Shown: positions 1 to 64,000 of the stretch, in pieces
Layout: every line of letters starts with the position of its first letter
Numbering within the stretch: the stretch's first letter is position 1
Origin: Pseudomonadota bacterium
GTDB taxonomy: Bacteria > Pseudomonadota > Alphaproteobacteria > Acetobacterales > Acetobacteraceae
Length of the DNA stretch: 64,000 nt
Reading direction: 5' to 3'
NCBI GenBank assembly: GCA_021805565.1
Contig: JAJZFA010000043.1
Location: 124,001 to 188,000, forward strand
Position numbers and translations under genes: made by a program
The notes under the pieces: generated by a model
The model's database searches: none
What the model saw: only the letters and a program-made list of their open reading frames with translations
Told to the model about the DNA's origin: nothing

Positions 1-376
1 GGCCATCGCGCACCGGCTTTAACAGGTCATCGACGGCATAGGATGCGGGGAGGTTGTCCATTGCGTCCAGCCAGCCCTGTTTGGCCCAGATCGGCACTTC
101 GTAGTTGCCGATCGTCAGCACATCGAACTGGCCCGCCTTGGTGGCGATGTCGGTCGTCAGGCGCTGGCGCAGTACGTTTTCTTCCAGAACCACCCAGCGC
201 AGGTGAATGTCGGGATGCTGCTTTTCGAATACCGAAGACAATTTCTGCATCACCACCATGTCGCCATTATTGACCGTAGCGATCGTCACAGTGGAGTCTG
301 CCCGCGCTATTCCCGTGCCGGTCAGCAGTAATGCGGATGCGGCGGCCGCCAGGCCTGCCTTGACTGTATAAGCGAT
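1..376 (-). CDS. Polyol ABC transporter substrate-binding protein, N-terminal part (runs off left edge)
   Basis: The periplasmic binding protein of a sorbitol/mannitol-type (family 1) ABC importer. The visible ~125 residues have a hydrophobic signal segment ending in ARA, then a mature start reading TVTIATVNNGDM and a stretch with ENVLRQRLTTDIATKAGQ and FDVLTIGNYEVPIW, which I recognise from SmoE/MtlE-like proteins. It lies 103 bp downstream of a mannitol dehydrogenase gene, as in polyol operons. The start is odd: between the in-frame TAG (410-412) and the signal peptide there is no ATG, GTG or TTG. A GGGGAG box points to an ATC codon at 374-376, and a CTG lies at 389-391. The start is therefore uncertain. 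Confidence 0.72.
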   Translation of the reverse strand, partial: MAYTVKAGLAAAASALLLTGTGIARADSTVTIATVNNGDMVVMQKLSSVFEKQHPDIHLRWVVLEENVLRQRLTTDIATKAGQFDVLTIGNYEVPIWAKQGWLDAMDNLPASYAVDDLLKPVRDG

Positions 377-479
377 AACACGTCTCCCCAGAAGAACCGT
401 TGTTCCACCCTAACGGATGGTTCTCACCATTAATTTCTCATCATCCGCTGGTTTCGTCAATTGGCCGATTGGCGTCAAT

Positions 480-1961
480 TCAAAACCCCAGTGCCTGTTC
501 AGCCGCTTTCAGCGTTGCCCGGCTACCCTTTTCATACAACGACGCGAGCCACCGCCCCACCGGCTCGATCAGCCGCGGATCGGTGCCGGTTTCGCCGAAT
601 AAAGACGCGATCCCCAGCAGCGGGCGCGGGTCCGACCCGCCCTCGATCGCCTTCGCCCGCAACTGGACGGCCAGCGGGTGGCGGATATCGATCGGCTGGC
701 CTTGCTCATCCTCGCCCCGGACCCGGCGCAGCCACGCCGCGAGGGCGAGGGCCAGCAGTTCGACTGGCGCACCCGAACGCAGCCGGTCCTGGATCGGATC
801 GACCAGGATATTCAGCGGCGCATCGGTATTGACCCGTTCGACCGTGTCCTCGATCGCCGGATTGGCGAATCGTTCGACCAGCGTTGCCTTGTATAAGGCG
901 AGATCGATCCCCGGAACCGACGGCAAGGTCGGTCCGGTCTCGCGGTCCATCAATGCGATCATGTAGCGGCGGATCGAATGATCGGCCATCGATTCGCCGA
1001 TCGTGACGTACCCGGCCAATCGCCCCAACCCCGAAACCGCGAGATGGCTGGCGTTGAGCAGCCGCAGCTTCATGAACTCATACGGCGCGACGTCTTCGAC
1101 GAATTGCGCGCCGACACGCTCCCACGCTGGGCGACCTTGCGGGAAGCGGTCCTCGATCACCCATTGCGTGAAACTTTCCGCGAACACCGGCCAACGATCC
1201 ACAATACCGTAACGATCCGCCAGCGACGCCACGTCCGCCTCGGCCGTTACGGGCGTGATCCGGTCCACCATCGTGCTGGGGAATGCGGCATTGGCCGCGA
1301 TCCAATCGGCCAGCGCGCTGTCGCGCAATCTGGCCAGCGCCAGGACCGCGTCGCGCAGCACAGAACCGTTGTGCTGGATGTTGTCGCAACTGAGTGCGGT
1401 GAAGGGCGCAGTGCCGGCCACCATGCGACGCCGAAACGCCTCAGCAACGATGCCGACCGCGCTCGACGGGCGTTCCGGGTGGGCGAGGTCTTGCCGTATC
1501 AAGGGATGATCGGGATCGAGTTGCTTTGTCGAACGATTGAGGCAGTACCCATGTTCGGTGACGGTCAAACTGACGATCCGTATGTCCGGCCTGTCGATCG
1601 CATCCATCAACGCGGCACTCGACTCGCCAGCAAAGACAACGCCGGCCAGCGATCCGATGACGGCGACGGTTTCCCGTTCGGCATCGCGTTCCACCAGCGT
1701 ATAGAGATTGTCCTGCGGCGCCAGGCTGTCCCGCATGCGACGGTCGGCCGGCATCAGGCCTGCCCCGATAATGCCCCACGCCAGCGCGTCCGGTTCGGCT
1801 TCCATCAGATTATGGGTGTACCGCGCCATGTGCGCGCGATGGAACCCACCAAGCCCCAAATGTACGATCCCGGCGGTCACCTTCGCCGGATCGAAACTGG
1901 GTACGCGCACCGACGGAGACAGGCGGTGAAGGTTGGTGCGGTTTAGCAAGATGGGCTGCAT
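480..1961 (-). CDS. mtlK: Mannitol 2-dehydrogenase / polyol dehydrogenase family
   Basis: NAD-dependent long-chain polyol dehydrogenase that oxidises mannitol (or a related polyol) to the ketose in the cytoplasm. 493 residues, the usual length. The N-terminal Rossmann part contains VHLGLGGFHRAHMARY, and the C-terminal domain carries the family signature KLRLLNASH with the catalytic Lys, Asn and His. The ATG at 1961 is chosen because the protein then begins MQPILLNRTNL as in relatives; a GTG nine bases upstream is also possible. It follows the sugar ABC permease gene by 35 bp and precedes a polyol-binding protein gene, so it is probably part of one polyol-use operon. Fructuronate or mannonate specificity cannot be excluded. 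Confidence 0.88.
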   Translation of the reverse strand: MQPILLNRTNLHRLSPSVRVPSFDPAKVTAGIVHLGLGGFHRAHMARYTHNLMEAEPDALAWGIIGAGLMPADRRMRDSLAPQDNLYTLVERDAERETVAVIGSLAGVVFAGESSAALMDAIDRPDIRIVSLTVTEHGYCLNRSTKQLDPDHPLIRQDLAHPERPSSAVGIVAEAFRRRMVAGTAPFTALSCDNIQHNGSVLRDAVLALARLRDSALADWIAANAAFPSTMVDRITPVTAEADVASLADRYGIVDRWPVFAESFTQWVIEDRFPQGRPAWERVGAQFVEDVAPYEFMKLRLLNASHLAVSGLGRLAGYVTIGESMADHSIRRYMIALMDRETGPTLPSVPGIDLALYKATLVERFANPAIEDTVERVNTDAPLNILVDPIQDRLRSGAPVELLALALAAWLRRVRGEDEQGQPIDIRHPLAVQLRAKAIEGGSDPRPLLGIASLFGETGTDPRLIEPVGRWLASLYEKGSRATLKAAEQALGF

Positions 1962-1996
1962 GGTTTCCACCGTTGTCCGATCGGGATGGGTTGTGT

Positions 1997-2998
1997 TCAG
2001 CCGGGCTCCGCGACAGCGACCGGGCGTGCCCGCTCCGGCGCGGCGGCGATTGCGGCCTCCCGCCGCTTTTGTAACTGTTGATCGGCGAATACGCCCAGCA
2101 GAATTACGGTGCCCATCACGGCGAAATTCAGCGAACTGGGAATGCCCAGGATATTGACCAAATTCTGCAAGACCTGGAGCAGCGCGGTGCCCAGGACGAT
2201 ACCCAGAATCGATCCCTCGCCGCCGCGCAGGCTGCAACCGCCCAGCACGGCGGCGGCGATCGCGTAGAGTTCGTAGAAATTGCCGAACGTCGAGGGCGAC
2301 ACGGAATTCGTGTAGAACACCAGGAATATCGTGGAGATTCCGGCCAGCAACCCGCTGAGGACATAAGCACCGGCGATCACCAGATTGGTGTCGATCCCGG
2401 CATAGCGCGCCGCTTCCTCATTCTTGCCGACCGCGAACAAATAACGCCCGAACACGGATTTGTGGAGAACGACCCCCAGGATCGCCGCCACGAGGATCAG
2501 GAAGATAAAGCTGTGCGGCAGGCCGAAACTACGGCCCGCCGCCAGCCAGCTTAAAGTGTCCGCGTCGTTGCCATAGCCGAATCCCATCGTCGAATCGTCG
2601 GTGTAATAGCGGGCGGCGCCGCGATAGATCAGCAGGCCGCACAGCGTTACGATAAACGGCTGCAGGCGCACGCGGGTAATCAGGAACCCCTGAATCGCCC
2701 CCAGCACCACGCCGCCGGCCAGCACCGCCATCAGCGCGAAAGGCCATGCGATACCCCGGTTGGCGACCAAATCGATGAAGATCACGCCCAGCAGCGAAAA
2801 CACCGAACCGACCGACAGATCGATCCCGCCGGTGATGATCGTCAGGCCCTCGCCGATCGAGAATATCCCGAACAGGCCGATCAGATTGGCCATATCCAGC
2901 AAATTGACGCCCGAAAGGAACAGCGGGTTCAGGACCGCCGTGACGGCGCTGATGACGACCAGCAACAGCAGCAGGCCGAGTTCCTTCTTGGGTAGCAT
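1997..2998 (-). CDS. Sugar ABC transporter permease (RbsC family)
   Basis: Inner-membrane permease of a CUT2-type sugar importer, 333 residues with about eight to ten hydrophobic segments. It has the family stretch GLTIITGGIDLSVGSV near residue 65 and GRYLFAVGKNEEAARYAGI in the cytoplasmic loop that contacts the ATPase. Its ATG overlaps the stop of the ATPase gene by one base (TGATG), so translation is coupled. The C-terminus ends in a charged, Ala/Pro-rich tail. With the ATPase and binding protein it makes a complete transporter; the sugar or polyol is not identifiable from sequence, but the following mannitol dehydrogenase suggests a sugar alcohol. Confidence 0.9.
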   Translation of the reverse strand: MLPKKELGLLLLLVVISAVTAVLNPLFLSGVNLLDMANLIGLFGIFSIGEGLTIITGGIDLSVGSVFSLLGVIFIDLVANRGIAWPFALMAVLAGGVVLGAIQGFLITRVRLQPFIVTLCGLLIYRGAARYYTDDSTMGFGYGNDADTLSWLAAGRSFGLPHSFIFLILVAAILGVVLHKSVFGRYLFAVGKNEEAARYAGIDTNLVIAGAYVLSGLLAGISTIFLVFYTNSVSPSTFGNFYELYAIAAAVLGGCSLRGGEGSILGIVLGTALLQVLQNLVNILGIPSSLNFAVMGTVILLGVFADQQLQKRREAAIAAAPERARPVAVAEPG

Positions 2999-4518
2999 CA
3001 ATGTACCTCCGCCGCTTCCAGTTCTTGCCCGATCGCCAGCCGCAGCACATTGGATTCGCTGAATTGCGAACGATCGAGAACGCCGCCGATGGTGCCTTCG
3101 TGCATCACCGCGATGCGATCCGATACGCCGATCACTTCTTCCATGTCGGAGGATATCATCAAAATCGCGACCCCCCGGTCGGCCAGTTCCCGCATGATTT
3201 TGTAAATTTCGTTCTTGGCGCCGACATCGACGCCGCGCGTGGGTTCGTCGAAGATCACCATTTTCGGCTGCATCGACAGCCATTTCGCCAGCACGATTTT
3301 CTGCTGGTTGCCACCGGAGAGCGTAATGACCGGAGTTTGATTGCCTTGCGCTCGGATCGACAAACGTTTTCGTTGCGTCGAAGAAACAGAGGCTTCGCGG
3401 TCGCGGCTGACAAGCCCGATCCGGGCGAAGGCGGCGAGGTTGGCGAGCGTAATATTCTCGACCACTGGCATTTCCAGGATTAAACCGGATCGTTTTCGAT
3501 CTTCCGGCACCAGATAGATGCCGTGGCGTATGGCGTCCCGCGGCGAGGCGATTGCGAGAGGCTGGCCGGCGAACCGTATTTCCCCGCCCATGACTGGGTC
3601 GATGCCGAAGATCGTCCGGGCCAGCGACGTGCGGCCCGCACCGACCAGGCCGGCGAGGCCGAGGATTTCGCCCTTGCGCACCGTCAGCGTTACCTGGCGA
3701 CCCGGAAACGCCGTCCCCGTTACCCCGAGCAGCTCGCATCCGCATGTGGCCGATGCTGCGTCGGGCGGGATGTACAGGGCTTTCAGGTCGCGTCCGATCA
3801 TCAGCCGGATCATCGCCGCGTGGCCGATTTCGTCGCGCGCCAGTTCCCCAACCACACGCCCGTCGCGCAGGCAGACAACGCGGTCGGCGCAGGTTTTCAT
3901 CTCCCCCAGCCGGTGCGAGATATAGATCGTCGAGACGCCATCGCGGCGCAGTTCCCCGATGGTGGTCATCAGCCGGGCGGTTTCCCGTAGCGTCAGGCTG
4001 GACGTCGGCTCATCCATGATGATGACACGGGCATCGATCGACAGCGCCTTGGCGATTTCCACGAGTTGGCGCTGGGCGATCGACAGCCCCGCCACGGCTG
4101 CGCCGGGTCCGAAGTCGGCCCCGAGCCGGACAAGTAACGGTGCGACCCGGTCGTGCATGTGTTTGTTGCGAATAAGGCCGAAACGCCGTGGCTCGCGGCC
4201 CATGAAGACATTGGACGCGACGTCGAGATTTTCGAACAGCGCCAGTTCCTGGTGGACGAACGCGATGCCGGCCCGCATCGACTGAGTCACGCTGAGCATC
4301 GCGTGGTCCTGTCCGCCGATACGGATCGTACCGGCGGTGGGTGCGACGACGCCCCCCAGAACCTTCATCAGCGTCGATTTGCCGGCACCGTTCTCGCCTA
4401 TCAGCCCCAGAACCTCACCGAACCCGACGCGCAAGCTTACGTTGTCGAGCGCGGTGACGCCTGGATAGACTTTGGTGATTCCGGCCAGTTCCAGCAACGG
4501 GCCGGATGGTGTTGGCAA
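2998..4518 (-). CDS. Sugar ABC transporter ATP-binding protein (RbsA family)
   Basis: Cytoplasmic ATPase of the CUT2 importer with two fused nucleotide-binding domains in 506 residues, typical of RbsA/XylG. Domain 1 has Walker A GENGAGKST (residues 41-49) and Walker B IIMDEPTSSLT. Domain 2 has signature LSGGNQQKIVLAKWL and Walker B VIFDEPTRGVDVG. As usual in this family the second Walker A (GLVGAGRTS) lacks the standard Lys. The start MPTPSGPLLELAGITKVYPG lies one base after the binding-protein stop, and the gene is followed directly by the permease. Confidence 0.93.
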   Translation of the reverse strand: MPTPSGPLLELAGITKVYPGVTALDNVSLRVGFGEVLGLIGENGAGKSTLMKVLGGVVAPTAGTIRIGGQDHAMLSVTQSMRAGIAFVHQELALFENLDVASNVFMGREPRRFGLIRNKHMHDRVAPLLVRLGADFGPGAAVAGLSIAQRQLVEIAKALSIDARVIIMDEPTSSLTLRETARLMTTIGELRRDGVSTIYISHRLGEMKTCADRVVCLRDGRVVGELARDEIGHAAMIRLMIGRDLKALYIPPDAASATCGCELLGVTGTAFPGRQVTLTVRKGEILGLAGLVGAGRTSLARTIFGIDPVMGGEIRFAGQPLAIASPRDAIRHGIYLVPEDRKRSGLILEMPVVENITLANLAAFARIGLVSRDREASVSSTQRKRLSIRAQGNQTPVITLSGGNQQKIVLAKWLSMQPKMVIFDEPTRGVDVGAKNEIYKIMRELADRGVAILMISSDMEEVIGVSDRIAVMHEGTIGGVLDRSQFSESNVLRLAIGQELEAAEVH

Positions 4519-4519
4519 G

Positions 4520-5470
4520 TTACTTGCCCAGAAGCTGCTTCATGGTGGTCTGGAATTCCGCGACATTCGCCTTGGCGATCACCCGCGTCGGGATGATGAT
4601 CAGTTTATTCGCTGGGATGAACGACTTGTCGCCATTGATATATTTGATCAGGTCGGTCATCGACTGATAGCCGAACTCGAACGGTTGCTGCACGATGGTC
4701 GATTCGATCGTGCCTTCGGCAATGCCGCGCAGTGTTTGCGGATCTTCGTCGAAGCCCACGATTTTGACCACCCCGGCCTTGCCCGCTTCCTTCACCGCGG
4801 AATAAATCTGCGGCGTGTTATAGGAATACAGCCCGACAAGGCAATCGACCCCGCCTTTCGCCAGCGCATCTTGCACGTTCGACTTGGCCTTGGCGAAATC
4901 GACGCCATCGGTACGGATATCGGCGATCTGAATATTGGTGCCGGCCAGCGCATCCTTGATGCCTTGTACACGTTCGCGTGCATTGTCGGCATCCAACGTG
5001 CCGACGAACATCACGACCTTGCCGCCCTTTGGCAGCGCCTTCTTGATTTCTTCCCCCGCCTGACGGCCGGCGGCCACGTTGTCGGTGCCGATATAGACGG
5101 CGCGATCGGACTGCGGCGCATCGCTGTCGGTGGTGAACAGCGCGGCCTTGGCCGCGACTTTGTTGAATTCGGCGGTGGAGTTTTTCGGATCGATGGCCGA
5201 AATGGACACGCCGGCCAAGCCGCGCGCCAGCAGATCGTCGAGTTCCCGCCGCTGTTCGGCGGCCGTGGCCTGACCGGTAACGATGACTTCCATTGCATAG
5301 TCCGGATGTTCTTTCTGGGCTTTTTCCACACCGCGCTTGGCGATGGTCCAGAAGTCGGCGGCGGCGTTCGTCACCAGGGCCAGTTGCTTCTTGCCCTGGG
5401 CCATCGCCGGCGTAACGAGCAGCGAAGCGGCGAAGATACCGGTCAGCGCGTGGGCGGATATGCGTTTCAT
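4520..5470 (-). CDS. Sugar ABC transporter substrate-binding protein (RbsB family)
   Basis: Periplasmic receptor of the CUT2 transporter, 316 residues. The signal peptide has two basic residues, a hydrophobic core and the cleavage site AMAQ near residue 25. The mature part shows the periplasmic-binding-protein fold of RbsB relatives, including AISAIDPKNS-like text (ISAIDPKNSTAEFN) and IGTDNVAAGRQAGEEI. First gene of the minus-strand operon; the segment to its left encodes the ATPase, permease and polyol dehydrogenase. The ligand is unknown, though the operon suggests a polyol or rare sugar. A GGGAGAATACG stretch just upstream of the ATG serves as the ribosome-binding site. Confidence 0.92.
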   Translation of the reverse strand: MKRISAHALTGIFAASLLVTPAMAQGKKQLALVTNAAADFWTIAKRGVEKAQKEHPDYAMEVIVTGQATAAEQRRELDDLLARGLAGVSISAIDPKNSTAEFNKVAAKAALFTTDSDAPQSDRAVYIGTDNVAAGRQAGEEIKKALPKGGKVVMFVGTLDADNARERVQGIKDALAGTNIQIADIRTDGVDFAKAKSNVQDALAKGGVDCLVGLYSYNTPQIYSAVKEAGKAGVVKIVGFDEDPQTLRGIAEGTIESTIVQQPFEFGYQSMTDLIKYINGDKSFIPANKLIIIPTRVIAKANVAEFQTTMKQLLGK

Positions 5471-5618
5471 CGTATTCTCCCTTATATCATCGGTTCTATC
5501 TGCCGAACCGCCTGATTAAGGGAACCACTACAGGATGGCAATGCGGCGTTTAACAGCGGGTATCGCATTGGTCCCGGCATTGGCCTTGCGGCACGGCGGG
5601 GCGCGGCCCTTCAGGTGG

Positions 5619-5646
5619 GGTTAACGCCGCCTAAACGGCGCTAACC
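5619..5646 (-). terminator. Hairpin downstream of the peptide-binding-protein gene
   Basis: Inverted repeat GGTTAACGCCG / CGGCGCTAACC with one mismatch and a 6-base loop, 16 bases past the stop of the minus-strand gene at 5662. It separates the 22 kb block from the sugar operon. There is no T-run, so it could be a factor-assisted terminator, an mRNA-stabilising stem or an operator for the sugar operon. Confidence 0.5.
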
Positions 5647-5661
5647 TCTTCGTTTTGCCGG

Positions 5662-7254
5662 TCAGGTTTCTTTTTTCACGTTCCAGAACAGGGGCATACC
5701 CCGCAACAGGCCGGTCACGGCGTTGGCATGGGCCGTCGGCTGAAAATATTCGCCCAGCGGCAGATAGGGCGGATTGTCGAACGCCTCGGCCTGCATTTGC
5801 GACCCGATGATTTTTTGCGCGGTCGCATCCGGGGCCGCGAACCAGGCGGTGCGCAAGTCTTCCAGTTTTGTATCGGTCGGCCAGCCGAACCAGCCGTTGG
5901 CGCCGTTGCCGCGCAGACCCAGATGACCGGCCGGCGTGTATTGATCGACACCGCCGAAGCTGGTGAAAAACACGCTCCATCCGCCTTCGGCCGGCGGCTT
6001 CCGGCTGGCTCGGCGTTGCACGACCGATCCCCAGTCGGTGACCTGAAGATCGACGTTCATGCCCACTTTTTGCAGCATGTCGGCACCGACCTGGCCCATG
6101 GCGTTCAATACGGGAAGATCCGACGCGACCATCACGACGATTTTTTCGTTCTTATAGCCGGCGGCGATCAGGTCCTTCTTCACCTTGTCCAGGTCGCGCG
6201 GGCTTTCCAGTGCCTGCATGCCGATGTCGCTGGCGAGCGGCGATCCGGGCGGGAAAAAGCCAACCTTGTCCTTCCATCCCGATGGATCGGTACCGGCCAC
6301 GGCCGTCATGAAATCCGCCTGATCCACCGCCCCCAGAAGTGCTCGGCGGATGGCGGGGTTGTCGAACGGCGGATGAAGCTGGTTGAAGCGCAGCATCGAT
6401 GGCGAACCCGACGGATCGAGGATTTCCACTGTCACGCCCTTGGTTTTGTGTAACAGCGGCAACAGGTCGAAGGTCGGCGCTTCCCACCAATCTGCCTCAT
6501 TGCTTTGCAGCGCGCCCATGGCGGTGGCGGCATCGGGGATGACAGTCCATTCCACGCGGTCGAAGTTCACGATCTTGGGACCGGCGGTCCAGTCCGGCGT
6601 GCCGCTGGGCCGCGGAACATATTTTTCATTACGCTCATAGGCCACCCTGGCGCCGGCCACCCGTTCATCCGCCTTGAACCGGAACGGGCCGCTGCCGACC
6701 ATTTCGGTTACCTGCTTGAACGGATCGGTGTTCGCGAGCCGTTCGGGCATCATCGGACAGATGTTGACGCCGACCTTTCCCAGTGCGGCTGGAAGTAACG
6801 GAAACGGTTGTTTCAGGCGAAACTGGATGGTTTTATCGTCGGGCGCCGACAATTCGTCGGTCGCCGCCATCAGTGCCTGGCCGAAGGCGTCGCGCTTGCC
6901 CCAGCGGCTAATGGATGCAACGCAATCGCGGGCGAGAACGGGGGTGCCATCGTGGAAATTGAGGCCGTCGCGCAGCGTCAGTTTCCAAACCTTGCCGTCG
7001 CTGCTGGTTGTCGCGCCTTCCACCATCTGCGGCTGGGGATCGAACTTGCCGTCGGACCCGTACAGCGTGTCGAACACCATCATGCCATGATGGCGGGTAA
7101 GGTAGGCGGTGGTCCAGATCGGGTCCAGCACCGCGAGATCGCCTTGCGGAATGAACCGCAATACGCGTGAACCGGCGCTCCGGGCGATGTTGGGTCTCGC
7201 CAGACCCAGCGCCAGGGCGGCGGTTCCGGTGTGTAGAAGGGTGCGTCTTTTCAC
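5662..7254 (-). CDS. Peptide/nickel-type ABC transporter substrate-binding protein (SBP family 5)
   Basis: Periplasmic solute receptor of the DppA/OppA class, 530 residues. The start MKRRTLLHTGTAALALGLARP (GTG at 7254, preceded by CCCGGAGTTGCAC) gives a Tat-like signal peptide with KRR. Typical family blocks are LRDGLNFHDGTPV, RFNQLHPPFDNPAIRRALLGAV and the C-terminal GGVDQYTPAG region. No permease or ATPase of the Dpp type is present nearby, so it is an orphan receptor here. It is the last gene of the block and lies 49 bp after gamma-glutamyltransferase, which suggests handling of a peptide-like or gamma-glutamyl substrate; that link is inference. Confidence 0.86.
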   Translation of the reverse strand: MKRRTLLHTGTAALALGLARPNIARSAGSRVLRFIPQGDLAVLDPIWTTAYLTRHHGMMVFDTLYGSDGKFDPQPQMVEGATTSSDGKVWKLTLRDGLNFHDGTPVLARDCVASISRWGKRDAFGQALMAATDELSAPDDKTIQFRLKQPFPLLPAALGKVGVNICPMMPERLANTDPFKQVTEMVGSGPFRFKADERVAGARVAYERNEKYVPRPSGTPDWTAGPKIVNFDRVEWTVIPDAATAMGALQSNEADWWEAPTFDLLPLLHKTKGVTVEILDPSGSPSMLRFNQLHPPFDNPAIRRALLGAVDQADFMTAVAGTDPSGWKDKVGFFPPGSPLASDIGMQALESPRDLDKVKKDLIAAGYKNEKIVVMVASDLPVLNAMGQVGADMLQKVGMNVDLQVTDWGSVVQRRASRKPPAEGGWSVFFTSFGGVDQYTPAGHLGLRGNGANGWFGWPTDTKLEDLRTAWFAAPDATAQKIIGSQMQAEAFDNPPYLPLGEYFQPTAHANAVTGLLRGMPLFWNVKKET

Positions 7255-7303
7255 GTGCAACTCCGGGTTGGATGCCCATTGATATGCAAAAATCCTGCCG
7301 CGG

Positions 7304-8959
7304 TCATGTGTGCCGGATGGCCTCTGGCCGGAAGCGCACGCCGGGGCGGGCCAGGCCGCCGCCCAGCGCGACCGGCGTGCCATCGGCCCGCCAGCAGGCG
7401 GCGCCCTCCATCGTGCCGTCGCCATGGAAATGGATCGCGCTCATGCCGCCCGCCACGGTGCCAACGCGCACGGTGTCGTGGCCTTTGGCGTGCAGTGCAT
7501 CGAAAACGGACTGGGCAATGCCGCCTTCCAGTTCCAGCGCGTGACCCTGCGTCCAGACACGCGGCGCTTCGACGGCTTCCTGCACCGTCATGCCATGGTC
7601 GATCAGGTTGGACAGCGCCTGCATGACGGACGGGAAAATCCGCAGGCCGCCGGGCAGACCCAGCGCGTAAACGGGCTTGCCGTCCTTCGTAACGATAACG
7701 GGCGACATGGAAGACGTGACGCGCTTGCCCGGTTGCACCGAACTCGCCCGGCCGGGATGCGGATCGAAGACATGCATGTAGTTGTTCGGGATCATTCCCG
7801 TACCCGGAACGATGTAGCGGGCGCCGAACAGGCTGTTGATGGTCTGAGTGCTGGCGACGACGTTTCCAGCCGCATCGGCGACCGTGACATGCGTGGTGTA
7901 GGCGGACGTTTCCGCGGCCACTTCGGCGGACCAGCGTTGTGCGCGGCCGCGATCGATACGGGCGCGACGATCGGCGGCATAGGATTTCGACAGTATTTTC
8001 CCAACCGGCACACGGACGAACGCCGGGTCTGCGGTGGCCGCCGCTCGGTCGGCGAAGGCGATTTTCAGGACCTCGGCCAGCAGGTGGACGGTGTCGGCGG
8101 TGCCAAACCCCAGCGCGCGAATATCGAAGCCTTCAAGAATATTGAGCATCTGCACGATGTGCAGCGGGCCGGACGACGGCGGCGGCGGGCCGATAATCTC
8201 GTACCCGCGATACGTGCCGCGCACGGGTTCGCGCATGATTGTCTCGTACCCGGTCAGATCGTCGCGGGTAATATATCCGCCCGCATGGTCCATATGCGCC
8301 GCGTAATGAACACCGAGTGCGCCGGTGTAGAGATAATCGGGTCCAAGACGGGCGATATCGCGCAGGGTTTCTGCGTAGTCGCGGGTAATCAGGCGGCTGC
8401 CGGCCAGCAACGGCTCGTCGTTCGGCAGATAAAGCCGGGCAATTTCCGGATCGAGTCGCATGTCGGCGGCGGCGTCGCCGATGCAATCGTGCAGATAGGG
8501 CGTCACGCGGAACCCACGGCTGGCATGCCGGATCGCCGGTTCCATCGCGTCGGCCAGGGAGACCGTGCCAAAGCGTTCCAGCGCCTGACACCATCCCTTT
8601 AGGTTGCCGGGCACGGCGACGGCGGTGGGGCCGACAGCATTCTTGCGGCCGATCGTGTCCATCGTTCCGGGCGCGGCTTCGGGATCCGGGGTGTAGGTAA
8701 CAGGTCCGGTTTTCGCGGGGGCGGTGCTTTGATTGTCGATGATGGTATGGGTGCCATCGGCGAGGCGAATATGCGCCATGCCGCCGCCCAGGATGCCGAC
8801 CATCATCGGTTCCACGACCGTCAGGGTAAAGAAAGTGGCAATGGCGGCGTCGATCGCATTGCCCCCAGCGGCCAGCATTTCGGCGCCGGCGGCGGAGGCA
8901 AGCGGATGGTTGGAGATCGCCATGCCGTTCTTGCCGGTCGCGGGATATTTTTCGGTCAT
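7304..8959 (-). CDS. ggt: Gamma-glutamyltransferase family protein
   Basis: Ntn-hydrolase that transfers or hydrolyses gamma-glutamyl groups; the precursor self-cleaves before the nucleophilic Thr. 551 residues. Sequence shows GMAISNHPLASAAGAEML at the N-terminus, the SAYTTHVTVAD stretch containing the TTH nucleophile region near two thirds of the length, and a C-terminal GGLRIFPSVMQALSNLIDHG. The N-terminus MTEKYPATGKNGM has no obvious signal peptide, so it may act in the cytoplasm. The start lies next to the stop of the racemase-like gene, so the two are coupled. Could also be a cephalosporin-acylase-like member with another amide substrate. Confidence 0.88.
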   Translation of the reverse strand: MTEKYPATGKNGMAISNHPLASAAGAEMLAAGGNAIDAAIATFFTLTVVEPMMVGILGGGMAHIRLADGTHTIIDNQSTAPAKTGPVTYTPDPEAAPGTMDTIGRKNAVGPTAVAVPGNLKGWCQALERFGTVSLADAMEPAIRHASRGFRVTPYLHDCIGDAAADMRLDPEIARLYLPNDEPLLAGSRLITRDYAETLRDIARLGPDYLYTGALGVHYAAHMDHAGGYITRDDLTGYETIMREPVRGTYRGYEIIGPPPPSSGPLHIVQMLNILEGFDIRALGFGTADTVHLLAEVLKIAFADRAAATADPAFVRVPVGKILSKSYAADRRARIDRGRAQRWSAEVAAETSAYTTHVTVADAAGNVVASTQTINSLFGARYIVPGTGMIPNNYMHVFDPHPGRASSVQPGKRVTSSMSPVIVTKDGKPVYALGLPGGLRIFPSVMQALSNLIDHGMTVQEAVEAPRVWTQGHALELEGGIAQSVFDALHAKGHDTVRVGTVAGGMSAIHFHGDGTMEGAACWRADGTPVALGGGLARPGVRFRPEAIRHT

Positions 8960-9733
8960 TCAAAGGCCCTTGGGGTGGGACAGGAATTCCTGAATAATGT
9001 GCGGCGGCGCTTTCACGTAATCGGATGTGCGGCTGACCCCAAGGCCGGTGAGGCGCCGCAGTTTGACGGCGGTTTCCGCGGCTTTCACCACGATGGGAAT
9101 GCCGTTGATAACCGGGGCGCCATCGACCGCGTGGCCGCGAATGCGGGAAAACAGCAGCATGGGGATTCCGCCGCCGGGGATCAGCACATCGACGCCTTGC
9201 GCGACGAGCGGTCTTGCCTGTTCGGCAAATTTCCGTTCCACTTCCCTGGCGAGATCGTCGTTCGCGTAGGCTTTCAGGATTTCGCCGGGTTCGAACGTCA
9301 TGGCGTGGACGCCGGTGACGCGGTGTTCCAGCCCATATTTGCGAATCTGGTGATGAAACCAGGAGATATAGCGCGGATTTATCGTTACGATACCGCTGCG
9401 CTGACCCAATTGGCAGGCGTGCAGCATGGAGGCTTCGCCCAGCGCGACGACCGGAATATCGACAACCGAGCGGCATTCGTAAAGACCGGCGTCCTGGAAG
9501 TGGCCGATGACGAAGGCATCGTAACCTTCGCGTTCGGCTTTTATGGCGTTGCAGATCACCTCCCTGGCGCAGCGGAATTCCACGATCGGGTGGGCGTAGG
9601 AGTCGTGTGGGGTGATGCCGTGGACCTCGATTTCAGTGCCTGGATCGGCGATTTCAACCAGATGCGCTTTCAGCACGTCCCAGTATTGGGCGCCGTTTTC
9701 ATAATCGACGTAGCTTTGATACCAGATACGCAT
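8960..9733 (-). CDS. Asp/Glu/hydantoin racemase family protein lacking both catalytic cysteines
   Basis: 257-residue member of the aspartate/glutamate/hydantoin racemase fold. The GHFQDAGLYECR segment (His78) aligns with the block that normally holds the first catalytic Cys (ACF-DPGL type), and IPGGGIPML (about 187-191) aligns with the block that normally holds the second (GC-G). Neither position is Cys. A classical two-base racemisation is therefore unlikely; relatives such as decarboxylases and maleate isomerases need only one Cys. Placed between an SDR gene (12 bp) and gamma-glutamyltransferase. Function unknown within this pathway. Confidence 0.78.
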   Translation of the reverse strand: MRIWYQSYVDYENGAQYWDVLKAHLVEIADPGTEIEVHGITPHDSYAHPIVEFRCAREVICNAIKAEREGYDAFVIGHFQDAGLYECRSVVDIPVVALGEASMLHACQLGQRSGIVTINPRYISWFHHQIRKYGLEHRVTGVHAMTFEPGEILKAYANDDLAREVERKFAEQARPLVAQGVDVLIPGGGIPMLLFSRIRGHAVDGAPVINGIPIVVKAAETAVKLRRLTGLGVSRTSDYVKAPPHIIQEFLSHPKGL

Positions 9734-9745
9734 GGGGTTTCCCTG

Positions 9746-10462
9746 TTAGATCGTAATGGAACCAATGCTGGCGCCGCCGCAAACGAACAACGTCTGGCCG
9801 GTGATGAAGCTGCTGTCCGGGCTGACGAAGAACATGACCGCGCGGGCAACGTCGTCCGGAACGCCCAGGCGTTTGACGGGAATGGCGGCGGCCAGGGCTT
9901 CCTCCCGAGCACTGTCGGCGGGAATCACGTCGTGGAACATTTCGGTTTCGCGGATGGGGCCGGGCGCGACGACGTTGACGGTGATGCCGTCTGGGGCGAG
10001 TTCCAGCGCCCACGTGCGGGCCATGCCGATCATGCCGGCCTTCGTCGCGGAATAGGCGGTGCGGGTGGCAAGGCCGAGGGCGGCGCGGGAGGAAATCAGC
10101 ACGATCCGGCCGAACCCGGCGGCGCGCATCGCGGGCAGGGCCGCCTGGGTCAGGGTCAATGCGCTGTTGAGGTGAAGCTGCATCAGCGCGATCATGTCGC
10201 CATCCGTAACGTCCGCCAGCGCTTTCGCTCGGATGGCACCGGCGTTGTGGACGATATGGGTAATTTCGTGGCGGGCCGCGAGGTCTTGTGCGGCTTGCGC
10301 TGTCGCGACCGGGTCCAGCAGGTCGGCTTCGAGGTGTTCGCAGCGCGGATCGGCTGGCTCGCGGCGCGACAACGAAACGACATGATGGCCGGCATCGAGC
10401 AAATGAGTACAGATCGCGGCGCCGATGCCGGTGCTGCCCCCGGTGACGATCGCGACGGTCAT
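9746..10462 (-). CDS. SDR family oxidoreductase
   Basis: Classical short-chain dehydrogenase, 238 residues, NAD(P)-dependent. Visible motifs: TGGSTGIG (residues 7-14), HNAG (72-75), and the catalytic Ser-Tyr-Lys set with YSATK (Tyr137, Lys141). PG-PIRETEMF follows. The start MTVAIVTGGS overlaps the stop of the cyclase-family gene by four bases (ATGA), so it belongs to the same operon. Substrate unknown; a hydroxyl or carbonyl of the indole/isatin-like intermediates is plausible from context. Confidence 0.88.
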   Translation of the reverse strand: MTVAIVTGGSTGIGAAICTHLLDAGHHVVSLSRREPADPRCEHLEADLLDPVATAQAAQDLAARHEITHIVHNAGAIRAKALADVTDGDMIALMQLHLNSALTLTQAALPAMRAAGFGRIVLISSRAALGLATRTAYSATKAGMIGMARTWALELAPDGITVNVVAPGPIRETEMFHDVIPADSAREEALAAAIPVKRLGVPDDVARAVMFFVSPDSSFITGQTLFVCGGASIGSITI

Positions 10463-11241
10463 GGCTTCGTCTCGACAAGCGCCAATACCCGCAAGGGGCT
10501 GCCAGAACCCTGGCGGATTTTCAGCGGGGCGGTCAGCAGCAGGGTGCCGGTGGGCGGAAGCTGGTCGAGATTTGCCAGGCATTGCAGGCCATAGCGGCCG
10601 CGCCCGTGCATGTAGTGATGGGCGGGATAGGGGGGCGTAAAGTGGGCAGCCTGGCCGGCATCGGTGCCGATTGTTTCTGTCCCGAAGCCGTGAACGTCGC
10701 GTTCCTCGACCAGGAATTTGACAGCGTCGGGGGCCGGGCCGGGGGAATGCGGCCCGTCATCGGACAGGTTGACGTATTGTCTCGGCGGTAGCTTGTGCCA
10801 GTCTGTTCGCAGCAGAACCCAGGATTGCGACGGGATGCGGCCATGTTTGGCTTCCCAGGCTTGGACGAACGGAATGGTCAGCACGAAGTCAGCGTCGGCG
10901 GCGGATTCAGCTGCGCAGTCGATCGTGCAAGCGGGTGCCAGGAAGTGTTCGGGCGGAATGGTATCCACCGCGTTGTTGGGCAATTCCTTGCCGGTGACCC
11001 AATGGATGGGGGCGTCGAAATGCGTGCCGGTGTGTTCGCCCATGGTGAAGTTGTTCCAATACCAGGCGGGGCCGCGTTCGTCGTAGCGGGAGATTTCCTC
11101 CATGCGGAACGGCGCGCACTGGCCGAGTTCGGGCGGCATGACAATGGTGGGAAATCCGGGCGTCAGCGTGTGCGTCAGGTCGATGACACGAATCCGGCCG
11201 GTGGCCAGCGCGACGGCGAAGGCGGTCAGGGCGGTGGTCAT
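10459..11241 (-). CDS. Cyclase-family metal hydrolase, isatin hydrolase-like
   Basis: 260-residue member of the cyclase/kynurenine formamidase superfamily. The metal-binding motif HTGTHFDAPIH (residues 70-80) fits HxGTHxDxPxH, which coordinates Mn or Zn; a second His-rich stretch AHHYMHGRG lies near the C-terminus. The family includes isatin hydrolase, which opens the isatin ring to isatinate, kynurenine formamidase and other cyclic-amide hydrolases. The neighbours (Rieske dioxygenase, IorAB, aminobenzoyl-CoA fusion) make isatin ring opening the best guess; this is inference. Coupled on both sides by ATGA overlaps. Confidence 0.85.
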   Translation of the reverse strand: MTTALTAFAVALATGRIRVIDLTHTLTPGFPTIVMPPELGQCAPFRMEEISRYDERGPAWYWNNFTMGEHTGTHFDAPIHWVTGKELPNNAVDTIPPEHFLAPACTIDCAAESAADADFVLTIPFVQAWEAKHGRIPSQSWVLLRTDWHKLPPRQYVNLSDDGPHSPGPAPDAVKFLVEERDVHGFGTETIGTDAGQAAHFTPPYPAHHYMHGRGRYGLQCLANLDQLPPTGTLLLTAPLKIRQGSGSPLRVLALVETKP

Positions 11242-12479
11242 TGTCCGAGTTCCCGTTCCAGCGCCTTGGGTTGAACGTCCAGGCGCGCCTTGATGTCCTG
11301 TGCGATGTCGCCGACGTAGGAATCCTCGATACCCTTGCGCAACGCGTCCACGGTCGCATTCGCCAGCGCGGCCGGAGATAGTTTCGGGGGCGGCACGGTT
11401 TGAAACCATTCCGTATCCAGCGGTCCGGCGAACATATTCAGCACCTTGACGCCACCGCCGCGCAATTCCGCCCGCAGTGCCTGTGCGGCGGACAGGCAGG
11501 CGGCCTCGGCGGCGGAAAAGGCGCCGTATTGCGGCCAGTTCATCAGGGCATGGACGGACAACAGGTTGACGAACGCCGCGGCGGCATTGACGCCATCCGC
11601 GCCCCGTGCGCGCATGGTGGGGCCGAAATATTGCGCCAGCCGCAACAGGCCGAAATAGCGGATATCCATCTCCCGATGGGCGATGGTCAGGCCGTGACGG
11701 TGCATGATGCCGCCGGCGCGGGGATGTTCGGCGGTGTTGATCAGAATATCCACCCGGTGGGCGATTTCGCCGGCCACGTCGGCAACCGACTGACTATCGG
11801 TGATATCGAGCGAAACGACCTCGGCGCCCGGAATCGTGCGCAGGGCGGTTTCGCCGGGGAAGGGTTTCCACGCATCGGCGATGCCCACGAAAACGATCGA
11901 CGCCCCGGCCCCGGCCATTGCCCGAGCCATCGCCTGACCGATGGCGGTGCGGCCGTCGGTAATCAGCACGCGGCGGAATTTCGGATCGCAGGTGAATTCC
12001 CGCAGTTGCACGTCGTCCCCCTGATGCTGGCTGGACTGTTCCGGCATAGCGATAGCGACGGCGTTGCCGCTTTTGTCGAGACGCAGGCTAAGCCGCACCC
12101 GAGTCCCTTCGGCAACGTCGCCGTGCAGATGGGCAACGAAAGACGGACCGCAATCCAGCACCACGGTGCCGATGCGCCACGGCGTGCGCTCACGGAAATA
12201 GACATCGGTGCTGGTGCGGATCGTCGTTTCGGCCAGCAGCGTGCCGCCTGGCGGCACGTCCTGGAACGGCAGGCGGCTGGACAGGCAGCGCGGACAGGCA
12301 TCGCGCGGCGGATAGATCGCCAGGCCGCAGCCGGCACAGACCTGCAGGGCGAACCGGCCCTCGGCGGCGGCGGCGGTTAGTCCGTGCGCGGTGCGGCTGC
12401 GAACACCCTGCGGCAGCAGCGGTTCGCGGGTTTTCTTCAGCGGATCCTTGCGGCGGGGACGGATCAGCGGTTCGGTCAT
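11238..12479 (-). CDS. Zn-ribbon/OB-fold (DUF35-type) protein fused to a degenerate SDR domain
   Basis: 413 residues with two parts. The N-terminal ~150 residues are the acyl-CoA-associated rubredoxin-like Zn ribbon (Cys48, Cys51, Cys62, Cys65: CAGC...CPRC) plus an OB fold, the usual partner of thiolase-like proteins. From ~168 a Rossmann SDR domain follows, but its glycine motif is TDGRTAIG, the NNAG motif is INTAEH, and the YxxxK motif reads Tyr318-GAF-Ser322, so the catalytic Lys is gone. It starts four bases inside the thiolase-like gene (ATGA), supporting a complex with that protein. The SDR part may be structural or act on a CoA ester in a non-redox way. Confidence 0.85.
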   Translation of the reverse strand: MTEPLIRPRRKDPLKKTREPLLPQGVRSRTAHGLTAAAAEGRFALQVCAGCGLAIYPPRDACPRCLSSRLPFQDVPPGGTLLAETTIRTSTDVYFRERTPWRIGTVVLDCGPSFVAHLHGDVAEGTRVRLSLRLDKSGNAVAIAMPEQSSQHQGDDVQLREFTCDPKFRRVLITDGRTAIGQAMARAMAGAGASIVFVGIADAWKPFPGETALRTIPGAEVVSLDITDSQSVADVAGEIAHRVDILINTAEHPRAGGIMHRHGLTIAHREMDIRYFGLLRLAQYFGPTMRARGADGVNAAAAFVNLLSVHALMNWPQYGAFSAAEAACLSAAQALRAELRGGGVKVLNMFAGPLDTEWFQTVPPPKLSPAALANATVDALRKGIEDSYVGDIAQDIKARLDVQPKALERELGQ

Positions 12480-13639
12480 GCGCGCGCCAACAGCACGGCG
12501 GAACTGGCTAGGCCGCGATCGTAGTTGATCATGCCGAAGCCAGACACCAGCCCGATATTGGCGTTCGGCACGGCGGTTGTGCCGGCCTCGTCCGTAAGCT
12601 GACGCAGCGCCTCGACCAGTCCCAGATGGCCGCCGCCGGCCCCTGCCTGACCGACCGACAACTGCCCGCCGGATGTGTTATGCGGAAAGTCGCCGTCCGT
12701 CGTCAGGCTGTGGGCGCGCACGAAGGCAGGCCCCTCGCCCTTTTCGCAAAAGCCGAGATCCTCGATCTGCATCATAACAATCACCGGGTAATCGTCGTAA
12801 GTTTGCAGGAAATCCACCGCGTCGGGCTTGATGCCCGCCATACCCCACAGCTCGTCGCGATCGATCGCCCAGCCGCCGCGAAACTGAATTGGATCGCTGG
12901 CGAACGCGTTGTGGCGTTCGATCGCCGACAAAATGCGGGCGTAAGGGATGTTCATCGCAACCGCATCGTCTTCCCGGCACACCAGGAAGGCCTCGGCGCC
13001 GGCGCACGGCATGACACAATCGAACAGGTGAATCGGGTCCGCGATCGGGCGGGCACGCATATAATCTTCCAGCGTCAGCGTTTTTTGCATCAAAGCGCCG
13101 TCGTATCGCTGGGCGTTGGCACGCTGGGCGACGCAAATGCGCCCGAAATCTTCCCGCGTTGCACCCGTTTTATTCATGTAATGACGGGTAATCAGGGCGA
13201 AACTGGCGTTCGGGCCGCCGGACCCGTACGGATACACCGCATCCTGCGCGAAGCGGGAAAACGAAGACAGGGTCTTACGAAAGCTATCCACGTGATTTGT
13301 ATCCGCACCGACACAAACGACAAAATCCGCATCTCCCGCCTGCACCCCCCGAACCGCACGTCGCAGCGCAACGCCCCCGCCGGCGCCGCCCATCGGGACA
13401 TAATCCAGCCAGCGCGGCGACAGGCCGAGATGTTGTGTCAGTCCGATGGCCGTGTCGGGCGCCAAAGTAAAGCTGGACACCGAAAGACCGTCGATCTGGT
13501 CCGGCATCAGGCCGGTTCGTTGCAACAGCGCGTGAAGCGCTCGGCCGATCCACCAATGCGCGCTGTTCACCGAATACCGGCGATACGGCACGCTGACCGG
13601 CGCGCAAATAACGACCCCGTCATAGCCTTTGCGCTTCAT
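12476..13639 (-). CDS. Thiolase-like protein (SCP-x/acetyl-CoA acetyltransferase-like)
   Basis: 387-residue thiolase-fold protein of the lipid-transfer/SCP-x group. The nucleophile loop reads MGGAGGG (residues 83-89), with no Cys at the usual position. The C-terminal HNTSGGQLSVGQAGAGGG block is the conserved thiolase end region. Together with the Zn-ribbon/OB-fold partner encoded immediately downstream, such pairs perform CoA-dependent C-C bond cleavage or aldol-type reactions. In this locus a role in removing the acetyl side chain from an indole-acetyl-CoA derivative is plausible (inference). Overlaps both neighbours by four bases. Confidence 0.83.
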   Translation of the reverse strand: MKRKGYDGVVICAPVSVPYRRYSVNSAHWWIGRALHALLQRTGLMPDQIDGLSVSSFTLAPDTAIGLTQHLGLSPRWLDYVPMGGAGGGVALRRAVRGVQAGDADFVVCVGADTNHVDSFRKTLSSFSRFAQDAVYPYGSGGPNASFALITRHYMNKTGATREDFGRICVAQRANAQRYDGALMQKTLTLEDYMRARPIADPIHLFDCVMPCAGAEAFLVCREDDAVAMNIPYARILSAIERHNAFASDPIQFRGGWAIDRDELWGMAGIKPDAVDFLQTYDDYPVIVMMQIEDLGFCEKGEGPAFVRAHSLTTDGDFPHNTSGGQLSVGQAGAGGGHLGLVEALRQLTDEAGTTAVPNANIGLVSGFGMINYDRGLASSAVLLARA

Positions 13640-15222
13640 GCCGGCCTCCGCTTCAACGCGCGCGTGTCGTGCGCGGCGGCAGCCAGGGACGCAACCAAAC
13701 TCCGTAGTTCGCCGCGCTGGATTTTCTGCGTGGAGGTCAGCGGAAGGTCCGCGACGAAGGCGATGAAGCCGGGCGCTTTATAGTATGCCAGCCGGTCCAC
13801 GCACCAGGCCGTTATCTCGCGGGCAAGGGCTTCGCCGGCGTGCGCGTTTGTTACGATACAGGCGAAAACCTCCTCGCCGCGCACCGCGTCCGCAATGGGG
13901 GCCACGGCAACGGCTGTTATGGCCGCGTGCTGACGCAGGGCGCTTTCGACCTCGACCGCCGCGATGTTTTCCCCCGAACGGCGGATGACGTTCTTGCGCC
14001 GGTCCACGAAATGCATCGATCCATCGGGACCGCGGCGCACGACGTCGCCCGTATGAAACCATCCGCCCGCCCAGGCCTCGGCGGTCGCGGCGGGGTCCTT
14101 CAGGTATTCGCTGAAAAATCCGTGGCGTGGATTGGGGCCGGCATGGCGCACCAACAATTCGCCCTGTTCGCCGTCCGAACCGTCGTCTTGCATAATCCGC
14201 GTTTCGATGGCGGGCGCGGGCCGGCCGAAACAGTACGTGCCGATATGGCGAGGCTCCTCGCTGGCGGCGATGACGGCCCCGGCGCCGGTTTCGGTCATTG
14301 CCCAGGCTTCGATAAGGGGAAATCCGAAACGGGCCTCGAACCGCGCATGCAGCTTGCCATCGACGCCCGCGCCGAACCCGAAACGAACCGCGTGGGCGGC
14401 ATCGTCGGCCGAAGGTGGGTCGGCCATCAGGATCGCGGGCATGACGCCGAGGTAATGGACGATGGTGGCGCCGGATTCGCGAACCGTGCGCCACCAGGAC
14501 CGGGGGTGAAAACGATCCAGCGGAATCAGGCAGCCGCCGGTCATCAGCATCGCCATGGCGGAGTAAGCCAGCGCGTTCATGTGAAACAGCGGCAGCGGTG
14601 TCAGCATGCGTTCCGTGGCCTGGCGTATCGTTCCCAGGCCGGCCAGGTTGGCGTACCATTCTCCGGCCACGGTGAAATAGGCGTCAGACAGCACGCAGCC
14701 TTTCGGACGGCCAGTGGTACCGGATGTGTACAACAGCGCGGCCTCATTGACCGCCGTCCCCGGTTCGGTCACGCGCGCCGGCGGCGCGTCCGGCGACACG
14801 ATGGGAACGGGGCGACCGGCGGACGCTTCCCTCAGCGCCGCATGACGGGATTCGATCGCAACAATGGCGGCGAGTCCGGAATGGGCGATGACATACGCAA
14901 GTTCGATAATCCGGAGGTCCGGGTTCAGAGGCACGATGGAAACACCCAGGGCGTTCAGTGCGAACCAGTGCAGGAAGAACGCCGGCCGGTTTTCCAGCAG
15001 CAGTCCGACCCGGTGGCCGCGCGTGTAACCGGCTGCGTCATACTGGGTGCGAAGGTTTTGAACAGCGGCCAAGGCCTGGGAATACGCGATGTCGCCGGCT
15101 TCGATGCCATAGGCGGCGGCGGTTTCAGCCGTAACGGACAGCCAGGGCCGTCCAGCGTGCGTAGCGGCAGCCTGGGAAAACGTTTCAAAGACAGTGATCA
15201 TTTCCGGCAGTCCCGCGGACAT
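13636..15222 (-). CDS. AMP-binding acyl/aryl-CoA synthetase
   Basis: 528-residue ANL-superfamily ligase: acid + ATP + CoA to acyl-CoA via an acyl-AMP. Motifs: P-loop LLYTSGTTGRPKGC near residue 165, AWAMTETGAG (A5), GWFHTGDVV (A7), DRRKNVIRRSGENI (A8) and the C-terminal LPLTSTQKIQRGEL with the A10 Lys. The gene sits between the Rieske oxygenase beta subunit and the thiolase-like gene, so the substrate is likely the oxygenated aromatic acid. A second Met at residue 8 (MITVFETF) is an alternative start. Overlaps the next gene by ATGA. Confidence 0.92.
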   Translation of the reverse strand: MSAGLPEMITVFETFSQAAATHAGRPWLSVTAETAAAYGIEAGDIAYSQALAAVQNLRTQYDAAGYTRGHRVGLLLENRPAFFLHWFALNALGVSIVPLNPDLRIIELAYVIAHSGLAAIVAIESRHAALREASAGRPVPIVSPDAPPARVTEPGTAVNEAALLYTSGTTGRPKGCVLSDAYFTVAGEWYANLAGLGTIRQATERMLTPLPLFHMNALAYSAMAMLMTGGCLIPLDRFHPRSWWRTVRESGATIVHYLGVMPAILMADPPSADDAAHAVRFGFGAGVDGKLHARFEARFGFPLIEAWAMTETGAGAVIAASEEPRHIGTYCFGRPAPAIETRIMQDDGSDGEQGELLVRHAGPNPRHGFFSEYLKDPAATAEAWAGGWFHTGDVVRRGPDGSMHFVDRRKNVIRRSGENIAAVEVESALRQHAAITAVAVAPIADAVRGEEVFACIVTNAHAGEALAREITAWCVDRLAYYKAPGFIAFVADLPLTSTQKIQRGELRSLVASLAAAAHDTRALKRRPA

Positions 15223-15247
15223 GATGGTAACGGTCTCGAATGGTCGT

Positions 15248-15724
15248 TCATATAAATAACTGGATGCTGCCGAACGCGGAATCGCAGTTGACCAGATCGA
15301 CCCGCTTCATCCGGATACGCAACGCTCCGTCGATCTCGGTCAATTCGTGGGTGGTCCAGGCGGCATAGAGGTCCTGCCGGTCGAGGCGCGATTCAACGTA
15401 GTGCATGGCAGTCCAGACGACATAATGGTTGGTTTCGGGGTCGAAGACATCGACCCGGGGCTGTTGCAGCACATGATGACAGCGGCTTTTCGGCTTTTGG
15501 CTGTACGTCCGGTTGTTCTTCAATCGCTCGACACGCAGGCGCAACAGAAAAAAATCCTCGTCCATCAGCGACGCGGTCAGGCGCCGGTCGGTCTGGCCGT
15601 ATTCCAGTGGCATCCAGTAACGGCCATCCGGCGCAAACAGCTCCAGCCATTCGTCGAATCGTTGCTCATCCAGCAAACGGGCCTCGCGATAGATAAAATC
15701 GGCCAAGCCGGATCGATCGATCAT
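15248..15724 (-). CDS. Aromatic-ring-hydroxylating dioxygenase, beta subunit
   Basis: 158-residue NTF2-like beta subunit that packs with the Rieske alpha subunit. Family features: FIYREARLLDEQRFDEWLELF near the N-terminus and DGRYWMPLEY, the usual 155-180 residue length, and no catalytic metal site. Its ATG overlaps the alpha-subunit stop by four bases, so alpha and beta are translationally coupled. No dedicated ferredoxin or reductase gene lies in the block, so electrons must come from elsewhere in the genome. Confidence 0.92.
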   Translation of the reverse strand: MIDRSGLADFIYREARLLDEQRFDEWLELFAPDGRYWMPLEYGQTDRRLTASLMDEDFFLLRLRVERLKNNRTYSQKPKSRCHHVLQQPRVDVFDPETNHYVVWTAMHYVESRLDRQDLYAAWTTHELTEIDGALRIRMKRVDLVNCDSAFGSIQLFI

Positions 15725-17025
15725 GGTTCTGCCGTCATGTAGCGCGCCCAGGCGCGGAATTGATTGCGCATCTGGCGTTCGGTCGTTCCATTGCTGACGG
15801 ACACGCCGGTTTCGCCCGGTTCGTATAGACGATGCAGACTGACCCAGGGGTTTCCGTTGGCGAGCAAGCCCTCTTGGGCGCGCTCGTACATCTCCAGATC
15901 GTCATGACCTACGACCGAGGTCGGGGCGTTGATCAGCCGGTTGTACACCAGCGTTCGTTCCAGCAGGAAATCCGGTGCATCGACCAGACGGAAGGTCCAG
16001 CTTTCCACCAGCGTCCGGTCCGGACCCAGCGGCTTGAACAGCCGCAGCAACTGGATGGGGCCTTTGACCATAAGGTTGGGGAAATAGATCGTGTTGTGGC
16101 GGTTTTCGTCCAGAATCGCCTTGGCACGCGGCTCCCCGTAAGCCGCAGCCATCTGGTCGAAGTAGCCGGGAACCGCGGAATAATTCGAATGGATCGAGTG
16201 ATTTACGCCAGTATGGCCGTGGCCGTTGTCCCACGTCCGAATACCCATTGTTTCAAAGAGTTCGTATGGCCCCATGAACGGGGCATAAATTTCCACCGCC
16301 ATCGGCTTGGGATTTTGCTCGCCCGCGCGCTTCCACAGCTCGATGGCGGTCCCGGCGGACGACATATGGGCGACCATGGGGTGGCAGGTGTCGGTCTGGT
16401 TCTCGACCAGCATTTTCCAGTTGCAGTTGTGCATATAGCGCAGCACGCCGCCCGCGACTTCCAGCCGCCCGGCGGGGGACCGATCCACCATGTTGTCGAT
16501 GCTGGACAGCGAATCGCCAAAATACGCCGCGAAATCCGGCCCCCCCGCCGCCATCTTGGCGAAGACGAAGCCCCGGTGGTTGTGGACATGGCGAACCGGA
16601 GTCAGGCCCCGCGCGGCCTGGCTTGTTGCAAAAGGCGTATTTTCGTACCCACCCGGCAAGGGCAGCGCCGCCGGGCTGCCGTCTGTTCGGAAACTCCATG
16701 CGTGATAGGGACAACGGAAAAAGCGGCCGGTGTTGCCACAGGTTTCAGTGGTGATGCGGGTGCCTTTATGCGGGCAGCGATTGTACAGCACATGAACGGT
16801 ATCGTCCTCGTGCCGGACCATCAGTACGGGCTGGGTGCCGATCGCGGTGGCGAAATAATCGCCCGGTTTGGCAACCTGCGAGTCGTGGCCGACATAGACC
16901 CAGGTGTTGGCGAACAGGCGTTCCATCTCCAGCGCGAAGATTTCCGGGTCGGTATAAACGTCGCGGTGAACCTCCGCATCGCGCACCAGCGCACGCAGGG
17001 CTTCGGGATTATCGCGGTAGCTCAT
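15721..17025 (-). CDS. Rieske [2Fe-2S] aromatic-ring-hydroxylating dioxygenase, alpha subunit
   Basis: 434-residue catalytic subunit. Rieske cluster ligands: Cys84-Pro-His86 and Cys105-Pro-Tyr-His108. Mononuclear iron ligands are in DTCHPMVAH (His215 and His220, bridging Asp212), with the third acidic ligand expected C-terminally. The enzyme inserts O2 into an aromatic or indole ring in the cytoplasm. The neighbouring IorAB, CoA ligase and isatin-hydrolase-like genes suggest an indole-3-acetate type substrate; anthranilate or benzoate-like substrates are alternatives. Overlaps iorB stop by ATGA. Confidence 0.94.
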   Translation of the reverse strand: MSYRDNPEALRALVRDAEVHRDVYTDPEIFALEMERLFANTWVYVGHDSQVAKPGDYFATAIGTQPVLMVRHEDDTVHVLYNRCPHKGTRITTETCGNTGRFFRCPYHAWSFRTDGSPAALPLPGGYENTPFATSQAARGLTPVRHVHNHRGFVFAKMAAGGPDFAAYFGDSLSSIDNMVDRSPAGRLEVAGGVLRYMHNCNWKMLVENQTDTCHPMVAHMSSAGTAIELWKRAGEQNPKPMAVEIYAPFMGPYELFETMGIRTWDNGHGHTGVNHSIHSNYSAVPGYFDQMAAAYGEPRAKAILDENRHNTIYFPNLMVKGPIQLLRLFKPLGPDRTLVESWTFRLVDAPDFLLERTLVYNRLINAPTSVVGHDDLEMYERAQEGLLANGNPWVSLHRLYEPGETGVSVSNGTTERQMRNQFRAWARYMTAEP

Positions 17026-18527
17026 GCGGCCGTCCTTTCGTCCAGGAAGGAATCTACGGTACGCAGCGCCGCGTCCAGCGTGGAGCCTTGTTCGTCTTTC
17101 AAAGCGGCGTCGCGCAGGCGACGCACCCAGACCGCGGCGTCCGGGCGGCCAGCCAAGCGTTCGGACGCAGCCATCACCCGGCTGAATTTATCCAGTCCGC
17201 GCGCGTGTGTCTCGCTATAGCCCTTGATCAGGCGCTGGTTGGCAAGAAGCTCCGCCGCCAGGGCCGGGTCTTTGCCCGCGACCGTCCGCACCGTGGTCAG
17301 CCATGTCTCGATGCGGGCGGATTCCTGCGCATGGCGCAGGGTTTTGCGGCGCCAGCCCCGCAGGCCCGCCACGATGTAAAGCGTCAGGAAGCCAACCACG
17401 GTGTCGGTGCGGATCCGTTTCGGGCCACCGGCAATACGGTCCAGCAACGCGACAAGCCGGGGCCGGCGTCCGATCGCGATACCGGCACGCTGGGGCAGCA
17501 AACCAAGCATTTCCTCGGCGCGGGGATGCATGAATTCCGTGACCGCGAGCACCTGTCCGCGCATTTCCCGCTGAATCCGGGGGGATCGGGACGGCTGGGT
17601 TTTCAGCGCGGCCACCCGGATCACGTCGTCGTACGCCATCGCCCGGGCGATATATTTGGCGGCAGCCTCGGCGACCGTGTCCCGCGCCGACGATACCGGA
17701 ACCTCGCGGACAACCGCCTCCACCGCATCCAAATACGCCGAACCATAATCGATGTCCTGGTACGACACGACATGCTTCAGCCCCTCGGCCAACATCGCGT
17801 GGGCGCCGACTGGCAGCGCGGCGGCGCGCAGCAGCAGCGCATCGTACGCCTGATGGCCCAAGGGCGCCAAAGCAGGTGGCAGAACGGGTGGCTGTGGTTT
17901 CACCCCCAAAGCCGGTGCGTCAACCGCATCGAAGCCAAGACCGAAACCGCGCAAACTGCCCTGCACACCGATCCCCGCCTCGGCGATGACCGCCTCGAAC
18001 GCGGCACGCGGAAACGGCAGCGCGCCGGTGCCGCACAGGGCGCCGAACAGCACGGACGATACGACGTTGCCCGCCTGTTCCGCCAACGCGGCCATGTCGA
18101 ACGCGGCGACTCGTTTGGCGGCCGCCCTGGCGGCGGCGGTCACGGTGGCGGAATCGGCGAGACCGTCGCCCGGTATCTCTTTTTCGGAAACCGCCAGGGT
18201 GCGATGCGTCGATGCGATCAGCGTCGTCCGGTCCGGTGTCACCAGCCCGCGCTGAATGGCCCGTCCTGCCTCCATCCACTCCGCGGCGATGACAATATCG
18301 ACGTCGCCCGGCGCGGCCATTGGCGAAAAGACCGGAACCCGGCCAGCGGGTGCTTCGATCGCCTCCACGTAGTAAATCGTCGCGCCGGTTCGCTGCGCAA
18401 CACCCGGCACGCTGGTCGATTGCGCGCGCCAGCCTTCCCGTTCCGCCAGCGCGACGATCCAATCGACCAGGACTCCACCGCCCTGTCCGCCGATCGCCAG
18501 CACCGCGATGGTGACCGGGCGGATCAT
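17022..18527 (-). CDS. iorB: Indolepyruvate/arylglyoxylate ferredoxin oxidoreductase, beta subunit family
   Basis: 501-residue IorB-like subunit. The N-terminal ~200 residues form the oxidoreductase gamma domain (AVLAIGGQGGGVLVDWI at the start), and the long C-terminal extension of ~300 residues is typical of the aerobic proteobacterial IorB family. Together with IorA it decarboxylates a 2-oxo acid oxidatively to an acyl-CoA with a low-potential acceptor. The ATG at 18527 is chosen because it directly precedes the conserved domain and lies one base after the iorA stop; longer starts would run into iorA. Downstream it overlaps the Rieske alpha gene. Confidence 0.9.
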   Translation of the reverse strand: MIRPVTIAVLAIGGQGGGVLVDWIVALAEREGWRAQSTSVPGVAQRTGATIYYVEAIEAPAGRVPVFSPMAAPGDVDIVIAAEWMEAGRAIQRGLVTPDRTTLIASTHRTLAVSEKEIPGDGLADSATVTAAARAAAKRVAAFDMAALAEQAGNVVSSVLFGALCGTGALPFPRAAFEAVIAEAGIGVQGSLRGFGLGFDAVDAPALGVKPQPPVLPPALAPLGHQAYDALLLRAAALPVGAHAMLAEGLKHVVSYQDIDYGSAYLDAVEAVVREVPVSSARDTVAEAAAKYIARAMAYDDVIRVAALKTQPSRSPRIQREMRGQVLAVTEFMHPRAEEMLGLLPQRAGIAIGRRPRLVALLDRIAGGPKRIRTDTVVGFLTLYIVAGLRGWRRKTLRHAQESARIETWLTTVRTVAGKDPALAAELLANQRLIKGYSETHARGLDKFSRVMAASERLAGRPDAAVWVRRLRDAALKDEQGSTLDAALRTVDSFLDERTAA

Positions 18528-18528
18528 C

Positions 18529-20673
18529 TCAGGCCGGCATCCAGTGGCGGGCGGCGCGGCGGCGTTGCAACGCACCGATTACGGTCGTCCGGATTTTCGC
18601 CAGGAAACGGTCCATTCTGCCAGGGTTTTCAACGATATCCGCTCGATAGAACGACGGGCACAGAATCGCCGCGGTGGCGACCTCCCCGCAATGGCCGCAG
18701 CCGACGCAGGAATTGTCCACCACGGCGATCGGATCGTCCCGCAGTTTTTCCCCGGTGTGTTTCAGCGACAAGGATGGACAGCCCGACAGCCGCATGCAGG
18801 CATGGTCCCCCGTGCAAATATCGGCATCGACCCCAAATCTTGGGCGAACCACCCGCTTGCCGGCCTTTGCCGCCGCCTGCATCAGCGGTTTTTCGCGGCG
18901 CTGGCGGTTCAGCATACACTCCGATGAGGCAACGATCACCTTGGGGCCGGCCGCCGGCGTGGTCAGTGCCTCGCGGATCGTGGCGCGCATGCGGGCCACG
19001 TCATAGGTGCGGTCGATCTGCCGCACCCACGTCGCACCGACCCCGCGCACCGCCTGCACGATGCCGTGGCCGGTCGATCGGCGGCGGGCGACGGCGCGCG
19101 ACGACAGCAGGTCCTGGCCACCGGTCGCGGACGAGTAATGATTGTCCACGATAATCGTCACATTGCCGCTTTTGTTATAGACCGCGTTGCCGATGCTGGA
19201 CGTAAGGCCGTTGTGCCAAAGGCCGCCATCGCCGATGAACGAAACCACGCGCTTGCCCTCGCCGCCGTTCAGCGCGGACGCGGACGCGGGCCCCAACCCG
19301 TATCCCATCGTCGTCGCGCCCACATTGAACGGCGGCAGAATGGAAAACAGGTGGCAGCCGATATCGGCGGCGATGTGATGCCGGCCGAGTTCTTTCTCGA
19401 CCAGTTTCATCGCGGAAAAAATCGGGCGTTCCGGACAGCCCGTGCAAAAGCCGGGCGGCCGGGCCGGAACGACATCCGCCAGCGCGCGCACCGGTTCTTC
19501 ATCCAACACGGCGGCGGCATTGGCGCGCGGAGTCAGATCGGCTTCCACCGCGGCGGCGGCGAAAAAGCCGCGTATGCCGTCTTCCAGCACCGCGACGGTG
19601 TATTCGCCGGCCATCGGAAGAATGCGCTTGCCCAGCAGGCGCGTGGGACTGTCGGCCTGTCGCAGGATTTTCGACAGCGCCTGTTCGATAAAGTCCGGCT
19701 GGCCTTCCTCCACCACCAGCACGGCGCGCTTATCGGCGCAAAAGCGAACGATTTCGGCATCGACCAGTGGGTAGGTCACGTTTAGGACATACAGGGGAAC
19801 TCGGGTATTGCCCCAGATATCGGCCAGACCCATGCGCATCAGCGCCCGCATGACGCTGTTGTACATCCCGCCCTGTAGGATAATTCCCGCTTCGGTCAGG
19901 TCTCCGGCGAAGACCTCGTTCAGTCCGTGCTCCTGGATGTACGCGACGGCGGCGGGCCAGCGGCGGGCGATCTTGTCCTTTTCATGCGCGAAGCTGGCGG
20001 GGGGCAGAACAATGCGGCCGGTATCGCGAACAGGGGCGTTGCGCGCCTGCGTCAGGGAAAACGGCGGTGGCCGGTTATCCTTGGCGATAAAACTTCCATG
20101 GACATGGCAGGCTCGGATGCGGACTTCCAGCATGACCGGCGTGCTGGACGCTTCGGACAAGGCGAACCCGTGCTCCACCATCCGGACAATGGATTCCAGG
20201 TTCGGACGCGGATCGAGCAGCCATAGTTGCGACTTCATCGCGAAGGCATGGCTACGCTCCTGCATGATGGAGGAGCCTTCGCCGTAATCCTCGCCCAGGA
20301 TGATCAGGGCGCCGCCGACCACACCGCTGGACGACAGGTTGGACAGCGCGTCGGACGCGACATTCGTACCGGCGGTGCTTTTGAACGTGACCGCGCCACG
20401 GATGGGATACATCGCGGATGTGGCAAGGGTGGCGGCGGCGGTCGCCTCATTGGCGCTGGATTCGAAATGGACGCCGAGTTCGGACAGAATATCGGCGGCA
20501 TCCGCCAGCACGTCCATCAGGTGGGAAATCGGCGCACCCTGATAGCCGGCGACATAGCCGACCCCGTTCTCCAGCAGCGCCTTGGTGATGGCCAGGATGC
20601 CCTCGCCGCGGAATTCGGCGCCGGCGCCGAGGCGAAGCTGCTGGATTTCCCGGGCGAAAGAACGTTCTGCCAT
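18529..20673 (-). CDS. iorA: Indolepyruvate/arylglyoxylate ferredoxin oxidoreductase, alpha subunit
   Basis: 714-residue thiamine-diphosphate enzyme of the 2-oxoacid:ferredoxin oxidoreductase family. Order: pyrimidine-binding domain with AGYQGAPISHLMD, a middle transketolase-like domain, TPP domain with FIGDGGLWHNG and ending in a conserved N-rich stretch, and a C-terminal two-cluster ferredoxin-like domain (CTGDHACMRLSGCP and CVGCGHC). In an indole pathway it could convert isatinate (2-aminophenylglyoxylate) or indolepyruvate to the CoA ester; the 2-aminobenzoyl-CoA enzyme encoded at the head of the block favours the former (inference). 36 bp separate it from livF. Confidence 0.92.
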   Translation of the reverse strand: MAERSFAREIQQLRLGAGAEFRGEGILAITKALLENGVGYVAGYQGAPISHLMDVLADAADILSELGVHFESSANEATAAATLATSAMYPIRGAVTFKSTAGTNVASDALSNLSSSGVVGGALIILGEDYGEGSSIMQERSHAFAMKSQLWLLDPRPNLESIVRMVEHGFALSEASSTPVMLEVRIRACHVHGSFIAKDNRPPPFSLTQARNAPVRDTGRIVLPPASFAHEKDKIARRWPAAVAYIQEHGLNEVFAGDLTEAGIILQGGMYNSVMRALMRMGLADIWGNTRVPLYVLNVTYPLVDAEIVRFCADKRAVLVVEEGQPDFIEQALSKILRQADSPTRLLGKRILPMAGEYTVAVLEDGIRGFFAAAAVEADLTPRANAAAVLDEEPVRALADVVPARPPGFCTGCPERPIFSAMKLVEKELGRHHIAADIGCHLFSILPPFNVGATTMGYGLGPASASALNGGEGKRVVSFIGDGGLWHNGLTSSIGNAVYNKSGNVTIIVDNHYSSATGGQDLLSSRAVARRRSTGHGIVQAVRGVGATWVRQIDRTYDVARMRATIREALTTPAAGPKVIVASSECMLNRQRREKPLMQAAAKAGKRVVRPRFGVDADICTGDHACMRLSGCPSLSLKHTGEKLRDDPIAVVDNSCVGCGHCGEVATAAILCPSFYRADIVENPGRMDRFLAKIRTTVIGALQRRRAARHWMPA

Positions 20674-20709
20674 GTCAGTTCAATCCCAGTGCGGGCGATA
20701 AAGGGGACG

Positions 20710-21429
20710 TCATGCGTGCCGTTTCCGGCCCAGATAGGTTTCGATCACCCGATCATCCTCCGCCAGTATCGCGCAGGACCCGTGCAAAGCGACGCGGCCC
20801 ATTTCCAGCACATACCCATAATCCGCCATTTGCAATGCCGCCCGCGCGTTCTGTTCCACCAGTAGAATCGAGATGCCGCGATCCCGCATCGTCCCGATCA
20901 CCCGGAAAATATCCGCCACGATCTTCGGCGCCAGTCCCAGGCTTGGTTCGTCCAGCAACAGCAATTTCGGCTTACCCATCAGGGCGCGGCCCAGCGCGAG
21001 CATCTGGCGCTCGCCGCCCGACAGAGTACCGGCCGACTGGCGGCGGCGTTCGGCCAGTCGGGGGAAGATTTCGAAAACCTCCGCCATGGATTCGGGCAGG
21101 TCGCGCGCGCCCTGGCGATAACGGGCGAAGGCGCCAAGCTGCAGGTTTTCCTCCACGCTCATGTCGGTGAACAGCGCCCGGGTTTCGGGCACCAGCACGA
21201 CACCGTGCCGCACCATCCATCCCGCGTCGCCGGCGCTTCGGTCCATGAACGAGACCAGACCGGTGCGCGGCAGCAGTCCCATCGTCGCGTGCATGAGGGT
21301 GGTTTTTCCGGCGCCGTTCGGGCCGACGATGGCAACGATCTGGCGTTCCGCGACGGACAGGCTGACGCCGTGCAGGACCTCGGCCTTGCCATAGCCGGCG
21401 GACAGGTTTTCCACCGACAGCAGGGTCAT
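20710..21429 (-). CDS. livF: Branched-chain-type ABC transporter ATPase LivF
   Basis: 239-residue ATPase of a hydrophobic-amino-acid-type importer. Walker A GPNGAGKTT, signature LSGGERQMLALGRAL, Walker [15 protein letters not shown]-loop in LLVEQNARAAL. It starts four bases inside the stop of the LivM-LivG fusion gene. In catabolic loci such transporters often carry aromatic acids rather than leucine; here it probably imports the indole/aryl substrate of the block. Confidence 0.93.
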   Translation of the reverse strand: MTLLSVENLSAGYGKAEVLHGVSLSVAERQIVAIVGPNGAGKTTLMHATMGLLPRTGLVSFMDRSAGDAGWMVRHGVVLVPETRALFTDMSVEENLQLGAFARYRQGARDLPESMAEVFEIFPRLAERRRQSAGTLSGGERQMLALGRALMGKPKLLLLDEPSLGLAPKIVADIFRVIGTMRDRGISILLVEQNARAALQMADYGYVLEMGRVALHGSCAILAEDDRVIETYLGRKRHA

Positions 21430-23285
21430 GCGACACCGCCCAGGTAGGCCTCCCGCACAACGGGATCGTCCTGGATTTGTCCGGGGGGGCCGTCGGCGAT
21501 CTTTTCGCCGAAGTCCATCACCGCGATGCGATCCGCGAGGTCCATGACGAAGTCCATGTCGTGTTCGACCAGAAGGATCGCCATGCCTTCATCCCGCAGT
21601 GCGCGCAGCAATTCGGCCAAAGCCTGCTTTTCTTGCAGGCGCAGGCCGGCCGCCGGTTCGTCGAGCAGAAAAATGCTTGGGTCCAGGCACAGGCCGCGCG
21701 CGATCTCCACAAGGCGCTGGCGACCGAGCGGCAGCGTGCCGGCTGGAGCGTTTAGCACATCGGTCAGACCGACCCGGCCGGCCTGAAAACAGGCGGTTTG
21801 CAGCAGGGCGGCTTCCTCGGTCCGGTCCAGGCGCAGCATCGACCGGACAAAGCCGGCGCGCGCGCGCAGGTGCCCGCCTAATGCGATATTGTCGAGCACC
21901 GTTGCCTCGGGCAGCAGTTTGACGTGCTGGAACGTGCGGGCAAGGCCGCGACGGGCGATGGCTCGGGCGCCCTGGCCCTGTATGGGCTGGTCCAGCAGGC
22001 GGATGGAGCCGGCGGTTGGAGCCAGCGCACCGCTGCACAGATTGAAGGTGGTGCTTTTGCCCGCGCCGTTGGGGCCGATCAGGGCGACGATTTCGCCGGC
22101 GTGGACAGCCAGATCGATCGACCGGGCGGCGATCAGCCCGCCGAAGCGCTTTTCCAGTGCCGTGGTTTGCAGGATCAGGCTGCCGCGTGGAGGCTTGGGG
22201 CGGACAGGCAGCGATCGGGCGTGGGCGGCGGCGCGTTCCAGTGTGGGTGGCGGGGTAGTCGTGGATGGCCGGGCCAAGCCCGGCCATGACACATCGCGTG
22301 GCAGCCCCAGCTTGGCTGGTGGTGGCCGGTTGAGCAGGCGGTTACCGGAACGCCACAGGCTGGTGGCGGCGGGGGCGATGCCTCGTGGAGCGTATTGCAG
22401 CGAGGCAATGACCGCGAGGCTGAAGGCTACTGTCTCGAAATTGCCGGACGAACCGAGCAGGCGGGGCAGAAGATCGTTGAGCTGGTCGCGCAGCAGAACG
22501 ACGATGGCGGCGCCGACGATCGCCCCGCCGAGTTGCGACACGCCGCCGATCACGACCATGAAGACGTATTCGATACTGGCGCTCAGGCCGAACGGCGCGG
22601 GGCTGACATAGCGCTGCACATGCGCGAACAGCCATCCGGCCAGACCGGCGAGCAACGCGGCCAGCACGAAGGTGGACCGGGCGAGGCGGGCGGTATCGAT
22701 GCCCACGCTTTCCGCCATGATCCGGCTTTGCGCCAGCGCCCGCATGGCGCGCCCGGTGCGGCTGGTCAGCAGGTTGGCGGCCAGGATCGTGACGGCAATC
22801 AGGATAACGCCGATCAGTGCGGCCGCGGTGCCCGTTGAGATGCCGGGAAACAGCGGCGGGATTTCGCCAAATCCGTTGTAACCGCCTAGACCGGGTAAAA
22901 TACCGAACAGGTAAAAGAAACTGGCGCACCAGGCGATCGTAGCAAGCGGCAGGTAATGACCGGATATGCGGGACGTGATCAGACCCAGAAGAAAGGCCGT
23001 GCCCCCAGCGATGGCCAGACCGGCGGGAAGGCCGGCCACCGGGGACCAACCGCCGTAGCGGCTCATCCAGGCGGTGGTGTATGCCGCGAGGCCGACGAAT
23101 GTGGCGTGACCGAAGGACGTCTGTCCGCTGACGCCGGTTAGCAGGACCAGTCCGAGGGCGGCGATGGCGGCGATGCCGGTGAAGCTGGCCAGCGTGGCTT
23201 CGTATTCGGTCAGCACGAACGGCAAGGCGGCGCTGACCGCGAGCGCGGCGACGATCAGGGTTCGGCGCTGTCCGGGTTTTGTCAT
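21426..23285 (-). CDS. LivM-LivG fusion: branched-chain-type ABC permease plus ATPase
   Basis: 619 residues combining two transporter components. Residues 1 to about 320 are a LivM permease (ALGLVLLTGVSGQTSFGHATF and the EAA-like loop around RAMRALAQSRIMAESVGI). From ~360 a LivG ATPase follows with Walker A GPNGAGKST, LPLGRQRLVEIARGL and Walker B FLLDEPAAGL. The linker is Pro- and Arg-rich. The ATG at 23285 overlaps the livH stop (ATGA). The fusion is known in some proteobacterial Liv systems. No frameshift is visible between the halves. Confidence 0.92.
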   Translation of the reverse strand: MTKPGQRRTLIVAALAVSAALPFVLTEYEATLASFTGIAAIAALGLVLLTGVSGQTSFGHATFVGLAAYTTAWMSRYGGWSPVAGLPAGLAIAGGTAFLLGLITSRISGHYLPLATIAWCASFFYLFGILPGLGGYNGFGEIPPLFPGISTGTAAALIGVILIAVTILAANLLTSRTGRAMRALAQSRIMAESVGIDTARLARSTFVLAALLAGLAGWLFAHVQRYVSPAPFGLSASIEYVFMVVIGGVSQLGGAIVGAAIVVLLRDQLNDLLPRLLGSSGNFETVAFSLAVIASLQYAPRGIAPAATSLWRSGNRLLNRPPPAKLGLPRDVSWPGLARPSTTTPPPTLERAAAHARSLPVRPKPPRGSLILQTTALEKRFGGLIAARSIDLAVHAGEIVALIGPNGAGKSTTFNLCSGALAPTAGSIRLLDQPIQGQGARAIARRGLARTFQHVKLLPEATVLDNIALGGHLRARAGFVRSMLRLDRTEEAALLQTACFQAGRVGLTDVLNAPAGTLPLGRQRLVEIARGLCLDPSIFLLDEPAAGLRLQEKQALAELLRALRDEGMAILLVEHDMDFVMDLADRIAVMDFGEKIADGPPGQIQDDPVVREAYLGGVA

Positions 23286-24295
23286 GCCCGGTCCTCGGGA
23301 TTGCCGCGTGTCAGCGACAGCCAGATCAGCACAGGGATCAGCAGCGAAAAGACGATAATGTTTCGATATTCGCTGGCCCAAAAGCCGGAGAACGATTCGA
23401 TGGTGCCGACGATCAGGGCACCGGCGGCAGCCAGCGGATAAGATGCCAGCCCGCCGATAACGGCCGCGACGAAGCCCTTCAGGCCGATCTCGAAGCCGGT
23501 GTCGTACGAAAGCGGGGTGATCGGGGCAATCAGCAAGCCGCTGACGGCTGCCGCGAAACTGGCCAGCGCGAAGGCCGTTCGGCCGCTGAGCACGTGATCG
23601 ACGCCGATCAGCCGTGCGCCCAGGCGATCGGATGCGGCGGCACGCAGGGCTTTGCCATACAGCGTCCGGACCGAAAACCAGCGCAGCGCGCCGACCATCG
23701 CCAGGCAGACCAGTCCGACGAACAGAGACTGGCCGGAGACCGTGACCGATCCGATGTCGAAACTGGCGTCGGTCAGGGCGGGTGTCGATACCCCCTCGGC
23801 GCCGAAACAATAAAGCGCGATGCCGATCAGAACGAAATGCAAGGCCATCGAGACGATCAGCAAGGCCAGCACGGACGCCTCGCCTAGCGGTTCGTAGGCG
23901 AAACGGTACAGTAACGGGCCGAGGGCGGTGACGATTCCGAGCGAGAGAACCGCCGAGACGGCGGTTGGGGCACCGTAACGGGTTGCCGCCAAGGTGGCGA
24001 TTGTCAGGACGGCGGGGGCAAGGCCGTAGGGAATGACCGCGTTGAGGCGCCCCCGCGCCAGCGACAATGCCAGCGCGGCCGCGCAGAGACTATCGAGCAG
24101 CCAGATCGTGCCGGGAATATGACGGCCGATCATGGACGCCAGCGTAAGGGCGGCGAACGACACAAGGTCGCCTTGCGGAATGAAGATCGCGCGGGTGACG
24201 GAAAACGCGATCAGAAGGCCGACCGCGAGCAGCAGATAGATCGCGCCGGTCGTCAGGCCGTCCTGCAGCAGCGCGAGGAGGATTGCATTGTCCAT
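23282..24295 (-). CDS. livH: Branched-chain-type ABC transporter permease LivH
   Basis: 337-residue inner-membrane permease. Typical LivH N-terminus: LQDGLTTGAIYLLLAVGLLIAFSVTRAIFIPQGDLVS, then repeated hydrophobic helices and YDTGFEIGLKGFVAAVIGGL near the C-terminus. About 50 residues longer than many LivH proteins because of extra N-terminal-half helices. It follows the binding-protein gene by 105 bp and overlaps the LivM-G fusion gene. Confidence 0.92.
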   Translation of the reverse strand: MDNAILLALLQDGLTTGAIYLLLAVGLLIAFSVTRAIFIPQGDLVSFAALTLASMIGRHIPGTIWLLDSLCAAALALSLARGRLNAVIPYGLAPAVLTIATLAATRYGAPTAVSAVLSLGIVTALGPLLYRFAYEPLGEASVLALLIVSMALHFVLIGIALYCFGAEGVSTPALTDASFDIGSVTVSGQSLFVGLVCLAMVGALRWFSVRTLYGKALRAAASDRLGARLIGVDHVLSGRTAFALASFAAAVSGLLIAPITPLSYDTGFEIGLKGFVAAVIGGLASYPLAAAGALIVGTIESFSGFWASEYRNIIVFSLLIPVLIWLSLTRGNPEDRA

Positions 24296-24400
24296 GCGAG
24301 GTTTACAGCGGCGTCCGGGCTTGTTCCGAGTTCGTCATGACACCGTCCGGCGACCGGAGCACGGATGACGGCAAGCCAAAAACCGGAGAAAACACCATCG

Positions 24401-25540
24401 TTACTGGATCAGCTTCCACTTGCCATCCACCGCCTGCACCAGTACGCGGGCGCGGTCGTCCATGCCGTTGTGATTGGTTGGGCTCATCGAATACACGCCG
24501 TGGGTGCCGACAAGATCGTGGGTTTTTTCCAGCGAGTCGCGCAGCGCGACGCGAAACGCCTCGGTGCCGGGCTGCGCGGTTTTCAGCGCTTCCGGAATGG
24601 CCGCTTGCAGCAGCAGGAACGCGTCCTCGCTGTAACCGGCGAAGGGGCTGACCGCATCCGGCCCGACTTTTTCGATCAGTGCCTTCATAAACACGACCGA
24701 CGGCGCTCGGGACTGGTTGCTGTCCGGCAGTTGATCGTACACCACCACCGGTCCGGTGACCGCGATGGTGCCCTCCACCTGGGCGCCGCCGACGCGCAGG
24801 AACGCGGGGCTGACCATGCCGTGATTGCCATAGATCAAGCCTTTGTAGCCGCGCCGGTGCAGTGCCACGTCGGGCAGCGCGCCGGGTGTGCCGGACCCGC
24901 CGATCATGACGGCGTCGGGCTTTTTGGTCATCGCCTTCAACACCTGCGCCTCGGCGGAGGTATCGGTGCGGGCATATCGTTCGTTCGCGACAACCTCGAT
25001 GCCGGATTTCGCGGCGCTGGCTTGCAGCGCGTCGTACACCTGATCGCCGAACCCGTCGGAATAGCCGATATAGGCCACTGTCTTGACGCCGCGCTTCGCC
25101 ATGTCGCCGACGACCGCGCCAATCATCAGCGCCACCGGCTGCACGGCTGAGAAGGTGTACGGGTCTTTCACCGGGTCGTAGTCGATCGGCGCGGTGGCGA
25201 TCATCGGCACCTTCGCGGCGTTGGCGATGGGCTGCACCGCGTAATCCGCCGATGTCAGGGTCGGGCCGATAATGGCATCGACATGGTCTTCCTCGATCAT
25301 CCGCTGCGCGATGGTGACCGCCTGACTGGCGTCGGCCGCGTCGTCGCGAACGATATACGTCACCGACTTTCCGCCGATCTCCGCCGGAAACGTGGCGAAT
25401 GCGCTTTTATAGCCGACACCCAGCGCGGCGGTGGGACCGGTGATCGAGATGATGGCGCCGATCTTGATCTGCGCGGACGCCGCCGTTGTCAGCAGCCCGG
25501 CCAGCACGGCCGCGGTTCCGAATACCCGAATCATCCGCAT
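24401..25540 (-). CDS. livK: Branched-chain-type ABC transporter substrate-binding protein LivK
   Basis: 379-residue periplasmic receptor. Signal peptide cleaved near TTAASAQ, mature start IKIGAIISITGPTAALGVG, typical of aromatic/amino-acid binding Liv proteins. Further family text: IIGPTLTSADYAVQPIANAAKVP and YIGYSDGFGDQVYDAL. The start MRMIRVFGTAAVL (ATG 25540) is preferred, with MIRV six bases later possible. First transporter gene of the block, 40 bp after the aminobenzoyl-CoA fusion gene, hence likely the receptor for the imported aromatic substrate. Confidence 0.91.
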   Translation of the reverse strand: MRMIRVFGTAAVLAGLLTTAASAQIKIGAIISITGPTAALGVGYKSAFATFPAEIGGKSVTYIVRDDAADASQAVTIAQRMIEEDHVDAIIGPTLTSADYAVQPIANAAKVPMIATAPIDYDPVKDPYTFSAVQPVALMIGAVVGDMAKRGVKTVAYIGYSDGFGDQVYDALQASAAKSGIEVVANERYARTDTSAEAQVLKAMTKKPDAVMIGGSGTPGALPDVALHRRGYKGLIYGNHGMVSPAFLRVGGAQVEGTIAVTGPVVVYDQLPDSNQSRAPSVVFMKALIEKVGPDAVSPFAGYSEDAFLLLQAAIPEALKTAQPGTEAFRVALRDSLEKTHDLVGTHGVYSMSPTNHNGMDDRARVLVQAVDGKWKLIQ

Positions 25541-25580
25541 GTCAGTCCCCCAAACTTTCGCACCGGCCGCCCGGTTCGTA

Positions 25581-27917
25581 TCATATTGCCTTAGCAACAG
25601 CGTCGTCGCCAGTCCCGCCATGGCTTTTCGGACGCGCGCGCCGGCGCAACTCGATCAGGTCCGCGCGCTCCCGCCCGGCACTGCGCATCAGCGCGTCGCG
25701 GCCATATTCGTATTGGATCGGGCAGGGAACATCCTGAACGCCGTAATCCGCCGCCGCGCGCAGGGCGAAACCGGCATCCACCAGATGCGGCCGGGCCAGC
25801 GCGACAAGATCGGCTCGGCCCGCCGCGAGAATGGTGTTGATCTGGTCGGCGGACGTGATGGACCCGACGCACATGGTCGAAAGCCCGGTTTCATTGCGGA
25901 TCATATCCGAAAACGGAACCTGGAACATGCGGCCGTAAATGGGCGCGGCGTCGGCCACGGTCTGGCCGGTTGACACGTCGATCAGATCGCAGCCGGCGGC
26001 GGCGAAGGCGCGGGCGATCGTTGCCACATCCGGTTCGGAAATACCGCCATCGGCCCAGTCCGTGGCGGACAGGCGTACCGACATCGGCTTGTCGCGCGGC
26101 CAGACCGCCCGCATGGCGCCGAACACCGCCAGCGGGAAGCGCAGCCGGTTCTCGATGGAGCCGCCGTACTCGTCGGTTCGGGTATTGGTCAGCGGCGACA
26201 GGAAACTGGCGAGCAAATAGCCGTGCGCGCAATGCAATTCCAGCATATCGAAACCGCAGCGGTTGCCCCGGATCGCCGCTTGGCGGAAATCATCCATCGC
26301 GCGGTCCATGTCGGCGCGGTTCATTTCACGTGGGATTTGGTTTTCCGGTGTGTAGGGAATGGCGGAGGCGGAGATGACGGGCCATCCGCCCGATGGCAAC
26401 GGCCGGTCCATCCCGTCCCACATCAGCCTTGTGCTGCCCTTGCGGCCCGCGTGGCCGAGTTGCAGGCAGATTTTCGCCGTCCCGTTGGTGTGGGTGAACC
26501 CGGCGATGCGGGTCCACGCCGCTTCCTGTTCGTCGTTCCACAGGCCGGTGCAGCCGGGCGTGATGCGGGCATCGGCGGACGGGCAGGTCATTTCGGTGTA
26601 AATCAGGCCCGCTCCGCCAGTGGCGCGGGCGCCATAATGCACCAGATGCCAGTCGTTCGGCACGCCGTCCACCGCACTGTATTGGCACATGGGGGAAACG
26701 ACCACGCGGTTGGTCAGCGCCATGCCGCGCAGGCGGAACGGCTGGAACATCGGCGGTTTGTTCGCGTCGGCGGGTTGGGCATTGCCGGCGGCTTCGCGGG
26801 CGAAAAGCATATCGACTTCATGAATGAAGGGCGGGGCGCGCAAAGCCAGATCGTCGTAGGTGATGGCTTTGGAGCGGGTCATGACCCCGAACGCGAAGCG
26901 GGTCGGGTGCATGGGCCAGAAGCGGCGCACATGTTCGAACCAGACCAGGGACACATCGGCGGCGTGCTGTATTTTCTCGACCGCCTCGCGCCGGCCGCTT
27001 TCGAAACGGGCCAGACAGTCCGGTACGGTCCCGCCGTCCATAACGGCGCTATGCAGCGCGATCGCGTCCTCCATCGCCAGTTTGGTGCCGGACCCGATGG
27101 AGAAATGCGCGGTCGCCTTGGCATCGCCGAGCAGGACGATGTTCCCCTTCGTCCAGCGGGCGCAGCGGATCATGGGAAATTGGCGCCACTGGCTGCGGTT
27201 GACGATCAGTTTGTGGCCGGCCAGTTCATCGGCGAACACGTTTTCCATGAAACGGGCGGACTCTGCCTCGGTCGCGTGTTCCAGGCCGGCGTTGCGGAAG
27301 GTTTCCGGCTCCATTTCCAGCACCCAGGTACTGGCGCCGCGTTCGTATTGATAGCAATGGGCGATGAAAATGCCTTCGGCGCGTTCCTTGAAAAAGAACG
27401 TGAACGCATCGAACGGCCGGGTGCTGCCCATCCAGGCGAACCGGTTCGGCCGCAAATCGGTGTTCGGCTGGAAATGCGCTTCGTCGCCCGAGCGGATGGC
27501 GCTGTTGATGCCGTCGGCGGCGACGATCAGGTCGGCATCGGGGAAATCGGCGGGCGTTGCCGTCCGGTCGAACAGCAGTTCTACGCCCAGCGCCCGCGCG
27601 CGGTCGTGCAGCAGCATCAGCAACGTGCGGCGGGAGCAGCCGCAGAACCCGTTGCCGCCGATGCGTTGAACCGTTCCACGGACATGGATTTCCACATCGT
27701 CCCAGTAGGCGAATGCGTCCTTGATGGCACGGTAGCTGGGTGCGTCGGCGGCGGCGAAGGCGTCCAGGGTCTGGTCGCTGAAGACGACGCCGAAGCCGAA
27801 CGTGTCGCCGGGGCCGTTACGCTCGGTGACTGTAATATGTGTGTCCGGGCGGTCCCGCTTGAGCAGGATCGCGAAATAGAGTCCGGCCGGACCGCCGCCG
27901 ATTACCGCAACGCGCAT
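25581..27917 (-). CDS. Bifunctional FAD monooxygenase / old-yellow-enzyme reductase (2-aminobenzoyl-CoA or salicylyl-CoA type)
   Basis: 778-residue fusion. The N-terminal ~380 residues are a class A flavin monooxygenase: VAVIGGGPAGLYFAILL dinucleotide site at the start and VLLGDAKATAHFSIGSG in the second FAD motif. From ~395 an NADH:flavin oxidoreductase (OYE) barrel follows, with LTNRVVVSPMCQYSA, LQLGHAGRKGS and ELHCAHGYLLASFLSP. This architecture is that of 2-aminobenzoyl-CoA monooxygenase/reductase and the salicylyl-CoA 5-hydroxylase fusions, which hydroxylate and dearomatise the CoA-bound ring. The ATG at 27917 is favoured; a GTG lies two codons upstream. It heads the minus-strand block opposite the MarR operon. 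Confidence 0.9.
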   Translation of the reverse strand: MRVAVIGGGPAGLYFAILLKRDRPDTHITVTERNGPGDTFGFGVVFSDQTLDAFAAADAPSYRAIKDAFAYWDDVEIHVRGTVQRIGGNGFCGCSRRTLLMLLHDRARALGVELLFDRTATPADFPDADLIVAADGINSAIRSGDEAHFQPNTDLRPNRFAWMGSTRPFDAFTFFFKERAEGIFIAHCYQYERGASTWVLEMEPETFRNAGLEHATEAESARFMENVFADELAGHKLIVNRSQWRQFPMIRCARWTKGNIVLLGDAKATAHFSIGSGTKLAMEDAIALHSAVMDGGTVPDCLARFESGRREAVEKIQHAADVSLVWFEHVRRFWPMHPTRFAFGVMTRSKAITYDDLALRAPPFIHEVDMLFAREAAGNAQPADANKPPMFQPFRLRGMALTNRVVVSPMCQYSAVDGVPNDWHLVHYGARATGGAGLIYTEMTCPSADARITPGCTGLWNDEQEAAWTRIAGFTHTNGTAKICLQLGHAGRKGSTRLMWDGMDRPLPSGGWPVISASAIPYTPENQIPREMNRADMDRAMDDFRQAAIRGNRCGFDMLELHCAHGYLLASFLSPLTNTRTDEYGGSIENRLRFPLAVFGAMRAVWPRDKPMSVRLSATDWADGGISEPDVATIARAFAAAGCDLIDVSTGQTVADAAPIYGRMFQVPFSDMIRNETGLSTMCVGSITSADQINTILAAGRADLVALARPHLVDAGFALRAAADYGVQDVPCPIQYEYGRDALMRSAGRERADLIELRRRARPKSHGGTGDDAVAKAI

Positions 27918-27933
27918 ACGCACCCCGAGATAG

Positions 27934-27961
27934 TTTAGGCTTGAACATTTTTAAGCTTGAA
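27934..27961. promoter_or_regulatory. Paired operator-like boxes in the divergent promoter region
   Basis: Two 12-base boxes, TTTAGGCTTGAA (27934-27945) and TTTAAGCTTGAA (27950-27961), differ by one base and are 16 bases apart. Each is close to palindromic around A(A/G)GCTT. They lie in the 144 bp between two divergent operons, one of which encodes a MarR regulator. A possible plus-strand promoter TTGAAC-N16-TATCAG (27941-27968) overlaps them. I infer MarR binding sites. Confidence 0.5.
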
Positions 27962-28061
27962 TTATCAGGAGCGCAAGGTCTATATCGGCCTTGTGAGCGA
28001 TGACTTTTGCTTCGTCATCGTCAACCGGGGTTATCCCTGGTGGCCGGCGGAGGAAATAGCG

Positions 28062-28829
28062 ATGCGGGATGGGCCGTTGGCAGGACGGCATGCGCTGGTG
28101 ACGGGCGGCGGGTCGGGTATCGGCCTTGCAGTCGCCACCGCCCTGACTGCGTCCGGCGCTCGGGTGACCGTCCTCGGTCGCCGGGAAGCAGTGCTGCGTG
28201 CCGCGGTCGCGGACGGGCACGCGGCGTTTTATTTTGTTGCCGATGTGACTGGCGAAGACGCGGTGCCGAGTGCCATCGCCGCGGCAGCACCGATACTGGG
28301 GCCGGTCCTGCTGCTGGTCAACGCGGCGGGGGCGGCGGAGACCGATCCGTTCGGCAAAACCAGCATGGCAAGTTTTGAGCGGATGTGGCGCGTCAACGTC
28401 CTTGGCGCCGTCGCCGCGACGCAGGCCGTGTTGCCCGGCATGGTGGAAGCGGGTTTCGGACGGGTGGTGAACATCGCGTCCACCGCATCGCTGAAGGGTT
28501 ATCGTTACGTTAGCGCCTACGTCACCGCAAAACACGGGCTGCTGGGTTTTACCCGGGCGCTGGCGCAGGAACTGGCGGGCAGCGGCATCACCGTCAACGC
28601 GGTCTGCCCAGGATTTACCGATACCGCCCTTGTGGCGGACAGCCTCGCCCGGATCGTCGCGCGCACCGGGCGCCCACCCGAACATGCGCTGGCGGAACTG
28701 ACACAAACCAACCCGCTGGGCCGGCTGATCCGGCCGGAAGAAGTGGCCGCCAGCGTCGCGTACCTGTGCTTGCCTGACGCGGCCGGGGTAAACGGACAGG
28801 CATTGGCGGTGGACGGGGGCGAAACATGA
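28062..28829 (+). CDS. SDR family oxidoreductase (3-hydroxyacyl-CoA dehydrogenase-like)
   Basis: 255-residue classical SDR. TGGGSGIG (residues 14-21), NAAG (87-90), Ser140, Tyr153 and Lys157 (YVTAK) are all present, so it should be an active NAD(P) oxidoreductase. The start at 28062 is chosen because GGAGGAAATAGCG precedes it and the Rossmann motif follows directly; an ATG at 27957 would overlap the operator-like boxes. First gene of the plus-strand operon with MarR, crotonase and Rid genes; probably reduces or oxidises a ring-derived CoA intermediate. Confidence 0.88.
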   Translation: MRDGPLAGRHALVTGGGSGIGLAVATALTASGARVTVLGRREAVLRAAVADGHAAFYFVADVTGEDAVPSAIAAAAPILGPVLLLVNAAGAAETDPFGKTSMASFERMWRVNVLGAVAATQAVLPGMVEAGFGRVVNIASTASLKGYRYVSAYVTAKHGLLGFTRALAQELAGSGITVNAVCPGFTDTALVADSLARIVARTGRPPEHALAELTQTNPLGRLIRPEEVAASVAYLCLPDAAGVNGQALAVDGGET

Positions 28830-29341
28830 CGCCGGACGATGCGCCCGCCGCGGTCGATCTTGAAACCGCGCTGGCTGGAACGCCGGACGGACATAAGGAA
28901 GATTTGCGCTTGTGGCTGCGGTTACTGTCGGCGACCAATCTGATCGAAACGGAAATCCGGCGCCGTCTGCGCGAACAATTCGCCACGACGCTGCCGCGGT
29001 TCGACCTGCTGGCGCAGCTCGACCGCAAACCGGGCGGACTTACGCTGGGGGAAATTTCGCGCCGGATGATGGTGTCCAATGGTAACATCACCGCCCTGGC
29101 CGCCAGTCTGGCAGCGGATGGGCAGGTCGAGAGGCGGGCGCACCCGGCCGACCGGCGAGCTCATTTGCTGTGCCTGACGCCGGCGGGCCGGAAAAATTTC
29201 GCGCGCCAGTCAGCGGCGCATGAGCGCTGGATCGCTGAACTCTTCGCCAGCGTCTCCTCCGCCGATCGCGCCTCGCTTCACCGGCTTCTCGGTGCTGTCA
29301 AAACCGGCGTAAGGAACACATTGCGGGAGAAAACGGTGTGA
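28826..29341 (+). CDS. MarR family transcriptional regulator
   Basis: 171-residue winged-helix regulator. The recognition region reads [40 protein letters not shown] in outline (about residues 72-111), ending in the wing [10 protein letters not shown]. Coupled to the SDR gene (ATGA) and to the crotonase gene (GTGA). MarR proteins of catabolic loci usually repress until an aromatic ligand binds. Its best target is the pair of boxes at 27934-27961, which would control both operons. Confidence 0.92.
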
Positions 29342-30147
29342 ACCTGACAACCTACCGGGCGACCAGCCTGGTATTTTCGATCGACGGTCAGGTTGCGACG
29401 CTGACGCTGAACCGGCCGGAGCGGAAAAACCCCATCACGTTCGATAGTTACGCGGAAATGACGGCGATCTTTCAGGCCGCGGTCACCGAGGATGCGATAC
29501 GCGCCTTCGTGGTGACCGGGGCGGGCGGCAATTTCTGCTCCGGCGGCGATGTGCATGAAATCATCGGGCCGTTGTTGGATCGCGATACCAAGGGTTTGAT
29601 GGCGTTCACCAGCCTGACCGGTTCGCTGGTCAAAGCAATGCGCGCCTGTCCGCAGCCGATCGTCGCGGCGGTGGACGGTGTGGCGGCGGGGGCGGGGGCG
29701 ATTATCGCCATGGCGAGCGATCTTCGCCTCGCGACCCCGAAGGCAAAGGTGGCGTTTCTGTTTAACCGCGTCGGACTGGCCGGTTGCGATATGGGTGCCT
29801 GCGCGATCCTGCCGCGTATTGTCGGCCAGGGGCGCGCGTCGGACCTGCTTTATACCGGCCGGTCGCTGGGGGCGGACGAAGGCCTGGCCTGGGGATTCTT
29901 CAACCGCGTCGTGCCGGCCGAGACGCTGGCGGCCGACGCCGCGGCCATGGCACGCGAACTGGCGGACGGGCCGTCGTTCGCCAACGCCATGACCAAGCGC
30001 ATGTTGCAGATGGAATGGGCGATGTCGGTCGAACAGGCGATCGAGGCGGAAGCGGTGGCGCAGGCCCTGTGCATGACGACGGGCGATTTCCGGCGCGCGT
30101 ATGAGGCGTTCGTCGCCAGGCGCAAACCGGTGTTCGCGGGCGACTGA
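29338..30147 (+). CDS. Enoyl-CoA hydratase/isomerase (crotonase) family
   Basis: 269-residue crotonase-fold protein acting on CoA esters. Oxyanion-hole block [15 protein letters not shown] and the second block [19 protein letters not shown] are present. The two Glu residues that serve as acid/base in hydratases are not obvious: the block reads [21 protein letters not shown] and the later one [11 protein letters not shown]. It may be an isomerase, hydrolase or ring-opening type crotonase. GTG start overlapping the marR stop. Context suggests a step after ring dearomatisation. Confidence 0.88.
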
Positions 30148-30160
30148 CGGGAGACGGGAC

Positions 30161-30565
30161 ATGGGCGATCTAACGGTTCTGCAACCGGCCGGCTGGCCGG
30201 CCCCGCGCGGGTACAGCAACGGAATCGCTGGAACCGGCCGCGTGGTAACGGTCGGCGGGATGATCGGCTGGGATGAGAACGGCCGCTATCCCGAAGGGTT
30301 TGTCGCGCAGGCGGCGCAGGCACTGCGGAACATCCTGGCGGTTGTGCGCGAAGCCGGCGGCGGGCCGGAGCATATCGCGCGAATGACGTGGTATGTTGTC
30401 GATATCGAGGAATACCGTTCGGCATTGCCGGCGCTGGGCGCGGCCTACCGCGAAACGCTGGGGCGCTGGTATCCGGCGATGACCCTGGTCCAGGTTTCCG
30501 CGCTGGTCGAGCGACAGGCGCGGCTGGAAATCGAGGCTACCGCGATTATCGGCGTCAGCGATTAG
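30161..30565 (+). CDS. Rid (YjgF/YER057c/UK114) family protein
   Basis: 134-residue trimer-forming Rid-family protein. Matches: GYSNGIAGTGRVVTVGGMIG, the helix AAQALRNILAVVREAGGG and C-terminal VQVSALVERQARLEIEATAI. The Arg that RidA uses to bind the substrate carboxylate (PARS context) is Met107 here (YPAMTLV), so it is not a canonical RidA 2-iminoacid deaminase. With an aminobenzoyl-CoA pathway encoded alongside, an enamine or imine intermediate is a plausible substrate (inference). Preceded by GGGAGACGGGAC, 13 bp after the crotonase stop. Confidence 0.9.
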   Translation: MGDLTVLQPAGWPAPRGYSNGIAGTGRVVTVGGMIGWDENGRYPEGFVAQAAQALRNILAVVREAGGGPEHIARMTWYVVDIEEYRSALPALGAAYRETLGRWYPAMTLVQVSALVERQARLEIEATAIIGVSD

Positions 30566-30678
30566 ACCGGTTTGTTTACGGAATGGCGGCGACGGCGGGC
30601 AGCCGGCCGTCGCCCGTTGCGTTGACCTTTCGCCCGGCAACGACCTACTGTCGGGTAGGTTGCAAAAAGAGGCAGGCA

Positions 30679-32400
30679 ATGACCGACACGCTCACGATCC
30701 GCGGCGGCACCATCGTCGATGGCACCGGCCGGACGCCATATGAGGCGGACGTGGCCGTGGTGGGCGGCACGATCGCGGCGATCGGCCGCGGATTGCCCAA
30801 GGCGGACCGGGAAATCGACGCGCGCGGCAAACTTGTCACACCGGGCTTTGTCGATGTTCACACGCATTACGACGCGCAGGCGACCTGGAGCAACCGCTTC
30901 AGCCCGTCTTCGTGGAACGGCGTCACCACGGTCCTGATCGGCAATTGCGGCGTCGGTTTCGCCCCGTGCCGCCCCGAACAGCGCGACATGCTGGTCAAGC
31001 TGATGGAAGGCGTGGAAGACATCCCCGAAGTGGTGCTGACCGAGGGCCTGCCGTGGAACTGGCAGACCTTTCCGCAGTATCTCGATGCCCTGGATGCGCG
31101 GCAATACGACATCGACGTGGCAACGCAGGTTCCACACTCCGCTGTGCGGGTCTATGCGATGGGCGAGCGCGGCGCGAACCGCGAGCCTGCCACCGAAGAC
31201 GACCGCACCCTGATGGGCCGGATCGTCGCCGAGGGGTTGCGCGCCGGCGCCCTTGGGTTCGCCACGTCCCGCACCATCGCCCATAAGACGCTGGCCGGGG
31301 ATCACATCCCTACGCTTCGGGCGGCCGAGGCGGAACTCGCCACGATCGGTGCCGCGATGCGCGAGACGGGGGCCGGCTGGATGCAGGTGATTTCCGATTT
31401 CGACGATGCCGAAGCCGAATTCGGCATTCTGCGCCGGGTGGCCGAAGGGTCCGGCCGGCCCATGACGTTTTCGTTGCTGCAACGAGAGCAGCGTCCCGCA
31501 TTGTGGCGCGCGTTGCTCGACAAGGTCGCCGAGGTCAATCAGGCCGGTTTCGATATGAAAGCCCAGGTCATGGGTCGCCCGATCGGCATTATGCTGGGAT
31601 TCGAGATTTCGCAAAATCCGTTCGTGGGGCGCCCAAGCTGGCGCGAAATCGCAAACCTGCCGTTCGCCGCCAAACTCGCGAAACTGCGGACGGCGGAGTT
31701 CCGCGCCCGCCTGTTGTCGGAGGAGACGGCCAATCCGCTGGCCAGGCAGCGCCTGAACGCCTGGGAGCGCATTTTTCCTTTGAACGACCCGCCGGATTAC
31801 GAACCGCCGCCGGAAGCCAGCGTGGCGGCCCGGGCCGAGCGCGAAGGCCGCGATCCGCAGGACGTGGTGTACGACATGCTGCTGGAGAAGGACGGACGCG
31901 CGATTCTGTATCGTCCGATCATCAATTATGCCGACGGGACGCTGGATACCGTCAAGCTGATGATGGAAGATCCGAACACGTTGATCGGTCTCGGCGACGG
32001 CGGGGCGCATGTCAGCATCATTTGCGATGCCAGCACGATGACCCATACCCTGACCCACTGGGTGCGGGACCGCACGCGCGGCGCCCGGATGAACCTGGAA
32101 TGGGTGGTCCGCCGGCTGACGCGCGACAACGCGGCCGCGCTGGGCCTGCATGACCGGGGCGTGGTGGCGCCGGGGTACAAGGCGGATATCAACGTCATCG
32201 ACTTCGATCGGCTGATGGTTCATGCGCCGGAAGTGCTGTACGATTTACCGGCGGGCGGCCGCCGGTTGGTGCAGCGGACCGAGGGGTTCGATGCGACCAT
32301 CGTTTCGGGTGTGCCGGTTTACCGTAACGGCGAAGCAACGGGCGAACTGCCGGGCCGGCTGGTGCGCGGTGCGAAGGCGCGGCGGGCGGTTGCCGGCTAG
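30679..32400 (+). CDS. D-aminoacylase / N-acyl-D-amino-acid deacylase family amidohydrolase
   Basis: 573-residue metal-dependent amidohydrolase (family 3). N-terminal composite beta domain [21 protein letters not shown], metal motif [13 protein letters not shown], and C-terminal [16 protein letters not shown] with [15 protein letters not shown]-like text ([17 protein letters not shown]). The family cleaves N-acyl-D-amino acids or related cyclic amides. It follows the Rid gene by 113 bp, which may hold its own promoter. Possible roles: hydrolysis of amide-linked indole conjugates or of a pathway intermediate; specificity cannot be read from sequence. Confidence 0.88.
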
Positions 32401-32464
32401 CAGCCTGGCGGATTTAGGGACAGAGTAGGGCCCAAGCGAAGGTCGTTCGCGATATCGGCCAAAT

Positions 32465-32585
32465 CGCTAAGGCAACGCTGGCAAATAAGTGCGTCAGCAC
32501 GCCAGCAAAGTTGCCGAGCAAAACATGAGCTTAGGGCATGCCCGACACTGCAATCCGAAGCGATTGTTGTTGGGCATGGCCTAAG
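32465..32585. repeat. 121-bp double-hairpin repeat, copy A
   Basis: Intergenic copy of an element also present at 60801-60921. Hairpin 1 pairs GGCAACGCTGGC (32471-32482) with GCCAGCaaaGTTGCC (32501-32515) and contains a smaller GTGC/GCAC stem. Hairpin 2 pairs 32530-32547 with 32568-32585 over 18 positions with one mismatch and one G-T pair. It lies between the convergent ends of the amidohydrolase and the FAD dehydrogenase genes. No coding potential was seen. Confidence 0.8.
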
Positions 32586-32656
32586 TCCGGCCACCGTGGC
32601 GTTCGTTTTGCCACCGGTGCGGGTTCTTCACGCCGGCCGTGACCGTATCGCGACGC

Positions 32657-34297
32657 TCAGCCATACGTTACGGACCCTTCGCCCCGGGTCATCCGTTCTT
32701 CTAACGCAATACCGGTCAGGCTGGACGCGACCGCTTCGGCGATCCTGATACCGTCCACGCCGGCCGACATGATCCCGCCCGCATAGCCGGCGCCCTCGCC
32801 GGCCGGAAAAAGCCCTTTCGTGTTCAGGCTTTGGCCGCCGGCGTCGCGGCCGATCCGGATCGGGCTGGACGTCCGGGTTTCCACGCCGGTCAGCACCGCG
32901 CCATGCATGGCAAAGCCGGGGATGTCGCGCGCGAACCGTGTCAGCGCCTCGCGGATCGCGTCGATGGCAAAGCCGGGCAGGCAGGCGGCCAGATCGGCGG
33001 GCACGACGCCGGGTTTATAGGACGGAACGACATCGCCCAGCGCGACGGACGCCCGCGCGGCCAGAAAATCGCCAACCGTTTGGGCTGGCGCCGCGTAGGT
33101 GCCGCCGCCGGCCTGGAATGCCGCGCGCTCCCACCGTTGCTGGAACGCGATGCCGGCCAACGGGTCGCCGGGATAGTCGGCTGGACCGATACCCACGACG
33201 ATTCCGGCATTTGCGTTGAACTCGGCACGCGAGTACTGGCTCATGCCGTTGGTGGCGACGCAGCCGATTTCGCTGGTGGCCGCGACGACCCGGCCGCCGG
33301 GGCACATGCAGAAGCTGTAAACCGGCCGTCCGTTGCCAGCGTGATGCACCAGTTTATAGTCGGCCGGGCCCAGTAACGGGTTGCCCGCGAACGCGCCGAA
33401 ACGCGCTCGGTCGATCAGCGACTGCGGATGTTCGATGCGCACACCGACCGAGAACGGTTTGGCTTCGATATGGACGCCATGGCGGTGCAGCATGCGGAAT
33501 GTGTCGCGGGCGCTGTGACCGATCGCCAGCACGACGCGGTTGGCATCGATGTGCTGTCCGTCCGCCAGAATCAGGCCACGGATGTGCCGGTCTTCATCCA
33601 GCACGATGTCATCGACGCGCGCGCCGAAGCGATAGTCTCCGCCCAGTGCCTCGATCTTTTTCCGGATCGATTCCACCACGGTTACCAGCCGGAAGGTGCC
33701 GATGTGGGGCTTGCTGTCGATCAGGATTTCCTCGGGCGCACCGGCTTGCACGAACTCGTGCAGCAGTTTGCGCGTCAGGTGCCTTGGGTCCTTGATGCCG
33801 GAATACAGTTTGCCGTCGGAGAACGTGCCCGCGCCGCCCTCACCGAACTGCACGTTGGATTCGGGGTTCAGGACGCCGCGGCGCCACAGGCCCCAGGTAT
33901 CCCTGGTCCGCTCCCGCACCAATTTGCCACGTTCCAGGATCAGCGGCCGAAATCCCATCTCGGCCAGGGTCAGGGCAGCCATCAGACCGCACGGGCCGGT
34001 GCCGATGACGACCGGGCGGGCGTTCTGACCCTGAACGCGAACCGGAAGGCGATATCGGGTATCGGGCGTAACCCGCAGCGCCGGATGCGCGGCCAGCACC
34101 GCCGGTTCGTCGCGCAGTTCCACGTCCACGGCATAGACCAGACCGATCGCCGACCGGCGGCGGGCGTCATACCCGCGGCGGGCGATCGTCAGGCCGATCA
34201 GGTCGTCGGCCGGTATGCCGATCCGGGTCAGCACGGCGTCGCGCAGCGCGTCGCCGGAGTGATCGAGCGGCAGCTTAAGTTCGGTCAGGCGCAGCAT
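32657..34297 (-). CDS. FAD-dependent dehydrogenase (COG2509 type)
   Basis: 546-residue flavoprotein of an uncharacterised NAD(P)/FAD oxidoreductase family. N-terminal ~95 residues form the extra alpha/beta domain typical of the family; then VIGTGPCGLMAALTLAEMG, ERGKLVRERT, the family block NVQFGEGGAGTFSDGKL, and C-terminal LFPAGEGAGYAGGIMSAGVDG for the second FAD contact. Function is not established in the family. It is a stand-alone gene, convergent with the amidohydrolase gene across the 121-bp repeat. Confidence 0.88.
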   Translation of the reverse strand: MLRLTELKLPLDHSGDALRDAVLTRIGIPADDLIGLTIARRGYDARRRSAIGLVYAVDVELRDEPAVLAAHPALRVTPDTRYRLPVRVQGQNARPVVIGTGPCGLMAALTLAEMGFRPLILERGKLVRERTRDTWGLWRRGVLNPESNVQFGEGGAGTFSDGKLYSGIKDPRHLTRKLLHEFVQAGAPEEILIDSKPHIGTFRLVTVVESIRKKIEALGGDYRFGARVDDIVLDEDRHIRGLILADGQHIDANRVVLAIGHSARDTFRMLHRHGVHIEAKPFSVGVRIEHPQSLIDRARFGAFAGNPLLGPADYKLVHHAGNGRPVYSFCMCPGGRVVAATSEIGCVATNGMSQYSRAEFNANAGIVVGIGPADYPGDPLAGIAFQQRWERAAFQAGGGTYAAPAQTVGDFLAARASVALGDVVPSYKPGVVPADLAACLPGFAIDAIREALTRFARDIPGFAMHGAVLTGVETRTSSPIRIGRDAGGQSLNTKGLFPAGEGAGYAGGIMSAGVDGIRIAEAVASSLTGIALEERMTRGEGSVTYG

Positions 34298-34331
34298 GCG
34301 ACGCTTCGTCCGGCCGCGAAGTCCGGCGGCC

Positions 34332-34953
34332 TCATTGGGTGGCCTCGCGCCGGGCCGTCAGGCGAATGCGATGGCTCAGGCCGATCGAGGGACGATCGAT
34401 CAGGCGTTCGAAAGCGATCGCCGCGATCGACGATGCGGCGCAGCCGGCAAGGATCGCGAACAGGCTTGCACCGGAAGACCCTCCGGTCCGGGTGAGAATC
34501 AGGCACGAGATCGTCAGCAGGATCGGGAAGTGCACCAGATACAGGCTGAATGACAGGCGGCCGGCCAGTTGCGCCGGCCAGCAGGTCAGCATAGTCCGCA
34601 GCGGTTGGCAGAGTATCGCGGCGGTGAAGACCAGAAGGGCTTCCAGCGCGCTTTGCATCTGGAATCCGTTGAAAGCGGCCGGAAAGCCGACGATTGCGTT
34701 CCAGCGGACGAACGGTGCCAGGACGGCGTCCGGAATGGCGTAGGCCGCGCATCCCAGGCCGGCGGCGAACAGCATGATACCGATTGCCGAACCGCGCGGG
34801 TTGGGACGGTTGGCCATCAGCGGCGTGAGCGCATGGCCCAGGCGCGCGATGCGGCGCGAGCGCTTGGCCCAGGCGCGCGTTGCGGCGCGCGACGCTGGCC
34901 GGCACCGCGAATGGATGGTTCTGGAACGCGAACGTCTGTGCGGTTCCGGGCAT
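34332..34953 (-). pseudogene. Acyltransferase-3 (OafA/YrhL) remnant with 31-bp duplication frameshift
   Basis: The intact stretch (34332-34817, 161 residues) is the C-terminal third of a membrane acyltransferase: AGRLSFSLYLVHFPILL and about four hydrophobic segments. The reading frame upstream continues as MPGTAQTFAFQNHPF...ARRNARLG in another frame; a 31-bp tandem duplication at 34827-34888 causes the shift, since removing one unit joins the two frames. The N-terminal two thirds are missing. I call it a decayed gene. A short functional peptide is unlikely. Confidence 0.72.
34827..34888. repeat. 31-bp imperfect tandem duplication
   Basis: Two units, starting GAGCGCATGGCCC and GAGCGCTTGGCCC, 31 bases apart with a few mismatches. 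The unit length is not a multiple of three and breaks the acyltransferase frame. Confidence 0.8.
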
Positions 34954-35020
34954 CCCCTGGGCCTTTGTGTGAGCGGGCAGCTTTACCGGCGTGCTGACGC
35001 GATGATGGCCGATGCTGTCC

Positions 35021-36088
35021 TTATCCACGCAATTGGGTGGCCCAACCGTGCGGGTCGGGGGCGGTGCCGTATTGGATTCCGACAATGGTATCATACAGCT
35101 TTTGGGTCAGCGTGCCGGTCTTGCCGCCGTTGACGACATAGCGTTCGCCTTTATAGCCCAGTTCCCCGACGGGGGAGATAACGGCGGCGGTACCGGTGCC
35201 CCACATTTCCAACGTGCCGGCGCGGGCGGCGGCAAGAACCTCATCGATGGAGACGGGGCGTTCGGACACGCGCAAGCCCCAGTCGCGCAGCAGGGTCAGA
35301 ACGGAATCGCGGGTAATGCCGGCCAGGATGGCGCCGTTCAAGGGCGGGGTGATCACCTCGTCGCCGATTTTCAGCATGATGTTCATGGTGCCGACCTCGT
35401 CGAGGTATTTGTGTTCGACGCCGTCGAGCCATAGCACCTGGGTATAGCCGGCTTTCTGTGCTTCCTCCGCGCCGAACAGCGACGCGGCATAATTGCCCGC
35501 CGTCTTCGCCGCGCCCAGTCCGCCTTTGACCGCGCGGACATACTGGTCCGACGCGAGAATGCTGACCGGGTTCATGCCTTCTTTGTAGTAGGCGCCCACC
35601 GGGCCGGCGATGACGTAATACAGGTAGCTGTGCGACGGGTGAACGCCCAGGAAGGTTTCCGTCGCGATCACGGTGGGCCGGATATACAACGATGTGCCGG
35701 GCAGCGACGGCACCCAGCGGCGATCGACATCCACCAGCGTGCGGATCGCGTTTTCGACCATTGCGGGGTCGAGTTCGGGGATACAAAGATAATGCGCCGA
35801 CCTGTTCAGCCGGCGTGCGTGGTCGCCGGCGCGGAACAGGCGGATCTGGCCGTCGGCGCCGCGAAACGCCTTCAGGCCGTCGAAGATCGCCTGACCGTAG
35901 TGCAGAACGCAGGTCGCGGGGTCCATGGTGAAAGGCGCGTATGGCTCGATTCGCGGGCTGTGCCAGCCCTTCCCGTCATCGTAGTTCATCAGGAACATGT
36001 GGTCGGAAAAGACCTTGCCGAACGTAAGGGATTCGTCCGCTGGGGTCGGTTTCGGGCTGGCGGTCCGGGTAATGGCAATCTGGGTCAC
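35021..36088 (-). CDS. ilvE: Branched-chain amino acid aminotransferase
   Basis: PLP-dependent class IV aminotransferase that interconverts leucine, isoleucine or valine with their 2-oxo acids. 355 residues, the length of the eukaryote-type BCAT2 group. Motifs: HYGQAIFDGLKAFRG, the PLP-Lys block AAKTAGNYAAS, and VLWLDGVEHKYLDEVGTMNI. The GTG at 36088 gives the expected N-terminus TQIAITRTASPKPTP; the ribosome-binding site is weak. Stand-alone gene, divergent from the PEP-CTERM gene. Possibly a housekeeping biosynthetic gene. Confidence 0.93.
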   Translation of the reverse strand: MTQIAITRTASPKPTPADESLTFGKVFSDHMFLMNYDDGKGWHSPRIEPYAPFTMDPATCVLHYGQAIFDGLKAFRGADGQIRLFRAGDHARRLNRSAHYLCIPELDPAMVENAIRTLVDVDRRWVPSLPGTSLYIRPTVIATETFLGVHPSHSYLYYVIAGPVGAYYKEGMNPVSILASDQYVRAVKGGLGAAKTAGNYAASLFGAEEAQKAGYTQVLWLDGVEHKYLDEVGTMNIMLKIGDEVITPPLNGAILAGITRDSVLTLLRDWGLRVSERPVSIDEVLAAARAGTLEMWGTGTAAVISPVGELGYKGERYVVNGGKTGTLTQKLYDTIVGIQYGTAPDPHGWATQLRG

Positions 36089-36295
36089 TGGTGTCTCGTG
36101 GTCTGGAATGGACGCTTCGCCTTGAACACTACGATATCGGGGCAGCGAAGGCCAATATGGCGTGCGGCCAGGCGCTATGCGCTGCTGCGCCGGGGTGTCG
36201 GAATTCTTTACACATGCTGGCGGGGCGATACCCGCTGGGCCTGGCAACTCGTTGATTTCGCGCCTGAGCTATCGGAGGCACGATTATTGCTCGAT

Positions 36296-36335
36296 AGTTC
36301 GAAGAGACAGTTTTTAGTTCCAAGAGACAGTTTTT
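36296..36335. repeat. 20-bp direct tandem repeat upstream of the PEP-CTERM gene
   Basis: Two 20-base units differing at one position, AGTTCGAAGAGACAGTTTTT and AGTTCCAAGAGACAGTTTTT. They end 32 bp upstream of the proposed start at 36368. Twenty bases is about two helical turns, which would suit binding of a regulator to both sites on one face; a chance duplication is also possible. Confidence 0.75.
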
Positions 36336-36367
36336 CGCAGAACCCCGGCTATCGACGCCTTGAAGGG

Positions 36368-37423
36368 ATGCAAGCCTTGCCGCCACTGACCATGTGCCGC
36401 CGACTTCTGGCGGCAACCGTTGTCATTCTAGCTGGTCAAACAGCCATCCGTCCCGCGGCCGCACTGACAATCCTGCCGGACTTCACGTCTTCGATTACCG
36501 GGGCGGCCAATGCGGCGGCGGTCGAAGCCGCGATCGATAACTCCATCGCCACGATCGATTCGTTGTATTCCAATACCGGCAGCATCTCGATCGTCTTCCA
36601 GCAAAGTGCGGGGACCTTTCTGGGTCAGAGCGAGACATTCGCTTCCCCGTTGACCTACTCCGCCTACGTCGCCGATCTGCGCGCCACATCCAGCCTGCAA
36701 CCCACCAACACGGTGCTGGCGACCGCCCTGGCAAACCTGTCCAGCGGCAACGATGCAAACGGTGCGAAGCCGGTCGCGGTCACCACGGCCGACGCCTTTC
36801 TGGCGCTGCGCCAGTCCGGCGCCACAGGCTGTTTCAACAGCAGCGGTTCCATCGTTTCCGGTTGCGGAACGAACTATTATGGCGTCATCACGCTCAGTAC
36901 CAGTTACACCATGAACTATGGCAAGACGGCGGTGGCCGGCGCGTATAGCGCGATCGATACCGTTTCGCATGAGATCGACGAAGTCCTCGGCGGCGGCGGC
37001 CAGGGATCGATGCTGAATGCGGTTGCCAACGCCAGCACGCCGCTTAACGGCTATGTGGGCGCGCTAGACCTGTACCGGTATTCCGCACCGAGGACGCCCA
37101 ACTTTACCACCGTGGCCTCCACAACCGCGCCGCCTTATTTTTCGGTGGACGGCGGCGTTACCGACATCGTCGGTTTTAACCAGTCCAGCGGCGGCGATTT
37201 CGCGGATTTCGCCACCGGTACAAACGTCCAGTCGGCATTCAGTTCGTCCGGGACCGTGGCGACCTACAACGCTGCTGCGCCGGAAACCGCGATGATGGCC
37301 TCCATTGGCTACAATCCTGTTATCGCGGGCGGTTCCAGCGTGCCGGAACCGGGATCCTTGGCAATCGCGGTGTCCGGACTGACCGGGTTGCTGGCGGTGC
37401 GGCGGCGGAAGACCGCATCGTAA
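36368..37423 (+). CDS. PEP-CTERM-sorted secreted protein, NF038122-type metalloprotease family
   Basis: 351 residues. An N-terminal signal peptide (CRRLLAATVVILAGQTAIRP...AAA) is followed by a Ser/Thr/Ala-rich secreted domain, and the C-terminus carries a PEP-CTERM sorting signal: VPEPGS, a hydrophobic helix SLAIAVSGLTGLLAV and an RRRK tail. The motif SHEIDEVLGGGG resembles the metal-binding region of a family of PEP-CTERM metalloproteases. The host must then encode an exosortase. Two starts are possible, 36368 and 36392. Likely an exported, envelope- or matrix-associated protein. Activity is unproven. Confidence 0.8.
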   Translation: MQALPPLTMCRRLLAATVVILAGQTAIRPAAALTILPDFTSSITGAANAAAVEAAIDNSIATIDSLYSNTGSISIVFQQSAGTFLGQSETFASPLTYSAYVADLRATSSLQPTNTVLATALANLSSGNDANGAKPVAVTTADAFLALRQSGATGCFNSSGSIVSGCGTNYYGVITLSTSYTMNYGKTAVAGAYSAIDTVSHEIDEVLGGGGQGSMLNAVANASTPLNGYVGALDLYRYSAPRTPNFTTVASTTAPPYFSVDGGVTDIVGFNQSSGGDFADFATGTNVQSAFSSSGTVATYNAAAPETAMMASIGYNPVIAGGSSVPEPGSLAIAVSGLTGLLAVRRRKTAS

Positions 37424-37488
37424 ACCTTCGATCGCGACCATAAGCGGCGACGGCGGCGCGGTCGCCCGATCGCGGTCGTGGTTCGTCG

Positions 37489-37576
37489 CATCGGGCCGTG
37501 CCCGTTTCGTCGCATCGGGCCGTGCCCGTTTCGGGGCATCGGGCCGTGCCCGTTTCGGGACATCGGGCCGTGCCCG
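37489..37576. repeat. 24-bp tandem repeat, four units
   Basis: CATCGGGCCGTGCCCG recurs at 37489, 37513, 37537 and 37561, exactly 24 bases apart, with variable 8-base ends; the last unit is partial. It lies 65 bp past the PEP-CTERM gene. No gene is assigned; the 8-residue periodicity in several frames is only a result of the 24-base unit. Confidence 0.9.
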
Positions 37577-37649
37577 CATGCCGTGGCTACCGATGGGCGC
37601 ACGTTCCCAGGTTAGGCGCCGTCCGGCCGAAGCCGGGCGGCGTGCGCCA

Positions 37650-37958
37650 TCACGCAGGCGACAATACGTGGATCGCGCGGCTGGCGATCATGTCCTTGGT
37701 CTTGGCACCGTAAGCGGCCATGTGAGGCGATGCGCCATGCGCCTTCAGGTGGTCCAGGCTTTCCCACTTTTCCAGCACCACGAATGTATCGGGACCGAAT
37801 TTGGTCTGGAACGGGCCAACGCCGTCGGTATCGGTCGCGGGACCGTATTCGATGCACCCGGCCTCGGCATGCACGGCCGGGACATTGGCGTGGAATGCCT
37901 CCAGGATTTTGTCCCGGTTGCCCGGCTTGGCGGTGATAATGGCGACGACGTGGATCAT
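37650..37958 (-). CDS. Antibiotic biosynthesis monooxygenase (ABM) domain protein, quinol monooxygenase-like
   Basis: 102-residue single-domain ferredoxin-like dimeric protein. Starts MIHVVAIITAKPGNRDKILEAF, contains FVVLEKWESLDHLKAHGASPHM, the typical ABM C-terminal pattern. Relatives include YgiN and small cofactor-free oxygenases, and many are of unknown function. Stand-alone gene on the minus strand. Confidence 0.88.
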   Translation of the reverse strand: MIHVVAIITAKPGNRDKILEAFHANVPAVHAEAGCIEYGPATDTDGVGPFQTKFGPDTFVVLEKWESLDHLKAHGASPHMAAYGAKTKDMIASRAIHVLSPA

Positions 37959-38268
37959 TGCGGCAGTTTCCTTCTATCGCGCAGGTGCGCTCGGTTGTTC
38001 GGGCTCGCGCTGCCGTGCATGGCTTGTTTCGCGTCACGCCGTCGCGCACCCGAGGCATCATGCGTCAAGTCCGCCCGTGCGCGAAGTCCGCGATGGCGTG
38101 ATCCGGCTGCTGTTCGGTCCATATCGCGATAAAACCGATCCGGTGCTACTCCGACACTGAGGATATGTCCGACGATTATCGCTTCGGGTCGCGGCGTCGA
38201 ATATGCCCCGAGGCGCGATTGAGCGGACAGCTTTATCCGCGTGCTACGCACTGACGACCAATCCTGCC
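37959..38268. other. Intergenic region without a recognised gene
   Basis: 310 bp between the ABM gene and the end of the GH13 gene. No supported ORF. It contains a 29-base sequence (38221-38249) that matches one at 34971-35000 at about 26 of 30 positions; both lie about 20 to 50 bp downstream of minus-strand genes. Confidence 0.6.
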
Positions 38269-39912
38269 CTAACCCGCCATTTCCTTCAGGCAGGCCGGTT
38301 TGTGGGCCACGATGGCGAACAAGACGCCGAAAGGCCGTAAACGGCCATCGCCGCCCAGGCAGTGCTCGAAGCCGCTGCCCGGCATCGGCGACAGGGGCCC
38401 ATACCCCGCTAAACTCAGCGTTGCGTCCGCATCCGACAGGTTGAACACCGCAATCACGCACTGGCCGTCATGTTCGCGCGCAAAACCGGCCAGAGGCGCA
38501 TCCAGCGGAAGTGTCCGCAGCGATCCATACAGCAGCGCCGGCACACCGCGTCGCCAGTGCAAGAATCGCCGGACCGCATGCAGCATCGACGAATCATCGG
38601 CGTCCTGCACATCGGCCGCCAGCGCGCGATGTACGTCCGGCATCGGCAGCCAGGGCGTGGCCGCCGAGGTAAAGCCGGCATGCGCGGCGTCGGCTCGCCA
38701 GGGCATCGGTGTCCGGCTGCCGTCGCGTCCGCGGAATTCCGGCCAGTACGCAAGACCGAACGGATCGCGCAGGTCGGTCTCCGACAGCACCGCTTCGGTC
38801 AGTCCGAGTTCCTCGCCCTGGTAGAGACAAACGCTGCCCCGTAACGACAGCGGCAGGGCCATCAGCATGCGGACGAAGGCAGGATCGGGCGGGGCGCTGC
38901 CGCCCGCCGGGTTCCAGCGGCTGATCGCCCGTTCTGCATCGTGGTTGCTGAACGACCAGCAGGCCCAGCCCTTCGTTCCGGCCAAGGCTACATCCCGCAG
39001 CAGCGCGGTCACCTCGGCCCATCCGAAGCGGTCGCGCAACGGACGGAGGGTGTAGGCCATGTGCAATCCATCGGCGCCTTCGGTCAGTGCGGTCACCCGC
39101 TGTAATGCGCCTGGCTGGCTGGAAATCTCGCCCAGCGCAACCGAACCAGGGTAACTGTCCATCAAGCCGCGAATGCGGGCCAGCAATCCAACCGTGTCGG
39201 GCTGTAGCATGTCCCAGTCGTGGCGCTGCATCCCGAACGGTTTCGTGGGTATGATCCCCGTGCCTGGCGCCGCCGGGTTTGGCCGCAGCGATGTGTCGTG
39301 CAGCAGGAAATCGATCGCATCCAGCCGGAATCCGTCCACGCCGCGATCCAGCCAGAACCGTCCGGTTTCCAGCAGCGCATCCATCGTGGCCGGATTGTGC
39401 AGGTTCAGGGCCGGCTGGCAGGACAGAAACCGGTGCAGGAAATACTGCCGCCGTCGCGGTTCCCAGGTCCAGGCCGCACCGCCGAAAACCGAAAGCCAGT
39501 TGTTCGGCGGCGTGCCGTCGGCACTGGGGTCGGCCCACACATACCAATCGGCTTTTTCCGCTGTCTGGCTGGACCGGCTGTCCAGGAACCATGGATGCCG
39601 GTTGGAGGTATGGCCCCAGACCTGATCGATCAGCACTTTCAACCCCAGTGCGTGGGCCTGCCGCACCAGGGCATCGAAATCCGCCATGGTGCCGAAGATC
39701 GGGTCGATATCGGTATAACTTGCCACATCGTAGCCAAAGTCGCATTGCGGCGACAAAAAGAATGGACACAGCCAGATCGCATCGGCCCCGAGCTGCGCGA
39801 TGTAAGGGAGTTTGGCGGTCACGCCCGGCAGGTCGCCGATGCCGTCGCCGTCCGTGTCGAGAAAGCTGCGTGGGTAAATCTGGTAGATCACCGCACCGCG
39901 CCACCAATCCAT
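38269..39912 (-). CDS. GH13 alpha-glucosidase / oligo-1,6-glucosidase family
   Basis: 547-residue cytoplasmic alpha-amylase-family hydrolase acting on maltose, isomaltose or trehalose-type glucosides. Motifs: [36 protein letters not shown] (region I/II), GFRLDAIDF with the nucleophile Asp near 200, LGEISSQP with the acid/base Glu, and [12 protein letters not shown] with the transition-state Asp. No signal peptide. GGAGACGAAC precedes the ATG at 39912. Stand-alone gene; no sugar transporter adjacent. Exact linkage specificity is not readable. Confidence 0.91.
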
Positions 39913-40158
39913 GTTCGTCTCCTGGGTCTCTGTCGTACCAATACGTAACGAACACGGGTGTCGCGCTTCAACCGCAATTGTGGCGAAAGCACCGGCGGGC
40001 CGCGACCGATGCTCCACTTGCTGGCGGTGGGCGGCGGCGGTTACCATCCGTCCAAGCGCCAGAGGAGCGAAGCGGCGCAAAGGGCCGTAAGCCCCGCGTG
40101 TTTTGTGGATTGCCCTGGCGTGGCTATCGTGCCGGCATACCGAACGGAGCCAACGTGT

Positions 40159-40631
40159 ATGCTGATCAGGGAAGGAGCCGACAGAAACGACACAATCGAT
40201 CTGTTGCTGGCCGGTTGCCTGGCGGGCATCGCCGGGGCGCTGAATACCGCCGCGTTTTACACTGTGGGGTTTTTCTCTGCGAACATGACCGGCAATGTCT
40301 CGGCGCGTTCCGGTTCGCCGACGCTGGAATAATGGACGAAGGCGTTGTTTTACGTCTCCATCGTGGTGGTGTTCATGGGCGGTGCGATGTGCGCGGCACT
40401 GACGATCGACGCAGGGCGCCGCCAGCGTATGGCAGGTATATAGGCGTGCGCCATAGTGACGGAATCGATATTGCTGCTGGCCTTGGGGTATCCCGATCTT
40501 TGGGTTTTGTGGCGTTGGCGCGTGCCAGCGGTCATGCTCGGAGTGGCGTTTCCGATGGGATTTCAGAATGCGGTCGGCACGCGTATTTCGGGGGCGAAGG
40601 TGCGAACCACCCATATTTCGGGACTGGCCCC
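40159..40631 (+). pseudogene. YoaK/DUF1275 family membrane protein, decayed
   Basis: One frame from ATG 40159 reads [35 protein letters not shown], then a TAA (40330), an in-frame continuation with hydrophobic helices, a TAG (40441), and [23 protein letters not shown], the conserved C-terminal half of DUF1275 proteins. Two in-frame stops and truncation at the point where the broken livF copy begins show it is dead. It is unrelated to its neighbours. Confidence 0.85.
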
Positions 40632-41105
40632 ATTCCAGATAAGCAGCCCTGATTTCCGGGCGGGCCAGCAGGTCCAGCGACGGTTCGTCCAGCAATAAAA
40701 GCGCGGGGCGGGACATCGGCGCTCGGCCGATGGCCAACATCGGCTGCTCCCCGCCCGACAAGGTGCCGCCGCGCTGGGATATGCGCTCTTTACCCGGGAA
40801 ACAGGGCGAAGACCTGGTCCAGCAGGTCCGGGATTCCGCCTCGTCCGGCGACTTCCGCGCCTATCGGCAGATTTTCATGCACGGTCATACGGTTGAAAAT
40901 ATGCCGCCCTTCCGGCGCCTGGGCAAAGCCCCGCCGCATGATCGCATGCATCGGCCCTGGGGCGATGTCCTGCCCGTCATGGACGATACTGCCGGATCGC
41001 GCGCGCGGCGTGCCGCACATCGTCATCGTCAGGGTGGATTTGCCGGCGCCATTGGCCCCGATCAGGGTCACGATTTCCCCCGCATCCACCGTCAGATCAG
41101 CCCCG
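40632..41105 (-). pseudogene. Broken second copy of livF (internal deletion, frameshift, lost start)
   Basis: Nearly the same DNA as the intact livF at 43690-44412. It begins inside the gene (first ~26 codons lost), keeps Walker A GANGAGKST and DGQDIAPGPMHAIMRRG, breaks frame after VFALFPG, continues as [18 protein letters not shown]...LLLLDEPSL and then jumps to [13 protein letters not shown]. About 180 bp between LDEPSL and LLARPE are missing compared with the intact copy. No function expected. It marks a local duplication. Confidence 0.9.
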
Positions 41106-41164
41106 CCCTGATCTTGGTTCCGTCAAGCGAGCGTGCGGCTGACCGCACGCTCGCACTCATGGAC

Positions 41165-41461
41165 TTACTTCGCCATGAGTTCGTCGGACATCATCTTTCC
41201 ATCGTCCATTTTCATATCGTTCATCATCATCATCTTGCCGTCGTGCATCATCACGATCATGGGGCTTTTCATTCCCGTACCGTGCTTCATCATCGCGTCC
41301 TCCAACATTTTCATCTTCCCGCCGGAGGGAGCCATCGTCATCATTTGGCCGTCAGGTTGCACCAACATAAACGTGCCTTCCTCAATCCGCGAGCCTCCGG
41401 GGGCACCGGCAGCAGCAATCGACACGATCGCTAAGGTAACCAATATCGCCATTTTACGCAT
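41165..41461 (-). CDS. Small secreted methionine-rich protein
   Basis: 98 residues with an N-terminal signal peptide (MRKMAILVTLAIVSIAAAG) and a mature part very rich in Met, Lys and Asp: 23 Met in the whole protein, with clusters such as GKMMMMNDMKMDDGKMM and MMKHGTGM. Met- and His-containing clusters are common in periplasmic copper-handling or oxidant-scavenging proteins; this role is inference. No known family recognised. The gene stands alone 60 bp from the broken livF and is divergent from the LysR gene that pairs with a peroxiredoxin. Confidence 0.75.
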   Translation of the reverse strand: MRKMAILVTLAIVSIAAAGAPGGSRIEEGTFMLVQPDGQMMTMAPSGGKMKMLEDAMMKHGTGMKSPMIVMMHDGKMMMMNDMKMDDGKMMSDELMAK

Positions 41462-41906
41462 TGTGATCTCCTGTGGTGATGACTGTGAAAAAGCAGAACA
41501 AGGTCATGATATCGCCAGCTTGCGTAGTGTTTCCTCCTTCCCGCCTGCCCAAGCGACCATTTCTTCCGAAATCGCCGCGCAGCCTATCGAGCGGATCTGG
41601 CCATTTTTCATGAGGCGGCTTCGCGCGGCATCTGCCCCTCCAGCGAACCGGCGGTCTCGGTCCAGGGAGGCGCCGATGACAACGGCCGCATCGGCCCGAC
41701 CTGCATTTCGCTGGTGGCGATCATGATCATCCCCTGGTGCGGCAACCCGCTCCGATAACGCCTAGATGATGAAATGGCCGGCCGCGGACCAATACCCTGT
41801 CGCCATGAATCCGATTACCGCAGGGCATCGCTCCGCGCCGATAACCGATGCCTATCGTCTCCATGCGCATCGCGGGCTGTTCCGGGAAGCAATGCTCGGG
41901 TAACGT
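41462..41906. other. Intergenic region, nothing recognised
   Basis: 445 bp between the methionine-rich protein gene and the LysR gene. An open frame runs through part of it on the plus strand (ending near 41726), but its product has no recognisable feature. It presumably holds divergent promoters for the two flanking genes. Confidence 0.5.
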
Positions 41907-42827
41907 ATGGCTATGGAGATGAACCAGATCCGTTACTTTCTGGCAGTCGCGAAGGAGCTTCACTTCACGCGCGCCGCGGCGGCGTGCAATGTCTCGCAAC
42001 CAGCATTGACCAAGGCGATCAAGAAGCTGGAGGAGGAACTTGGCGGCTCGCTCTTCCTCCGGGAGCGGGCCACGACGCAGTTGACCGAGCTCGGGCGGCT
42101 GACGCTGCCGCCGCTGGAACGCGCATGGAGCGCGGCGTGGGAGGCCAAGAAACAGGCGGAAACGTTCCAGCGCCGTGCGTCGTCGCCGTTGCGCATAGGT
42201 ATTGAACTGTCGATTGCGTCGCAGCTCCTCCGGCCAGCGCTAAACGCGATCTCCCGTCATTGCGACGACGTTGACCTGTCGCTCTCGCAGGACGGGCAGG
42301 CCGAGATCTGTGCGGCGATGCTGGCCGGCGAACTGGACGTCGCGATGCTGGTGGAAGCCGGCACCCTGAGCGATCGCTTGCACCGATGGCCGCTATTCAA
42401 TGAGCGCTATGTCATTGCCTTTCCCTGCGACCATCCTTTTGCCAAGCACGAATCGATCGATGTCCACCAATTGCAGGCGGAGTGCCTGCTCATGTTGCGG
42501 CGCGCCGACTGTCCGGCCCGGCAAGCGTTACTTTCGTTACTTAAGCAGAACGACGTACGGCCCCGGCGTGAGCATCTGGTCGGCAATCAGGAACAACTGA
42601 TTGAGCTGATGCTCGCCTCGCTTGGGGTCTGTGTCGCGGGCGAGCAGATGCCGTTGCCGGCGTCCGTCGCAATCCGTCCCCTGACGCCCGAACCGGGCCC
42701 GCGGCGGATCATGCTCGTGGTGGCGGCCGGACGCCCGATTGGGCCGACCCCAGGAATTTTCATCAAGCAGATGCGCTCCCGGGCCTGGCCCCAACGTGTC
42801 GCGCCCGATGAGGGGATGATGCCATGA
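41907..42827 (+). CDS. LysR family transcriptional regulator
   Basis: 306 residues. The N-terminal winged helix reads MNQIRYFLAVAKELHFTRAAAACNVSQPALTKAIKKLEEELGG in outline; the C-terminal effector domain follows from ~90. Possible starts at 41907, 41913 and 41919. The stop overlaps the start of the downstream peroxiredoxin-like gene (ATGA), so the regulator probably controls, or is co-expressed with, that redox gene. OxyR-like conserved Cys pair is not evident. Confidence 0.92.
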   Translation: MAMEMNQIRYFLAVAKELHFTRAAAACNVSQPALTKAIKKLEEELGGSLFLRERATTQLTELGRLTLPPLERAWSAAWEAKKQAETFQRRASSPLRIGIELSIASQLLRPALNAISRHCDDVDLSLSQDGQAEICAAMLAGELDVAMLVEAGTLSDRLHRWPLFNERYVIAFPCDHPFAKHESIDVHQLQAECLLMLRRADCPARQALLSLLKQNDVRPRREHLVGNQEQLIELMLASLGVCVAGEQMPLPASVAIRPLTPEPGPRRIMLVVAAGRPIGPTPGIFIKQMRSRAWPQRVAPDEGMMP

Positions 42828-43489
42828 GCGCCCAGGTGGATGGTGGCGCGCTGGTCCCGCGTCTGCGCGCGATGATGGAGAAGCGGCCGGATTGGTACCG
42901 CTCGATCCTGACCAGACTTGCGTCCCGGCTGGACGGGGCAGCCTTGCCAGGCGTGCTCGCGGCCGGCGACACGATGCCGGATTTCGTGCTGCCCGATGCC
43001 GCGGACGACCTGGTCCAATCCGCCAGCCTCCGCGCGCGCGGCCCGCTCGTGGTGTGCTTTGTCCGCGGCGGCTGGTGCCCGTTCTGCGCCGCGACGCTGA
43101 CCGCGATGGATGCGATTTTGCCGCGCGTCGAAGCAGCGGGCGGTTCTCTTTTGGCGCTGACGCCCGACACCTTGGGGTACGGGGCGGAAATACAAAGTCG
43201 GCTCGGCCTGCGATTCAAAGTACTGTCCGACGTGGATTGCGGCGTCGCGCTTCGGTTTGGGGCTGCCTATCGCGTGCCGGCCGAGTATCGCGACGCACTG
43301 CTCAGCTTCGGAATCGATCTGCATAGCCGCCATGGCGACGGACCGGGCCTGCTGCCGATGCCCGCGACCTTTGTCTGTGACCGCGCCGGAATCATCCGCT
43401 TCGCGTTTGCCAGCGGCGATATCACGGAGCGAGCGGAGCCTGTAGTCGTATCCAAGCTTGTCGAAGCGCTTAGCGCCGCATGGGTATGA
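42824..43489 (+). CDS. Peroxiredoxin-like protein (AhpC/TSA family)
   Basis: 221-residue thioredoxin-fold protein. VVCFVRGGWCPFCAATL holds a Cys85-x-x-Cys88 pair, as in the AhpC/TSA-related group that also resembles redoxins; MPATFVCDRAGIIRFAFA is the conserved C-terminal block. It probably reduces peroxides or acts as a thiol oxidoreductase in the cytoplasm. Coupled with LysR by ATGA. The CxxC motif differs from the single peroxidatic Cys of typical 2-Cys peroxiredoxins. Confidence 0.88.
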   Translation: MSAQVDGGALVPRLRAMMEKRPDWYRSILTRLASRLDGAALPGVLAAGDTMPDFVLPDAADDLVQSASLRARGPLVVCFVRGGWCPFCAATLTAMDAILPRVEAAGGSLLALTPDTLGYGAEIQSRLGLRFKVLSDVDCGVALRFGAAYRVPAEYRDALLSFGIDLHSRHGDGPGLLPMPATFVCDRAGIIRFAFASGDITERAEPVVVSKLVEALSAAWV

Positions 43490-43689
43490 GCCAAAGATAA
43501 CGATGGCCCGGTGGACCGGATCGCGGTCGTCCTTCGGGCCGGTGTTTCAAGCGTCTCGGGGTTTTGTCGCGCTGACGGTGTTGGGCCAGTGCGCAAATCG
43601 CGGGTCGAGCCGGCCGGGGTTGACGCCGCGATCCGGGCGCAGGCCACGGTGGGGCATGTCCGATGGTTTCCACCCGGCACGACGGTGCT

Positions 43690-44412
43690 CTAACCGTGGC
43701 CGCCTTCCAGATAAGCCGCCCTGATTTCCGGGCGGGCCAGCAGGTCCGCGCCCGTGCCGGTCATTGTGATGGACCCGTTGACCAGAACATAGCCCCGATG
43801 CGCCAGCCGCAACGCCTGATAGGCATTCTGTTCCACCAGCAGCACGGTCAGGCCGCTGGAGCGGTTCAGGTCGCGGATGGCGCCGAAAATCTGCCGCACG
43901 ACCAGCGGCGCCAGGCCCAGCGACGGTTCGTCCAGCAATAAAAGCTCGGGGCGGGACATCAGCGCCCGGCCGATCGCCAGCATCTGCTGCTCCCCGCCCG
44001 ACAAGGTGCCGCCGCGCTGGGATATGCGTTCCTTCAACCGGGGAAACAGGGCGAACACCTGGTCCAGCAGGTCCGGGATTCCGCCGCGTCCGGCAACTTC
44101 CGCGCCCATCAACAGGTTTTCATGCACCGTCATACGGCTGAAAATACGCCGCCCTTCCGGCGCCTGGGCAATGCCCCGCCGCATGATCGCATGCGTCGGC
44201 CATTGGATAATGTCCTGCCCGTTATGGACGATGCTGCCGGACCGCGCGCGCGGTGTGCCGCAAATCGTCATCATCAGGGTGGATTTGCCGGCGCCATTGG
44301 CCCCGATCAGGGTCACGATTTCCCCCGCGTTCACCGTCAGATCGATCCCGCGCAGCGCCTGGATCGCGCCATAGAATGCGGTGACGCCGGACAGCGACAA
44401 TAACGGAGTCAT
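43690..44412 (-). CDS. livF: Branched-chain-type ABC transporter ATPase LivF (second system)
   Basis: 240-residue ATPase: Walker A GANGAGKST, signature LSGGEQQMLAIGRAL, Walker [25 protein letters not shown]. Intact counterpart of the broken copy at 40632-41105. Last gene of a LivHMGF operon; overlaps livG by ATGA. Its C-terminal sequence [17 protein letters not shown] is shared with the broken copy. Confidence 0.94.
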   Translation of the reverse strand: MTPLLSLSGVTAFYGAIQALRGIDLTVNAGEIVTLIGANGAGKSTLMMTICGTPRARSGSIVHNGQDIIQWPTHAIMRRGIAQAPEGRRIFSRMTVHENLLMGAEVAGRGGIPDLLDQVFALFPRLKERISQRGGTLSGGEQQMLAIGRALMSRPELLLLDEPSLGLAPLVVRQIFGAIRDLNRSSGLTVLLVEQNAYQALRLAHRGYVLVNGSITMTGTGADLLARPEIRAAYLEGGHG

Positions 44413-45209
44413 GCGCGATCCTCATCCTCATCGCCCTCGCCCAGATAGGCGGCGATCACGGCGGGGTCGGACCGGATGGCGGCGGGCGTGCCATCGCCGA
44501 TTTTCTTGCCATGATCCAGCACCACGATGTGGTCGGAAATGCGCATCACCACGCCCATGTCGTGCTCGATCAGCAGCAGGGAACAGCCGCCGTCGCGAAT
44601 ACGCAGAAGCAACCGGTTCAGTTCGTCGGACTCGCGCGGGTTCAGTCCGGCGGCGGGTTCGTCCAGGCACAGCAGCACCGGGTCGATGCACATGGCCCGC
44701 GCGATTTCCAGCCGGCGTTGCGCGCCATACGGCAAGGCCCCGGCGGGATCGTCCGCCCGTGCGGTCAGTCCGGTCGCATCCAACCAGAAGCGGGCTTTTT
44801 CCATGCCCGCGGCCTCCGCCTTCCGATAGCGGCCGATCCCGAACACCGCCAGCACGCCGAAACCGGTGGCGGCCATCAGCGTGTTGTGCTGCGCGACCAG
44901 CAGGTTTTCCAGGACGGTCATGCCGGCGAACAGCCGAATGTTCTGAAACGTTCGCGCGACTTTCGCCGCCGCCGCGATGCGGTGGCCTTGCATCCGTTGC
45001 AAGGGAAATACCGAGCCGTCCGGATGGGTCAGGACGATGGTGCCGGCGGTCGGGCGGTAAAAGCCGGTAACGCAGTTGAACACGGTGGTCTTGCCGGCGC
45101 CGTTGGGTCCGATCACCGCTGTGATATCGCCTTTGTTTGCCTGGAACGACAGGTTGTCGGCCGCGAGCAGGCCGCCGAACCGCATGGTCAGTCCCGATAC
45201 GGTCAGCAT
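44409..45209 (-). CDS. livG: Branched-chain-type ABC transporter ATPase LivG (second system)
   Basis: 266-residue ATPase: Walker A GPNGAGKTT, LPYGAQRRLEIARAM as the degenerate Liv signature, Walker B LLCLDEPAAGLNP, LLIEHDMGVVM. C-terminus ends in an acidic EGDEDEDRA tail. The ATG at 45209 overlaps the livM stop by one base (TAATG). Together with LivF powers the permease pair. Confidence 0.94.
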   Translation of the reverse strand: MLTVSGLTMRFGGLLAADNLSFQANKGDITAVIGPNGAGKTTVFNCVTGFYRPTAGTIVLTHPDGSVFPLQRMQGHRIAAAAKVARTFQNIRLFAGMTVLENLLVAQHNTLMAATGFGVLAVFGIGRYRKAEAAGMEKARFWLDATGLTARADDPAGALPYGAQRRLEIARAMCIDPVLLCLDEPAAGLNPRESDELNRLLLRIRDGGCSLLLIEHDMGVVMRISDHIVVLDHGKKIGDGTPAAIRSDPAVIAAYLGEGDEDEDRA

Positions 45210-46534
45210 TAGCCGCGCCCTTCCGCCACAAGGTCCGGACCGATCGCCTTCGGTTTGGTCAGCGCCACCCCGGGCGTGCGGCCGGATACCAGGCCGCGCG
45301 GGCGCAGGACCATCATTACCACTAGCGCCAGGCCGAAGATCAGCATGCGATACAGCGGCAATTCGCTGGCGATACCGGCGAAAATTGGGCTGTTCATTTG
45401 GTCGCCGAGGAAACTTAGGCCGTCGCGCAGAGCCTCCAGCCCGCCGACCATCACGATCGCGGCGAGGGCCACGCCAAGTTGGCTGCCGAGCCCGCCCAGG
45501 ACGACAATGGCCAGAACGGTGGCGGATTCGATGAAGGTGAAGCTTTCCGGGCTTATGAACGCCTGCCGTGTGGCGAAGAAGGCTCCGGCGAAGCCGCCGA
45601 ACAGGGCGCCGATACCGAATGCCGTCAGTTTGGTGTTGCGGACGTTGATGCCCAGCGACCGGCACGCCACCTCATCTTCCCGCAGCGCCTCCCACGCTCG
45701 TCCCAACGGCAGGCGCCGCAGGCGGAGGGAGACCCAGTTGGTAAGCAGGGCAAGGCCGAGGATGACGTAGTACAGAAAATCGATGCGCTGGATGACCGCC
45801 GGTTCGATGTGGAAAAAGCCGCCGAAGGTGCCGGGTCCGCCGTCCATGCTGAAGGCGAGACCGAACAGGGTGGGGCGGGGGATGCCGCCGATGCCGTTCG
45901 GGCCGTTGGTGAGGGACACCCAGTTGATCAGAACAATGCGGATGATCTCGCCGAACGCCAGTGTCACGATCGCGAGGTAGTCGCCGCGCAGGCGCAGCAC
46001 GGGAAAGCCAAGCATGACTCCCCACAGGGCGGCAAGGATGCCGGCGAGCGGCAGGCAGGTCCAGAATCCGAGGCCGAACGTGGTTGCCAGCAAGGCGTAG
46101 GAATAGGCGCCGACGGCGTAGAACGCGACGTAACCGAGGTCGAGCAGTCCGGCCAGCCCGACGACAATGTTCAGGCCCCAGCCGAGCATGATGTAGGTCA
46201 GGACGAGCGTGCCGAGGTCGATATAATAGCGGGAACCGGTGAACGGCAGCGCGACCGCCGCGATCAGCAGAACGGGTGCGATGTATTGTCCTGTACGGGA
46301 CAGGCGTTCGGTCCGTGCCCGGTTTGTTTTCGCGATGGGGCGGCGGTTGCGGCCTCGCCAGGACACGATCAGCAGGCGGCCGAGGAAGACAAGGCCGACA
46401 ACCACGGCTGTCGCGACCGGCCGGACATGAAGCGACAGCCCATGTTCGCCGCTGGCCGCGACAAGGCCGACGAGGGGACCGAACAGGCCGAGGGCCACCA
46501 ACGCGGAGACGAAGGCGTCGCGAAGCGCGGTCAT
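45209..46534 (-). CDS. livM: Branched-chain-type ABC transporter permease LivM (second system)
   Basis: 441 residues, long form with an N-terminal extension of ~100 residues and two extra hydrophobic segments, as in E. coli LivM. Family blocks: [48 protein letters not shown] (ATPase contact loop) and [16 protein letters not shown]. Followed directly by livG. The substrate is unknown since the operon has no binding protein. Confidence 0.93.
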
Positions 46535-46568
46535 GCCGGGCGAACGAACTGCCAGGACAGAAACGGCA

Positions 46569-47483
46569 TCATACTTTTTCCACCTCCGCCCGCCCCAGGA
46601 TGCCGGTCGGCATGAAGACCAGGACGACGATAAGGATGGAGAACGCCGCCACGTCTTTGTATTCGACGCTGAAATAGGCCGACCAGAACACCTCGATCAG
46701 TCCGATGAGAAGTCCGCCCAGGACCGCGCCGGGCAGGCTGCCGATCCCGCCCAACACGGCGGCGGTGAACGCCTTGATGCCCGCGATAAAGCCGATGTAG
46801 AAATCGATCACCCCATAGTACAGCAGGAACATAAAGCCCGCGACAGCGGCCAGCGCGGCGCCGATGACGAATGTCAGGCCGATCGTGCGATCCGTATCGA
46901 TGCCCAGCAGGCTGGCCATTTTCAGGTCCTGTTCGCAGGCGCGCATGGTGCGGCCGAGCGGGGTTTTCGTGACCAGCCAGGTGAAGATGGCGAGGATGAA
47001 CAGGGTGATCGCCATGATGGCCATCTGCATCCAGGACAGTTGCACCGCGAAGCCGCCCTGGTCCATCAGATGGATGCCTCCGGGGATGATCGCCTCGATG
47101 GGTTTCACGCGCGCGCCCTGACTGACCTGGACGAAGTTCTGCAGGACGATCGACATGCCGATGGCGCTGATCAGCGGCGCGAGGCGAAACGATCCGCGCA
47201 GCGGGCGATAGGCGACCCGCTCCACCGTCCAGCCATACAGCGCGGCGATGGCGGCGGCGAACACCAAAGTCAGCGCCAGGGCGAGCGGAACCGATGTGAT
47301 ACCCAGCGCGGACAGGGCCAGCAGCGCGATCAGGGAGAGAAACGAGCCGACCATGAAGACGTCGCCGTGGGCGAAATTGATCATGCCGACGATGCCGTAC
47401 ACCATGGTGTAGCCGACGGCGATCAGACCGTAGATCATGCCCAGCGTGACGCCGTTGATCAGTTGTTGCAGTGCGTAGGCCAA
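46569..47483 (-). CDS. livH: Branched-chain-type ABC transporter permease LivH (second system)
   Basis: 304-residue permease: [40 protein letters not shown], then [20 protein letters not shown] and [17 protein letters not shown] choose the TTG at 47483 as start because GGAGGGCGA precedes it and it gives the normal LivH N-terminus; an upstream frame is open to 47564 but adds atypical residues. First gene of the operon. 34 bp to livM. Confidence 0.92.
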
Positions 47484-47773
47484 TCGCCCTCCGATTCCGT
47501 TCTGAGCGCAATGCAACCATGCAATAGCGGTATGGCGCAAGCGCGATCGGAACGCTCCGGTCAAGCCGGGGCCTGCTGTTCAGGGCTTGTTCGGCATTAT
47601 CGCCAGCCTCGATCGGCCAGCTCGGCTCCGATCACTTGAGCGAACCGCTGTATTGGCGTGCGGCCGCGATCGGGGTGTGGGTGTTGGCCGAACCGGCGCG
47701 GGGCCGATCCCGATCGTATCGTTTGATTCCGGACGAACCCGCCGCCCTCGATCGTGACGGTTATCGTGTTGCC

Positions 47774-48064
47774 TTAACCGCCGCTGATCGCCGTCATCAC
47801 GAACACCTCCGCGCCGGGGCGCAGCGGAGTCTCCAACGTCGCTCTTTCGCCATCGACAAAAATATTGATATGGGCGCGCACCCTCGGTCGGGAATCGCAC
47901 AGCCTGTCGCGCATGCCCGGCCACCGAACGTCCAGCGCGTCCACCATCTCGCCGACCGTCGCGGCGGCGACGGCCGGTTGGCGCTCGCAGCCAGGGAACA
48001 GCCGCATCAGCGCGGCCGGCAGCACCACCATGATGCGGGCATCGCCGATGTCCGGCCTACCCAT
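47774..48064 (-). CDS. MoaD/ThiS-type ubiquitin-like protein
   Basis: 96 residues (85 if the ATG at 48031 is used) ending in the double-glycine AISGG typical of sulfur-carrier proteins that are adenylated and thiocarboxylated at the C-terminus. Beta-grasp pattern: VVLPAALMRLFPG...ATVGEMVDALDVRWPGM...INIFVDGERATLETPLRPGAEVFVMTAISGG in outline. Its 48064 start lies inside the last codons of the BNR-repeat gene, so the two are coupled. No E1, moaE or thi genes nearby. Role unknown, but the pairing with a BNR protein is a context I recall from other genomes. Confidence 0.8.
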   Translation of the reverse strand: MGRPDIGDARIMVVLPAALMRLFPGCERQPAVAAATVGEMVDALDVRWPGMRDRLCDSRPRVRAHINIFVDGERATLETPLRPGAEVFVMTAISGG

Positions 48065-49139
48065 CGGCGACCAGCGTTTCCACCGACAAAATCGGCGGAA
48101 GATGGGTCGCGATCGTCGTCCACCGCTCGCCCTCATCGGCGCTGGCAAACAGCGTGCCGGTATTGGTGCCGGCATAGACACCCGCCGGGTGCAGCCGGTC
48201 CACCGCCATGGCCTGGCGCAGCACGCCGAAGAACGCATTGTTTTGCGGCAAGCCTTCGCGCAGGGCCTGCCAGCGGTTGCCGCCGTCGCGCGTGCGCCAG
48301 ACCGCGGCCTGTCCGCCGGGAACATACCGGCCGGCCGTATCGCCATTCAGCGGCAACATGAACACAGTGGACGGGTCGCGCGGATGCGCGACGGCGGGAA
48401 AGCCGAAACTCGACGGCAATCCCGGTTCGATACTGTCCCAGTGCAGCCCGCCATCGTCGCTGCGGTACATCCCGCAATGGTTCTGTTGATACAGCCGGTT
48501 CGGCATACCCGGCGCCATGACGATACAATGCACGCATTGTCCGAACGCCGGATACCGCTCCCCCTCCGGCAGGAAGTCGCAGCGCGTGCCGGTGTTGCGC
48601 GGCGTCCAGGTCGCTCCGCCGTCCGCTGTATGAAAGACTCCCGCGGCCGAGATACCGGCCCAGACCTGATCCGGATCGTCCGGGTGGACGACGATCGAGT
48701 GCAGTATCAGCCCCGCGCCGCCGGGTTGCCAGTGCGGCGCGGTCGGATGCGCGCGCAGGCCGGCGATATGCGACCACGACTGGCCGCCATCGTCGCTGAC
48801 GAACAGACCCGCGGGCTGCACCCCGGCATACAGCCGGGTGCCGCGCGCACCGAGGCTCCAAACCGATTTGATGGCGTCGTCGTTGGCCGGATAGGCCAGG
48901 CCTTCGCTGGAATGGGTCCATGTCCGCCCGAAATCGACGGATTTCCAAACCGCTGGCCCGAACCATTCGTTGCCGCCGGCCGCATGGATCGTGCCGGTCA
49001 TCGGGTCGGCGATGGCATGGTTTATCGGCCAGGTTTCGCAGAACGGGCCACGCAGCGACCACGTTTGCCGGGCGGCGTCGCTTTCGAGGATAAAGACGCC
49101 CTTTTTCGTTCCCAGCAACACGAACACGCGGGTTGCCAT
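48057..49139 (-). CDS. BNR/YCF48-like beta-propeller protein (exo-alpha-sialidase-like repeats)
   Basis: 360 residues of repeated SxDxGxxW Asp-box motifs: SDDGGQSWSHI, TADGGATWTPR, SDDGGLHWDSI, TRDGGNRWQAL, SADEGERWTTI. This indicates a six-bladed propeller. No signal peptide (MATRVFVLLGTKKGVFILE), so cytoplasmic. Such proteins are often annotated as sialidases, but catalytic Arg triad and Tyr of sialidases are not evident. ATG at 49139 follows GGGGAGACGG. Coupled to the MoaD-like gene and divergent from a MarR gene. Confidence 0.88.
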   Translation of the reverse strand: MATRVFVLLGTKKGVFILESDAARQTWSLRGPFCETWPINHAIADPMTGTIHAAGGNEWFGPAVWKSVDFGRTWTHSSEGLAYPANDDAIKSVWSLGARGTRLYAGVQPAGLFVSDDGGQSWSHIAGLRAHPTAPHWQPGGAGLILHSIVVHPDDPDQVWAGISAAGVFHTADGGATWTPRNTGTRCDFLPEGERYPAFGQCVHCIVMAPGMPNRLYQQNHCGMYRSDDGGLHWDSIEPGLPSSFGFPAVAHPRDPSTVFMLPLNGDTAGRYVPGGQAAVWRTRDGGNRWQALREGLPQNNAFFGVLRQAMAVDRLHPAGVYAGTNTGTLFASADEGERWTTIATHLPPILSVETLVADG

Positions 49140-49183
49140 ATGCCGTCTCCCCATCGGTTGCCAAACCGTAACTGGACAAATCA

Positions 49184-49195
49184 GTTGAAGTCAAC
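49184..49195. promoter_or_regulatory. Palindromic site between the BNR gene and the marR gene
   Basis: GTTGA-AG-TCAAC inverted repeat in the 68-bp gap between divergent genes, 12 bp upstream of the MarR start. Typical place for a MarR autoregulatory operator. Confidence 0.4.
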
Positions 49196-49207
49196 ATTAG
49201 ATAGGGC

Positions 49208-49678
49208 ATGTCATCGATCCCCGAACCATCGTTCCAAACCACAGTGCTGGTTCGCGACACCTGCCTTTGCCTGCACGTGCAGCGGGCCGCGCGCGCCCTG
49301 GTCCGGCGCTATGACGATGCGTTGCGTCCGATCGGCCTGACCAGCGGGCAGTTTTCCCTGCTGATGTCGCTCAACCGGCCGGAACCGCCGGCCATCGCAC
49401 AGGTGGCGTCGTTACTGGCGATGGACCGGACGACGCTGACGGCCAATCTCAAGCCGCTGGAACGACGGGGGCTGGTCGAGGTGCGGACGCACGAACGCGA
49501 CAAGCGCCGCCGTGTTCTGGTCCTGACCCCCGATGGCCGAACGCTGCTGGCGGCGGCCGTGCCGGTCTGGCACCGGATCCAGCAGGCTATCGAAGGCTTG
49601 CTCGCGCCCACCGGCGAAGGCCCGCTCGTGCCTTCCGGTCCCGGCCGGTTGCGCGCCGATCTGCTGGCGTTGTCGTAA
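49208..49678 (+). CDS. MarR family transcriptional regulator
   Basis: 156 residues. Winged-helix segment PPAIAQVASLLAMDRTTLTANLKPLERRGLVEVRTHERDKRRRVLVLTP in outline (residues ~57-106) is the MarR recognition and wing pattern. A Cys pair CLCLH near residue 20 is unusual. Divergently placed from the BNR/MoaD pair; probably regulates itself and that operon. Confidence 0.92.
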   Translation: MSSIPEPSFQTTVLVRDTCLCLHVQRAARALVRRYDDALRPIGLTSGQFSLLMSLNRPEPPAIAQVASLLAMDRTTLTANLKPLERRGLVEVRTHERDKRRRVLVLTPDGRTLLAAAVPVWHRIQQAIEGLLAPTGEGPLVPSGPGRLRADLLALS

Positions 49679-49693
49679 CCTGGCCCGATCCCG

Positions 49694-50239
49694 TTACGGA
49701 CCCGCTTCGGCCATACGGACAGCCGCCGGCGTGGCCGCGATCAACTGGTCATGGCCCGCCGGCCGATCCGGCCGGATGAACCCGAATGTTCGGTACACTT
49801 CTGTCCCCATCTGGCCGGACGGTGGCCACCAGACCCGAATCGCGCTCCAGTCGCCATTGGGCGACACATCGATGACAGGCTGATCCTGCCCGATCATGCG
49901 ATGCACCCAGTTTGCCTGGGTCACCATGATTTCCCGCCGCGACAGCACCCGCGACACCACGGCCACATGGCCGCTGGGCAACCGCGGCGACCGGCGCAAT
50001 ACCAGCAGGCTGCCGACCTCGGGCACCGCACCGCGGGCGTATCGCCCGTCCGCCTGGCGCCACCAGCCGGCGGCCGCACCGGACAGCGAAACCCCTGTGA
50101 GCGCCCGCGCGAACGGAGCGCACTCCACGGGCGCGGACAGGCTTGCGTCGCCGGCAGGCCGAACGCCGCCGTCAGAACCGCCGCAGGCTGCCAGCGCGAG
50201 GCATAGAAGCGAAACCGAACAAAGCGCGAGCCGGTGCAT
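49694..50239 (-). CDS. CHAP-domain lipoprotein (amidase/peptidase)
   Basis: 181 residues with a lipoprotein signal (LALAAC, Cys19). The CHAP (NlpC/P60-like) domain shows Cys40 in VECAPFARALTG and His in SGHVAVVSR, with an Asn in TQANW completing the catalytic set. This family cleaves peptidoglycan peptides or acylated amides at the outer membrane. The start MHRLALCS gives the lipobox in the right place. Convergent with the upstream MarR gene, 15 bp apart. Confidence 0.85.
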   Translation of the reverse strand: MHRLALCSVSLLCLALAACGGSDGGVRPAGDASLSAPVECAPFARALTGVSLSGAAAGWWRQADGRYARGAVPEVGSLLVLRRSPRLPSGHVAVVSRVLSRREIMVTQANWVHRMIGQDQPVIDVSPNGDWSAIRVWWPPSGQMGTEVYRTFGFIRPDRPAGHDQLIAATPAAVRMAEAGP

Positions 50240-50305
50240 GAACCCCCAGGGCCGAAACCATTGCACTATCGGCTACCGGATCGGAAAGATGCAACAACAG
50301 ATCGG

Positions 50306-51502
50306 TCAGGCGGCGGTGCGCGGCAAACCCAGCAGCGTGTGCAGAACGTGGTCGGTATGCGCACCCACGGCCGGCCCGGTCCATCGCACCACGTCTTCCG
50401 GCCGCTCCCCATCCAGCCGGATCGCCGGTCCTGGATGCATTGTGCGGCCGATCAGCGGATCGTCGATATCCTGCACCGCGTTGCGGGCGCGAAAATGCGG
50501 ATCGGCCGAGCAGTCGGCGATGTCGAACAGGCGGGAACATGGCACGTCCGCCGCTTCCAGGGTTGCTTCGGCGTCTTTCGCCGCCAGCGTCCGGGTCCAT
50601 GCCGCGATCGCGGTATCCAGCACGACGCGGTTCTCGCACCGCAGCCCGTTGGTCTTGTATGCCGGATCGGCGGCCATATCCGGCCGGCCGATCACGGCCA
50701 TCAGGCGCGCGAAAATCAGATCCGAATTTCCCGCGATGCACAGCCATCGTCCATCGGCGCAGGGATACGTGTTGGTCGGCGACGCGGTCGGCAACGCCGC
50801 GCCCGCTGGTTGGCGGACCCGGCCGTCCATGGCGTATTCCGGCAGCATGCCTTCCATCAGGCTGAACACGCTATCGACCAGGTTGACATCCACCACCCGG
50901 CCCTTGCCGGTGCCCCCCTTTCCGGAACCCGTCGCGTCCCGCTGCCAGAGCGCCGACAGCAGCCCGATCGCCGCATACAGACCGGCGAGATCGTCGCTGA
51001 TGGAAATTCCGCAGCGCGGGGGCGGCAGATCGGTCGTGCCGCCAGGATGCCCGGTCAGATGCCGCAACCCGCCGATCGCCTCGCCGATCGCGCCGAACGC
51101 CGGCTTGTCGCGATACGGCCCGTCCTGCCCGTAGCCGGATATCCGGGCGATGACCAAACGCGGATTGACCGCCTGCAACACATCCGGGCCGATATTCAGC
51201 CGTTCCAACTGTCCCGCCCGCAGGTTTTCCACCAACACGTCCGCCCATTCCGCCAGTTTCAGCAGAACCGGCCGGTCTTTCTTCAGATCGAGTTCGACCG
51301 ACAGCTTGTTGCGCCCGTGAATACTGAACCAGACCGAATGCCCGTTTTTTTCCGCGCCCCAGCCCCGGAACGGGTCGCCCCCTGGCGGTTCCAGTTTGAT
51401 GACCTCGGCGCCGAGGTCCGCCAGAATGCGCGTGCAGAACGGCGCGGCGATATAATGGCCGATTTCGAGCACCTTCAGTCCCGAAAGGGGCAGAGTACTC
51501 AT
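50306..51502 (-). CDS. CaiB/BaiF family type III CoA-transferase
   Basis: 398 residues. Starts LSGLKVLEIGHYIAAPFCTRILADLGAEVIKLEPP, contains GRNKLSVELDLKKD and a DDLAGLYAA helix, typical of class III transferases that move CoA between acyl groups via an Asp. The Asp region is DDLAGLYAA near residue 175. GGAGGGCCGCCCA precedes ATG 51502. Divergent from the amidase operon. Substrate unknown. Confidence 0.9.
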   Translation of the reverse strand: MSTLPLSGLKVLEIGHYIAAPFCTRILADLGAEVIKLEPPGGDPFRGWGAEKNGHSVWFSIHGRNKLSVELDLKKDRPVLLKLAEWADVLVENLRAGQLERLNIGPDVLQAVNPRLVIARISGYGQDGPYRDKPAFGAIGEAIGGLRHLTGHPGGTTDLPPPRCGISISDDLAGLYAAIGLLSALWQRDATGSGKGGTGKGRVVDVNLVDSVFSLMEGMLPEYAMDGRVRQPAGAALPTASPTNTYPCADGRWLCIAGNSDLIFARLMAVIGRPDMAADPAYKTNGLRCENRVVLDTAIAAWTRTLAAKDAEATLEAADVPCSRLFDIADCSADPHFRARNAVQDIDDPLIGRTMHPGPAIRLDGERPEDVVRWTGPAVGAHTDHVLHTLLGLPRTAA

Positions 51503-51599
51503 TGGGCGGCCCTCCGCGAAAAAATAAATCGGGTTATCCATACAAAATTTGAATCCAACACGGGCTTGTTAACCTTTTGTCAATAATTCTTGCTTACAT

Positions 51600-51717
51600 A
51601 CAAGTCCGGCGCCGCTGCGGCGGTGTCCTGTTTCCTCCCCGAAAGTCGCGCTTGATAGCATCGCGCGACAAACTCTGGCGGTATGGCCCTCTCCCCCCGG
51701 CCATACCGCTTTTTTTT
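51600..51717 (+). ncRNA. Candidate small RNA with three hairpins and intrinsic terminator
   Basis: Stem 1: CGCCG-CTG-CGGCG (51610-51622). Unpaired pyrimidine-rich TTTCCTCCCC (51631-51640), complementary to Shine-Dalgarno sequences. Stem 2: GTCGCGC/GCGCGAC (51645-51651, 51663-51669). Stem 3: the terminator 51678-51717. The upstream DNA is unusually AT-rich, with TTGTTAACCTTTTGTCAAT. No ORF lies between promoter-like region and terminator. Alternative: a transcription-attenuation leader for the downstream amidase operon. The exact 5' end is a guess. Confidence 0.62.
51678..51717 (+). terminator. Intrinsic terminator in the divergent intergenic region
   Basis: GCGGTATGGCC pairs perfectly with GGCCATACCGC around a CTCTCCCCCC loop, followed by eight T. 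It acts on plus-strand transcripts, so it cannot serve the minus-strand CoA-transferase. It is the most perfect terminator seen in the window. Confidence 0.9.
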
Positions 51718-51935
51718 GCCCCGTGGACAGCACGGTCCATATCTCCGCCGCGACCCCGGTAAAGCGTCCCGTTTAGATAAAAGCATAGTCTTTCCCCGGT
51801 GCCAAAATCCGAAGCGATACGGGACTAGCATGGTCCAAGGGTCCGTTTCGTCCGTCGCTACCGGCGCGTTGCCTCTTTCGCACCGCCGCGACTCGCCGCA
51901 TGATCGCAGCGCACAATCAACGCGGAGCGCATGCC

Positions 51936-52115
51936 ATGGACCCCATCGTCGCCGCCCTGGCGAAGGCTGCCGGGCTTGACAAAGCCCTTGCCCAGTTTCC
52001 TGGCGACGTGACGGCCGCGGCGGAACAAGCGCTGAACAACACGGGCGTGGTGAAGGTGCCAACCGATCCGGCCGCCGAACCCTGGCCGCCGATGCGCGCT
52101 GGACAAGGACTGTGA
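51936..52115 (+). CDS. AtzG-like small subunit (DUF4089)
   Basis: 59-residue protein, MDPIVAALAKAAGLD, then FPGDVTAAAEQALNN, ending PAAEPWPPMRAGQG. It matches the small GatC-like DUF4089/AtzG proteins found directly upstream of AtzE-type amidases, where they stabilise the amidase. Its end overlaps the amidase start (GTGA). GGAG precedes the ATG at 51936. Confidence 0.85.
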   Translation: MDPIVAALAKAAGLDKALAQFPGDVTAAAEQALNNTGVVKVPTDPAAEPWPPMRAGQGL

Positions 52116-53506
52116 CCGAACCGCACTGGCTGTCCGCGACCGAGATCGGACAGGCCTATGCCGATCGGACGCTGTCGCCCGTGGAGTTGGTCGCCGCCCT
52201 GCTGGCCCGCATCGAAAAGCTCGATCCGAAACTCAATGCCTTTATCCGCCTCGACGCCGAGGGCGCCATGCGTGCCGCCCGGCAGGCCGAGGCCGAAATC
52301 GCCGCTGGGCAGGGCAGGGGGCCGCTGCATGGAGTCCCCGTCGGTATCAAGGATATTATCGATGTTGCCGGCCTGCCCACCACGGCACATTCCAAAATCC
52401 TTCTGGGAAACATTGCCAAGGCCGACGCCGCCGTGGTGCAAAAGCTGCGTTCGGCAGGCGCGATCGTCATGGGCAAGCTGTCCACGCATGAGTTCGCCAT
52501 CGGCGGACCAAGCTTCGATTTGCCGTTTCCGCCGGCGCGCAACCCGTGGAATCGCGCGTATCATCCGGGCGGTTCGTCCTCCGGGTCCGGGTCCGGCGTC
52601 GCGGCCGGCTTGTTTCCCTTGGCCCTGGGCACCGACACCGGCGGGTCGGTTCGCAACCCCGCCAGTGCCTGTGGCATCGTCGGGTTGAAGCCGACCTATG
52701 GCCTTGTCTCGCGCCGGGGCGTTTTTCCGCTGTCCTATACGCTGGACCACGTCGGTCCGCTGACCCGCACCGTCGCCGACTGCGCGTTGCTGCTGGATGC
52801 CATGGCGGGCCACGACCCGGCCGACCCCGCCAGTGTGGCCGGTTCGGCCCCGTATGCGGGGCGCTTGCTGGACCGCGGCGTGCGCGGCCTGCGTATCGGG
52901 TTCGTGCGCCATTTTCACGAACACGACCTGCAAGCCAGCACCGAAGTCGCCGCCGCGCTGGAAGATGTGGCTCGCGTGCTTGCAGCCGAAGGTGCCCAGG
53001 TTGAAACCGCCACCCTGCCCAGCCTGACGGAATTCGCCGGCATCAACCGGGTTATTCTGTGCGGCGAGGCGTGGTCCATCCACGCGCCATGGCTGCGCGA
53101 ACGCCCCGGCGATTACGGACAGCTTGCCCGCCGCCGCCTGCTGCCCGGCGCTTTCATGACCGCGGGCGATTACGTGGGCGCGCAGCGCCGCCGTTCGGAG
53201 GTCATTGCCGCCGTCGAGGACTGCCTGCGCGCATACGATGTGCTGCTGTGCGCCAGTTCCATGGACCCTGCCAGCCGCCTGGACGATCCGGACCAGACCG
53301 CGCACACATACCCTCGTCAGGCGCGCACGCCGTTCAACGTGACCGGCCATCCGGCGCTGGCGACGATGTCCGGCTTGTCCAGCGACGGATTGCCGCTATC
53401 GGTGCAGTTTGTTGGGCGGTATTTCGATGAGGCAACCGTCCTGCGTGTTGCTGCCGCATACGAACGCGCGACCGGGTGGCACACGCAAAAGCCGCCGGCC
53501 GGGTGA
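52112..53506 (+). CDS. Amidase-signature hydrolase (AtzE-like)
   Basis: 464 residues. Amidase triad: Lys80 (GVPVGIKDI), cis-Ser in GGSSSGSGSG (about 155-157) and Ser179 in TDTGGSVRNPA. The AtzG-like gene in front suggests an AtzE/1-carboxybiuret-hydrolase-type complex or a related amide hydrolase. GTG start overlapping atzG. Operon continues with alpha/beta hydrolase, kinase and a Liv-type binding protein, so an amide-containing nutrient is likely. Confidence 0.9.
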   Translation: MTEPHWLSATEIGQAYADRTLSPVELVAALLARIEKLDPKLNAFIRLDAEGAMRAARQAEAEIAAGQGRGPLHGVPVGIKDIIDVAGLPTTAHSKILLGNIAKADAAVVQKLRSAGAIVMGKLSTHEFAIGGPSFDLPFPPARNPWNRAYHPGGSSSGSGSGVAAGLFPLALGTDTGGSVRNPASACGIVGLKPTYGLVSRRGVFPLSYTLDHVGPLTRTVADCALLLDAMAGHDPADPASVAGSAPYAGRLLDRGVRGLRIGFVRHFHEHDLQASTEVAAALEDVARVLAAEGAQVETATLPSLTEFAGINRVILCGEAWSIHAPWLRERPGDYGQLARRRLLPGAFMTAGDYVGAQRRRSEVIAAVEDCLRAYDVLLCASSMDPASRLDDPDQTAHTYPRQARTPFNVTGHPALATMSGLSSDGLPLSVQFVGRYFDEATVLRVAAAYERATGWHTQKPPAG

Positions 53507-53549
53507 CCGGCCTGTCTTCGCCCGCCCCTTTTCGCCGACTGGAACCGCA

Positions 53550-54458
53550 ATGTTGCCGCACTCCGGCCCCACGTCCCGCGTTTATTTCTCGCAGCGGCTT
53601 CGCCTGCATTATGTGGACTGGGGCAACCCCGGCGCGCCGCCGTTGATCCTGCTGCATGGCGGGCGGGACCATTGCCGGAACTGGGACTGGGTGGCCGCCG
53701 ATCTGCGCCGCGACTATCATGTGATCGCGCCGGATTTGCGCGGCCACGGCGATTCCGCATGGTCGGCGTCTGGCCATTATACCATGGCCAATCACATCTA
53801 CGACCTGGCGCAACTGATTCATCAGCAAAATCTGGCGCCGGTCACGATCGTCGCCCACTCGTTGGGCGGCAATATCGCGCTGCGCTATGCCGGCATTTAC
53901 CCGGAGAATGTGCGCCGCATCGTTGCGATCGAGGGCCTTGGCCCGGGTCCCAGGCAGGATGCCGTATCCAGCGACAAGCCGATTGCCGAACGCATGCGCA
54001 ACTGGATCGAGATGCAGCGGGCGAATTCCGGACGCCAGCCGCGGCGTTATCCCACCATGGAAGCGGCGTATGCCCGGATGCAGGAGGAGAACAAGCATCT
54101 GACGCCGGAACAGGCCCATCATCTGACGCAGTATGGCGTCAACCAGAATGAGGACGGTACCTATAGCTGGAAGTTCGACCACTATGTCCGCCTGTGGCCG
54201 CCCTACGACATGACGCGGGAGTCCATCGCCGAACTCTGGGGGGCGATTACGTGTCCGGCGTTGCTGGTCGTCGGCACCGAAAGTTGGGCGACAAACCCGG
54301 CCGGGGACGGGCGTTTAGGCTATTTCAGGAATGCCAGCGTCCTGGCGGTGGAAAAAGCCGGGCACTGGGTCCACCACGACCAACTCGCGTTTTTTCTGGA
54401 ACACATACGGGCATTTCTCGGACACGGCGCGCCGGGGCAAGCGACGCCGGCGCCATGA
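53550..54458 (+). CDS. Alpha/beta hydrolase
   Basis: 302 residues. Nucleophile elbow AHSLGG (Ser104), GGRD oxyanion region (residues 37-40), APDLRGHGDS, and late AGHWVHHDQL with the catalytic His. Starts 43 bp after the amidase. Hydrolase of ester, amide or carbamate; substrate unknown. Its TGA overlaps the kinase start (ATGA). Confidence 0.88.
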   Translation: MLPHSGPTSRVYFSQRLRLHYVDWGNPGAPPLILLHGGRDHCRNWDWVAADLRRDYHVIAPDLRGHGDSAWSASGHYTMANHIYDLAQLIHQQNLAPVTIVAHSLGGNIALRYAGIYPENVRRIVAIEGLGPGPRQDAVSSDKPIAERMRNWIEMQRANSGRQPRRYPTMEAAYARMQEENKHLTPEQAHHLTQYGVNQNEDGTYSWKFDHYVRLWPPYDMTRESIAELWGAITCPALLVVGTESWATNPAGDGRLGYFRNASVLAVEKAGHWVHHDQLAFFLEHIRAFLGHGAPGQATPAP

Positions 54459-55348
54459 TCGTTGTTTTCGGTTCGGTGAATCTCGATCTCATTTTCGCCC
54501 TGCCGCATATTCCGCGGGCGGGGGACACCGTGCTTGGACCCACGACACGGATCGAGCCGGGCGGCAAGGGCGCCAATCAGGCCGTGGCGGCGGCACGCGA
54601 TGGCGGAATCACGATCATGGCCGGGGCGGTTGGGCACGACGCGCTGGCCGACGGCGCGCTGCGCCTGTTACGCGCCGCCGGGGTGGACCTGGACCGCGTT
54701 GCAACGGTGGCGGCGAGCACCGGTTGCGCGGCGATCGCGGTCGATCCGGCCGGCAACAATGCCATCGCCGTCGGGTCCGGCGCGAACCTGTTCGCGCGGG
54801 CGTCGCAGGTGGAGGATTCGTTACTGTGCCGTGGTAACACCGTGGTGGTGCAGATGGAGGTGCCGGCCGCGCAGACGGCGGAGTTGATCGCCCGCGCCAG
54901 GGCGGGCGGTGCGCGCATCGTGTTAAATCTGGCGCCCGCGCTGCCGCTGCCGGAAGCGGCATTACGTGCCGTCGATGTGTTGGTGGCGAACGAAACCGAG
55001 GGCGCCTGGCTGGCCGACCATTTGGGCTGCGCGGCGACCGCGGAATCGTTGCGCGACCGGCTGGGCGGTGTTGCCGTGGTGCTGACGATGGGCGAGGCCG
55101 GTGCCGCTGTCGCCAGTGCCGACGAATGCTGGCACGAACCGGCTATTTCGGTGGAAGCGGCCGACACGACGGCGGCGGGCGATTGTTTCGTGGGCGTTCT
55201 GGCGCACCGGCTGGACCATGGCGAGACTTTGCGTGCGGCCGCACGCCGAGCGACGGCGGCGGCGGCTTTGTGCTGTACTCGCCAGGGCAGTCAGGGCAGT
55301 ATCCCTCAGGGGGTTGAGACGGATGGTTTTAGCGCGGCATCGTCCTGA
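54455..55348 (+). CDS. PfkB family carbohydrate kinase (ribokinase-like)
   Basis: 297 residues. N-terminal VFGSVNLDLIFALPHIPRAGDT, motif 1 GGKGANQAVA, and motif 2 DTTAAGDCFVG near residue 240, where the usual DTxGAGD has Ala in place of the first Gly. Phosphorylates a sugar or nucleoside, possibly released by the hydrolases of the same operon. Coupled to the hydrolase by ATGA. Confidence 0.9.
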   Translation: MIVVFGSVNLDLIFALPHIPRAGDTVLGPTTRIEPGGKGANQAVAAARDGGITIMAGAVGHDALADGALRLLRAAGVDLDRVATVAASTGCAAIAVDPAGNNAIAVGSGANLFARASQVEDSLLCRGNTVVVQMEVPAAQTAELIARARAGGARIVLNLAPALPLPEAALRAVDVLVANETEGAWLADHLGCAATAESLRDRLGGVAVVLTMGEAGAAVASADECWHEPAISVEAADTTAAGDCFVGVLAHRLDHGETLRAAARRATAAAALCCTRQGSQGSIPQGVETDGFSAASS

Positions 55349-55422
55349 TCCGGTTCGGACGCGTTGGCCGGATCGGCCAGGCCGTTCTATAGAATGCCGA
55401 TCGATTGGACGCAGGAGACGAC

Positions 55423-56652
55423 ATGAAACGCCGGGACTTGATCGCCACGACCGCAGCCGTTGCCGCCACCGGATTGGCGCATCCCTTCAACGCCAGGTCC
55501 GCCCCGGCTATTTCCGATAACGTGGTCAAGCTGGGCGTGCTGACCGACCTCAGCGGCATGTATTCCGATGGGGCGGGACCCGGTTCGGTCCTGTGCGCCC
55601 AACTGGCGGCGGAGGAGTTCGGCAATACCGTGGCCGGCAACCCTGTCCAGATTATTCAGGGCGACCACCTGAACCGCCCCGATACCGGCGGCGATATCGC
55701 GCGCCGCTGGTTCGATATCGAACAGGTGGATGCGATTCTCGACGTTCCCGTATCGTCCATCGCGCTGCAAGTGCAGCAGGTGGCGCATGAGCGTAACCGG
55801 GTGTTTCTCAACTCCGCCGCCGGGGCCACGGTGCTGACCGGCAAGGCCTGTTCGCCGACGGCGGCGCAATGGACCTATGACACCTATGCGCTGGCCCACG
55901 CGGCGGGTAGTGCCCTGCTCCAACGCGGCGGCGATACGTGGTTCTTTATCGTTGCCGATTACGTCTTTGGCGCATCGCTGCTGGCGGACGGCACCGATGT
56001 CGTGACCAGGGGCGGCGGCAAGGTCCTGGGCAGCGTCAAGCACCCAATGGGAACCTCGGATTTTTCGTCGTATTTGCTGCAGGCGCAAAGTTCGGGGGCC
56101 AAGGTGATCGCCCTGGCCAATTCGGGCGACGATACCCGCGCGGCGATCAAGCAGGCGGCGGAATTCGGCATCGGCGCCAAAAGCGGACAGCAGATCGTCG
56201 GGTTGAACACGGCCATCACCGACATCCACGCCCTGGGTCTGGACGTGTCGCAAGGGCTGTTCGTGGCGGAGGGATTCTACTGGAATCGCGACGATCGGAC
56301 GCGCGCGCTGGCGAAACGGTTCATGGACAAGATGAAGCGGCCGCCGACGATGATCCAGACCGGGGTATATTCCGCGGCGCGAAGCTATCTGAAGGCGATC
56401 GACACCATCGGAACGGATGAGGCCATGGCGGTGATGGCACAGTTACGCGCGATGGACCTGGACGATGCGTTCGCGCGCAACGGAAAGCTGCGGGCCGATG
56501 GCCTGATGGTGCATGACATGGCGCTGATGCAGGTTAAATCGCCAGGCCAGTCGAAGGGCGAATGGGACGTCTATAATGTGGTCGGATCGATCGCCGGAAA
56601 GGACGCGTTCCCGCCGCCGAACCCGGACTGTTCCCTCGTCGCCAAAACATAA
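55423..56652 (+). CDS. Liv-type ABC transporter substrate-binding protein, Tat-like signal
   Basis: 409 residues. N-terminus MKRRDLIATTAAVAATGLA fits a Tat-type or lipoprotein-less signal, then VVKLGVLTDLSGMYSDGAGPGS, typical receptor fold; ALANSGDDTRAAIKQAAEFG and YSAARSYLKAIDTIGTDE further on. CAGGAGACGAC precedes the ATG. It follows the kinase gene by 74 bp. No permease or ATPase accompanies it; the orphan LivHMGF at 43690-47483 could be its partner, but that is speculation. Confidence 0.9.
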   Translation: MKRRDLIATTAAVAATGLAHPFNARSAPAISDNVVKLGVLTDLSGMYSDGAGPGSVLCAQLAAEEFGNTVAGNPVQIIQGDHLNRPDTGGDIARRWFDIEQVDAILDVPVSSIALQVQQVAHERNRVFLNSAAGATVLTGKACSPTAAQWTYDTYALAHAAGSALLQRGGDTWFFIVADYVFGASLLADGTDVVTRGGGKVLGSVKHPMGTSDFSSYLLQAQSSGAKVIALANSGDDTRAAIKQAAEFGIGAKSGQQIVGLNTAITDIHALGLDVSQGLFVAEGFYWNRDDRTRALAKRFMDKMKRPPTMIQTGVYSAARSYLKAIDTIGTDEAMAVMAQLRAMDLDDAFARNGKLRADGLMVHDMALMQVKSPGQSKGEWDVYNVVGSIAGKDAFPPPNPDCSLVAKT

Positions 56653-56675
56653 TAGCGTCCGGCGGGCGGCGGCCA

Positions 56676-57743
56676 TCATTCTTCCGTGGCATCCCGCGAA
56701 CCTGCCGGTGGATCGCTCGTTCCCTTGGCCCATTCGTTGACCAACGTATAGCCGATCCCCAGCAGCACCGGCCCGAGGAAAATGCCCAGCAACCCGAACG
56801 CCAGCGCCCCACCCAGCACCCCGAGAACCGTCAGCAGGAACGGCAACTGCGCGCCGCGCGAGATGAACCAGGGCCGGATCAGGCTGTCCGATCCGGAAAT
56901 CGCCCCCGCGCCATAGATCGCCAGGAATATGCCCCAGCCCAGGTGACCGCTGCTCATCAGCCAGAGCGACGCCGGAATCCAGACCACCGGCGCGCCGACC
57001 GGCAGCACCGACAGCAGGCCGGCCACCGCTCCGAATAAAACCGGGCGGGGGACCCCGGACAGCCACAGGCCGAACGTCGTCAACAGGCCCTGCACGACGG
57101 CGGTGCCCAGGATTCCGTAAACCACCCCCCGCACCGTCGCGCCTGTCACCTTGATCAGCCGATCCGCCTGCGCACCGGCGATTCGGTGCAACAGCAGGCG
57201 CAACCGTCCGGCGATCGGCTCGCCATAGACGTAAAAGAAGAACGCCACGAACAGCGACAGCAGGAACATCAGCACGCCGTTGGCGATACCCAGCAGAAGG
57301 CTCAGGCCGTTCTCCACGACGATGCCGAAATACGGCCGCAACGCGTCCAGCAGCACGCCGATATCGGCGGCCCAGCGGTTCCACAGATCGCCGATCGTGG
57401 ACCCGATCAGCGGAATGTCGAACACCCATCGCGGAGAATCCGGCAGGCCGGCGCGCAGCCCATCCATAATGACATGCCGCAGATGGGTCGCGTCGTCGGC
57501 TCCGCCCGGTGCGGCGATGCCGATCGGCAACACCAGGACAACCGAGGTCAACAGCACCATCGACAGCGCCGCCCATACGCGCGGCATCCGCAGGTGCTGG
57601 CGCAACGATTCGTAAACCGGCCAGGTGGTGTAAACCAGGATACCGGCCCACAGCAGCGCCGACAAAAACGGATACAGCACCAGCACGCAGCCGATCGCTA
57701 TGCCGCCCAACAGCAGGCCCATCAAAATCCGTTCGGCGATCAT
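56676..57743 (-). CDS. AI-2E family transporter (PF01594-type membrane protein)
   Basis: 355 residues with about eight membrane segments. N-terminus MIAERILMGLLLGGIAIGCVLVLYPFLSALLWAGILVY; the family block VVQGLLTTFGLWLSGVPRPVLFGAVAGLLSVLPVGAPVVWIP. The family exports AI-2 or acts as a cation antiporter; function here is not known. GGAGAGCC precedes ATG 57743. Convergent with the Liv-type binding protein gene (24 bp). Confidence 0.88.
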   Translation of the reverse strand: MIAERILMGLLLGGIAIGCVLVLYPFLSALLWAGILVYTTWPVYESLRQHLRMPRVWAALSMVLLTSVVLVLPIGIAAPGGADDATHLRHVIMDGLRAGLPDSPRWVFDIPLIGSTIGDLWNRWAADIGVLLDALRPYFGIVVENGLSLLLGIANGVLMFLLSLFVAFFFYVYGEPIAGRLRLLLHRIAGAQADRLIKVTGATVRGVVYGILGTAVVQGLLTTFGLWLSGVPRPVLFGAVAGLLSVLPVGAPVVWIPASLWLMSSGHLGWGIFLAIYGAGAISGSDSLIRPWFISRGAQLPFLLTVLGVLGGALAFGLLGIFLGPVLLGIGYTLVNEWAKGTSDPPAGSRDATEE

Positions 57744-57953
57744 GGCTCTCCACTCGCGCATGCGCGCGGTCCGGGCGGCGGCCACCCCTGGCCAATCGCC
57801 GCGCCGGGCTGTAGCGTCCGGCGCACCGCTCGTCCACGGGGTTTGTTCCGTGCGTCCGGTTTCAGTCGTTGCGTGTTTCGGACGGACAGACAAGAGGGCA
57901 GTCAGGCCCGCCGCCGGACGCGATCTATCCGCCCAGGGAGAACAAGGTCCGCC

Positions 57954-58733
57954 ATGCCACGCTTTGCCGCCAATCTGTCGATGATGTTCAACGAAGTGCC
58001 CTTTCTCGATCGTTTCGCCGCGGCTAGGCGTGCCGGGTTCGAGGGCGTGGAATTTCTGTTCCCGTATGATTTTCCGGCCGCCGATCTGCGCACGCGCCTG
58101 AACGGGGAAGGGCTGACCCAGGCCCTGTTCAACATGCCGCCCGGCGATTGGGCGAGTGGGGAACGCGGGATCGCCAGCCTGCCCGGCCGTCAGGCGGAAT
58201 TTCGCGAGTCGGTTAAAAAGGCGCTGGATTATGCCACCGCCCTGGACTGCCGGCTGATGCATTGCATGGCCGGGATCGTGCCGGCCGGGGTGCCGCTGAC
58301 GACGGCGACGGCGGTGTTTGCCACCAATCTGGCCTGGGCCGCCGAACAGGCCCGGCCGGCCGGCGTGCGGCTGGCGATCGAGCCGATCAACCATCGCGAC
58401 ATGCCGGGGTATTTCCTGAACACTCAGGCTCAGGGCGCGGCGATTGCCGAGGCCATCGGTTCCGACCGGGTCGGCCTGCAATTCGACGTCTATCACGTAC
58501 AGGTGACCGAGGGCGACATTACCAAACGCATGGAACAGTTCATGCCGGTGATCGCTCATATGCAGATCGCCGACGTGCCCGCGCGGCACGAACCCGGAAC
58601 CGGGGAAATCGGCTGGCCGTTTGTATTCCGGCGGATGGACGAGCTTGGTTACCTTGGCTGGGTCGGCTGCGAATACCGCCCGGCCGGGGACACCGTCGCC
58701 GGGCTGGGATGGCGGGAACAGTTCGCGGGTTGA
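57954..58733 (+). CDS. hyi: Hydroxypyruvate isomerase family
   Basis: 259-residue TIM-barrel isomerase that converts hydroxypyruvate to tartronate semialdehyde. Starts MPRFAANLSMMFNEVPFLDRF, with FNMPPGDWASGERGIASLPGR, AIEPINHRDMPGYFL, QFDVYHVQVTEGD and the C-terminal GCEYRPAGDT: the canonical Hyi blocks with two Glu and His metal ligands. Followed 88 bp later by the tartronate semialdehyde reductase gene, so the two form a glyoxylate/hydroxypyruvate pathway. Confidence 0.93.
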   Translation: MPRFAANLSMMFNEVPFLDRFAAARRAGFEGVEFLFPYDFPAADLRTRLNGEGLTQALFNMPPGDWASGERGIASLPGRQAEFRESVKKALDYATALDCRLMHCMAGIVPAGVPLTTATAVFATNLAWAAEQARPAGVRLAIEPINHRDMPGYFLNTQAQGAAIAEAIGSDRVGLQFDVYHVQVTEGDITKRMEQFMPVIAHMQIADVPARHEPGTGEIGWPFVFRRMDELGYLGWVGCEYRPAGDTVAGLGWREQFAG

Positions 58734-58821
58734 CCGGCCATCGACTCATCGGCGGCGCTATTGCGTGGAAATGGCCGTTCGGTCCGCGGCACCCTTATCG
58801 AAACAGAATGGAGAGAACGGC

Positions 58822-59709
58822 ATGAAGATCGGATTTATCGGTCTGGGGATCATGGGGCGCCCGATGGCGCTGAACCTGAAAAACGCGGGCCATGACCTGA
58901 TCGTCCCCGAACGGGCCAGCCTGACCGGCGAGCTGCGCGCCGCCGCCACCGTGGTCGCGACGCCGCGGGCCGTCGCCGCGGCGGCGGACATTCTGATCCT
59001 GATGGTCCCGGATACGCCCGACGTGGAAGCGGTGCTGTTCGGCGAGAATGGCGCCGCCATTGGCCTGCGCAAGGGCAGTCTGGTCATCGACATGTCGTCC
59101 ATTAGCCCGATCGAAACCAGGGATTTTGCCCGGCGGATTGCCGCGCTGGGCTGCGATTACCTCGACGCGCCGGTATCGGGAGGCGAGGTCGGCGCCAAGG
59201 CCGCAACCCTGACGATTATGGTCGGCGGGCCGGACGCCGCCTTCGCCCGGGCCAAACCGCTCTTGGATGTGCTGGGTAAGAACATCACCCATGTCGGGTC
59301 CGAACCCGGCGCGGGTCAGGTGTGCAAGGTCGCCAACCAGATCATCGTCGCGCTCAACATCCAGGCAGTGTCGGAAGCGCTGGTCTTCGCGTCCAGGGCC
59401 GGTGCCGATCCCGCCAAGGTGCGGCAGGCGATCATGGGCGGATTCGCATCCTCGCGCGTGCTGGAGATTCATGCCGAACGCATGCTGAACGGCACCTTCA
59501 ACCCCGGATTCAAGGTTGCGCTACACCAGAAAGACCTAAATCTGGCGCTGTCGTCGGCCAAGGCACTGAATTTGGCGATGCCGAATACCGCGATCGCCCA
59601 GCAGATGTTCTCGTCCGTGATCGCCCATGGCGGGGCGGACCTCGATCATTCGGCACTGATCCTGGCTGTCGAGGATTTGGCGGCGCACAGCATCAGGGAC
59701 TCAAAATAG
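58822..59709 (+). CDS. glxR: 2-hydroxy-3-oxopropionate (tartronate semialdehyde) reductase
   Basis: 295-residue beta-hydroxyacid dehydrogenase. NAD-binding GFIGLGIMGRPMALNL at the N-terminus, DAPVSGGEVGAK in the substrate loop, and the catalytic Lys in GQVCKVANQI. Reduces tartronate semialdehyde to D-glycerate with NAD(P)H. Preceded by GGAGAGAACGGC. Paired with hyi. Confidence 0.93.
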   Translation: MKIGFIGLGIMGRPMALNLKNAGHDLIVPERASLTGELRAAATVVATPRAVAAAADILILMVPDTPDVEAVLFGENGAAIGLRKGSLVIDMSSISPIETRDFARRIAALGCDYLDAPVSGGEVGAKAATLTIMVGGPDAAFARAKPLLDVLGKNITHVGSEPGAGQVCKVANQIIVALNIQAVSEALVFASRAGADPAKVRQAIMGGFASSRVLEIHAERMLNGTFNPGFKVALHQKDLNLALSSAKALNLAMPNTAIAQQMFSSVIAHGGADLDHSALILAVEDLAAHSIRDSK

Positions 59710-59916
59710 CAACACCCCGTGTCGATCCGCGTCGCAAGCGATGATAGGGGATTGAGTTTTCGAGAGGATTTGCTTTAATGTGATGCGAGGAACACGATCC
59801 TGAGACGATTCCTGGTGCGGATTCCATGATGACGCATCTTGCAATCGTCCCGGGTTTCAAACTAGCCGGGATTGTCAGGGTTTAATCAGCGTGAGTTGAG
59901 TAGGGGCGGGCGTTCA

Positions 59917-60807
59917 ATGTCGATGCGTTTTACGGAAATCGGGCAACAACTCCGAGCCTACCGGCTCGAATCCGGCCTGCGTGCCGAGGAAATCGCCGCC
60001 CGGCTCGGTGTGTCCCGCGCCGCGCTGTACCGCTACGAAAAAGGCGAGGTGATCAAGCTCGACACCATCAAGCGGCTGGCCGAACTGCTGAAGATTTCGC
60101 CGTTGTCGCTGCTTGGCATCGGAGTGGAATATTATAACCGTCCGGTGGGTTATTTCGAGCGGGTGCGCCAGATCGAGGAGACCGCCGATCAGGTCCTGCA
60201 ACTGGCCGGTCCGTTGTGTTATCTGACGACATCGGATGCGTACGACAACGCACTGGGCGAGGCGTTCGAGGAGACCGCCGATCAGGCGGGCGGCGAGCGC
60301 ATGGCAATGCGCAGCATGGCCGAACAGGTGCTGGGTATTCTGTCCGCTCGGAAACGAATGTACGCCATGCGGCGCCCGAGCATCATCGCGATGGTGTCTC
60401 TGCCGGCGGTGCAACGGCTGGTCGAAATCGGAATCGTCAGCGGGTCGCATCTTTCGGATCGCGTGCGGCGGATTTGCCGGGACGTCGCGATCGCGGAAGT
60501 GGAAAACATCGCGACTTTGATGGAAACCGAACCGATGGGGTTGCAGTTCGGATTGCTGGCCGGGTCGCCGCCGAGTTCCTCGTTCAAGATTTTCCGGGCC
60601 AGGGATCGGGTGAACCTGGGAATCAACCCATTCCGCACCGACACGCATCCGGGCGCGCAGACCGGTGTGGCGATGATTACCGGGGCGGATGAGGCGATCG
60701 CGGCGCATCAGCGCGTGGCGGAGGCAAGCTGGCGCGAAGCGGTCAAGGGGCCATCCGGCGCTGCCAGATTGCGCCAGTTGGTGAACGCCGCGCCGGTGGT
60801 CGCTTAG
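59917..60807 (+). CDS. XRE-family helix-turn-helix regulator with C-terminal domain
   Basis: 296 residues. HTH: GQQLRAYRLESGLRAEEIAARLGVSRAALYRYEKGEVIKLDTIKRLAELL in outline (~residues 9-58). The remaining ~230 residues form an uncharacterised ligand-like domain. Its stop codon TAG (60805-60807) lies inside copy B of the 121-bp repeat. ATG at 59917 follows a GGGGCGGG stretch. It lies downstream of hyi/glxR and could regulate them. The 207 bp upstream contain two possible hairpins. Confidence 0.88.
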   Translation: MSMRFTEIGQQLRAYRLESGLRAEEIAARLGVSRAALYRYEKGEVIKLDTIKRLAELLKISPLSLLGIGVEYYNRPVGYFERVRQIEETADQVLQLAGPLCYLTTSDAYDNALGEAFEETADQAGGERMAMRSMAEQVLGILSARKRMYAMRRPSIIAMVSLPAVQRLVEIGIVSGSHLSDRVRRICRDVAIAEVENIATLMETEPMGLQFGLLAGSPPSSSFKIFRARDRVNLGINPFRTDTHPGAQTGVAMITGADEAIAAHQRVAEASWREAVKGPSGAARLRQLVNAAPVVA

Positions 60808-60921
60808 GCAACGCTGGCAAATAAGTGCGTCAGCACGTCAGCAAAGTTGCCGTGCAAAACATGAACTTAGGAATTGCCCGACGCTGCCGCTTGTAGCGAT
60901 TATTGTCGGGCAATTCCTTAG
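60801..60921. repeat. 121-bp double-hairpin repeat, copy B
   Basis: Same length and about 80% identical to copy A at 32465-32585. Hairpin 1 pairs GGCAACGCTGGC with GTCAGC..GTTGCC; hairpin 2 pairs 60866-60882 with 60905-60921 (16 of 17). Where copy A has GGGCATGCCC / GGGCATGGCC, copy B has GGAATTGCCC / GGGCAATTCC, so both arms changed together. Copy B overlaps the last codons of the XRE regulator gene. Confidence 0.85.
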
Positions 60922-60971
60922 GGCCAGGCGGACACTGACCGTTATGGGTTGCGGGGCAGAACGCTGCTGCC

Positions 60972-62201
60972 CTAGGCCACCGCCGCACCCTTCCGGAACA
61001 CCATCAGCGGCATAAGCAGAAACACCGCCGCCGTCGCCGACGCGGACACGACGATCAGCGGCGCCAGCCGCTGGTGGAAGACGTGCTGATACAGCGCCGA
61101 CCCCAGCGTGTCCGACAACGGCCCGGTCAGGTTGACGACCGACATCATGGCCGCGAACGCGAAACCCTCGGCCCCCGCTGGGCAGGCATCGGCGGCCAGG
61201 GTCATCGTGGCGATCATGGCGATCATGCTGGTCATGCCGCCCACGAACCAGATCGGCACCGCGCTGGCGGTCGAACCCAGCAGCAGATAAGACAGGGTAC
61301 TCAGAATGCCGCCGATCAGGCTCAGGCGCAGCAGCGTTCGGCGGTCCAGCCGGTTCAGGCGCCAGCGGAACAGCAGGCCGCCGGCGATCCAGCCGGCGGC
61401 GGAGACCGACGACAGCACGCCGATAAATCCCTGGGAGAAACCGAACCGGTCGCTCATTTGGAAATACAGCGGAGTGCCGAAGCCTGGGCTGAAATAGTAG
61501 AGGAACAGAAACCCCGCGACGAACCACAGGTCGCGGTTGCGGAATACGCTGACCAGCGCACCGAACCGCTCCCGCAGGGCGGCAAGGTCGATGCGGGCAC
61601 GGGGCTCGCGGATCAGCCGAAGCCCGCCGACGATAGCCAGCGGAGCGACGGCGGTGATGCAAGCGGCGGCACGGAGCGCCCGATCCGGCGACAGCACCTC
61701 GATCAGATAGCCTGCCAGCAGGGTCGCGATCATCTGGGCGATATTGAACCAGAGCCATTGCTGGTTGACGAAGCGTCCCGTGGCCTTGTTGCGCTGGCCG
61801 ATTTCGACAAGCAGCGCGCCGCACAGCGTGCTGGAAATCGCCATGGCGAAGGCGGTGACGGTCAGTGCCTGGATCGTCGAGGCGGCGGTGGTCGCCATCG
61901 CGACCTGAATAAAGGCCAGGACGGCGGCGATGTTGGCCAGGGCGAGATAGGGGCGCCTGCGAAAGCCGAACAGCGGCACGAAATCCGATATCGCGCCCCA
62001 GACCGGTTTGATGACCCACGGCAGGTCGAAGATCGCGACGGCGGCGCTGATCGTCACGGCATTCCAGTGCTGGGTTTCCTTCAGCCAGTGCGACAGGGGT
62101 TGCCACATGATGCCGGACCTGGCCTGACCGATGCCTTCCACCGCATAGACGATAGCGAAAAACCACAGGGTGCGGCCGATGGCCGGATCTTCGGTTCGCA
62201 T
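60972..62201 (-). CDS. MFS transporter related to folate/biopterin transporters (BT1-like)
   Basis: 409 residues with about 12 hydrophobic segments. The loop IKPVWGAISDFVPLFGFRRRPYL fits the BT1/folate-biopterin transporter signature (KP-WG-SD--P-FGYRRR-YL). Other blocks: VEIGQRNKATGRFVNQQWLWFNIAQM. Substrate could be a pterin or folate-like compound; many proteobacterial members are uncharacterised. Convergent with the XRE gene across repeat copy B. Confidence 0.85.
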   Translation of the reverse strand: MRTEDPAIGRTLWFFAIVYAVEGIGQARSGIMWQPLSHWLKETQHWNAVTISAAVAIFDLPWVIKPVWGAISDFVPLFGFRRRPYLALANIAAVLAFIQVAMATTAASTIQALTVTAFAMAISSTLCGALLVEIGQRNKATGRFVNQQWLWFNIAQMIATLLAGYLIEVLSPDRALRAAACITAVAPLAIVGGLRLIREPRARIDLAALRERFGALVSVFRNRDLWFVAGFLFLYYFSPGFGTPLYFQMSDRFGFSQGFIGVLSSVSAAGWIAGGLLFRWRLNRLDRRTLLRLSLIGGILSTLSYLLLGSTASAVPIWFVGGMTSMIAMIATMTLAADACPAGAEGFAFAAMMSVVNLTGPLSDTLGSALYQHVFHQRLAPLIVVSASATAAVFLLMPLMVFRKGAAVA

Positions 62202-62266
62202 CGGTCAGCCGATGAACAAAAGCGATGCCTGCAACGCGACCGCCGTGCCGGACGGAAGCCGTTCTG

Positions 62267-62470
62267 TCAGGTTCCGTGCCACCGGCGTCCGGCGGGCCGT
62301 CCGTATGGGTCGGACCCGGCCAGCAAGCGCCGGTCCCTGGCGATCCAGCCCTGGGCGGCGGCCTCGGTTTCGAAGCCGGCGGCGGTTTGCGGCAGAGCGC
62401 CGATCCGTTTGATTTCGACGGCGAAGGTATCGTCCGGCTGCCGGACAATCCGGTATGTGCTGTCTGCCAT
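62267..62470 (-). CDS. Small conserved-type hypothetical protein
   Basis: 67 residues: YRIVRQPDDTFAVEIKRIG, then an AAGFETEAAAQGWIARDRR helix. The pattern of a short beta part followed by TEAEAEAWIA-like helix occurs in small alphaproteobacterial proteins of unknown function. Basic C-terminal tail. Confidence 0.6.
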   Translation of the reverse strand: MADSTYRIVRQPDDTFAVEIKRIGALPQTAAGFETEAAAQGWIARDRRLLAGSDPYGRPAGRRWHGT

Positions 62471-62531
62471 TACTCACCATCCACGGGTGGCGGGCGATTG
62501 GCCCGCGGCGGCCGAACGGCGCATGGGCGCT

Positions 62532-62738
62532 TCACCGGTCCGCGCGAACCGGTTCGGCATCCCCGGCCTGGGTCGCCAGCGCCGCGGCGCGCTTGTCGCC
62601 GATATACTGAAACGAACGGCCCCCGTGGACGGCGGTGGCCGGTTTGACCGCGCGTTGTTTGTCGTGGCAGGCCACGGCATTACGAACGCCGGCCATGCCC
62701 AGACCACCGGTCGCGGTCTGGAACGCGATCCAGTTCAC
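62532..62738 (-). CDS. Small hypothetical protein
   Basis: 68 residues, start GTG at 62738 overlapping the stop of the upstream gene (GTGA). Sequence MNWIAFQTATGGLGMAGVRN... with basic centre; no family recognised. Supported only by the overlap and codon pattern. Confidence 0.4.
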   Translation of the reverse strand: MNWIAFQTATGGLGMAGVRNAVACHDKQRAVKPATAVHGGRSFQYIGDKRAAALATQAGDAEPVRADR

Positions 62739-63079
62739 CGTGCGCCGCGGGAGATCATCAGCTTGATATAATCCGCTCGGCTGGTGCCGTCATACGACAT
62801 GCCAAACGGTTTTTTTTCGCTGGCGGGAAGCTTGTTTTCGGGGGCGGCCGGCTTGGCCCGCTTCATCCGGGCGGTGGTCGGCGGCACGATCGATCGGGCG
62901 ACGGCGACACTGAGTTCGGTCGCGCTGCGCGCCGATCCATCGGAGCGGCCTTCGCGCCAGGATGCGACGTCCTTGCGCAACTGGTCCTTCATCGCGTCGG
63001 CGGCGGTATCCGCCTGCACGGCGGTATCGTCGTCGACGGCGGTGTCGTCATGCGTCGGCTGATCGTCGGCTATGGTCAT
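62735..63079 (-). CDS. Hypothetical protein, acidic N-terminus
   Basis: 114 residues from ATG 63079, preceded by GGAAGCAATGC. The N-terminal third is Asp/Thr-rich and disordered; the middle has ARSIVPPTTARMKRAKP and the end reads GMSYDGTSRADYIKLMISRGAR. No family recognised; not a clear toxin or antitoxin. Confidence 0.55.
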   Translation of the reverse strand: MTIADDQPTHDDTAVDDDTAVQADTAADAMKDQLRKDVASWREGRSDGSARSATELSVAVARSIVPPTTARMKRAKPAAPENKLPASEKKPFGMSYDGTSRADYIKLMISRGAR

Positions 63080-63378
63080 GCATTGCTTCCTTATCGCGGG
63101 CGATGACGGCGGCATTCCCTGGCGGATCGGGAATTGACAAGCCATGCCGACGGCATGCGGTTATGCCAGCACGCGCGTTGCTGATTGCTTTATGTGCGCA
63201 TGATCGGGCCTAAATGCAAGTCCGCCGGGCGATGCCGCTGGCGGCGGCGGACATTAGGTTGTAACCTTCCCAGGCTGAATTGGCGGCCACAAGCCAACAG
63301 GCGCTGGGTCTGGCAACCCGCTGCGTGGCGCGGTGCCGGAAACCGATGCATGATGCGTCTGGCACAAAGCCGCGGGCA

Positions 63379-63627
63379 TCATGTTTCATCGAATGACGGG
63401 GGTAAACGTCCGGCCTTGAAGATGATCGCCGGTTCGTCGTCGTAGTCGCCCAGTTCCGCGTCGCCCGAAGTTGAGAATGCGACGACTCCGGCCCGGGAAG
63501 GGGCCAGGTCTTCCGCTCGCTTGCGGGCGACCTCCACGGATCGGCAGCGAAGCGGCGTATCCGCGGTCAACCGTGTTCCCTTGCCTGCCGTAAATGCCTG
63601 AACAAGATAAAATGTCTCACGCGCCAT
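63379..63627 (-). CDS. Small conserved hypothetical protein
   Basis: 82 residues: MARETFYLVQAFTAGKG, CRSVEVARKRAEDLAPSRAGVVAFSTSGDAELGDYDDEPAIIFKAGRLP in outline. I recall very similar short proteins in Rhizobiales and Acetobacteraceae, always annotated as hypothetical. No function known. Confidence 0.75.
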   Translation of the reverse strand: MARETFYLVQAFTAGKGTRLTADTPLRCRSVEVARKRAEDLAPSRAGVVAFSTSGDAELGDYDDEPAIIFKAGRLPPSFDET

Positions 63628-63738
63628 AACGATGGAGTCCTGACCTGACCTGCCGCCTAGGGCCTGGTTTCAACGCATAGCCTTACCGGGGCAGTCTAAC
63701 TGGCTTGCAACCGACACATTTTCCGAACAAGGATCACC

Positions 63739-64000
63739 ATGCAAATCCGCGTTGGCTATGAAATCGTTTACGACTGCGTGCAACCGACTCCGATGGTGTT
63801 GATGCTGCATGTTCATCATTCCCGAGTCGCCGATATCGTGGTCCCGGATCACCTGATGACAGACCCGGCCCTGCCGGTCCATGCCTATCACGATTCGTTC
63901 GGCAACTGGTGCACCCGGCTGGTCGCGCCGGCCGGGCGGACCCGGATCGTCAGCACGGCCGTGGTCAACGATGCCGGATTGCCGGACCCGGTTGTGCCAG
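63739..64000 (+). CDS. Transglutaminase-like protein, N-terminal part (runs off right edge)
   Basis: First 87 residues of a transglutaminase-family protein: MQIRVGYEIVYDCVQPTPMVL, SRVADIVVPDHLMTDPALPV, YHDSFGNWCTRLVAP. This is the N-terminal beta domain of bacterial transglutaminase-like cysteine proteases; the Cys-His-Asp core lies beyond the window. Preceded by AAGGATCACC. Confidence 0.85.
   Translation, partial: MQIRVGYEIVYDCVQPTPMVLMLHVHHSRVADIVVPDHLMTDPALPVHAYHDSFGNWCTRLVAPAGRTRIVSTAVVNDAGLPDPVVP

Follow-up and report, generated by a model that had tools for sequence, protein, structure and literature searches.

Results

Organization of the locus

The window, the whole stretch of 64,000 nucleotides analysed here, belongs to a Rhodopila-related bacterium and carries an iad-type locus for the aerobic degradation of auxin (indole-3-acetate). 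Open reading frames, coding score and family matches define 17 co-directional genes on the minus strand (27923 to 5662) and five genes on the plus strand (28062 to 32400). These are the counts given by an earlier sequence-only reading; the two groups, which it described as facing, are divergent. They lie back to back with a gap of about 140 bp. Genes overlap or are at most 13 bp apart at 11 of the 16 minus-strand junctions and at three of the four on the plus strand. The gene order is ABM, LivKHMGF, iadABDEFGHIJ. The host and several relatives are represented by fragmented assemblies or metagenome bins, and the completeness of the host genome is listed as 98.54%.

All genes in this and the next paragraph are on the minus strand. 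ABM (25581..27923) is a 2-aminobenzoyl-CoA (or salicylyl-CoA) monooxygenase/reductase fusion. It matches NF006101 over its full length with 1088.9 bits (cut-off 1078), although this match does not separate the two substrates. It is followed by an IadK-like periplasmic binding protein (24401..25540), with 7ylt, which we take to be IadK2, as the best solved match (328 bits; the next gives 293 bits). The LivH permease (23282..24295) was assigned from its position and from tblastn, which gave matches next to K in 33 of the 80 loci compared. LivM and LivG form a single fused polypeptide of permease and ATPase (21426..23285; Pfam BPD_transp_2 and ABC_tran). The LivF ATPase (20710..21429) was assigned by translation and synteny.

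IadA (18529..20673) is a 2-oxoacid:acceptor oxidoreductase alpha subunit with an Fe-S tail, and IadB (17022..18527; NF006179, 630.8 bits, cut-off 348) is its beta subunit. The Rieske oxygenase consists of IadD (alpha; 15721..17025), with 9o71 and 7yls as best solved matches and 61% identity to Variovorax IadD, and IadE (beta; 15248..15724; family matches). IadF (13636..15222) is an acyl-CoA ligase by synteny and by family matches under their cut-offs. IadG (12476..13639) has a thiolase fold. IadH (11238..12479) has a ChsH2-type zinc ribbon and OB domain (DUF35) fused to an SDR domain, according to Pfam. IadI (10459..11241) matches isatin hydrolase A (5nnb/5nna, 399 bits), and IadJ (9746..10462) is an SDR dehydrogenase by family matches and synteny.

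The plus strand begins with an SDR dehydrogenase of the lower pathway (28062..28829; family matches under cut-offs), 81% in G025, which with G010 is one of the two congeners of the host used for comparison. After the MarR-family regulator (28826..29341; 78% in G025) come an enoyl-CoA hydratase family protein (29338..30147; NF006107, 445.4 bits, cut-off 330; 90% in G025) and a Rid-family protein, a proposed enamine/imine deaminase (30161..30565; TIGR00004, 47.4 bits, under the cut-off of 106.25; 82% in G025).

Flanking genes and regulator

Four genes had been omitted from the earlier gene list. The protein at 8960..9733 (minus) belongs to the Asp/Glu/hydantoin-racemase family (PF01177) and occurs in five of 80 loci and in G025; a fold search gave family-level information only. 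A canonical racemase role was rejected because His and Gly occupy the positions of the Cys pair of allantoin and hydantoin racemases, presumably the catalytic cysteines. We consider this protein accessory. Likewise, the gamma-glutamyltransferase-family protein (7304..8959, minus; TIGR00066, 428.7 bits, cut-off 357.85) seems to be a lineage accessory, present in G025 and not seen in the G010 stretch.

The family-5 peptide-binding protein (5662..7254, minus) and the amidohydrolase (30679..32400, plus) were discarded as parts of the system. At an identity threshold of 30%, neither occurs in any of the 80 loci, and no match was found in the G025 and G010 stretches. Some Achromobacter loci encode a peptide-binding protein that matches the first of them at 23-25%, which we take as family-level similarity. 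The limits first proposed, 5662 to 32400, were thus too wide, as these two genes are not conserved with the locus and the gamma-glutamyltransferase is found in one congener only.

The best solved match of the MarR protein is 3boq (86 bits); MarR_73 (7kfo) gives 28.6 bits. In the divergent promoter, a paired palindrome with two copies of TTTARGCYTRAA (27934..27961) is a proposed operator. The TTTARGCYTRAA palindrome recurs ahead of iad genes elsewhere. No operator match within one mismatch was found in the Bradyrhizobium iad loci.

Conservation of the iad core

We compared 80 fetched loci encoding IadD. IadE is present in all of them and lies directly downstream of IadD in 79. The other genes are IadJ (68), IadB (61), IadG (60), IadH (59), IadF (58), IadA (55) and IadI (54), counted in a set where 20 of the 80 loci are truncated. 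A chance association of the iad core genes is excluded. The locus has both marker genes, iadA and iadB, and iadFGHIJ in order.

Compared with the iadABCDEFGHIJK genes of Variovorax paradoxus CL14 and Achromobacter, the locus has orthologues of IadABDEFGHIJ in the order of the Achromobacter locus L049, with a linked Liv-type transporter. However, iadC is missing, the transporter and ABM stand upstream, ahead of iadA, and a lower-pathway operon diverges from the same promoter region. It also adds the racemase-family and gamma-glutamyltransferase-family genes, and its MarR does not appear to be close to IadR. The Bradyrhizobium loci (L015-L036 in part) share IadABDE and IadJ at 54-77% identity; in contrast, iadC sits there between iadB and iadD. 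The proposed likeness to iad-type loci holds by synteny with Achromobacter and Bradyrhizobium and by the solved Variovorax IadD match. The closest characterised homologues of the Rieske alpha subunit (Variovorax IadD) and of the cyclase (isatin hydrolase A) do not act on unrelated substrates.

The IadDE oxygenase and the missing iadC

IadD keeps all seven metal ligands of the solved Variovorax enzyme and eight of nine listed pocket residues. The exception is L211, replaced by Gln, a residue shared by all five of the remaining bacterial sequences in the alignment, some of them Bradyrhizobium-like.

No iadC reductase gene was found at the locus, and the host genome has paralogues with other partners only. 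The cluster, which had been called complete-looking, is therefore not complete in the Variovorax sense. Several related Alphaproteobacteria also lack iadC. It is present in the Variovorax and Achromobacter loci and missing in 12 of the 80, so we did not treat it as defining for an iad-like locus. In the host, iadB overlaps iadD by 4 bp; the two genes are 0-25 bp apart in seven of the 12 iadC-less loci. An iadC homologue is absent genome-wide in 10 of 14 iadC-less genomes. A single loss was not demonstrated: 14 of 82 tree rows are without iadC, with at least six changes on the tree, of which well-supported branches force only one. Loci that have iadC and loci that lack it did not differ in the Fe-S tail of IadA, where 13 Cys are conserved in 52 of 52.

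IadG as a candidate retro-aldolase

The sequence-only reading called IadG thiolase-like, and a 2025 preprint annotates it as a ketothiolase (PMC12633357). The fold stands; the function is better read as that of a retro-aldolase, from alignment and fold ranking. In all 59 sequences the column of the thiolase nucleophile is Gly, and the base Tyr and a Gln pair are kept. The ketothiolase assignment (EC 2.3.1.16) was rejected, as Gly and Gln replace the nucleophile Cys and the catalytic His in 59 of 59. The fold ranking places the Sal and Ltp2 aldolases first, with thiolases close behind.

IadG-IadH resembles these steroid side-chain aldolases in the thiolase fold, the absent nucleophile Cys, the base Tyr, the Gln pair as in Sal and the DUF35 partner, which is a domain of IadH. 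Nevertheless, IadG has Asp as third motif residue in place of the catalytic Cys304 (Sal) or His (Ltp2) and Gln at the Tyr344 position of Ltp2; the DUF35 domain is fused to an SDR, and an indolic substrate is proposed. Without the proton donors Cys304 (Sal) or Tyr344 (Ltp2), IadG may work like these aldolases but is not filed as either. We propose that it cleaves dioxindole-acetyl-CoA by a retro-aldol reaction to isatin and acetyl-CoA.

A proposed role of IadAB in 2-aminobenzoyl-CoA formation

No assigned reaction for the markers iadA and iadB was found in the literature searched. Indolepyruvate ferredoxin oxidoreductase was rejected for IadA, with 276.6 bits against the TIGR03336 equivalog cut-off of 650.9. 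IadA of L046 and L133 also falls under this cut-off. The Bradyrhizobium alpha and beta genes cited for IadAB are induced by auxin 30.7- and 7.64-fold (PMC3788728).

IadA is present in 30 of 31 iad genomes. ABM is likewise in 30 of the 31, against 25 of 200 genomes of the phylum, although the two sets are not matched by phylogeny. Among the other genomes of the 200-genome sample, those with an IadA match of at least 64% all have ABM (10/10, seven from one genus), against 14 of 189. The loci L133 and L134, which come from genomes without an IadD match, group isatin hydrolase, IadAB, ABM, SDR and hydratase, with no recognised ligase. In L136 the IadAB genes adjoin a distant Rieske pair, and neither isatin hydrolase nor ABM was seen in the 17 kb read.

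IadAB most likely converts isatinate directly to 2-aminobenzoyl-CoA, because isatin hydrolase, IadAB and ABM stay together even in clusters that have no IadD, and no CoA ligase was seen there. We consider it probable that IadAB is an isatinate:acceptor oxidoreductase (CoA-acylating), giving 2-aminobenzoyl-CoA with neither free anthranilate nor a second ligase. Our literature search, with few subscription papers, found no published link of IadAB to isatinate or of aminobenzoyl-CoA to aerobic auxin degradation.

The host genome also has a benzoate-CoA ligase gene over its cut-off, which could make the CoA ester. The C29 ligase adjoins genes that, on visual inspection, look like a benzoyl-CoA (box) set, and the C44 ligase, near its cut-off, has no neighbours recognised as aromatic catabolism. 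For anthranilate dioxygenase, the antA model alone was searched and gave no match over cut-off.

The aerobic 2-aminobenzoyl-CoA pathway, known from the ABM of Azoarcus/Aromatoleum and treated in PMC6221969, likewise combines the ABM fusion with genes for a dehydrogenase, a hydratase and a Rid protein. In contrast, ABM of the Rhodopila-related locus has no adjoining aminobenzoate-CoA ligase gene, and its regulation appears to be fused to that of the auxin genes.

Discussion

The locus is an auxin cluster of known type that lacks the customary gene for electron supply and is linked to genes for the consumption of the aromatic product. We assign a probability of about 0.68 to the reading that this is an iad-type locus for aerobic auxin catabolism, that its upper and lower pathways are combined in a single divergently transcribed unit, and that the route is as follows. 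By homology, IadK-LivHMGF would take up indole-3-acetate. As published for Variovorax and carried over by homology, IadDE would monooxygenate it and IadJ would dehydrogenate the product to dioxindole-3-acetate. IadF would form the CoA ester, and IadG, together with the DUF35 domain of IadH, would release isatin and acetyl-CoA from it by retro-aldol cleavage. IadI, by the known function of its family, would open isatin to isatinate, which IadAB and CoA may convert to 2-aminobenzoyl-CoA by oxidative decarboxylation. Finally, ABM would hydroxylate and reduce this ester, and SDR, hydratase and Rid could lead it to beta-oxidation. The MarR protein probably represses both operons at the paired palindromes. 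The earlier proposal of a route over isatin and isatinate to 2-aminobenzoyl-CoA gains support from the IadD and isatin hydrolase matches, synteny and the distribution of ABM.

A rather unlikely alternative is the pathway as published for Variovorax. There, IadG is a ketothiolase and the product is free anthranilate; ABM receives its 2-aminobenzoyl-CoA from a cellular ligase, IadDE depends on a cellular reductase, and IadAB acts elsewhere or further upstream (e.g. on indolepyruvate). A Variovorax strain with iadC-K2 and without iadAB fully restored anthranilate (PMC12633357); therefore, free anthranilate forms there without IadAB. The preprint's annotation of IadG, the host benzoate-CoA ligase and the reported dispensability of iadC for degradation point the same way. 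Against it stand the thiolase nucleophile missing from all 59 IadG sequences, the score of IadA far under the indolepyruvate oxidoreductase cut-off, and the grouping of isatin hydrolase, IadAB and ABM where IadD is missing.

That the main substrate is another indolic or aromatic compound, such as isatin or some derivative of indole, and auxin a side substrate, is very unlikely. A MarR that seems to differ from the auxin-binding IadR, the Gln at L211 and the extra racemase and gamma-glutamyltransferase genes would fit it. However, Bradyrhizobium-like rows are among the five sharing this Gln, B. japonicum degrades auxin by the same route (PMC9613470), and the whole upper pathway for the acetate side chain is present. 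The chance that iadC exists in the host and was lost in assembly is close to negligible: fragmented assemblies and bins would allow it, but the iadB/iadD overlap, the short spacing in other iadC-less loci, the genomes without a homologue and the completeness of the host genome speak against it.

Returning to the iad-type reading, IadDE without iadC would draw its electrons from a reductase or ferredoxin of the cell, with IadAB as a possible source. In iadC-less lineages, IadAB as isatinate oxidoreductase could pass its two electrons to IadDE, directly or via ferredoxin, in a redox-neutral loop. If true, the first oxygenation would be paid for by the final oxidation step of the indole moiety. 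We regard this loop as doubtful; it is not needed, because Variovorax IadDE works in a strain without both iadC and iadAB.

With the iad pathway, root bacteria remove plant auxin, and it is being engineered into commensals. The comparison with relatives suggests roles for two unexplained enzymes, with specific, testable reactions for IadAB and IadG. These proposed reactions would account for the onward passage of the aromatic ring as a CoA ester. Moreover, some lineages do without the dedicated reductase, iadC, that engineered cassettes include.

Organization and identity of the locus

The host genome has 4.49 Mb in 64 contigs, and the window lies at C62:124001-188000. Two gene groups, as the sequence-only reading proposed, were confirmed: 17 genes on the minus strand (27923 to 5662) and 5 on the plus strand (28062 to 32400). 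They were described as facing each other; their orientation is instead divergent. The iad-type assignment was borne out by synteny and by the top structure matches, Variovorax for IadD and isatin hydrolase A for the cyclase. The locus had also been called complete-looking. This holds for the upper-pathway genes of the iadABDEFGHIJ type and fails for the reductase gene iadC, which is missing. Gene names follow the order A-B-C-D-E-F-G-H-I-J-K in Achromobacter locus L049.

The best solved matches of IadD (Rieske alpha) are 9o71 (624 bits) and 7yls (623 bits); the next has 165 bits. The periplasmic binding protein matches 7ylt first (328 bits), then other aromatic-type binding proteins (293 bits). 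We take 7yls to be IadD and 7ylt to be IadK2. The window cyclase reaches 399 bits with isatin hydrolase A. IadD is 61% identical to Variovorax IadD over the aligned part and keeps 7/7 metal ligands. Figure legends identify 9o71 as V. paradoxus CL014 IadDE. Eight of the nine pocket residues listed in PMC10374108 are kept, two of the nine being also iron ligands. At the position of L211, each of the six non-Variovorax rows of the alignment has Gln.

For comparison, we used the best 80 of 572 named loci with an IadD alignment; 20 of the 80 lack a full flank. In this sample, IadE occurs in 80 loci, J in 68, B in 61, G in 60, H in 59, F in 58, A in 55 and I in 54. Of 32 congeners searched, only 3 passed the threshold: G010, G025 and, with a fragment, G022. 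Within the host genus, the locus is therefore patchy in its occurrence. G025 keeps the gamma-glutamyltransferase-to-ABM block and the SDR-MarR-hydratase-Rid operon at 75-91%.

Accessory genes

The racemase-family gene (8960-9733) recurs in 5 of these best 80 of 572 loci (L014, L039, L045, L044, L056) and in G025. Its protein lacks the Cys pair and has His and Gly at those two places. The racemase-family proteins linked to iad loci show a conserved GHFQD motif, which suggests a reaction other than the racemase's. The gamma-glutamyltransferase-family gene (7304-8959) is present in G025 (85%). It was not found in the G010 stretch or in any of the best 80 of 572 loci. In two Rhodopila-type genomes it directly follows the racemase-family gene (window 7304-8959; L106:7876-9525). 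The peptide-binding protein and amidohydrolase genes show no conservation with the locus. Congener G025 has a transporter-like gene between livF and iadA (L107:3483-4808), absent in the window.

Absence of iadC

The usual site of iadC is about 1 kb between iadB and iadD, as in Bradyrhizobium and betaproteobacterial loci where both genes are visible. No reductase gene was found in 12 of the best 80 of 572 loci. The iadB-iadD gap is 0-25 bp in seven of them, and L091 has another small ORF there. In the other four, iadB is non-adjacent to iadD or out of view. We searched 14 genomes with an iadC-less locus (G000, G010, G025 and eleven others). Ten had no IadC homologue anywhere at E 1e-30, and four had only paralogues (36-45%). 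The same search returned iadC in 5/5 controls carrying it (49-55%). One own-genome paralogue is a 742-residue frame on contig C8, P450-like by eye in its first part. The other, at C62:104351, adjoins its own Rieske gene. About 20 kb ahead of the window, a separate oxygenase cluster (C62; L104:3393-8481) holds two Rieske-type genes together with genes for a binding protein and a reductase resembling IadC.

On the IadD tree, the 14 iadC-less rows need at least 6 changes, or fewer given weak branches. The pathway need not fail without iadC, since iadDE alone is reported to restore degradation in a locus-deleted V. paradoxus strain.

IadG as a possible retro-aldolase

IadG is called a ketothiolase in a 2025 preprint (PMC12633357). 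Our comparisons suggest a retro-aldolase that would make isatin and acetyl-CoA. In dioxindole-3-acetyl-CoA, a tertiary alcohol would sit beta to the thioester, and retro-aldol cleavage of this CoA ester would give these two products. By sequence, the Sal aldolase 9myr is the best solved match; the Ltp2 aldolase 6ok1 is fourth, behind one putative and one true thiolase. By predicted fold (pLDDT 77), Sal leads, Ltp2 takes the second and third places, and thiolases follow closely. The model has low confidence at 325-332, the region with the Gln pair. We aligned 59 IadG sequences: the window's own and those of 58 among the best 80 of 572 loci, in which coverage was sufficient. The thiolase-nucleophile column is Gly in 59/59, and the base Tyr and both Sal Gln are kept in 59/59. 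Unlike Sal, where Cys304 is catalytic, IadG has Asp at this place, so its proton donor would differ. IadH has ChsH2-type zinc-ribbon and OB domains; a protein of this type is described as the usual partner of Sal/Ltp2-type aldolases (PMC12329534).

IadAB and a proposed route to 2-aminobenzoyl-CoA

The profile score of IadA is far under the indolepyruvate oxidoreductase cut-off. Among 31 iad genomes, hand-picked for spread, IadA is present in 30 (absent in G380). ABM is also present in 30; it is partial in G360 and absent in G010, where the contig starts at LivH. A phylum sample of 200 genomes (own included), not phylogeny-matched to that set, has IadA in 13 and ABM in 25. Within it, again not phylogeny-matched, ABM occurs in 10/10 other genomes with IadA of at least 64%, against 14/189 of the remainder. 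Nine of these ten gave no IadD match in the search (partly inferred). Seven belong to one genus, with iadA-ABM spacing of 6-11 kb; the gap is 32 kb in G167, and the genes are unlinked in G139.

A second cluster type, without IadD, was observed at L133:395-19547, L134:1143-17672 and L135:7795-16035. It has two CrtI/CrtO-like FAD oxidoreductases, isatin hydrolase and IadAB. L133 and L134 contain isatin hydrolase, IadAB, ABM, an SDR and the same hydratase as the window; L135 contains isatin hydrolase and IadAB. The hydrolase of L133 scores 430 bits against isatin hydrolase B. An isatin hydrolase-to-ABM element with IadAB between is common to L133, L134 and the window. This arrangement of genes is consistent with IadAB converting isatinate and CoA to 2-aminobenzoyl-CoA.

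L136:1675-16160 has IadAB-like genes, a distant (30%) Rieske pair and, by eye, glutamine-synthetase-like and transposase-like genes. Neither isatin hydrolase nor ABM was found in its 17 kb. No IadF-matching ORF was seen in the stretches L133, L134, L135 and L136. Loci L039, L042, L045 and L046 have no IadF between iadE and iadG and carry a distant (30-34%) ligase gene elsewhere, as if it had replaced IadF.

Auxin is reported to induce the alpha gene of B. japonicum 30.7-fold and the beta gene 7.64-fold (PMC3788728). Strong build-up of C8H7NO3 (the isatinate formula) and C7H7NO is described only in iadC-K2 overexpressors, in a deleted background without iadA (PMC12633357). In our own reading, missing IadAB would cause this build-up. 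Against the proposal, the same iadC-K2 strain is reported to fully restore anthranilate (PMC12633357), and a benzoate-CoA ligase gene is present in the own genome. A search with the antA model gave zero matches over cut-off.

A proposed operator and the variant locus

Aligned with its G025 counterpart, the divergent promoter shows a conserved stretch. TTTARGCYTRAA occurs exactly at 27934 and 27950 of the window, and no other site lies within one mismatch. The window count is 4 rows over both strands, against 0.23 expected from shuffles. Since the window and G025 served to define the motif by eye, the other loci are its sole test. In the 80 other loci (best 80 of 572), 33 sites within one mismatch (8.0 for ten single-base shuffles) are spread over 21 loci. 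Of these sites, 32/33 lie outside tested gene matches, and 26/33, from 18 loci, precede an iad, transporter, ABM or MarR match by no more than 250 bp. The remaining 59 of the best 80 of 572, including Bradyrhizobium and Achromobacter, have none within one mismatch. The MarR protein matches 3boq with 86 bits, against 28.6 bits for the auxin-binding MarR_73 (7kfo).

The window locus is thus an iad-family locus of a known kind in a variant form. It is without iadC, and its upper and lower pathways stand under one promoter region. What is new here is put forward as proposals drawn from sequence: the reactions of IadG and IadAB, and a putative operator.
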